Virus record (IMG/VR): IMGVR_UViG_3300049214_000160
Span: 1-24,214 of that record
Length of the DNA: 24,214 nt
Source: a virus
Strand: one strand, 5' to 3'
Part shown: in pieces, positions 1 through 24,214 of the stretch
Layout of the letters: the number at the start of each line of letters is the position of its first letter
Position numbering within the stretch: the stretch's first letter is position 1
The notes under the pieces: generated by a model
What the model saw: the letters and a program-made list of their open reading frames with translations, nothing else
Told to the model about the DNA's origin: nothing
Databases searched by the model: none
Made by a program: the position numbers and the translations under genes

Positions 1-1
1 C

Positions 2-1423
2 CAAGGCAATATGGAGAAGATAAAGAAGATTTATGAAGAATGGGCCAAGATGGCCGCGTCGGTGTATAAGCAACCAAAAAGTGTTGTCGAGGACATTCAG
101 GTTCAAGAGACGAAGACCTTGAATGTCGATAAACTTCGGGCTATTCGCGAGAGCAAGCAAGACGAAGAGGCAGCGAACAATTTAGATATCGTCATGGGCC
201 AAGCCAAGGCGATCGGCGCAAACAAGGGTGCCGTTGATCCGGCAAAAGACCAAAATGGGGCGCAGCAAACCACGGCTCAACTTGCGGCCATGATCGCCTC
301 TATTCAGTCGAAGATGCAACAGGAGGTGGCAAGTCTTACCGAGATAGCGAATACCTCAGCCAAAGGCTCTGATGAGCAGAAAGAAGCCTCGAAAGAGATT
401 GTGGCCACGGTAACGCGAGCAAAACAGCAAGAAGTTGATCTTTATAATAAAGCCGCCGAGCAGGTCCGAAATTCAATCGCAAAGACTTTGTCGCCGATCA
501 GCACGATGTTTGACAAAATAGGTTCTGGGTTTGAGAGCCTGGGCGATGATATAATCAAGGCCGTGATTGCCCCGCAGAAGGAACAGATCAAGCAGGGGTT
601 GAAGACGATCAAAGTTGATACTACCGATCGAGAAATTAGGGCCGCGTTCGCCAAGTTTTCTACAAGCATGGTGACTGATGCCGCTAAGGCTATTGAAACG
701 GCAGGAAGCCAGTTAATTGGCCAACAAATAGGCAATTTAATTGGCGTTGACGGCGCTGGCGGTATTGCTAGTTTGTTAACGAATGGAGTTGGCAAATTAC
801 TTGGAGTCGGTGCCAGTGCAGCAGCACCACTCGCGAGCGCGGCGGCAAATGTAGCCACAGACGCTGGAGATGCGGCCGCGACATCGGCCCCGATTACGGC
901 AGCAGTGACTGCGTCGGCAACAACGATCAGCGTTTCGCAAGAAACGGCTGCCAGCACGATTGTCGCCGCCATGGAGGCGAATACTTCGTTGCTTGCGGGA
1001 ACTATTGAGAGCACCGCGCTAGTAACCGATGCTGAACTTACGGCCCTGAATGCAAAGCCTTCGATATTCGGCACTACGTATTCTCAAGGCGGCATCGTCC
1101 CAAGTGCCGCAGGTGGCATGGTCGTCGGCGGGATGGGGAGCGGAACCCAACTCGCGGTATTGCATGCACGCGAGATGGTGCTGCCTCAGCATTTGAGCCG
1201 AGGCATACAGTCAATCATCGACCAAAATGGCGGTATGCGTGGTGAAGGTCGGGGTGGAAATTCAGCCAATTTGAACTACAGTCCTACGATCAATACCGGG
1301 GGCCGCGGCGGTCGCGGCGGCACAGGCATGAGCCGGGCAGAGTTTTCGCAAACTATGACGGCCCATGGCGGTGCTATGCTGGGCGAGGCCAGGAATATGA
1401 TACGGAACGGCTTTAGGGCTTGA
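2..1423 (+). CDS. Phage tail tape measure protein, C-terminal part (5' end outside window)
   Basis: The reading frame is open from the first bases of the window, so the ATG at position 11 is probably internal and the N-terminal part is missing. The visible ~470 residues are rich in Ala, Gly, Thr, Gln and Lys. An N-terminal helical part (about residues 1-160) is followed by a small-residue, hydrophobic Ala/Gly stretch (about 230-330). The end carries the signature seen at the C-terminus of many siphophage tape measures: a SQGGIVPSAAGGMVVGG stretch followed by LHAREMVLPQHLSRGIQ. Tape measure proteins set tail length during assembly and leave the tail tip at infection. The gene sits directly upstream of the minor tail and tail-tip genes, the usual place. 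The family call rests on the C-terminal motif and position; a minor tail protein sharing that end is the alternative. Confidence 0.8.
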   Translation, partial: QGNMEKIKKIYEEWAKMAASVYKQPKSVVEDIQVQETKTLNVDKLRAIRESKQDEEAANNLDIVMGQAKAIGANKGAVDPAKDQNGAQQTTAQLAAMIASIQSKMQQEVASLTEIANTSAKGSDEQKEASKEIVATVTRAKQQEVDLYNKAAEQVRNSIAKTLSPISTMFDKIGSGFESLGDDIIKAVIAPQKEQIKQGLKTIKVDTTDREIRAAFAKFSTSMVTDAAKAIETAGSQLIGQQIGNLIGVDGAGGIASLLTNGVGKLLGVGASAAAPLASAAANVATDAGDAAATSAPITAAVTASATTISVSQETAASTIVAAMEANTSLLAGTIESTALVTDAELTALNAKPSIFGTTYSQGGIVPSAAGGMVVGGMGSGTQLAVLHAREMVLPQHLSRGIQSIIDQNGGMRGEGRGGNSANLNYSPTINTGGRGGRGGTGMSRAEFSQTMTAHGGAMLGEARNMIRNGFRA

Positions 1424-1426
1424 ATT

Positions 1427-1463
1427 AGGTATATGCGCAAGGGTCCCCCTTTACCATATCTCT
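1427..1463 (-). repeat. 37-bp palindromic intergenic repeat, copy 1
   Basis: Imperfect palindrome in the 69-bp gap between the tape measure stop codon and the next start. Its parts on the + strand are AGGTATAT, GCG, CAAGGG, TCC, CCCTTT, ACC, ATATCTCT, the same 8-3-6-3-6-3-8 arrangement as the copies at 5451, 14451 and 21855. Strand is given for the AAGGGGGACCC orientation of the core. The repeat ends 29 bases before the GTG start at 1493. Operator, promoter or RNA-hairpin function is inferred from position only. Confidence 0.75.
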
Positions 1464-1492
1464 ACTAGCAACACAGTTAGGAGTTAAATTCG

Positions 1493-1957
1493 GTGGAAAT
1501 TTTCACAGTCGTTTGCGAAAACGTGGCAGTAACGGCCGCCCAGGATGTTATTGGCGCCTATGCCTCGGCGTCGAAGAAGTTGCAGCTTCTGGCGGTTGAA
1601 CTTAGTGCCAATGGCCAAACGACTGTAGGCAATTATCCTCTCCGTTTGCGCTATTTGCCCGCAACGGTAACTAGCGGCAGCGGCGGCAGTGCGGCAACGC
1701 CGCATAATGTCAATCCCGATGGGGCGGGGCCAAGTTTCACGGCAAGGACAAATGACACAGTTCATGCCATTTCCAGCAATACCGTTGTGGATTATGTGGC
1801 GTCGCAATTTAACCCGATTAATGGCTATTATTGGCAACCCCCCGTGGGGGTGGGTGAAGAGCCAAAGGCCGATCTTTCGGGCGCCCTAGTATTGTCACTT
1901 GACACCGTGACAGGCACACTCAATATCAGTGCCACGATGTGGCTTCGGGAAATCTAA
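1493..1957 (+). CDS. Minor tail protein candidate, unknown function
   Basis: 154 residues starting at GTG, preceded by AGGAG at 1479-1483 with good spacing. The protein is rich in Val, Thr, Ser and Asn, with a beta-structure-like composition, a Gly/Ser-rich linker near residues 62-67 and a C-terminal run of alternating hydrophobic residues ending in a Trp-containing tail. No signal peptide or membrane segment is visible. It lies between the tape measure and a lectin-like tail protein and ends 14 bases before the next start, so a structural tail role is likely. I do not recognise a named family. The palindromic repeat at 1427-1463 lies in its 5' region and may control it together with the following tail genes. 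Confidence 0.7.
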   Translation: MEIFTVVCENVAVTAAQDVIGAYASASKKLQLLAVELSANGQTTVGNYPLRLRYLPATVTSGSGGSAATPHNVNPDGAGPSFTARTNDTVHAISSNTVVDYVASQFNPINGYYWQPPVGVGEEPKADLSGALVLSLDTVTGTLNISATMWLREI

Positions 1958-1971
1958 TAGGAGTTACGGCC

Positions 1972-3519
1972 ATGGCAACTTTGCTTCTAGAGGGATTTGA
2001 CGATTATGGACCTGCAAATATATACTCGTCCTCGGCGCAAAGTCTGCTAAACTCGGGCGGCTGGAACTGCATAACACCCTATACGTCGCCTAGCATTGTG
2101 GCGTCGCTTACTGGCGAGCCTGGGTATGCCGTTAGTTTGGCCCAGGTCTCAGCCGGCGCCGGGGCTACCTTTTCCCAAAGTCTGGGGCCGAACCAAAACC
2201 GATTGATCGGCGGCTTTCGCTTTAATATGAACCTCTTTGCTACATCGGGGATTTCTTTTGGCGACTTAAACACCAGTCAGTTTACCATTTTGGTCGAGGC
2301 TGGAACCGGCTACATAATGGTTTGCCAAAGCTATGAAGGCGATTGGAGTTCCTCGCCGCCGTATGTGGCTAGAAGCACCGTTGCGGTAGCGGCAAACACA
2401 ACGCATTATTTGGAATTTGACATAACATTCCAACCAAATGCCACCGGCGGTATAACTGTCTGGCTCGACGGCGTGCAAGTGCTCACTTGGACTGGGCAAA
2501 CGAGCCAGAGTGGTAATGCTTGGGCCAACTTGGTGCAGTTTGTCACCAACTCGGGCGCTGCTGGGAATTATACGTTCGACGATTTTTACCTTTTTACTCC
2601 GAGTGGCAGCTTCAATAATGCCGTGCTTTTGTCCAACCCGGTTATTATAACACAAGAACCAATAGCCGATGTCCAAGCACAGTTTACCAATCAAGGAAAC
2701 TTGATCGGGTATTCTTATTCATTATCCGGGGCTTTCGGCCAGGTTAATGGCAATAGCCTGTTTTTGATGAAGATTTCGCCGAACGTAAATTGCACCTTGG
2801 ATGACATTGTTATTCAGGTGTGCTACGGGGGGAATAATTCCGGCGCAAATATGAAAGGCGTGTTGTATGCCGACAACAGTGGAGCGCCAGGTAGTCTTTT
2901 AAGCACCGGGACACAAGTTACGGGGTTTGTGCAAAACGTCCCTATAGTGTTGCCGTTGGCAACTCCCACGGCGTTGACGGCCGGGACGAATTATTGGCTC
3001 GGGTTCATAACTGACACGACCTTGTATTTGCAGCTTTTCGACGGTGTTACCACCGGCGGAGCCGTGGCCAGCAACACGTATACCAGTGGGGCACCGGCTA
3101 CAGCCCCGACTATGTCGTATAACCAGAGTTCTCTTTTTCTTTATGGCGAGTGCACCAATGCGGCGCACAATTTTGCTAGCGTGGATTTGGTGCCTGCGCC
3201 AGGAGATATTTCTTCAGTCGCGTCGGCAACAATCGGCATCAGCGACCTATACAGTTATGCGGCCCTGCCGTTGAATATAACCGCCGTGTATGCAGTAGGT
3301 GTCAAGGGCACAGCGAAACTCTCTGTGGCCGGCACCCATACGATTAATATGTTGATGAAATCGGGAACCGTCACAAGCGCTGGTTCCGAGCCTGGTTTGG
3401 TTCCAAATTTGAGTTACGGGAATTATACGAGTTATTTTGACACCGATCCCAATACATCCACCACCTGGACGGTTTCTGGTGTAAACAACAGTAGCGCCGG
3501 TATGAGTGTGGCAAGTTAA
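1972..3519 (+). CDS. Tail protein with concanavalin-like (LamG-type) domain
   Basis: 515 residues from the ATG at 1972, which has an AGGAG site at 1959-1963; an in-frame upstream start at 1939 lies inside the previous gene and is less likely. The first ~210 residues have the features of a phage concanavalin-like jelly-roll domain: an LLLEGFDDY opening, alternating beta-type segments, and a HYLEFDITF ... ITVWLDGVQVLTWTG ... YTFDDFYLF pattern. The second half includes a module with TLDDIVIQVCYGG, VLYADNSGAPGSLL and TAGTNYWLGF, typical of extracellular or virion beta-sandwiches. The C-terminus is Ser/Thr/Asn-rich. Such proteins usually decorate the tail or bind surface glycans. Its place among minor tail genes supports a receptor- or carbohydrate-binding role, which remains an inference. 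Confidence 0.75.
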   Translation: MATLLLEGFDDYGPANIYSSSAQSLLNSGGWNCITPYTSPSIVASLTGEPGYAVSLAQVSAGAGATFSQSLGPNQNRLIGGFRFNMNLFATSGISFGDLNTSQFTILVEAGTGYIMVCQSYEGDWSSSPPYVARSTVAVAANTTHYLEFDITFQPNATGGITVWLDGVQVLTWTGQTSQSGNAWANLVQFVTNSGAAGNYTFDDFYLFTPSGSFNNAVLLSNPVIITQEPIADVQAQFTNQGNLIGYSYSLSGAFGQVNGNSLFLMKISPNVNCTLDDIVIQVCYGGNNSGANMKGVLYADNSGAPGSLLSTGTQVTGFVQNVPIVLPLATPTALTAGTNYWLGFITDTTLYLQLFDGVTTGGAVASNTYTSGAPATAPTMSYNQSSLFLYGECTNAAHNFASVDLVPAPGDISSVASATIGISDLYSYAALPLNITAVYAVGVKGTAKLSVAGTHTINMLMKSGTVTSAGSEPGLVPNLSYGNYTSYFDTDPNTSTTWTVSGVNNSSAGMSVAS

Positions 3520-3531
3520 GGATAAAGACCG

Positions 3532-4545
3532 ATGACCACTTATACTTATCCAGACCGCGTGAAGTTTACCACAGCGACAACGGGGACTGGGAGCGTTACT
3601 GTTGGCTCGGCTTTTGTAGGCTTTCGCACCCCTGCGACCGCGGGACTCGGCACTACAACAACGACACAATACGTGATCGAAGACAATGGCGGGGCTTGGG
3701 AGATCGGCACAGCGACGTGGAATAGCGGCGCAACGGTTATGACCCGAAGTGTGAACTTGAGCAGCAACTCGAACGCTTTGATTAGTCTTTCCGGTTCGGC
3801 CTTGGTTTATATGGTGGTCGAAGGCAGCTCGATTGCCTCATTTTTAGTCAGCGGTGGAGTGGGGGCTTTAGCTCGGGCCGTTCTTGGCGGCGTGACCGAC
3901 GACGGTAGCTCGCCCTTGCAAACTGCGGCGCCTGTGGTTATTACCGATGCAACAACCAATATGCAAAGCTTGACTATTAACGGCTCGGGTAATAGCAACG
4001 GAGGTGCAATCGAAATAATAGGCAACGGGGCTACGACGCCCAAAAAATGGCTACGGGTTTCCAGTGGTCTTTTGGAAGTCATAAACAGTGCATATAGTGC
4101 CGTTATTGTGATTATAGACGACAGCGGTGATGTTACGTTTACTGGAGCGACTACAACAACGGATTTAATTTTGCCCAACTCTAGCGCCAGTTTGGTTGGT
4201 GCTTGGACCGCTTTTACGCCGACTGTTACTTCCCTCACAGGGACTTTGACAACGGTAAGCGCTGTGGGGCAATATAAGCAAATAGGGAAATCGGTATTTA
4301 TCAATATCAATATAACCATAACGACGAATGGAACCGGAGCTACGTTGATAAAATGCACTTTGCCCTTTACTACTGAAATCAATACTTGTAATATTTCGGG
4401 AAGTGAAATAGCTGTTACCGGAAAGTCTATTAAGGGCACAGCGTATGGGACAGATAATTTTATGTATATAACGAATTATGATAACTCATATCCAGGGGCC
4501 GATGGAGCCGTGCTTAACCTAACTGGCGTTTATCAAACAGCATAA
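3532..4545 (+). CDS. Tail fibre-like structural protein
   Basis: 337 residues; the ATG follows an AAGGATAA ribosome-binding sequence just after the preceding stop codon. The N-terminal ~100 residues carry a pattern I associate with alphaproteobacterial phage tail proteins: DRVKFTTATTGTGSVTVG, then TTQYVIEDNGGAWEIGTATW and a TRSVNLSSNSNALISLSGSA stretch. The middle is Gly/Asn/Thr-rich, and the C-terminal ~110 residues (beginning GAWTAFTPTVTSLTG) resemble the trimeric beta-rich end of phage fibres. No membrane segment or enzyme motif is seen. It lies between the lectin-like protein and the first DUF2460 protein and is separated from the latter by one base. Likely role: host-recognition fibre or virion-surface protein. 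Confidence 0.7.
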   Translation: MTTYTYPDRVKFTTATTGTGSVTVGSAFVGFRTPATAGLGTTTTTQYVIEDNGGAWEIGTATWNSGATVMTRSVNLSSNSNALISLSGSALVYMVVEGSSIASFLVSGGVGALARAVLGGVTDDGSSPLQTAAPVVITDATTNMQSLTINGSGNSNGGAIEIIGNGATTPKKWLRVSSGLLEVINSAYSAVIVIIDDSGDVTFTGATTTTDLILPNSSASLVGAWTAFTPTVTSLTGTLTTVSAVGQYKQIGKSVFININITITTNGTGATLIKCTLPFTTEINTCNISGSEIAVTGKSIKGTAYGTDNFMYITNYDNSYPGADGAVLNLTGVYQTA

Positions 4546-4546
4546 G

Positions 4547-5440
4547 ATGATAATTTCCGGCGCGCCCATATCTAGCATACCGCTATCGTCAGCGCCCATA
4601 CAACTCGGTGGGGGTAATGTTGTATTCGACAACATTACTCGAAGAATTTTGGTATCGGGTAAAAGTAGCGCAAAGCTAGTAGTTAGTGGCGTTACTCGGC
4701 GCAACCTAGTTTCGTCCCACAGCACGGGTGGGGCAAAGCTAGTTTTTTCCTCCGTCACACGCAAGACTTTAGGACTTTTTGTTCCCTCGGCCCCGCTTAA
4801 TAGCAGCGGCCCAATTCCCGTGTTTCCCACGCTGCCCCAAGGGTATCCGATTAAAGTCAGCCCGGTGCTTGATACGACACTTGGGACGACGAAATCTTTG
4901 CGCGAAATGCGGGTGGCGCAGCAAACGTATCCGATTTGGGACATTGAAATCCTTTTCGAGCAACTAAAGGATCAAACGCAAAATCAGACGCCGTATGTGC
5001 CGTTCACAGGCTATACGCAGTATATGCAACTCGTGCAGCTTTGGCTCATGATGTATGGCCAAGCCGGGGTTTTCTATTTCACCTGCCCGTGGGACTATTC
5101 GCGCAGTAATCAAGCATTCGGCACTGGTGACGGCAACACCATTGCGTTTACCGTTTACCGCACGTGGGGGCTCGGCGCCCAGGCGACTGTGGCCCCCGTG
5201 GGCGGGATTAATGCCGTTAACACGCTTTACGTCAATGGGGTGGCGCAAAGTCCATCAAGTTATTCGGTCCAGCGAAATAAAATTGTGTTTAACAATCCGC
5301 CGGCCGCGGGGGCTACCCTGAGCCTTACATTCACGTATTATTATGTTTGTCGATTTACCGAAGATGACCAGGATTATGAAGAGTTTGCGAAAAATCGTTG
5401 GTCTGTTCAGAGCTTGAAGTTCAGGGCATCGCCATGGTAA
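4547..5440 (+). CDS. DUF2460 family tail protein (first paralogue) with N-terminal repeats
   Basis: 297 residues, starting one base after the previous stop with no clear ribosome-binding site, so probably translationally coupled. Residues ~93-297 form a DUF2460 domain: FPTLPQGYPIKVSP, a QTQNQTPYVPF segment, VFYFTCPWDYSRSNQAFGTGDG, then a central insertion and a C-terminal WSVQSLKFRASPW. DUF2460 proteins correspond to gp12 of the Rhodobacter gene transfer agent, a distal-tail component. Ahead of it, residues ~24-78 contain three copies of a short repeat with pattern [NK][LV]V(F/V)xx(I/V)TR(R/K)xL, spaced 19-21 residues apart; the neighbouring paralogue lacks this part. The next gene encodes a second DUF2460 protein. 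Confidence 0.8.
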   Translation: MIISGAPISSIPLSSAPIQLGGGNVVFDNITRRILVSGKSSAKLVVSGVTRRNLVSSHSTGGAKLVFSSVTRKTLGLFVPSAPLNSSGPIPVFPTLPQGYPIKVSPVLDTTLGTTKSLREMRVAQQTYPIWDIEILFEQLKDQTQNQTPYVPFTGYTQYMQLVQLWLMMYGQAGVFYFTCPWDYSRSNQAFGTGDGNTIAFTVYRTWGLGAQATVAPVGGINAVNTLYVNGVAQSPSSYSVQRNKIVFNNPPAAGATLSLTFTYYYVCRFTEDDQDYEEFAKNRWSVQSLKFRASPW

Positions 5441-5450
5441 GATGGGTGGC

Positions 5451-5487
5451 AGGCATATCTGCAAGGGGGACCCTTTTGCATACATCT
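5451..5487 (+). repeat. 37-bp palindromic intergenic repeat, copy 2
   Basis: Lies in the 68-bp gap between the two DUF2460 genes. Its parts are AGGCATAT, CTG, CAAGGG, GGA, CCCTTT, TGC, ATACATCT. The core is identical to copy 3 over AAGGGGGACCCTTTTG; the outer arms are less perfect. Relative to the gene it precedes, it points the opposite way from the other three copies. It ends 21 bases before the ATG at 5509. Confidence 0.75.
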
Positions 5488-5508
5488 TGCAGCAAGGCAT
5501 AATATCCG

Positions 5509-6186
5509 ATGGCCTATATTTTCTTTCCCTCGCCAACCCCAGTGTTTCCCGCCCTGCCCGTGCAGGGGTGGAGCGTGAACAAGCGGCCTATTATGGCCTC
5601 ACGCACAACCATTGCAGCGAGTGGGAGGGAAAATCACCTGGCTTGTGCCTCTTATCCGCGTTGGGCCTTTAAGTTGACTTTCGGGGGCGACAGTTGGCTT
5701 CGGGACCAGACGCAAAATATTGTGCCTGATCCGACGAAAAGCGGTCTGACAGAGTTTGAACAAATATCCGGGCTCTTTCTTGCCTGTCGCGGCAGCTATG
5801 GGGAGTTTTACTTTTCCGACCCTGATGACAATTCACGGCTGAGTCAAACCGTTGGGACGGGAAATGGAACACAAACTTCATTCCCCGTGACTTATTCTTG
5901 GGGCACTGGACCTTTTACGCCGTCCATGACCATACCTGTAGGCGGGATTAAAACGCTCAATGCCGTTTATCTTAATGGGAATGTTTTAGGCACGAGCAGC
6001 TATTCCATAGACGCGACGAATACGCAAATTGTCTTCGTCTCGCCCCCAATTCAGGGAAGTGTGATTACGGCGGATTTTAGCTTTTATTTCCGCTGTCGGT
6101 TTATGGACGATACGCTCGTGTTCTCGCAATTTGAACAAAACCTTTGGGAATTAAAAGAACTTCAGTTCGAGAGCGTAAAACCGTGA
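5509..6186 (+). CDS. DUF2460 family tail protein (second paralogue)
   Basis: 225 residues. It shares the layout of the preceding protein: an FPALPVQGW opening, a DQTQNIVPDP segment, YGEFYFSDPDDNSRLSQTVGTGNG, the insertion with PVGGIKTLNAVYLNGN, and a C-terminal WELKELQFESVKP. These match FPTLPQGYPI, DQTQNQTPYVP, AGVFYFTCPWDYSRSNQAFGTGDG, PVGGINAVNTLYVNGV and WSVQSLKFRASPW of the neighbour, so the two genes are an old tandem duplication. In gene transfer agent-type tails one DUF2460 protein is normal; two suggest hetero-oligomeric or specialised distal-tail subunits. The start at 5509 gives the match to the neighbour from the first residues; only a weak AAGG lies upstream, next to the palindromic repeat. 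Confidence 0.8.
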   Translation: MAYIFFPSPTPVFPALPVQGWSVNKRPIMASRTTIAASGRENHLACASYPRWAFKLTFGGDSWLRDQTQNIVPDPTKSGLTEFEQISGLFLACRGSYGEFYFSDPDDNSRLSQTVGTGNGTQTSFPVTYSWGTGPFTPSMTIPVGGIKTLNAVYLNGNVLGTSSYSIDATNTQIVFVSPPIQGSVITADFSFYFRCRFMDDTLVFSQFEQNLWELKELQFESVKP

Positions 6187-6217
6187 AAAGAACTAAAGTG
6201 TCACCGGAGCGCAGCGC

Positions 6218-7144
6218 ATGAGCACATCGGTTCAACAACAACAAAACCTAAAGGTTCCTTACAATTATATCCAATGGATATTGCAAACGAACCGCGGGAT
6301 CATGGCGCACCTATATCAATTTACGTCGGTCACGGGGGCGCAAGATTATTTTACCGATTTTGATACCGATATAATCTACGGCGGCCAGACCTGGAAATCA
6401 AACTCGTTGCGCTTTGAAGGCATGAGCCGTAAATTGTCCGTGGGTATAAATGTCGATGCCCAAACTATCAAAATCTGGGCTTCTCCAACCGATACGCTAT
6501 GGGGCTCGGCCTTTCTCGCAGGCGCCGAACAAGGACTGATGGACGGGGCCGTGGTGGTGCGCTCTAGGGCAATTTGGCCCTTTGTCACTGGCAATGCGGC
6601 GGCCGATGTTCAAAACACACCTTTGGCCGTATGGCCCCTGTCTACGGGCTACGTCAGCACGATTGATAAAGGCGGGGCCAGCCATGTGGAGGTGAAGATT
6701 ACCTCGGCTCTATCACGTCTTAATGTCAATATGCCCCGAAATTATTGGCAGCCTGGGTGCGGGTGGACGCTTTTTGACGCCGGATGCACTTTGATAAAGG
6801 CCGACTTTGCAATCACAGGCACTATTAGTGCTGTGTTAGATAATAGCACTTTAAGCATTGCTGGCGGGCTAGAGGCCACGGGGCCTGATGGAAACCCAAA
6901 CTTGGCTCAAGGCAGGTTGTTGTTTACTTCGGGCGTGAACAATAATTTTCAGACTTTGATTGATACCAATGATGACACGAATATATATTTGGCTTATCCT
7001 TTGAGCGATTTGCCGAGCGTAGGGGATAATGTTACTTTTTACCCAGGTTGCAGCAAGACCTATAACACTTGTTCAAATAAATGGGGCAACCAGGCGAATT
7101 TCCGAGGCTTCGACAAAGTCCCGCCGGTCATGGTGTCGGTATGA
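6218..7144 (+). CDS. DUF2163 family tail protein (GTA gp13-like)
   Basis: 308 residues; ATG preceded by a CCGGAGCG ribosome-binding sequence. The N-terminal region (HLYQFTSVTGAQDYFTDFD ... IIYGGQTWKS) and the cysteine pattern in the second half, PGCGWTLFDAGC and later FYPGCSKTYNTCSNKWGNQ ending in NFRGFDKVPPVM, are hallmarks of DUF2163/phage BR0599-type proteins. These correspond to gp13 of the Rhodobacter gene transfer agent. They form part of the tail-tip hub, and the conserved cysteines are thought to bind an iron-sulfur cluster in the GTA. The stop codon overlaps the start of the peptidase gene (ATGA), as expected for this cassette. Confidence 0.88.
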   Translation: MSTSVQQQQNLKVPYNYIQWILQTNRGIMAHLYQFTSVTGAQDYFTDFDTDIIYGGQTWKSNSLRFEGMSRKLSVGINVDAQTIKIWASPTDTLWGSAFLAGAEQGLMDGAVVVRSRAIWPFVTGNAAADVQNTPLAVWPLSTGYVSTIDKGGASHVEVKITSALSRLNVNMPRNYWQPGCGWTLFDAGCTLIKADFAITGTISAVLDNSTLSIAGGLEATGPDGNPNLAQGRLLFTSGVNNNFQTLIDTNDDTNIYLAYPLSDLPSVGDNVTFYPGCSKTYNTCSNKWGNQANFRGFDKVPPVMVSV

Positions 7145-7611
7145 ATGACGAAGAAAGTTTGCGCTCGCAACTTGCGGCCGAAGCATTGTCATGGGTCGGA
7201 ACCCCATATGTTAGCAATGGCATGATCAAAGGCCGACGGGGCGGCGTTGATTGTGCCATGATACTTATTGGAATTTATCAAAACGTCGGGCTTGTGCCAA
7301 AGAGTTTTGACCCGAGACCCTACCCGGCGCAATGGCATCTACATCAGAGCGAAGAACGATATCTTAATCAGATGTTGAATTGGGCCGTGGAGGTTCCTGG
7401 GCCACCAGAACGTAAACCACTTCCCGGGGATATTGTGCTATTCAAGCTCGGCAAAGTTTTTAGCCACAGTGCGATCATAATTTCTTGGCCCATTGTTGTC
7501 CATGCCATGGGCAATGATCGGGTAATTAAGGAGGATTTGTCAAAACGCACCGAGGGTAAAAGAGCCTTTTGGACTTTACCAATGCGTTTCTTCTCTTACT
7601 GGAAAGCCTAG
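7141..7611 (+). CDS. Tail-associated NlpC/P60 cell-wall peptidase (GTA gp14-like)
   Basis: 156 residues beginning at an ATG that overlaps the upstream stop (ATGA); an earlier in-frame start at 7081 lies inside the DUF2163 gene and is not needed. The NlpC/P60 fold is indicated by ALSWVGTPYV near the N-terminus, the catalytic Cys in GGVDCAMI (C38), the catalytic His in FSHSAIII (H109) and a possible third residue in IVVHAMG (H121). The LPGDIVLF segment before the His is also typical. These enzymes cut peptidoglycan stem peptides and sit at the tail tip to open the wall during genome injection. Position between DUF2163 and the large tail-tip gene is the canonical order. Confidence 0.9.
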   Translation: MNDEESLRSQLAAEALSWVGTPYVSNGMIKGRRGGVDCAMILIGIYQNVGLVPKSFDPRPYPAQWHLHQSEERYLNQMLNWAVEVPGPPERKPLPGDIVLFKLGKVFSHSAIIISWPIVVHAMGNDRVIKEDLSKRTEGKRAFWTLPMRFFSYWKA

Positions 7612-7614
7612 ATT

Positions 7615-9909
7615 ATGGCTGGTTTATTCGGTGGCGGCGGTGGGGTTAAGACTATTCCCGAATTTACGGGAATACAGATTAATACCAGTGTACAGGTGTT
7701 ACCGATACCCATAATCTATGGCTGTCCACGAGTTTCGATAAATTTAATATATTACAATCAATTCGTAGCCGCCACAACATCCAGCAGTAGTGGCAGTGGC
7801 AAAGGCATACTTTCGGGCGGCAAGGGGGGAAGCAATACCAAGGATCAAGTTACGTATTATGCTACGATTATAGCCGGTATATCCGAAGGCCCTATTGGTT
7901 CGCCCATTATTATTTATCAGGATCAAGAGGTCTGGACCCCGGATACTTACCCAATTCCCAGCGGCTCGGCCTATTACAACGGAACGGCTGATCAAACCCC
8001 GTGGCCTTATGTTGAAGATAATTGGCCCCCTGATGCTAGACCGTATAAGAATACTGCCTATTGGGCGTTTCCAGAGGCCGTGCTTGATAGCTCCGGCACC
8101 ATGCCGCAAATTGACCTTGTGGTTGAGGGGTTTTTGTTCGGCACCTCGCAGTTGAATAATTCAACAATTTCGATAACCACGGGCCAATACGATCAAAACG
8201 GCAACCCCTTGTCATTCATAGGCGACATTGGTTTAGGCTGTTGTGACGCCGATCCCGGAATGGTGATCTATGATTTTCTAACCAATTCCCAATACGGTGC
8301 GGGATTTCCTGCCCAATACATCGACACCAGCACGTTGTTCACGGGCGCGAATGGGTATATTTCAACCGTGGGTGACGCGGCAATATCGACATTTTGCCAA
8401 GCTGTCGGTTTGGCTTGGAGCTTTGTGCTAAACAACGCGCAAAGTGCGAGTTCGATCTTGGAGCGGCTTTGCAAAAACTTAAATGTTGCCGTTGTTTGGA
8501 ATGGGGCACTATTAAGGTTTATTCCATATTGGGATCAGTTTTCAGGCGATAACCCAGGGCTTTACACGGACGGTGGAGCGGCGCCAAAGTATTTTGCTCC
8601 GTTTACGACCCCGATCGTAACTATAACTTTGGATCAAATTCTACAAAGTAAGGAGAAAACGGAAGACCCGATTACATTCTCGCGCAAAGACCCGTGGGAT
8701 GTTTACAATACCGTGAGGTTGGATTTCTCGGATCGGACAAACTTCTATAATGCTAATCCTGTGGAGGTGAAGGACGAGGCGTTGATTGAACTCTATGGGC
8801 CGAGGGTGGATAACATCGGCCAGGCTGATGAATTTACCCTCCAAGATTACGCGAATGTTAGCGCCCAGATGCAGCTTCGGCGTCAAGCATCTATTCGGCG
8901 CAACTTCACTTGGATGATGGGTCCGCTTTGGGGCTGGCTTGACCCGATGGATATACTTTTAATTCCCGACCCGACAAATTATGCCAACACGGTGCTTGTA
9001 AGAGTTGTATCGGTCGAAGACGACGAGGATGAAAACGTCACAATAACGGCGGAAGAATTTCCAATCGGTAGCCAGAGCCCAAGTATTATTCCCATGTCGC
9101 CGACCACGCCGCCGAACCAGGGCGCCGTTAATAACCCGCCGAGCAGTATCTATCCTCCTGTTATGTTCAGCGTGCCTGCGGCCATGTTGACAGTGCAAGG
9201 TGTTGGGGTTCCGAGTTGGATATTTGGTTGCTCGGCCTCGTATGACGGGACTTTTGATAAAAACTGGGGCGGGGCGAACATTTGGGTAAGTCTTGACAAC
9301 ATAAGTTATCAGCAGCTTGGCACCCTTACAGGGCCGAGCACGATTGGCACCTTGTCAGAAGCCGTGGCGGGATACGGCGGTGTCAATCCTGATAATGTTG
9401 ATAGCATTGTGGTGAATTTGAACGAATGTGATGGGGTGCTGGCTTCGGTAACAGCAAGTGCGGCGGCCATGGGAAGTTCGATCTGTGTGCTGCAAGATAG
9501 TAGCGGTATTGAAATTATTGGCTACACGACTGCAACCCTGACAGGGGACTATACTTATACCCTAACAGGACTCTATCGCGGGCTTTATGGCACCACACCG
9601 AGGTTCTTCGGCGCCGGCTCCCAGTTTATGGCCGTAAGTTCGGGGCAGAACTTCTTTGAGACCCCGATACAGACGGCGTATATTGGGCAGACTTTTTATG
9701 TCAAGGCCCAGAGTTTCAATGTGTTCAACAATGCAACACAAGATTTGACCGACTGTGTTGCCTATCGCTTCACACTGACCGGCTCGACTCCACTGCCGCC
9801 CACACCTCCGATCTCGGCCCAGCCGCCAATAGCGGCTAAATTAAGGCGTAAGGCTTTAGTGCCGGATAAGACTATTGCAAATACGCGAAAGAAGCCGAGA
9901 AGGACTTAA
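7615..9909 (+). CDS. Large tail-tip / host-specificity protein (GTA gp15-like)
   Basis: 764 residues. The N-terminus has a Gly-rich start, then IPEFTGIQINTSVQVLPIPI with IYGCPRVSIN, the opening seen in tail-tip proteins that follow the NlpC/P60 gene. Central parts (ISEGPIGSPIIIYQDQEVW; a hub-like region with LERLCKNLNVAVVWNGALLRFIPY) and FTWMMGPLWGWLDPMDILLIPDP fit the Phage-tail_3/hub domain. The C-terminal third contains a LTGLYRGLYGTTPRF motif typical of the family, followed by a beta domain and a Lys/Arg-rich tail. It is shorter than gene transfer agent gp15 (about 1,300 residues) and I see no TIM-barrel glycosidase domain. Likely role: central tail-tip baseplate or receptor contact. Confidence 0.85.
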   Translation: MAGLFGGGGGVKTIPEFTGIQINTSVQVLPIPIIYGCPRVSINLIYYNQFVAATTSSSSGSGKGILSGGKGGSNTKDQVTYYATIIAGISEGPIGSPIIIYQDQEVWTPDTYPIPSGSAYYNGTADQTPWPYVEDNWPPDARPYKNTAYWAFPEAVLDSSGTMPQIDLVVEGFLFGTSQLNNSTISITTGQYDQNGNPLSFIGDIGLGCCDADPGMVIYDFLTNSQYGAGFPAQYIDTSTLFTGANGYISTVGDAAISTFCQAVGLAWSFVLNNAQSASSILERLCKNLNVAVVWNGALLRFIPYWDQFSGDNPGLYTDGGAAPKYFAPFTTPIVTITLDQILQSKEKTEDPITFSRKDPWDVYNTVRLDFSDRTNFYNANPVEVKDEALIELYGPRVDNIGQADEFTLQDYANVSAQMQLRRQASIRRNFTWMMGPLWGWLDPMDILLIPDPTNYANTVLVRVVSVEDDEDENVTITAEEFPIGSQSPSIIPMSPTTPPNQGAVNNPPSSIYPPVMFSVPAAMLTVQGVGVPSWIFGCSASYDGTFDKNWGGANIWVSLDNISYQQLGTLTGPSTIGTLSEAVAGYGGVNPDNVDSIVVNLNECDGVLASVTASAAAMGSSICVLQDSSGIEIIGYTTATLTGDYTYTLTGLYRGLYGTTPRFFGAGSQFMAVSSGQNFFETPIQTAYIGQTFYVKAQSFNVFNNATQDLTDCVAYRFTLTGSTPLPPTPPISAQPPIAAKLRRKALVPDKTIANTRKKPRRT

Positions 9910-9912
9910 AAG

Positions 9913-10311
9913 ATGGACCCGAAGCCGGAGCCGGATTGGAGCGTGATCCAGTGGTTGATTACGACTTTTCTTGGAATTGTCACTTTCTTTTATGGTTTTA
10001 TAACAAAGAACATTTATAGCGAGATAAAAACCATAAAAGAAAAGCAGGAAACCATGTCAAAAGAAATGTCGGAAAACACCAATAAAGGTGACGACAGCTT
10101 GTGGCAGGCGCTTGAAGCCATAAGAACGAGAATGGACCAAGTGGCCGCTAAGGATGAAATCCTGCGCATACAGGCATCTATAGATGAGGACCGAAAACAA
10201 GCGGCGGCAGATAGGTCAAATATCGCCGTTATGATGGCGACGAAGAATGAACTTGCTCGGCAACTTGATAAGTTGTTCGAGCGTTTGACCGAGGTAATTC
10301 AAAAAAGATAG
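9913..10311 (+). CDS. Membrane-anchored coiled-coil protein, possible holin or inner-membrane spanin
   Basis: 132 residues with a ribosome-binding AAGGA shortly before the ATG. Residues ~14-31 (WLITTFLGIVTFFYGFIT) form one transmembrane helix. The rest is charged and predicted helical, with coiled-coil-like heptads (IKTIKEKQETMSKEM; TKNELARQLDKLFERLTEVI). A single N-terminal membrane helix with a long coiled coil is the layout of inner-membrane spanins (Rz type) and of some holin-like proteins. It lies directly before the endolysin gene, which supports a lysis role. The lipoprotein at 11426 could be its outer-membrane partner. Which of these it is cannot be settled from sequence alone. Confidence 0.6.
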   Translation: MDPKPEPDWSVIQWLITTFLGIVTFFYGFITKNIYSEIKTIKEKQETMSKEMSENTNKGDDSLWQALEAIRTRMDQVAAKDEILRIQASIDEDRKQAAADRSNIAVMMATKNELARQLDKLFERLTEVIQKR

Positions 10312-10321
10312 GAGCGGGATT

Positions 10322-10876
10322 GTGGAACAGAATTTCGGGGCTTTTATTTCGTTTGTTTGGCCGAAGAATGGGGACTTTGACAGCCCCTTGCAGGGGTATC
10401 ATGTGACGCCTGGTGATCCTGGCGGTGGAACCAAAGGGGGCGTGATCGAGACCACATGGGCACACTATTTGGGCACCGGACTGGTCACGGGGGCGCTCAG
10501 CGCTGCCTCAGATGCCCAGCTAGAGCTTGTGCTTAAAGCGGCGGCTTGGGGCAGCGTCTGTGATGCCCTGCCATCAGGGCTTGATCTTATGGTGGCAAAC
10601 GGCCGCATGATGAGCGGCTATTATCCCGAGATTTTCCAACAAACCCTGGGTTTTACCGGCAAGGCGGTGGATGGCAGTTTGGGGCCGATTACGCTGGCCA
10701 GGGCCAAGGCTGTGCCCCTCGCTGCCACGATCACGAGTTTGGCGGCCAATCATGAAAAGTATCTTCAGCGCCTGAGCACCTGGACCGAATTTGGCAAAGG
10801 CTGGACTCGGCGAATTGAAGCGTGTAAAACCGCAAGCCTGGCGCTGGCGGCTGCACCGAGTCAGGCGGTTTCCTGA
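10322..10876 (+). CDS. Endolysin, GH108-like with PG_binding_3-type C-terminus
   Basis: 184 residues from a GTG start with AGGAGCGGG upstream. The N-terminus contains GYHVTPGDPGGGTKGGVIETTW (residues ~25-46), matching the conserved DPGG(A/P)T..GIT block of GH108 muramidases. The C-terminus (TGKAVDGSLGPITLARAK ... TEFGKGWTRRIEAC) matches the associated PG_binding_3 region. The Glu-Gly-Gly-Tyr motif that normally carries the catalytic Glu just before DPGG is not seen; at that place the sequence is FVWPKNGDFD. Thus either a diverged active site is used or the catalytic Glu is supplied elsewhere. Operon position between a membrane protein and other small lysis genes supports a peptidoglycan-degrading role. 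Confidence 0.75.
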   Translation: MEQNFGAFISFVWPKNGDFDSPLQGYHVTPGDPGGGTKGGVIETTWAHYLGTGLVTGALSAASDAQLELVLKAAAWGSVCDALPSGLDLMVANGRMMSGYYPEIFQQTLGFTGKAVDGSLGPITLARAKAVPLAATITSLAANHEKYLQRLSTWTEFGKGWTRRIEACKTASLALAAAPSQAVS

Positions 10877-10900
10877 CAAACGGAATGGAAGGAGCAAATC

Positions 10901-11410
10901 ATGGACGATTGGGTTAGTGTGATTACGGCCACAAGCAACGCCTTTCAAGCTCTTGCTGCGTTGGCGGCGGCAACTGGCCTGACGGGCTGGGTGGTGAAAG
11001 ACCTGCAAGCCAAGGGCATTAATACGCAAAATTTGTTGAACAACAAATGGATTGCGGCAGCCGAGCGAGCGGCCCAGAGCGCGATTACCGATATCGTGCT
11101 TCAAGGCAAGAGCCCGACCGATCCGAAGGTCATCCAAGACGTGATTGCGGCCGTGACGGCGAGCTTTCAGTCCACCCATGCCGAGACACAGAAAGCGCTC
11201 GGCGCATCCGATGCCGATACAGCCCGTGTAGTGACGAACGCGGTGCGGGGGGCGGTGCAAAACACTATGCCGAAGGCGCCAGCCAGCATAGGTAGTGCCG
11301 TGGCAGAGGTTGCAGCCGATCCAGTTGCCGCGGCACAGCAAGCGAAGGACTTGCTGACGAGTCTACATTCGGTGCTCAATCCTGTGCCCACAGCACCGGC
11401 AACAGTTTAA
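10901..11410 (+). CDS. Lysis-region protein, possible holin (Holin_LLH-like), function uncertain
   Basis: 169 residues, ATG preceded by AAGGAG. The N-terminal stretch (residues ~14-33, FQALAALAAATGLTGWVVKD) is moderately hydrophobic and could be one membrane helix. Residues 36-160 are Ala-rich, charged and probably helical, with the phrase LLNNKWIAAAERAAQSAITDIV. The layout recalls phage holins of the LLH type (one N-terminal helix, then a helical tail), and the gene follows the endolysin. I see no decisive motif, and a structural or regulatory helper is possible. Confidence 0.5.
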   Translation: MDDWVSVITATSNAFQALAALAAATGLTGWVVKDLQAKGINTQNLLNNKWIAAAERAAQSAITDIVLQGKSPTDPKVIQDVIAAVTASFQSTHAETQKALGASDADTARVVTNAVRGAVQNTMPKAPASIGSAVAEVAADPVAAAQQAKDLLTSLHSVLNPVPTAPATV

Positions 11411-11425
11411 CAAAGGAGAAATGAA

Positions 11426-11782
11426 GTGAAGAAATTTGTTGCTTATGCTATTTTTGCCGGCCTGTTGGTTGTGGCTGGTTGTTCGGCCTCGCAACAGGCA
11501 ACTGGCGTGGCGGCGGCGGGCACGGCCTTGACTGCGGCCGATACCTTGGCAATGCAATACGTTACATTGCCGGCATGCCCTGTCGGTGCCACCTCGGGGC
11601 CTGGCGGGACGCTTTGCTCACAGCCCGTGGTTAGCGCCCAGATCAAGGTGTATGCGCAAAAGGCATACACGGCTTATAAGGCGTATGAAGCGAACCCCAC
11701 AGCGACGTTGGAAGCAGCAGCGGCCTCGGCCTTGGCGTTGCTGATCGCTAGCGTTCCTCCGACGACAGCAGCGGGCAAATAA
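11426..11782 (+). CDS. Small lipoprotein, possible outer-membrane spanin
   Basis: 118 residues starting at GTG, with AAAGGAG upstream; the nearby ATG at 11421 stops after two codons. The N-terminus MKK followed by a hydrophobic stretch and LVVAGC is a lipoprotein signal peptide with a lipobox, so the Cys at about residue 19 would be lipidated. The mature part is Ala/Thr-rich with a Pro/Gly segment (LPACPVGATSGPGGTLC) holding two more cysteines, and an Ala-rich helical end. Short lipoproteins in lysis cassettes often act as outer-membrane spanins that fuse the two membranes at lysis. The candidate inner-membrane partner is the protein at 9913-10311, although the genes are not adjacent. Confidence 0.65.
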   Translation: MKKFVAYAIFAGLLVVAGCSASQQATGVAAAGTALTAADTLAMQYVTLPACPVGATSGPGGTLCSQPVVSAQIKVYAQKAYTAYKAYEANPTATLEAAAASALALLIASVPPTTAAGK

Positions 11783-11838
11783 CCTGCGACTGTTGGCGCC
11801 TAGCCTATCCCGATGAGCAATAATTTGGAGTAAAACCG

Positions 11839-12033
11839 ATGCTTACACTCACGCCTCTTGTGTTGCAGTTGGTGCAACTCGGCATCACCGTTGTCCCTGA
11901 GATCATCACGGCCGCCCAGGCCGAGATTTCCCTAGTGACTGGGACTTCGGCCCCAACCGCGGCGCAGCAAGCGGCGATCGACGCTGCGTTGGATAAAGCA
12001 AATGCGACCTTGCAGGCGGCAAACCCGAGCTAG
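11839..12033 (+). CDS. Small hypothetical protein, paralogue 1 of 3
   Basis: 64 residues, ATG preceded by TTGGAG. Contains PLVLQLVQLGITVVPEIITAAQAE and a C-terminal QQAAIDAALDKANATLQ helix. The same plan (hydrophobic LVxLVxxGxTVxP, Glu about eight to ten residues later, then QQxxxDAAxxxA) occurs in the next two small proteins, so the three are tandem paralogues. The first half is amphipathic to hydrophobic and could contact a membrane. Function unknown; its place in the late lysis region is the only clue. Confidence 0.7.
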   Translation: MLTLTPLVLQLVQLGITVVPEIITAAQAEISLVTGTSAPTAAQQAAIDAALDKANATLQAANPS

Positions 12034-12045
12034 AAGGAGGCTTTT

Positions 12046-12285
12046 ATGCCTAATTTAACATTGGCTAATTCATTGGTGCAATTGCTTCGCGCAAATGCAA
12101 CAGTGCCCGACCCGCTACTGACTGCTGTGGAACTTGAATTGCGGAACCACGGCAGTAGCCTTGCGTTGACGCCCGAGCAGCAGGCGATTATGGATGCGGG
12201 CGAAGCCGCGGCCAAGGGCGCCATTCAGCAAATTCAACCGACAATGGCCGGACCGAACGCCGACCAGATGATCAAGGGGGAATAG
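12046..12285 (+). CDS. Small hypothetical protein, paralogue 2 of 3
   Basis: 79 residues with a strong AAGGAGG ribosome-binding site seven bases before the ATG. Residues ~9-25 read SLVQLLRANATVPDPLL and residues ~44-58 EQQAIMDAGEAAAKG, matching the pattern of the neighbours at 11839 and 12290. No membrane helix, signal or enzyme motif is clear. Twelve bases separate it from the preceding gene and four from the next. Confidence 0.7.
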   Translation: MPNLTLANSLVQLLRANATVPDPLLTAVELELRNHGSSLALTPEQQAIMDAGEAAAKGAIQQIQPTMAGPNADQMIKGE

Positions 12286-12289
12286 GGCC

Positions 12290-12508
12290 ATGATGAATTT
12301 TCCCTTAACGAAAGCCTTGGTGAATTTAGTCCGAAAAGGTGCTACCGTGCCGCCGGCGCTGCTCGATGGTGTTGATACCGAAATCTGGGTGCAGGAGACT
12401 GGCGGGCCGGTGAGTATGCCCCAGCAGTCGGTAATGGATGCTGCCAAGGCTGCGATTGTCGAGCCGAAGACGGAGCCGCAGGAAGCTCCGGCGCCCGAGG
12501 CAGGATGA
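12290..12508 (+). CDS. Small hypothetical protein, paralogue 3 of 3
   Basis: 72 residues; the start may be either of two consecutive ATG codons (12290 or 12293), preceded by GGGGGAA. Residues ~6-22 (LTKALVNLVRKGATVPP) and ~44-55 (PQQSVMDAAKAA) align with the two preceding small proteins. The C-terminus is Pro/Glu-rich (KTEPQEAPAPEAG), unlike the others. It is the last plus-strand gene, six bases before the terminator stem. Function unknown. Confidence 0.68.
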   Translation: MMNFPLTKALVNLVRKGATVPPALLDGVDTEIWVQETGGPVSMPQQSVMDAAKAAIVEPKTEPQEAPAPEAG

Positions 12509-12513
12509 AATGA

Positions 12514-12544
12514 ATGGGAGAGCGAAGCTCGCTCTCCCATTTTT
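12514..12544 (+). terminator. Intrinsic terminator ending the plus-strand late operon
   Basis: A perfect 12-bp stem (ATGGGAGAGCGA at 12514-12525 with TCGCTCTCCCAT at 12529-12540), a three-base loop AGC, and TTTT at 12541-12544. It follows the last + gene and lies between converging operons. Read from the minus strand the stem is preceded by AAAAA and followed by a moderately T-rich stretch, so it may act in both directions. Confidence 0.92.
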
Positions 12545-12547
12545 ACG

Positions 12548-12685
12548 TTATACGATTTCCCAAATAATATAGAGCCCGAGTAACACAATAACCCCTGTGA
12601 AGATTTGGCAACAGAGGACTAAAAAGTTCCGAAGCATCATATCCCTATGATGAGCCAAGAGTTTTTCTTCATATTCCTTCATCAT
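12548..12685 (-). CDS. 45-residue single-pass membrane protein downstream of ribonucleotide reductase
   Basis: The reading frame starts with two Met codons; the first overlaps the stop of the reductase gene (ATGA), and GGAG lies five bases before it, inside the reductase 3' end. The first ~19 residues are charged and polar (KEYEEKLLAHHRD), followed by a hydrophobic stretch of about 24 residues from NFLVLCC to YIIWEIV, a likely single transmembrane helix with the N-terminus probably in the cytoplasm. It stops three bases before the T-run of the terminator. The overlap, ribosome-binding site and membrane pattern support a real gene despite its small size. No family recognised. Confidence 0.7.
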   Translation of the reverse strand: MMKEYEEKLLAHHRDMMLRNFLVLCCQIFTGVIVLLGLYIIWEIV

Positions 12686-14421
12686 CCACACTCCACTTGG
12701 CCCGTGATTGGGTCGGGCATTGTGCAGACAACGGCGTCTGCAGCCTGTTCTTCATCCTTGGCAATGAGTAGGGCCATGCGTTTGCCGTCCGAATTGAAGG
12801 TGGCGCAGCCCTTGCACCCCGACTCCCATGCCGTGCGATAGAGGTTTTTGAAAGCGTCCCAAGGCATGGCCGAGGTCATGTTGACGGTCTTCGACACGGC
12901 CGAGTCAACATGTTTTTGCGCCGTGGCAAGAACCGCAATGTGTTCTTGCGCCGTGACTTGCGAGGCCAGCTTGCCCCGAGTGCCAAGGTAAGCAGCAGCG
13001 TAGTCCGTGACGGTGGCCATTTCCGGCCCTGTGGGCGTGTTGATTTGCCGTGTGAGTTCGTAGGCAAAAACAGGTTCACAGCCGCCACTGACGTTATCGG
13101 CGCAAAGGGATATGGTGCCTGTCGGTGCGATTGATGTCAGGTGGCTGTTGCGGATGCCGTGTTTGCGGATGGCCGAGCGCACATGGTCTGGTAGGGTTTG
13201 GATGAATTTGCCCGACAGATACCGTTCCTCGTCGTAGAGGGGAAAGCTGCCTTTCTCGGCAGCAAGCTGGGCGCTGGCGAGATACGCGCCTTCCTTGATG
13301 GCTTGCAACACGGCGCTTTCAAACCTAAGAAACTCAAGACTACCGTAGACATGGCCACAGGCTTCGCCGGCATTGGCAAGGCCCATGACGCCGAGACCCA
13401 TGCGGCGCTTTGATAAGGCTTCGGCCTTTTGCTCGGCGAGCGGATAAAGAGTCCGGTCGATTACATTGTCCATGCCCCGAACAACGATGGGAATGTCCTC
13501 AAGTAATTGGTCCATGTCGAAATAGTATTTGCCGAATTGGCCGATGACATCGAGTAGGTTGGGCTTGAGATACTTCGTAAGATTGAAGCTGCCAAGCAAA
13601 CAGGCGCCGAAGGGTGGCAAGGGCTGCTCACCGCATGGGTTAGTGGCGGCAATGGTTTCGGCATACCACAAGTTGTTCATCTTGTTCACGGTGTCGATGA
13701 AGATGACGCCGGGCTCGGCATAATCCCATGTGCTCCGCATGATCTTTTCCCAAAGTTCGGCGGCATTGATGGTCTTGTAGACCGAACCTTGGAATGTTAG
13801 ATCAAAGGGCTTTTCGGCGTAGACCGCTTCCATGAATTTGTCGGTAATAGCAACGCTGATGTTGAAGCCCGTGAGGTTTGTGGCATTTTGTTTTGCGCGG
13901 ACAAATTCCTCGATATCCGGGTGATCAACCCGAAGCATGCCCATCTGGGCGCCCCGACGATGGCCCGAGGATGAGGTGGCGAGGCACACGGCATTGAAGA
14001 TGTGCATGAAAGACACAGGGCCGGAACTTTGGCTCTGGAGCTTTCGTATCATGTCGCCGCGGGGGCGCAAGGTGCTGAAATCGTAGCCGATGCCGCCGCC
14101 CATTCGCATGGTTGCCGCGGCCTCTTTTGCGCGCCCCATGATGCTGCCGCTGCCCTCGACAAATGAGTCTTCAATGGTGCCCGAGACGTAGCAATTAAAA
14201 GCCGTGGTGGCGCGGCTGGCACCCATTGCGCCCTGGATGCGGCCGCCAGGGCAAAACCTTTGCGTTAGCAGGATTTGCCGCAGATCATGATAGTGCTTGT
14301 CGCTGTCTTTTAGCCCGAAAGCCACTCGGTTCATGGCTTCACGAAAGTCTTCGCCGATGCCACGATACTTTAGTGCGTGGAGCGAGTCTGCGGCGAGAGT
14401 CTGGGGGCCGAAATTAGACAT
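12682..14421 (-). CDS. nrdJ: Adenosylcobalamin-dependent (class II) ribonucleoside-diphosphate reductase
   Basis: 579 residues that reduce ribonucleotides to deoxyribonucleotides for phage DNA synthesis. Visible hallmarks are FNCYVSG (C77, one redox Cys), MRMGGGIGYDFSTLRPRG, SSSGHRRGAQMGML, the radical-site motif NPCGEQPLPPFGACLLGS (C263, E265), and APTGTIS (432-438). There is no adjacent small-subunit gene, as expected for a class II enzyme using vitamin B12. Compared with bacterial NrdJ it is short: no ATP-cone is seen at the N-terminus, and the C-terminus ends in GQVECG without an evident CxxC pair, leaving C566 and C578 as candidates for the redox tail. The ATG has TAGGAAA upstream, and a 37-bp palindrome ends 29 bases before it. 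Confidence 0.93.
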   Translation of the reverse strand: MSNFGPQTLAADSLHALKYRGIGEDFREAMNRVAFGLKDSDKHYHDLRQILLTQRFCPGGRIQGAMGASRATTAFNCYVSGTIEDSFVEGSGSIMGRAKEAAATMRMGGGIGYDFSTLRPRGDMIRKLQSQSSGPVSFMHIFNAVCLATSSSGHRRGAQMGMLRVDHPDIEEFVRAKQNATNLTGFNISVAITDKFMEAVYAEKPFDLTFQGSVYKTINAAELWEKIMRSTWDYAEPGVIFIDTVNKMNNLWYAETIAATNPCGEQPLPPFGACLLGSFNLTKYLKPNLLDVIGQFGKYYFDMDQLLEDIPIVVRGMDNVIDRTLYPLAEQKAEALSKRRMGLGVMGLANAGEACGHVYGSLEFLRFESAVLQAIKEGAYLASAQLAAEKGSFPLYDEERYLSGKFIQTLPDHVRSAIRKHGIRNSHLTSIAPTGTISLCADNVSGGCEPVFAYELTRQINTPTGPEMATVTDYAAAYLGTRGKLASQVTAQEHIAVLATAQKHVDSAVSKTVNMTSAMPWDAFKNLYRTAWESGCKGCATFNSDGKRMALLIAKDEEQAADAVVCTMPDPITGQVECG

Positions 14422-14450
14422 GGGGTTTTCCTACAATTGGGGTTAGGATT

Positions 14451-14487
14451 AGAGATATGTGAAAGGGGGACCCTTTTGTATATCTCT
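14451..14487 (+). repeat. 37-bp palindromic intergenic repeat, copy 3 (best palindrome)
   Basis: Parts are AGAGATAT, GTG, AAAGGG, GGA, CCCTTT, TGT, ATATCTCT: perfect 8-bp outer arms and perfect 6-bp inner arms around a three-base centre. It lies in the 74-bp gap between the stop of the DUF3987-like gene and the reductase start, 29 bases before that ATG in the direction of transcription. It could be an operator, a promoter element or an RNA hairpin; there is no T-run for a normal terminator. Confidence 0.8.
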
Positions 14488-14495
14488 TGCGTAGA

Positions 14496-15686
14496 CTAGG
14501 CGTTACCGAAGCTGGTTATTGCGTTGGGTATCCATTCGTCGGGATATGGTCCTTTCCTGAAATACCCGGTCCGTTCTGCAACTTCAATCAGGTTTTTGAT
14601 ATTGTTGCTTGGAACCCGAGTGTGGAGAAATTCATACATGGCCGAAGTGGGAATGGGTTTGCGCTTGTCGATGGCCACGGACGAATACATACGATAAAGA
14701 TGGTAGTGCATGTCGGTGATGACTTGGGCGTCCGATTTCATCCCCATGGCGCGGAATATGTCGGGCATGGGGATTTCGGCCTCAAGAAGCCAATCTTTGG
14801 CGCGCTCGAAGTCTTCGACCGTGACTATGAGTTCGCCTGTGCAACGGGAGGCGGAGGATATCATGGCGAGTTTGATTGTGTGGAGTGCGCGGCGAACGGT
14901 GTAGTGGTGAAGTTTGCTGTGCGTCGGCTTGGGTGGGCAACCCGCCCGGTTCCAAGCATTGATTTCATCAATGGCATTTTGCGTCCATTTGAACTCGCCC
15001 TTGTAGTCGAAGATTTCGGCGAGCTTGGATTCAAGAGCCGAACTCTTGATTTCAACATGAGAAAACAAATCAGCAGTGGGCGCGGCATCGGCATAGATCA
15101 TAATAAGACGTGATGTGAAGCCCATACCCCAGGCTTCGTCCGGCAGGAAGCTGTTGAGGAAGTCCGGTTGGGTGCCGGCGAGAACGACAAGATAAGGTTT
15201 GACGACTTCAATAATACCTGCGGTGCGGCGTTCTTCACGGTAGTTTGCCGGGTTGTCATAAATGTGATTGAGCACCGAAAGAAATTCAAGATCGTGGTGG
15301 GTGAAGAAGACACCAAATTCTGAGCAGGGCACAGCCATGGCCGAAAAGGTATAGGCCATGGATTGACCGTTGATGATGGTGCGAAGCGAACGAGATAAGG
15401 CGTCAATCAGGGCGGCCTTGGTTACGTTGTCGGGGGCTAGGTTCAAGCCTTGCATACGGCTCCATAGGTCACGGATTGGGCGGATGGCGTTGGTTTTGCC
15501 CGAGGCCGGAGGCCCAACCAACAGAGTTAGCATGTTGGGAAAGATCGGCCCCGCAGAGCCGGTTGTGTAAACCTTGCGTTCGAGCACGCCGCTTATGGCC
15601 GTGATTGCGGACCATAGGCGGTAGAGTTCCGGGCTCGGCACAGCGGCCGTTTCCTTCACGTATTCTTCGATGAAATCAAAGGCCAT
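14496..15686 (-). CDS. DUF3987-like P-loop ATPase, probable replicative helicase/primase component
   Basis: 396 residues. Walker A GPPASGKT at residues 58-65 after NMLTLLV. Later segments, EFGVFFTHHDLEFLSVLNHIYD, VVLAGTQPDFLNSFLP and GFTSRLIMIYAD, follow the RecA-like core pattern of DUF3987 proteins, which are found beside phage and plasmid replication genes. The C-terminal ~100 residues (ITDMHYHLYRMYSS ... VPSNNIKNLIEVAERTGYF) look like a winged-helix DNA-binding region. It lies after DNA polymerase and the mini P-loop protein in the same operon, suggesting a helicase or loader at the fork. No zinc finger or TOPRIM primase domain is seen. The exact activity is inferred. Confidence 0.7.
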   Translation of the reverse strand: MAFDFIEEYVKETAAVPSPELYRLWSAITAISGVLERKVYTTGSAGPIFPNMLTLLVGPPASGKTNAIRPIRDLWSRMQGLNLAPDNVTKAALIDALSRSLRTIINGQSMAYTFSAMAVPCSEFGVFFTHHDLEFLSVLNHIYDNPANYREERRTAGIIEVVKPYLVVLAGTQPDFLNSFLPDEAWGMGFTSRLIMIYADAAPTADLFSHVEIKSSALESKLAEIFDYKGEFKWTQNAIDEINAWNRAGCPPKPTHSKLHHYTVRRALHTIKLAMISSASRCTGELIVTVEDFERAKDWLLEAEIPMPDIFRAMGMKSDAQVITDMHYHLYRMYSSVAIDKRKPIPTSAMYEFLHTRVPSNNIKNLIEVAERTGYFRKGPYPDEWIPNAITSFGNA

Positions 15687-15697
15687 TGGAGGTCTTC

Positions 15698-15922
15698 TTA
15701 GAAAACGGCCAGGGCCTTGATTGCATCTTCGATTGAAACGACGTAAACACCGTCTGGGACCGAGAACGGGGCCACCTGCGTCAGGTGCAGGGCCTCTGGT
15801 GTTAGGCCGTCTTCGGGCTTGAAATCGTCAACAATGTGCTTACAACCGAAGGTCGAGGCCATAGCCATAGCATGGGTGGTTTTGCCCGAATTTGCCGGGC
15901 CGTAAACAACTACTGTCGGCAT
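15698..15922 (-). CDS. Small P-loop nucleotide-binding protein
   Basis: 74 residues with GGGGAAA before the ATG. The Walker A motif GPANSGKT occupies residues 8-15 right after a short beta strand (TVVVY); a conserved-looking HIVDDF (28-33) may play the part of a second strand or acidic motif. The protein is much shorter than a complete AAA+ or RecA domain, and a classical Walker B strand is absent. Comparable short GPxxSGKT proteins occur in phage replication clusters, but I cannot name a function. It sits eleven bases from both the polymerase and the DUF3987-like gene. Confidence 0.75.
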   Translation of the reverse strand: MPTVVVYGPANSGKTTHAMAMASTFGCKHIVDDFKPEDGLTPEALHLTQVAPFSVPDGVYVVSIEDAIKALAVF

Positions 15923-15932
15923 AAAGTTTCCC

Positions 15933-17363
15933 CTAGTGCAACGTGAATTTCTTCAACCCGTTTGGGTTCTTTTCCGAGGCATTGCCCCAATTGAAGCCGG
16001 TTTTGGCTTCGGTTGGGACCGCAAATTTGCGCTTGTTGGGTGCGATGAGTTCAACGTGGAGATGTTTTTCGGCGCGGGGAACTACGTCTTCGGCTTTGAG
16101 ATCGTTGGGAAACTGGAAATAGATTGCGTCGTGAACTTGGGCGAGAAGTTGGACCTCGGGCATATGACGCCAGACGCGCCACATACCGAGATTTAAGTTG
16201 TCGGCCGTAGGTGCTGCGGCGAGAAATGCGAGAGCTTTGCGAAGGGTTTCGTCGGCATAGGTGCGGTCAAAAAAGTCCCGTCGGCGGCCGTGGATTGACA
16301 CAAGTTGTTTCTTTGTCTGCAATTCGGTTGCCGTCCAAGCGTGCCACTTCTGCAACGCGGGGAAGGCGTCGAAGTATTTTTCTTGGAAGGGTTCTACAAG
16401 ATTGATCGGGATGTGAATGAGCTTTGATAGTGTCGGGGCTTTGCCGAGGAAGTTGGTGCCGTGGCCGAGTTTCTTGCAGCAATCTCGGTAGGTGAAGTGG
16501 CGATAGAATGGCTGTTCGGCAATCTTTTTATCTTTTTTCAAATCCCCAGTCCAACCAAGATCGGGCCACGTCAGTCGTGCAACAGCCGTGTGCAAATCTC
16601 CCGACTCACAGGCATCAAGATAGGTCCAGTCGTCGAACAAAAGGCCGCAGATATATCCGACCATTCGGCTATCGCTTTGAGAAGCGTCGATGCCGACAAG
16701 TGTGTATCCTGGGTCGGCAACAAGTATGTGCCGTAATGCTTCGGATATATTCTGTAAATTTGTTCCGCTACCTGTAGGGGACTTGCTTGAACTAAATCGG
16801 GCGCTCTTTGTCCCACCAATGTTATATGAAGTCCTCATTCTCCAATCTAGGTCCACCTCGGTCTCAAGCACCGAGAGCTGTTTAGACAAGTCTCGGTGTT
16901 CCAACACACAGGCTGCAATGGGCCGTGCTTGAAAATAGTCTTCCACTTGCTCAATGATAGCTCGGTCCATAGGAAACTTAAGTTCCCCTTTGACATAGGC
17001 TTTGATTTCTGGGATGCCGAGTCTGCCATAGAATAGCTCCTTTAGTTGCGGGCCAGAGTTCGGATTAAGAGGTTTGTCCCACACCGCATGGGCGAGTTGG
17101 TCGATGACGAAGTCCATCCGGGCGAGTTGGCGTTTGGTTTCGGCAATGCCAAGTTCGCGGGCGGCCGGATCGACGCGGAAGCCCCGGAGCATCATTTCAA
17201 GCACGGGCGCCTGGAGAGCGAGTTCAAAGCTATAGGCCGGCTCGGCCTCCTGGCGCTGGGGCTGGAGCTTTTCAAAGATTTCATGCGTTAAACAGCAATC
17301 GAGAGCGTTATAAATTTGTTCGCTGCCCGAATTTACGTCAAGCGTGTGCGACCCTACTAGCAT
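15933..17363 (-). CDS. DNA polymerase A, polymerase domain (exonuclease N-part encoded separately)
   Basis: 476 residues. The first ~30 residues contain YNALDCC (18-24), the YxxxD Exo III motif of the 3'-5' proofreading domain, whose Exo I and II motifs are at the end of the gene at 18599. Then come thumb and palm: SARFSSS ... TNLQNISEALRHI (187-213), motif A GIDASQSDSR (224-233), motif B RDCCKKLGHG (293-302) and motif C QVHDAIYF (409-416). Unusual residues: D231 at the steric-gate Glu position, H301 at the Phe/Tyr position of motif B, and A413 for the Glu of HDE. The catalytic D226 and D412 are present. The ATG overlaps the stop of the NUMOD3-type gene. Role: copying of the phage genome, presumably with the UDG-exonuclease protein. 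Confidence 0.92.
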   Translation of the reverse strand: MLVGSHTLDVNSGSEQIYNALDCCLTHEIFEKLQPQRQEAEPAYSFELALQAPVLEMMLRGFRVDPAARELGIAETKRQLARMDFVIDQLAHAVWDKPLNPNSGPQLKELFYGRLGIPEIKAYVKGELKFPMDRAIIEQVEDYFQARPIAACVLEHRDLSKQLSVLETEVDLDWRMRTSYNIGGTKSARFSSSKSPTGSGTNLQNISEALRHILVADPGYTLVGIDASQSDSRMVGYICGLLFDDWTYLDACESGDLHTAVARLTWPDLGWTGDLKKDKKIAEQPFYRHFTYRDCCKKLGHGTNFLGKAPTLSKLIHIPINLVEPFQEKYFDAFPALQKWHAWTATELQTKKQLVSIHGRRRDFFDRTYADETLRKALAFLAAAPTADNLNLGMWRVWRHMPEVQLLAQVHDAIYFQFPNDLKAEDVVPRAEKHLHVELIAPNKRKFAVPTEAKTGFNWGNASEKNPNGLKKFTLH

Positions 17364-17644
17364 GAAACATTGCTTTCTTGTTTCTTGGCCCTTTGCTCAG
17401 CATAAAAAGCCAGCATCCGTTTGCTTAGCTTTTCCTTTGTTTTCTCACTGTGCCTAAAGCCTGGAGTTCGGCCCCCGAGACCCTTGTGCAAATGAATACC
17501 TCTAACCCGCATACGCCGCCAGAAAGAGCTTTTGCCTACACCGAGGCGCTGGCATATTTCGTCGCTGCGAAGCCCCTGGGCTATGAGTTTGTCGCAAGCG
17601 GCGTCAAGGCCCGAGTCTTCCCAATCTATTCCGCGCGCTGGCAA
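17357..17644 (-). CDS. HTH/NUMOD3-type DNA-binding protein, homing-endonuclease related
   Basis: 95 residues starting at TTG three bases after the preceding stop codon, with GAGGGAAA upstream. Residues ~14-48 (LDAACDKLIAQGLRSDEICQRLGVGKSSFWRRMR) form a resolvase-like helix-turn-helix. Residues ~61-77 (PGFRHSEKTKEKLSKRM) match the NUMOD3 pattern of DNA-binding modules attached to homing endonucleases. No GIY-YIG, HNH or LAGLIDADG catalytic motif is visible, so it may be a degenerate remnant or a domesticated regulator. Its stop overlaps the polymerase ATG. It lies inside the segment that interrupts the polymerase/exonuclease domain, which suggests that a homing-type element caused the split. 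Confidence 0.65.
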   Translation of the reverse strand: MPARGIDWEDSGLDAACDKLIAQGLRSDEICQRLGVGKSSFWRRMRVRGIHLHKGLGGRTPGFRHSEKTKEKLSKRMLAFYAEQRAKKQESNVSC

Positions 17645-17647
17645 GAT

Positions 17648-17881
17648 TTAGTTTCCCTCTAAGCGAATGATAATAGCTTTGAGCACGGAGATCATGTCAG
17701 CGCGCTCGGCGTTGGATATGTAGTTGCAGAGTTTTGCATCGCTCCCGTCGGCGATGAGCAGAACAAAGGCCGTGGTGCGTTTTTCACCATAATCGTCGCC
17801 ATTGAGCACCCGGTCGATATGAGTGGCAAGGGTTTGCATATCGACGTAGTGTTTTTGGTCAATGGTTTTGTCTTCGGGCAT
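17648..17881 (-). CDS. Small hypothetical phage protein
   Basis: 77 residues from the ATG at 17881, which overlaps the upstream TAA (TAATG) and follows AGAAGGAAC; a longer frame to 17911 has a poorer start. The sequence has an acidic N-terminus (MPEDKTIDQKHYVDMQTL), a central beta-type segment (AFVLLIADGSDAKLCNYISN) and a C-terminal helix (ERADMISVLKAIIIRLEG). The FVLLIADGSDAKLCNYISN stretch resembles a small protein common near phage replication genes, but I know no proven function. It is part of the five-gene block between the exonuclease and polymerase genes. Confidence 0.75.
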   Translation of the reverse strand: MPEDKTIDQKHYVDMQTLATHIDRVLNGDDYGEKRTTAFVLLIADGSDAKLCNYISNAERADMISVLKAIIIRLEGN

Positions 17882-18057
17882 TATATCAGTTCCTTCTCTT
17901 TTGCCAACCATTCGGGCATGGCCATGGTTTTGTCATCCGAGTCCCATTCGCATTGGGATTTAGGCAACCAAACCACACGTTTGCCGTCGAAGAATTGATA
18001 GGCTTTTTCCGTTTCATTTCGGATTTCGCCTGCAATATCGACCAGGTCGCTTTTCAT
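17881..18057 (-). CDS. 58-residue hypothetical phage protein
   Basis: Short gene joined on both sides by overlapping stop/start codons: its ATG overlaps the stop of the MazG-like gene (ATGA) and its TAA overlaps the next ATG (TAATG). The protein is acidic with an N-terminal helix (SDLVDIAGEIRNETEKAYQF), the phrase FDGKRVVWLPKSQCEWD, and an end MPEWLAKEKELI. This WLPKSQ ... MPEWLAxxKxLI layout resembles small proteins seen in other phage replication regions. No catalytic motif. Function unknown; probably translated by coupling because no clear ribosome-binding site is seen. Confidence 0.75.
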   Translation of the reverse strand: MKSDLVDIAGEIRNETEKAYQFFDGKRVVWLPKSQCEWDSDDKTMAMPEWLAKEKELI

Positions 18058-18395
18058 GGTATGGTGCTATGACTGTCAAGCATCTCGGCCCATTGCACGT
18101 GGTAATCGTGCTTCTTTTCAGCCCGAGCGTGTATGCGATCAACGTCAAGTTCAAACCGATCACCGATCAATTGAAGAAAGGCCATGACATCGGCAATTTC
18201 GTCTTCGAGCCAAACCCGATTTGGTTTGCCTGTGGCGGGATTGCTTTCGTCAATGCCTTGGCACAGGCACCGAGCCGCGGCACTAATACATTCGCCAAGT
18301 TCCTCTTGAAACTTGGATAACAGGCCAACGTCGGTTGGATGCGACATGGGTATCCAGGCGCTAGGACGAAGTTCGCCGAGTTCGTGGTCTTCCAT
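18054..18395 (-). CDS. MazG-like nucleotide pyrophosphohydrolase
   Basis: 113 residues. The MazG/all-alpha NTP pyrophosphatase motifs are visible: KFQEELGECISAAARC (residues ~28-43), holding the ExxE metal-binding pair, and WLEDEIADVMAFLQLIGDRF (~63-82), holding the ExxxD motif. These enzymes hydrolyse nucleoside triphosphates to monophosphates; in phages they may clear non-canonical nucleotides or lower (p)ppGpp. With the ribonucleotide reductase and the UDG domain, it suggests control of the dNTP pool and uracil in DNA. The ATG follows the upstream stop by three bases, with GAGG as a weak binding site. Confidence 0.82.
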   Translation of the reverse strand: MEDHELGELRPSAWIPMSHPTDVGLLSKFQEELGECISAAARCLCQGIDESNPATGKPNRVWLEDEIADVMAFLQLIGDRFELDVDRIHARAEKKHDYHVQWAEMLDSHSTIP

Positions 18396-18398
18396 AAT

Positions 18399-18596
18399 TT
18401 ATGCCTCGTCATTTGGTAAAAGGGTTTTGGCCACAACTTGTTGACATTCGCCGCAATAAAGATACGGGCCGAAGCCGCCGCCAGCAAGGCCGAAGCCGTC
18501 GGTGAAGAAGGGAAACGGGCAAGCGAGATTGCCGCAGTGCTTTTCTTCACCGAGTTCGGGAATGTTGCGGTTTTTGTCGCTGCTATCTATGTGCAT
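18399..18596 (-). CDS. Small zinc-ribbon-like protein
   Basis: 65 residues with four cysteines, C21 and C26 (CGNLAC) and C48 and C51 (CGEC), a spacing compatible with one structural zinc site. Between them is a Gly/Phe-rich segment (FFTDGFGLAGGGFGPYLY). The ATG lies two bases after the stop codon of the UDG-exonuclease gene. Such small zinc ribbons may bind nucleic acid or a partner protein. No named family recognised. It is the first gene of the block separating the exonuclease part from the polymerase part. Confidence 0.7.
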   Translation of the reverse strand: MHIDSSDKNRNIPELGEEKHCGNLACPFPFFTDGFGLAGGGFGPYLYCGECQQVVAKTLLPNDEA

Positions 18597-18598
18597 GA

Positions 18599-19696
18599 CT
18601 ATTCATCCCTCTTGAGGTTATTGCCCCGACCGCTCATAGTCTTCCAAGCAATCTCGTCCGAATATATACTGCCAAGGAACCCGAGGCTTTTCAGCATTTC
18701 CGGATAAAGCGCGTGGTGAAGTAGCATGGTGTCGTTATGGCAGGCCGCAGGGCGAAACTTCCGTGTGAGCAAATGTGATAAGTCGTAAACCCCATTTTGG
18801 AATAGTTTGGGAATGGGCGAAGCCAAGGCTTGTTGGGCCAGGCGCCAGGCCGCGACTTCATCCCGCACCGAAGGCCAGTAGTTGCCGCCCGGCTTGGTTT
18901 CGTCGAAGAATGGAATTACCATGGCGTCGTTGTGCGCCCGGGCGAAGCCGATCATGGCGATCTGGCCCGACAAGTATGCGGGCTTGCCACCAGGACTTAC
19001 GAGTTTTGGGTTCTCGATATCAACCGCGTAGAATTCGGCGGGACGGGTCAACCATTCTCGGATTTCATCCAAGGTGGGGTTGACGGTGAGCCAACGCTCA
19101 ATCCGGTTGATATGAGTAGTTGCTGCTTCACGCTCGGCTTTTTCAAGGTCTGCGAGCACAATGGGACGAAGGTTCCACTGGCGCAAAACAGCGGCAGGAT
19201 GATATGTGGGAAGGACTTTGACTCCGAGGCGGGCGGACATTTGAAGCGTGCCTCGGAGGGCGGAGATTTTGGTTTCGCCAAGCAGAGCCCAGCAAGCTGT
19301 GTTGCCGAACGCAATAACAAGATTGGGTTTTTCACATTCAATCTCATGCCAAAGATTGGTAAGATGAGGCAAATACTCAGACTTGAGATACTTGCCGCGC
19401 TTCAACGGCGGAAGTTCTGCGACACCAGACTTTGCATCGGTGAAAAATAGTTCCACATTGTTGTCTGTGGGCCGGCAGTTGAATACGTTGGCCAAGGCTA
19501 TGTCGTGGTTTGACCGAAGCTCTTGCCAAAACGTGATCATTTCAAGCTCGGAAGGTTTATCGTAGGGCAAGGCCGGGGCGAGTTTGGCCTGGTGGAGCAT
19601 TTTGGCAAGCTCGACGCCCGAGTAGCCGACAAAAGCGTGCTCGAACAGGTTTTCCCGTTCGCCCCAGGCTTCGCCAACAAGGACAATTTTAGACAT
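18599..19696 (-). CDS. Uracil-DNA glycosylase fused to N-part of polymerase 3'-5' exonuclease
   Basis: 365 residues. Residues ~1-190 are a uracil-DNA glycosylase-superfamily domain: GEAWGE (8-13), FVGYSG (22-27), NVFNCRP (70-76) and TYHPAAVLR (164-172). Residues ~215-365 begin a DnaQ-like proofreading domain: Exo I in FYAVDIENP (D226, E228), Exo II in NGVYDL (N301, D305), then DTMLLHHALYPEMLKSLGFLGSIY. The protein ends abruptly at NLKRDE just where the Exo III helix should follow; that helix (QIYNALDCC) is at the start of the polymerase gene 1.28 kb downstream. A UDG-like domain joined to family A polymerases is known from some phages. The start overlaps the preceding stop by eight bases. Confidence 0.88.
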   Translation of the reverse strand: MSKIVLVGEAWGERENLFEHAFVGYSGVELAKMLHQAKLAPALPYDKPSELEMITFWQELRSNHDIALANVFNCRPTDNNVELFFTDAKSGVAELPPLKRGKYLKSEYLPHLTNLWHEIECEKPNLVIAFGNTACWALLGETKISALRGTLQMSARLGVKVLPTYHPAAVLRQWNLRPIVLADLEKAEREAATTHINRIERWLTVNPTLDEIREWLTRPAEFYAVDIENPKLVSPGGKPAYLSGQIAMIGFARAHNDAMVIPFFDETKPGGNYWPSVRDEVAAWRLAQQALASPIPKLFQNGVYDLSHLLTRKFRPAACHNDTMLLHHALYPEMLKSLGFLGSIYSDEIAWKTMSGRGNNLKRDE

Positions 19697-19925
19697 TGAG
19701 TTTGGCCTTGTGATATGCTTCGAGACGCTCTTGCACGCCCTCGGTTATGAGGGCAAGATAGGCGGCAAACATTACCGAGTCAGTGGTGCATGAAGCTAGG
19801 ACGCCGAGCACAACGCTTTCGAGCGCGATCATAAGATCGGTTTCGTCCGGAAAGGTGCTGAGGAGTTTGCGGACAATAATGTCCGTAACCACATTGTGCT
19901 TTTCGTGCGGCGCAAGCTCTGTCAC
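19689..19925 (-). CDS. Small hypothetical protein before UDG-exonuclease
   Basis: 78 residues from a GTG that overlaps the upstream TGA (GTGA); a longer frame to 19967 would run into the previous gene. The protein starts VTELAPHEKHNVVTDIIVRKLL and is predicted to be helical, with a mid-portion LMIALESVVLGVLASCTTDSVMFAAYLALI that is fairly hydrophobic but not a clear membrane helix. The end overlaps the UDG-exonuclease start. No motif identifies its function; the operon position suggests a replication accessory role. Confidence 0.68.
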   Translation of the reverse strand: MTELAPHEKHNVVTDIIVRKLLSTFPDETDLMIALESVVLGVLASCTTDSVMFAAYLALITEGVQERLEAYHKAKLNV

Positions 19926-20134
19926 GGGTCCATTCCCATCTGCATGAGTTCGTCCACAAGCTCGCAAGCAAGTTGCTTGGCGGGATCGAGGCGCTCAAAT
20001 ACGCCGTGGCAGGCGCCTTTGCGATGGACATGGAACGGCCAACCGCCACCGCAATATACGACGGTGATTTTTGTGCCCGAAAGGCTTAGGTGCTTCGGTT
20101 CAATCAGTTCCCATTTGATCTTCTCGACTTCCAT
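19922..20134 (-). CDS. Small hypothetical protein
   Basis: 70 residues; the N-terminal half looks beta-rich (IKWELIEPKHLSLSGTKITVVYCGGGWPFHVHRKG) and the C-terminal half helical (VFERLDPAKQLACELVDELMQMG). The ATG lies four bases after the stop of the 55-residue gene upstream, with ACGGAA as a weak binding site. Its stop overlaps the next start. One His-x-His plus Cys pattern is present, but no known motif. Function unknown. Confidence 0.65.
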   Translation of the reverse strand: MEVEKIKWELIEPKHLSLSGTKITVVYCGGGWPFHVHRKGACHGVFERLDPAKQLACELVDELMQMGMDP

Positions 20135-20138
20135 GAAA

Positions 20139-20306
20139 TTATTCCGTTTCTTTTAGAAGGTTTTCGCTAACTTTCAGGGCTTCGATGAGTTCTTTCCGTG
20201 CAGGTTCACTCATGACATTTTCGAGAAAATCGTCTATGGCGGAATATAGTCTTCCGTGTGCTTCCAAAATATCTTGGATTTGCCGAATAGTTTTATTGAT
20301 TTCCAT
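20139..20306 (-). CDS. 55-residue hypothetical helical protein
   Basis: Short reading frame preceded by a strong GGGAGGAAA ribosome-binding site that lies over the 3' end of the methyltransferase gene, four bases from its stop. The protein is nearly all helix-forming: EINKTIRQIQDILEAHGRL, then AIDDFLENVMSE, then ARKELIEALKVSENLLKETE, with heptad-like spacing of hydrophobics. Charged, no cysteine, no membrane segment. The strong binding site, tight spacing and gap-filling position make it a real gene. No family recognised; it might be a small coiled-coil or anti-protein. Confidence 0.72.
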   Translation of the reverse strand: MEINKTIRQIQDILEAHGRLYSAIDDFLENVMSEPARKELIEALKVSENLLKETE

Positions 20307-20310
20307 GGCT

Positions 20311-21837
20311 TTAATTTTCCTCCCGGTTCAACATACCGGCTTGGCGCAAAACCCTGGCTTGCAAAGTCCTGGCGTTGGCCGAGGCAGCATAGTTCGGGTC
20401 CATTTCTATGCCAAGAATGGATTTGGCGCCGAGGTCTTCCGCCGCGCGCAGGGCTGCGCCCGAGCCGCAAGTCGGGTCCAAAACATTTGTGGTTTCGTCC
20501 ACAACCATAGAGAGAAAGTGGCGGAGCATGGGTTCGGGCTTTTGGGAGGGGTGAATTTTATTGCCGACGGTGGGGGCGGCATAGCTGTTCATGCCTGGCT
20601 TGGCTAGGGGGCGATTGCCCCGCACCGCTAGTAGGGCAGTGTCATAAGTGCGCCTGGGATAGGTGGTAGCGGTCCCTGGCACCACGCCTAGGCCACCGCC
20701 ACCGCCAGGGGTCTTGTGCCACACTAGGGGATGGTCATGGACCATCAGCCCAGCCCCACGCAAGCGCCGCACGGTTTCCGTATAGAAGTTCATGTTGAAC
20801 CAAAAAACGAGGTGAGCGCTGTAGCTCATGAGCCGATCTAGGTTTTCAACCAAACCGTTGAGCAAGTCCCAATAGATGCTCTCGTGATTGTCGTAGAAGT
20901 TCTCGGTCTCCACACCGGCCATTGAGCCCTTGCTGTCTTCGCCCTTGTAGTTGCCATACGGAAAGTCGCAATGGATGAGGGAGAACTTTGGACCGTCGTA
21001 GGTTTTGGCCCAAAGCAGAAAGTCGGCATTGATGATAGGATTTTCCGGCTTGACCACTGCGTCAATGTATTTGACCATGACGCCGGTTTCCACACCGGAG
21101 GTTGGGGCCTTGGCTTTGGCATTTATGCTGTCGAACATATCAAATACGGCCGAGTCGGCTTTGCGTTCCTCTGCAATCTTGACGCTCGATGTAATAGTGA
21201 AGTCGCCGTCGGCCGCAGGCTGGGGTTTGGTGGAAATATTGAGGTCGCCGAATGAGTTAAATACCGCAGCGCCGTTGGCAATGATATCGGTCACGATGCT
21301 TTCAGCCTTGCGCTCGGCAAACTTTGCAAGCGTGTTATACGCTTGTTCGATGCTTTCAACGTGCGCAATACGGGGCGAGTCTAGGTTGTCATAGACTCGG
21401 AGGATTTTGTGCAAATGGGTTTGGTGGATGGATAGGGCCTGGCAGGTCTGCGACACGAGCCAATTCTTGTTGCTTTTCATGTATAGGGCGTGTAGACGGC
21501 CGACCGAGCGCACATGGTCTCGCCACAACAAATCTTTCCGCTTGACATTCTCTTCAAGTTCGATGACCTCGGCCTCGGCCTCGGTAAGGGCCTCGTATGA
21601 GCGCACAGGGACGGTTTCGAGTTCGAGTGCAATCGAGGCCAAGAGGCGCCTTTCACCGGCTACAAGAACGTGTTGGTCTTTGATCTTGCGGCAAACGATC
21701 GGATTGATTATGCCCGTGGCTTTTATACTTGCTTTCAGGTCTTCAAATTCATGCACGTTGAGTTGGCGCTGGCGAGTTTCCCGACGCACAACAATGGTTT
21801 TTGGATCAAGCAATAAGTCAGTTGCGACGAGGGACAT
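20311..21837 (-). CDS. ParB-like nuclease domain fused to DNA (N4/N6) methyltransferase
   Basis: 508 residues. Residues ~1-175 are ParB/Srx-like: ASIKATGIINPIVCRK, HVLVAGERRLLAS (GERR at 61-64), an ELEENVKRKDL segment and a KorB-type helix-turn-helix region. Residues ~275-490 are an amino-methyltransferase in beta order: motif IV as CDFPYG (290-295), a variant of DPPY, then HPSQKP (429-434), then motif I DPTCGSG (454-460) and GIEMD. It should methylate adenine N6 or cytosine N4. ParB-methylase fusions are frequent in phages and mobile elements; no restriction enzyme is nearby, so protection of the phage genome from host restriction or gene regulation is likely. A 37-bp palindrome lies 17 bases before the ATG. 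Confidence 0.9.
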   Translation of the reverse strand: MSLVATDLLLDPKTIVVRRETRQRQLNVHEFEDLKASIKATGIINPIVCRKIKDQHVLVAGERRLLASIALELETVPVRSYEALTEAEAEVIELEENVKRKDLLWRDHVRSVGRLHALYMKSNKNWLVSQTCQALSIHQTHLHKILRVYDNLDSPRIAHVESIEQAYNTLAKFAERKAESIVTDIIANGAAVFNSFGDLNISTKPQPAADGDFTITSSVKIAEERKADSAVFDMFDSINAKAKAPTSGVETGVMVKYIDAVVKPENPIINADFLLWAKTYDGPKFSLIHCDFPYGNYKGEDSKGSMAGVETENFYDNHESIYWDLLNGLVENLDRLMSYSAHLVFWFNMNFYTETVRRLRGAGLMVHDHPLVWHKTPGGGGGLGVVPGTATTYPRRTYDTALLAVRGNRPLAKPGMNSYAAPTVGNKIHPSQKPEPMLRHFLSMVVDETTNVLDPTCGSGAALRAAEDLGAKSILGIEMDPNYAASANARTLQARVLRQAGMLNREEN

Positions 21838-21854
21838 GGGGCAGGTTCCAGAGT

Positions 21855-21891
21855 AGAGATATGCGAAAGGGTGACACTTGTGTATATACCT
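21855..21891 (+). repeat. 37-bp palindromic intergenic repeat, copy 4
   Basis: Parts are AGAGATAT, GCG, AAAGGG, TGA, CACTTG, TGT, ATATACCT. The inner arms have a mismatch compared with copy 3; one outer arm (AGAGATAT) is identical to it and the other (ATATACCT) is the complement of AGGTATAT of copy 1. It lies in the 111-bp gap before the ParB-methyltransferase gene, 17 bases from its ATG. Confidence 0.72.
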
Positions 21892-21948
21892 GCCCCGCAG
21901 GGCATAAGTCGGGACGTAGCAGTGCCCCGACCCATAGCAAGGCGCAGG

Positions 21949-22386
21949 CTAGGCGGCGACGATGGAACCGACGTCGTTGTAGAACTCGGTTTCGTCCTCG
22001 TTCGCCCGCTGCGTCACGGCGAAGATGACGCGGGTGCCACGAAGCTCGGGAATACGCTCGTCGAAAGAGCGGCCCGAGGCTTTGCCAAGCACCGCGTCTA
22101 GCATGTCCGACAGGCGGTAGAGCGACGTCGGGGTGATGTAGTAATCCCGGCGCAGTTCACGCTTGGACAAGTCCAGGCCGAGGTTGGCGCCCTCCGGCAC
22201 GTCATCCGTTTCCTCCTCGGGAACGAGAATGATGCGGACGAAGGGCGTTTGCTTCTGCTTGCTGGTCCCGAACTCGTGGCTCTTGATTGTGCCGATATAG
22301 TGGCCGGCCGCAATGGCGCGGGGGCGCTCGACGGAGTCCGTGGTTTGTGCGAGGAGTTGACGGAATGTTGAAGTTGTTGCGCTCAT
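21949..22386 (-). CDS. Probable phage single-stranded DNA-binding protein
   Basis: 145 residues. Beta-type segments (AGHYIGTIKSHEFGTSKQKQ, then TPFVRIILVPEEE; GTRVIFAVTQRANEDETEFYNDVGSIV) fit an OB-fold. The pattern of a short N-terminal extension, a GTSKQKQTPFV loop and an acidic middle (EEETDDVPEGA) resembles phage DUF669-type or other ssDNA-binding proteins, without proof. It lies between the Sak4-like recombinase and the methyltransferase in the replication/recombination operon, a usual place for such a protein. The C-terminus is not the acidic tip of bacterial SSB. Alternative: unknown structural helper of the recombinase. Confidence 0.5.
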   Translation of the reverse strand: MSATTSTFRQLLAQTTDSVERPRAIAAGHYIGTIKSHEFGTSKQKQTPFVRIILVPEEETDDVPEGANLGLDLSKRELRRDYYITPTSLYRLSDMLDAVLGKASGRSFDERIPELRGTRVIFAVTQRANEDETEFYNDVGSIVAA

Positions 22387-22441
22387 GGTGTTGTTTGCCT
22401 AAGTATGGTGTGGTAGAAAAGACCGACTGTTTTGGGCTAGT

Positions 22442-23488
22442 TCAGGCAGCGGTCGGTGGGCGCTGCGCTGATGGTTGGGCCGGAGCGGCAGCAGGTGCAG
22501 CACTTCGGCGAGGGGCAGAGGCAAATGCCTCGGTGAAACTGGTTGGTAGTTCGCGGCCGTTGATGGCCGAGAACATGGTGGCCAGGCCATGTGAGACCGG
22601 GTATTCGCGGTCCATGTAGGCCGAGGTCTTGGCCATGACGCCCTCTTGTGGAACCGTGCATATCACGCGTCGGACACTTTCGCCGGAGCCGGTGGCGCGG
22701 ACAACGTAAGTGTCGTTAAAATATTTGGCCATTTGCGGCGACAAAGCACGTCCGATGGCGCTGGGGTAGCCATCGGGCGAGGACAGGGCCACTCCGCCTC
22801 CTTCCATGCTGCCGGTGGCGGGACGGGATGCAACGCCAGAGCTTTCGTCAACCCATGTAATGTGCGAGACAACAATAACATTGCACGGGACGGTGGAGGA
22901 ATATAGTAGTTCAAGCAACCGAGTGAGCTGACTTTGGGCCTCGCCCACATCGCGCTGGTAATCGTAGCCTTGGTCCCGAGCGCCGAGCCGGCCATTAAGA
23001 CTTTGCGAAAAATAGTAGACGCATTTCGCCAGGGTGGAGAAGCTGTCGATGACGAGAACGTCTTTTGTGGTCCAAGAGGTAACAGGGCCGAGGTCAACTT
23101 CGTCATCTTTCCAGTTGTCCAACAGGGTCAGCACCCGAGCCCAAGCTTTGGCATCGACGGGCGCAAGCAGGGTTTCGCTTGTAGTGCGGTTTTGATCCTT
23201 GCCTGGCAGCCTGGTGGTTATGCTTCGGAGCTTCATATTTATGTTAATGGGCTCGTAGCGCACGGCTTCGCCTAGGTCGATGCCTTGGGCGGCAATGATC
23301 TTCGCATACGGATATCTTGGGTCCATCAAAAGGCTGCGGAGGGGCCTGACGCCCTTGTCCGTGTCGATGATGCGGAGGCGGTAGCCGGCGGCGACGAGTG
23401 ACGCCAGGGCGCCGGTCTTGCCTGCCCCGCTTTTGCCGATAAGTAGCAGCTTGATGGGGGCGTCTATGTCGTCTTTGATTGAAGCCAT
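22442..23488 (-). CDS. RecA-like P-loop ATPase, Sak4/AAA_24-type recombinase
   Basis: 348 residues. Walker A GKSGAGKT (18-25), an RIIDTDKGVRPLRS segment, and Walker B DVLVIDS (143-148) followed by a helical FSTLAKCVYYFSQ, then CNVIVVSHITWV. This is the layout of phage nucleotide-binding proteins of the AAA_24/Sak4 group, small RecA-like ATPases that assist single-strand annealing. The C-terminal 40 residues are Ala/Pro/Gln-rich and disordered, possibly contacting the ssDNA-binding protein encoded next. With the Cas4-like exonuclease upstream it forms a probable exonuclease-recombinase pair. Confidence 0.8.
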   Translation of the reverse strand: MASIKDDIDAPIKLLLIGKSGAGKTGALASLVAAGYRLRIIDTDKGVRPLRSLLMDPRYPYAKIIAAQGIDLGEAVRYEPININMKLRSITTRLPGKDQNRTTSETLLAPVDAKAWARVLTLLDNWKDDEVDLGPVTSWTTKDVLVIDSFSTLAKCVYYFSQSLNGRLGARDQGYDYQRDVGEAQSQLTRLLELLYSSTVPCNVIVVSHITWVDESSGVASRPATGSMEGGGVALSSPDGYPSAIGRALSPQMAKYFNDTYVVRATGSGESVRRVICTVPQEGVMAKTSAYMDREYPVSHGLATMFSAINGRELPTSFTEAFASAPRRSAAPAAAPAQPSAQRPPTAA

Positions 23489-23505
23489 GGTCTTTGGTTC
23501 CTAAA

Positions 23506-23736
23506 CTAGGTTTTGGTTTTTGGTTCGCACCAATATTTGGTGGTAAGTCCGTTTCTGCTTATTTGTTCCACAAGAACCGTTTCAGAGATTTTGGCACCCG
23601 TTTCTGCAAGATACCTAGCGATGAAATTTTCCTTGACGGCATTTTGCTGTTGAATATGCTTTTGTATGGCTTCGCTGAAAAGGTCTGGGTCGAGCGTAAA
23701 AGGAAACTCGGGTAGAACCCATTTTTCTTTTTCCAT
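23506..23736 (-). CDS. Small hypothetical protein
   Basis: 76 residues from the ATG at 23736, which has GGGAGA seven bases upstream and lies one base after the stop codon of the nuclease gene; a longer frame from 23793 would lie inside the nuclease gene. The sequence begins MEKEKWVLPEFPFTLDPDLFSE, has a helical centre (AIQKHIQQQNAVKENFIARYLAETG) and ends TTKYWCEPKTKT. No motif recognised. It lies between the exonuclease and the Sak4-like recombinase. Confidence 0.7.
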   Translation of the reverse strand: MEKEKWVLPEFPFTLDPDLFSEAIQKHIQQQNAVKENFIARYLAETGAKISETVLVEQISRNGLTTKYWCEPKTKT

Positions 23737-23737
23737 G

Positions 23738-24214
23738 TTAAATCTCCCGAATAACGAGGGGGTCCCAAATTCGCTTATGGAAAAGGGCATCAAGGTGCTT
23801 TTGCCTCATGCTCGGCGTGGCGGCGCATATTTGGCGGAACTGACAGCCCGAGTATTGGCTGCATGCCGTATCGTTTTGGGGCCAATAGTTGTTGGCAACG
23901 AAGGTTTCATTCTGCCGAATATAAATCATGGCATCATGAAACCATTCTTCGAGAATAGGGGCCGGGCGTGGAATGGTCGAGCGCTGGAAGCGGGTGAAGG
24001 TCACGCCGACTTGCGCTGCGTCAATGATCAGGCCCGAGATTGGCACGTTGCTGATGATGGCCCCGGCGAAGGCGTATTGTGAGACCTGGTTGTTCGGCGA
24101 ATACTGCTGGAAGTATCTTTCGTCCAAGGCGCCCTTGGTGGTCTTGAAGTCCGTGATCCACTGGCCACCGTTGAAGTTGACCTTGCGGTCGAGATAGCCA
24201 CATAGGACGTAGTG
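23738..24214 (-). CDS. Cas4/RecB-like PD-(D/E)XK exonuclease (N-terminus outside window)
   Basis: 158 visible residues, open at the right edge of the window; a TTG at 24127 is internal. The start of the visible part gives GYLDRKV and WITDFKTTKGAL, the Asp and Asp-x-Lys of the PD-(D/E)XK nuclease core, followed by a Gln/Tyr-rich QYSPNNQVSQYAFAGAI motif typical of the QxxxY helix of RecB-family nucleases. Three cysteines near the C-terminus (CSQYSGCQFRQIC) suggest an iron-sulfur cluster of Cas4/AddB type, its first ligand lying beyond the window. The likely activity is single-strand exonuclease for recombination or DNA processing. No CRISPR array or other cas gene is present. Confidence 0.8.
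   Translation of the reverse strand, partial: HYVLCGYLDRKVNFNGGQWITDFKTTKGALDERYFQQYSPNNQVSQYAFAGAIISNVPISGLIIDAAQVGVTFTRFQRSTIPRPAPILEEWFHDAMIYIRQNETFVANNYWPQNDTACSQYSGCQFRQICAATPSMRQKHLDALFHKRIWDPLVIREI

Follow-up and report, generated by a model that had tools for sequence, protein, structure and literature searches.

The window, by which we mean the whole stretch of 24,214 bases analysed here, is a viral record from IMG/VR. Its left half carries plus-strand tail genes, and its right half carries, on the minus strand, genes for a ribonucleotide reductase (RNR), a primase/helicase, two DNA polymerase pieces, a ParB-methyltransferase, and a Sak4-like protein. Where these two arms of genes meet, at ~12509–12545, lies a perfect inverted repeat (GGGAGAGCGAAGCTCGCTCTCCC) that is probably a two-way terminator. 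The DNA polymerase is split over two genes (15933–17363 and 18599–19696) that match different parts of one PHROG (phrog_17), with small genes standing between them, and the same two-gene layout is present in the related contigs G005, G006, and G007.

Four 37-bp palindromes lie in gene gaps of the window, with coordinates and sequences as given in the preliminary description. Each was assigned to the strand whose centre reads GGGAC. Site 1 (1427..1463, minus strand) lies in the gap between a tape-measure-like gene (stop at 1423) and a conserved tail-cluster gene (1493..1957, plus strand). Site 2 (5451..5487, plus strand) lies between the first (stop at 5440) and the second (5509..6186, plus strand; phrog_2913) DUF2460-type tail genes; Pfam DUF2460 was found in the G007 homologue of the gene directly upstream of the second. 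Site 3 (14451..14487, plus strand) is the most symmetric of the window copies and separates the primase/helicase-like gene (14496..15686, minus strand, stop at 14496; phrog_14296, E 4.5e-45) from the gene for the RNR large subunit (12682..14421, minus strand, start at 14421; PHROGs phrog_84, E 9e-134). Site 4 (21855..21891, plus strand) precedes the ParB-methyltransferase gene (20311..21837, minus strand). The distances to the start codons, reported before as 29, 21, 29, and 17 nt for sites 1 to 4, were reproduced, as was the observation that copies 1, 3, and 4 are alike in the orientation of their centres relative to the gene while copy 2 is reversed. Prediction and inspection found no intrinsic terminators at the four window sites.

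Relatives of the window were sought among uncultivated phage contigs from IMG/VR through pattern and protein searches. A symmetrised scoring matrix built from five copies gave scores of 47–54 on the copies versus at most 6.6 on shuffled sequence, a separation of ~40 bits. The IUPAC pattern found 1–11 sites per site-bearing contig, and the same pattern read backwards as a control found none in these contigs except one in G006. Homologous sites numbered one in G001/L003, four in G005, six in G006, 12 in G007 (a contig of 61.7 kb), five in G022, and two in G026; the 12th site of G007 was detected later, by dyad counting. Contigs with more divergent cores carried two sites (L091/G034, L096, and L097) or one (L095 and L102), and one of the two L096 sites was near-identical to the L095 site. 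Including the window, the homologous sites total ~40. Further copies stand at gene starts and the family is conserved in relatives, which is the reverse of the outcome that the preliminary description had named as telling against it. Single matches in G023, G024, and G025, one of them deep within a long gene, fell outside the family and were treated as chance. The portal protein of G007 (L072:6752-9394) carries a fused inorganic-pyrophosphatase domain (PF18823).

The site family appears to be undescribed so far. No site was found in 84,980 bacterial and archaeal genomes with one exact pattern, and a single blastn query with site 4 gave no convincing match in 50,697 GenBank phage records, both being searches that could miss diverged copies. 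The nearest cultured phages, Caulobacter phage Kuura and Brevundimonas phage Polewnik, were without such sites. Dyad counts and clustering revealed no repeated palindromes in other ParB-methyltransferase phages or in RNR relatives, although palindrome clustering was weak on contigs of ~20 kb and at stricter settings missed even the window's own set.

Nearly all of the sites are placed between genes. Only 6–20% of positions are intergenic, and 26 of the 31 sites in five contigs overlapped called genes by at most 2 nt; on inspection, most of the remaining five overlapped merely start-codon extensions of called genes. The usual order on the same strand was a stop codon, 0–20 nt, the site, 17–36 nt including the ribosome-binding site (RBS), and a start codon. 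Several junctions were occupied across phages, namely those before the ParB-methyltransferase gene, after the primase gene, before the second DUF2460 gene, before a major-tail-like gene, and before a capsid-region gene. The junction of site 2 was also occupied in G005, G006, and G007, and the gap after the primase gene was also site-bearing in G005, G006, G007, L096 (near-identical in L095), and L097. A conserved 43-aa ORF, not RNR, comes after the primase site in G005 and G006, so a gene follows the site there too. Homologues of the tail-cluster gene at 1493..1957 were 81–86% identical in G006, G007, and G022, where the site lies on the opposite side, after the gene rather than before it.

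Intervals between sites were typically 5–9 kb, with a site every ~6 kb along the genome (6.0, 8.6, 6.0, 6.4, and 5.7 kb in G006; 5.2, 5.1, 7.1, and 5.6 kb in G022). The mean coefficient of variation (CV) of spacing was 0.26 in five contigs versus 0.71 for equal numbers of random gene starts, and none of 5000 random draws of gene starts was as even as the real sites, the five contigs not being independent trials because they are related. One pair of sites in G007, 666 bp apart, was an exception to the even spacing.

The consensus of the sites was A-R-G-N-A-T-A-T-n(3)-n(5)-G-T-S-A-C-n(5)-n(3)-A-T-A-T-N-C-Y-T, with an invariant centre GTSAC that is symmetric about its S; some of the window copies have GGGAC/GTCCC here. 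It comprises two symmetric elements, a core of ~13–15 bp (AAGGGKSACCCTT in the window) and the outer arms ARGNATAT. Orientation relative to the gene was 20:13 among 33 sites in seven contigs (binomial p = 0.30) and thus carries no signal. The half-sites varied independently: 165 pairs were observed versus 161 ± 3 when right halves were re-dealt within clades, so a change in one half is not answered in the other. Judged from their sequences, the sites fit two independent half-sites on double-stranded DNA rather than a hairpin. Read as a stem, the 8-3-6-3-6-3-8 arrangement described earlier holds for the best copy but not for the family, since the outer 8-bp arms keep their sequence without pairing site by site. 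Arm positions 4 and 9 were strongly anti-palindromic in all sites, C standing with A and T with G (13 complementary pairs versus 28 ± 3.6 expected); as these positions pair below chance, we rejected the arms as simple palindromic subsites.

The core sequence changes in step at all sites of one genome, which is the strongest result of this study. Cores of one genome had an identity of 0.855, compared with 0.551 for cores at the same junction in other genomes and 0.572 for unrelated pairs; arm identity for these three comparisons was 0.80, 0.77, and 0.78. The core was therefore no more alike at the same junction across phages than at unrelated sites. Such a genome-wide concerted change implies a diffusible, sequence-specific trans-acting factor whose specificity for the core changes, and the constant arms suggest a second, unchanging contact. 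We are confident that the palindromes are operators for a trans-acting DNA-binding protein. Among the options raised by the preliminary description, this favours operators for a dimeric phage regulator, which are supported by the concerted evolution of the core, the independent half-sites, the random orientation, and the conservation at gene starts in relatives.

The leading candidate for the reader of these operators is the protein encoded at 20311..21837, a 508-aa fusion of a ParB-CTPase fold, a helix-turn-helix (HTH), and an N6-adenine-type DNA methyltransferase. It matched Pfam ParB_N and N6_N4_Mtase, the PDB profiles of Noc, ParB, Spo0J, KorB, CcrM, and DpnA, and, by Foldseek, Noc-DNA, ParB, and KorB (165–205 aligned columns for these three) as well as M1.HpyAVI. 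The AlphaFold2 model has HTH helices at residues 128–135 and 139–150 with high pLDDT, and both the model and the Foldseek matches locate the HTH domain behind the clamp domain. The ParB nucleotide motifs GERR and ENxxR were invariant in all seven sequences compared. ParA (PF13614) was absent from six contigs, which may be incomplete, in searches with positive controls.

Partition and Kor genes are known to be autoregulated, with a site directly before the gene. In the window, G005, G006, G007, and L096, the ParB-methyltransferase gene has a site immediately ahead of it, and in L097 a site stands just before the small gene that precedes the ParB-methyltransferase gene; the closer homologues of this gene in L101, L102, and L104 are not preceded by a site. 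GGG-type cores are accompanied by a recognition helix of the form LH/IH-x-x-H/Y (SIHQTHLHKIL in the window, SLHVTHVRKIL in G007, SIHHSYLRKIL in L096, and SLHHSYLRQIL in L097), and CAG-type cores (G005 and G006) by LSQ(V/A)QFHKIL. The recognition-helix residues split in the same way as the cores, in effect one evolutionary event. Many phages carry related ParB-methyltransferase genes (~40% identity) but yielded no repeated palindrome, a weak negative, and a single-protein scan found no relative in bacterial genomes. The link is circumstantial, and on the sequence evidence we put the probability that the ParB-methyltransferase reads the sites slightly below even.

Shortly before the ParB-methyltransferase genes of relatives there is a conserved element, (C/T)GACCTGGGCATGTC(G/A)CTAAAAGGCCYACC, at ~2718–2757 and ~2845–2884 in L096, ~1875–1914 in L101, ~4113–4152 in L102, ~1197–1236 in L104, and ~5335–5374 in L110. 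It is able to fold as an H-type pseudoknot, in which a change from C-G to T-A is compensatory. It had no match in Rfam and is possibly a SAM/SAH-sensing leader of a phage methyltransferase. In the window, a 95-aa ORF on the minus strand (17357–17644) has HTH-like and NUMOD-like stretches and adjoins a polymerase gene. It was ruled out as a common reader, being present only in the window, and is perhaps a homing-endonuclease remnant.

A less probable but serious alternative is that the sites serve as operators or stoperators not for the ParB-methyltransferase but for a phage repressor or activator of conventional type, as yet unseen, such as a ribbon-helix-helix-like early protein. The bound protein would then block initiation or elongation at operon heads, as in L5-type mycobacteriophages. 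The placement of the sites suits such a block, as they lie inside same-strand gene runs, mostly right after the upstream stop codon, where read-through transcription would meet the bound protein. Motif and regulator co-evolve likewise in Cluster A mycobacteriophages (PMC6550527). An unseen regulator is conceivable, the early region lying beyond this 24-kb contig, and G005, G006, G007, and L102 do have a small ribbon-helix-helix-like gene (located in the early region of relatives, L074 9526-9771). The presumed DNA-contacting strand of its product, IQ[LV]R[LI][FY], keeps its sequence in phages with constant arms and differs in those phages of the comparison that lack sites. However, the ribbon-helix-helix assignment was unconfirmed by Pfam, PHROGs, PDB, or Foldseek, and no integrase was recognised in six incomplete contigs in searches with positive controls. 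The sites are also symmetric and orientation-neutral, unlike L5 stoperators. The putative ribbon-helix-helix-like early protein, which could read either the arms or the core, is the main competitor of the ParB-methyltransferase or else its partner at the arms.

The preliminary description had also proposed RNA hairpins controlling mRNA processing, and we now consider it very improbable that the sites act as hairpins in 5' leaders, either for RNase III-like processing or as protein-bound structures. All window copies and most of the relatives' copies are able to fold, with a mean z of −3.3 relative to mononucleotide shuffles, but any palindrome folds, and the predicted RNA stability of the sites spans −1.5 to −20.8 kcal/mol. 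Re-dealing of the halves showed no compensatory base changes within clades, the sites had no match in Rfam, and the outer arms are kept by sequence and not by pairing. Taken together, the uncompensated half-sites, the unkept hairpin strength, and the random orientation argue for double-stranded DNA operators and against RNA or N4-type hairpins.

Promoters are equally improbable, whether read by a phage RNA polymerase of the single-subunit or N4 type, as suggested earlier, or by host sigma70. The position of the sites, 17–36 nt ahead of start codons with the RBS directly behind, would be in keeping with promoters, but the symmetry and neutral orientation of the sites are not, and sigma70-like matches in the window were at chance level (16 versus 14.7 expected). 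The annotated proteins of the 61.7-kb relative G007 include none recognised as RNA-polymerase-like, and its large proteins have other assignments. An N4-type virion RNA polymerase gene encodes ~3500 aa; the largest G007 protein has 1441 aa and is in the tape-measure position, in a contig that may lack a few kb. The likeness to N4 hairpin promoters that had been pointed out is thus superficial: a conserved directional hairpin is missing, most sites have a TSA loop, and the giant virion RNA polymerase gene is absent.

Least probable of all is that the sites mark boundaries at which recombination helps to exchange modules, or that they are a small mobile repeat in several copies. This would agree with the different neighbours that one site has in different phages (RNR in the window and G007, the 43-aa gene in G005 and G006) and with the one site that has switched sides relative to a conserved gene. 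Against it, all cores of a genome change together while orthologous positions are retained, the spacing is even, and no flanking duplications were noticed at the sites.

In the reading that we prefer, the palindromes would be double-stranded operators on which a dimeric DNA-binding protein of the phage is loaded, set before genes across the whole genome in ~6-kb steps. The HTH of the ParB-methyltransferase would recognise the core in a KorB-like manner, and the nucleotide-binding clamp domain would close and then slide along the DNA. The bound protein would regulate the neighbouring transcription units, among them its own gene. We regard this combined model, dispersed double-stranded operators or loading sites with the ParB-methyltransferase as the most likely reader of the core, as evenly balanced between right and wrong. 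The sliding clamp possibly carries the methyltransferase along the phage DNA. A clamp-methyltransferase loaded at parS-like sites every 6 kb might then methylate phage and not host DNA while setting transcription, a cis-restricted modification that is purely inferential and that we consider rather unlikely.

Phage fusions of a ParB-CTPase fold with an N6_N4 methyltransferase, joined as in the window protein, are common and already catalogued, and the survey passages retrieved by keyword assign no DNA sites to them (PMC12704722). If the palindromes are indeed the operators of the fusion, they would be candidate cognate sites, and the question of loading would be directly testable with a 37-bp oligonucleotide. 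Even with another reader, the sites delineate a regulatory network that spans the genome in an uncultivated phage lineage. The constant arm and the co-evolving core form a natural record of an operator set and its reader shifting specificity together.

Several known systems share features with the one described here. Phage N15, a plasmid prophage with ParA, has a ParB-type protein and several dispersed centromere inverted repeats that also affect gene expression. It resembles our phages in combining a ParB-type protein with dispersed palindromes and differs from them in that neither ParA nor an integrase was recognised here. The stoperators of L5 and other Cluster A mycobacteriophages are dispersed in many copies over each phage genome, and their motif, shared by all sites of one genome, varies from phage to phage along with the repressor; those of L5 are 13 bp long, asymmetric, oriented with transcription, and bound by a monomeric repressor (PMC6550527, PMC9283540). 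The motif here is also uniform within a genome and changes between genomes, whereas the sites are 37 bp, symmetric, and orientation-neutral. The SPbeta repeated element (SPBRE) was likewise an intergenic repeat before phage genes, found first in silico and later identified as the operator of MrpR, a master repressor of tyrosine-recombinase fold in a temperate phage; the 15-bp motif of SPBRE differs in sequence from the sites here (PMC10516654).

In its proposed way of working, the site system most resembles KorB/O_B of plasmid RK2, a likeness drawn from sequence and predicted structure. KorB is a ParB-family CTPase clamp with an HTH and has many dispersed operators (O_B) near promoters, together with a small co-regulator, KorA, that has its own site (PMC11790492). 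The system here differs in the methyltransferase on the ParB domain, the lack of a recognised ParA, the sequence of the core, and the constant arms that enclose the core in one 37-bp palindrome. The likeness lies in the number of sites, ~12 in 61.7 kb, and in a ParB-HTH protein whose own gene often bears a site. It extends to the operator itself, as the KorB operator has a 13-bp consensus of odd length with S at its axis, and the core described here is likewise of odd length with S at its axis.

Follow-up and report, generated by a model that had tools for sequence, protein, structure and literature searches.

A family-A DNA polymerase is encoded as two separate genes in the viral DNA studied here, and the boundary between them falls inside the proofreading exonuclease. 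Both genes lie on the minus strand of the window, the whole stretch of 24,214 nt that was analysed. The two-gene anatomy is conserved, the loci that share it form a single clade, the catalytic residues are kept in both halves, and no intron is needed to account for the arrangement. We propose that the two products very probably make up an obligate two-subunit family-A polymerase, which was split long ago and whose proofreading site would be built from both chains; it is the association of the chains and their proofreading activity that we infer.

Two genes for one polymerase

The first gene, EXO (365 aa; positions 18599–19696, minus strand), was defined by a Pfam UDG match (5e-17), a match to positions 544–785 of the PHROG family 17 (DNA polymerase) profile, and an alignment of 14 relatives. 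The UDG homology covers EXO residues 2–176 and is a superfamily match, scoring 56 bits against the 125.3-bit cut-off for family-4 uracil-DNA glycosylases. The exonuclease part that follows contains the Exo I motif VDIE, with D226 and E228 (19013–19021), and the Exo II aspartate D305 in NGVYD (18782–18784); all 118 aligned EXO halves retain the three residues. The protein stops after NNLKRDE, and the lysine of the C-terminal LKRDE (18602–18616) is likewise present in 118/118. A PDB profile search with EXO matched almost exclusively UDGs, and the exonuclease part has thus diverged too far to be matched by sequence to solved structures.

The second gene, POL (476 aa; 15933–17363, minus strand), encodes an Exo III helix and the family-A thumb, palm, and fingers (Pfam DNA_pol_A, 1e-25; PHROG 17 positions 809–1245, E 7e-53). 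The motif A and C aspartates and the motif B R/K are kept in all aligned sequences that cover them. The N-terminus of POL reads MLVGSHTLDVNSGSE-QIYNALDCC. Its Exo III residues, Y18 and D22 in Y-N-A-L-D (17298–17312), are present in 120 of 120 aligned POL halves, and are preceded by an N-terminal extension, M-L-V-G-S-H... (17313–17363), whose M-x-[IV]-[IV]-x-[TS]-[HDS] start is conserved in most relatives. Counts of synonymous and non-synonymous changes in this 17-codon extension gave an unclear signal, and an alignment that lacked fused relatives as anchors proved to be misaligned and was set aside.

Since the PHROG 17 profile positions matched by EXO and POL run consecutively, the two genes represent successive portions of one polymerase. 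Each has its own start and stop, and together they cover the whole enzyme; the pair departs from the single-polypeptide organization of family-A polymerases, being encoded as two genes in the window, as in each of the 123 split loci. The set of Exo I D/E, Exo II D, and Exo III Y-x3-D is complete solely in the pair, with three residues in EXO and two in POL. A preliminary description of this DNA had placed Exo I and Exo II in a UDG-exonuclease protein ending in LKRDE and Exo III at the start of the polymerase gene, and had concluded that two polypeptides could be needed for the proofreading site. Both placements are borne out, and the distribution of D226, E228, D305, Y18, and D22 supports the conclusion that the cut falls inside the exonuclease active site, which must form from two polypeptides.

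The exonuclease half could instead be a decaying remnant, leaving the polymerase to run without proofreading. The exonuclease has indeed been lost in some phage PolA lineages, such as divPolA1, in which all three exonuclease aspartates are replaced (PMC11348598). In the split lineage, however, the catalytic residues of both halves are invariant across 118–120 diverse loci, which makes decay very unlikely.

The joint fold was modelled with AlphaFold on a homologous pair (locus L073) rather than on the window pair itself, EXO and POL being read through the stop codons as a single chain. The model had a mean pLDDT of 91.5 and a pTM of 0.88, with 53 junction residues disordered (pLDDT <50). Residues 178–859, which include both halves, could be superimposed on residues 325–928 of Klenow fragment (1kfs) with a Z score of 30.7 over 557 residues at 3.9 Å, as expected of a Klenow-like exonuclease and polymerase. 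The one-chain design biases the model toward contact between the halves, and fused relatives were present in its alignment; as a read-through prediction, it suggests that the L073 pair may fold as one Klenow-like enzyme.

Distribution of the split and the genes at the junction

The same two-gene split was found at the same place in 123 distinct loci, nearly all of them viral contigs. EXO and POL overlap by 4 nt at one extreme and are 2.8 kb apart at the other. In 17 of the 123 loci the distance is 8 nt or less, with TAATG, TGATG, and ATGA start/stop arrangements typical of coupled translation; the genes overlap, for example, in L012 and L087, and overlaps of 4 or 1 nt occur. An assembly error at the junction, which the preliminary description had named as a possible refutation, is excluded, because the same split recurs in many independent contigs. 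In a phylogenetic tree, 82 split representatives formed one clade (SH-aLRT 98), and all fused relatives fell outside. Distant split relatives also exist (L176 and L224–L226). Placement of L176 in the same clade was not rejected (AU p 0.475), and with this long branch included, tree tests fit one or two origins of the split alike.

In the window, the distance from the EXO stop to the POL ATG is exactly 1,235 nt, and five small ORFs lie inside, all on the minus strand. Successive spacings from EXO onwards are 2, 3, −4, −1, and 3 nt, and the last ORF runs 7 nt into the start of POL. The first ORF (65 aa; 18399–18596), earlier taken for a zinc-ribbon protein, has no Pfam or PHROG match; with tblastn, it was matched weakly in the L015 and L019 gaps. 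The MazG-like assignment of the second (113 aa; 18054–18395) held: it matches a nucleotide pyrophosphohydrolase family (PHROG 4856, 1e-13), the Pfam MazG-like match (1e-4) being below cut-off, and has relatives in the L015, L018, and L019 gaps. The third (58 aa; 17881–18057; PHROG 8389, 2.5e-10) has copies, 61–76% identical, in the gaps of L015, L016, L017, L018, and L021. The fourth (87 aa as listed, 17648–17911; PHROG 35296, 9e-13; relatives in L015 and L019) more likely starts at a TAATG overlap near 17881, judging from gene packing. The fifth (95 aa, TTG start; 17357–17644), described earlier as an HTH/NUMOD3 protein, matches HTH_23 (E 0.005) and NUMOD3 (E 0.029) below the Pfam cut-offs in both cases.

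The insertion of these five genes had been put forward as the event that divided the polymerase. The comparison of relatives speaks against this. Within the window's own three-member subclade, a gap of 2 nt (L005) is found next to gaps of 783 and 1,235 nt, and the gap gene content differs in nearly every relative. The split is thus old, common to well over a hundred related phages, and not caused by the genes that now intervene, which are best read as changeable cargo.

Insertion of a homing endonuclease gene could have made the ancestral split, with most descendants subsequently losing or replacing that gene. Such a scenario bears on how the split arose and is compatible with a two-subunit enzyme. 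Since HNH endonuclease genes occupy about 5 of the 82 representative gaps (L038, L066, L091, L115, and L173), such an origin is possible, and there are precedents: a homing insertion has been proposed to explain the split nrdA of phage Aeh1, and the same possibility has been discussed for T4-like Aeromonas phages and their gene 43 (PMC2988022). However, the majority of gaps contain no endonuclease gene, those present may postdate the split, as was considered for phage 25 in the same work, and the ancestral insert is not reconstructable from the present sample. The weak HTH/NUMOD3-like ORF of the window, from which a homing-type origin had been suggested, points the same way, but its match is not strong enough to bear the argument; a Pfam search of the window insert for GIY-YIG, HNH, and LAGLIDADG endonuclease domains yielded no match beyond these sub-threshold ones. 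On balance, we regard a homing origin as a tentative and rather doubtful proposal.

Joining of the halves at the RNA or protein level was also considered. A gene-carrying self-splicing group I or II intron of 1.28 kb would join the exons in RNA. Phage polymerase genes often contain introns, and one has been raised for a different split PolA (PMC10580990). In the window, both sides of the junction carry GAA, as had been noted earlier, and the joined sequence is sensible. The shared codon is not a lineage-wide feature, however: Glu is found at the junction in just 43 of 120 POL halves, and the coincidence is probably due to chance. A reading of the shared GAA as a mark of splicing or duplication was rejected on this ground. 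An Rfam search of both strands of 17000–18900 at E values up to 10, which carried out the covariance search proposed in the preliminary description, found no group I or II intron. Moreover, both ends of the gap have their own stop or start and adjoin packed coding sequence, and the split is also seen where the genes are 2 nt apart or overlap; the 2 nt of L005 leave no room for an intron or a split intein. The spliced RNA that had been offered as an alternative source of the proofreading site is therefore not supported, and an intron is highly improbable. Even less credible is a split intein joining EXO and POL after translation. In-frame inserts in L011, L101, and L125 suggest that inteins are present in this polymerase family, but EXO stops straight after the exonuclease domain and POL starts ~15–27 residues ahead of Exo III, so there is no space for intein halves. 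A programmed frameshift was rejected as well, as it requires adjacency of the two genes, which is missing in most loci.

Comparison with known polymerases

Klenow fragment and the fused UDG-exonuclease-polymerases of PHROG 17 (L003/MW202489 and L207–L219) share domain order, catalytic residues, and predicted fold with the split pair. They differ in being one polypeptide instead of two, and the split clade has two additions: a tail that follows the W-K in the exonuclease half, and an N-terminal strand in POL. The latter corresponds to a beta strand predicted at residues 388–391 of the L073 model, in the extension that fused relatives lack.

Split phage polymerases as such are already known. In Aeromonas phages 25 and 44RR, the replicative polymerase is likewise encoded by two genes, 43A and 43B, with other sequence between them, and the two proteins co-purify and are active (PMC2988022). 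These are family B enzymes of a few phages, separated by a seg endonuclease gene or an untranslated spacer. Most of the group of OM43 phages that includes MEP401 and MEP402 (PMC10580990) divide a family-A polymerase between two ORFs that flank a small gene, but there the cut is within the polymerase domain, and the exonuclease domain (PF01612) is whole in the first ORF. A literature search of incomplete coverage returned no paper on a lineage-fixed break within the exonuclease site. Caulobacter phage Kuura (OQ067476; PMC9959647), the one cultured member of the lineage studied here, has the same split, with Kuura_029 as the UDG-exonuclease half, Kuura_026 as the polymerase, and two small genes between. 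Kuura_029 is annotated as "hypothetical protein", a label that can now be corrected, and PMC9959647 makes no use of the word "split". Genomes with this arrangement will probably be misread as lacking proofreading, or as carrying a polA gene with an intron or insertion.

A proposed two-subunit enzyme

In the arrangement we propose, EXO would supply the UDG-like domain and most of the proofreading exonuclease, while POL would supply the missing Exo III helix and the polymerase. One tightly packed operon would give rise to both proteins by separate translation, and the two would bind non-covalently, so that the exonuclease active site would be completed in trans. Replaceable cargo genes, five in the window with the MazG-like gene among them, would have come and gone repeatedly after the split, making the EXO–POL junction a natural record of gene entry and exit at one site. 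A replicative role is suggested by the neighbouring genes, which encode RNR, AAA, and DUF3987 proteins. A stronger version, in which a lineage-wide obligate heterodimeric PolA has a dissociable UDG-exonuclease that switches proofreading or differs in dose, so that the two-piece site was itself selected, appears improbable. Natural polymerases with a two-chain proofreading site would make it possible to test directly how fidelity is controlled by the binding of the subunits, and would supply an enzyme that can be used with or without its exonuclease.

Evolutionary distances of EXO and POL are correlated (r 0.78, 82 pairs), as expected for any two co-inherited genes. The EXO C-terminus has the form K-[RK]-[DE]-[DE] in nearly all of the 123 loci. 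Its codons in the window, CTC AAG AGG GAT GAA, resemble a Shine-Dalgarno sequence just before the next start codon, and conservation of the tail may partly stem from ribosome binding rather than protein contact. The tail arginine is encoded by AGG in 32 of 64 cases, compared to 8.6% elsewhere in the same genes, and this ribosome-site-like tail thus fits independent translation of the next gene.

Operon organization and distribution of the split polymerase

In the window, the UDG-exonuclease gene EXO (18599–19696, minus strand, 365 aa) is followed by five small genes, then by the polymerase gene POL (15933–17363, minus strand, 476 aa) and further genes of the operon. The seven genes from EXO through POL are tightly packed, with spacings of 2, 3, −4, −1, 3, and −7 nt. 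The N-terminal part of EXO is a UDG-superfamily domain (Pfam, 5e-17), whose sequence scores lie well below the family-4 cut-offs. Next comes the initial portion of a polymerase-type 3'-5' exonuclease, bearing motifs Exo I (VDIE) and Exo II (NGVYD), and the protein ends with NNLKRDE. POL consists of a 15-residue extension, Exo III (QIYNALDCC), and a family-A polymerase (Pfam, 1e-25). The phage DNA polymerase profile PHROG 17 is matched at 544–785 by EXO and at 809–1245 by POL, and thus the two are consecutive pieces of one enzyme. Together, the operon anatomy, PHROG 17 order, and gene packing bear out the preliminary description (Exo I/II in one gene, Exo III in the other, five genes between), apart from some names of small gap genes, which were weak.

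The neighborhood encodes ribonucleotide reductase, AAA and DUF3987 proteins, and a ParB-methyltransferase fusion, from which we infer that the pair may serve as the phage replicase. The fusion, a 508-aa protein of the replication operon (20314–21837, minus strand), joins a ParB N-terminal domain to a DNA N4/N6 methyltransferase domain.

When EXO and POL were used as queries against IMG/VR and bacterial genome contigs, at least 123 distinct loci sharing this two-gene arrangement were found, where loci count as distinct if they differ over the final 120 nt of EXO. The best 80 loci were taken from each of two large scans, and the counts therefore describe the neighborhood of this family, not all phages. 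In almost all loci the EXO protein terminates in K-[RK]-[DE]-[DE], shortly past a W-K motif; POL starts 15–27 residues ahead of Exo III, and its usual opening is M-x-[IV]-[IV]-x-[TS]. EXO–POL distances range from −4 to 2,793 nt; in 17 loci they do not exceed 8 nt, and the junctions read TAATG, TGATG, or ATGA.

An ancestral split with variable cargo

Fused relatives are distant; they include MW202489 and its IMG/VR kin (L207–L223), at ~30% identity. A maximum-likelihood phylogeny built on the polymerase part places 82 split representatives together in a single clade (SH-aLRT 98%) that contains no fused members. The placement of a further divergent split group (L176, L224–L226) is uncertain; it may branch off basally, or its split may have arisen independently, and a single clade of all split rows, L176 included, was not rejected by the AU test (p 0.475). 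This group has the same split, and its POL lacks the N-terminal M-x-I-I-x-T-H strand. The split is ancestral, not local to this phage.

Gap sizes are scattered within the clade: 1,235 nt in the window, with 783 nt in L017 and 2 nt in L005 from the same three-row subclade, and 392, 2, and 2,154 nt in loci L045, L143, and L055. Gene content also varies by locus, 82 of 124 gap ORFs having no relative among the others. The five genes therefore did not make the split in this phage, contrary to the earlier proposal; the insert is cargo. DUF7768 proteins, MazG-like proteins, and the window's 58-aa protein recur in gaps, and HNH endonuclease genes occur in about five loci. The DUF7768 protein is the commonest gap gene, forming one 15-member cluster among the 82 representatives (e.g., L097, 1336–1824). 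The ancestral split might have been made by an endonuclease, an origin left as a possibility on the same reasoning for the T4-like gene 43 split (PMC2988022).

Separate ends and a probable shared exonuclease site

Rfam detected no introns in the gap region, contrary to the earlier idea of a spliced RNA. In relatives whose EXO and POL adjoin or overlap, there is no space for either an intron or a split intein. GAA on both sides of the window's junction is not shared across the family; at the equivalent position ahead of Exo III, only 43 of 120 sequences have Glu.

The last EXO codons contain a Shine-Dalgarno-like AAGAGGGA, suggesting that a putative ribosome-binding site overlaps the EXO C-terminus. 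The tail arginine is encoded by AGG in 32 of 64 cases, compared to 8.6% in the remainder of the same genes (p = 4e-17, a value that overstates independence because the loci are related). This codon bias fits an EXO end that would be a true gene end serving the next ribosome start. The conserved K-R-D-E tail (18602–18616 in the window, and EXO 3' ends of relatives) closely precedes the start codon of the following gene, with only a few bases between. Separate translation of EXO and POL is strongly supported, and the two proteins likely associate to form a composite exonuclease site.

The Exo I Asp and Glu and the Exo II Asp are present in 118/118 aligned EXO halves, and the Exo III Tyr and Asp in 120/120 POL halves. 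Since divPolA1, a phage PolA lineage without proofreading, replaced all three aspartates (PMC11348598), such conservation argues for function. The distance matrices of the two halves are correlated (r = 0.78), as expected of co-inherited partners, which is no proof of contact.

In locus L073 the halves lie in one frame, separated by 48 codons including five stops, and the read-through chain was modeled by AlphaFold2 from an alignment that combined rows for EXO and for POL with fused relatives. The model (mean pLDDT 91.5, pTM 0.88), disordered at residues 331–383, a stretch that includes the EXO tail and the greater part of the linker, superimposes at 178–859 on Klenow residues 325–928 (1kfs; Z 30.7, 557 residues, 3.9 Å, 23% identity). 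The predicted structure shows compatibility of the halves with one Klenow-like fold rather than binding, because a single chain favors contact.

Relation to known split polymerases

Split phage polymerases are already known, including family-B 43A/43B of T4-like Aeromonas phages (PMC2988022) and a family-A enzyme of OM43 phages (PMC10580990). The latter is cut inside the polymerase domain, whereas the cut here lies between Exo II and Exo III; in the part of the literature that was covered, we found no paper on such a cut fixed over a lineage. Only one cultured phage of this lineage was identified, Caulobacter phage Kuura; its Kuura_029 (OQ067476, 27782–28891), annotated as "hypothetical protein", is the UDG-exonuclease half of the phage's DNA polymerase.

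Three POL genes carry in-frame inserts that look like inteins: L011 (POL 5995–8343, 293 aa), L101 (7402–9312, 143 aa), and L125 (7840–10098, 293 aa). Pfam gave them no name. Each begins with Cys and ends with GN followed by Ser; two are inserted after window residue 302 and one after 253.
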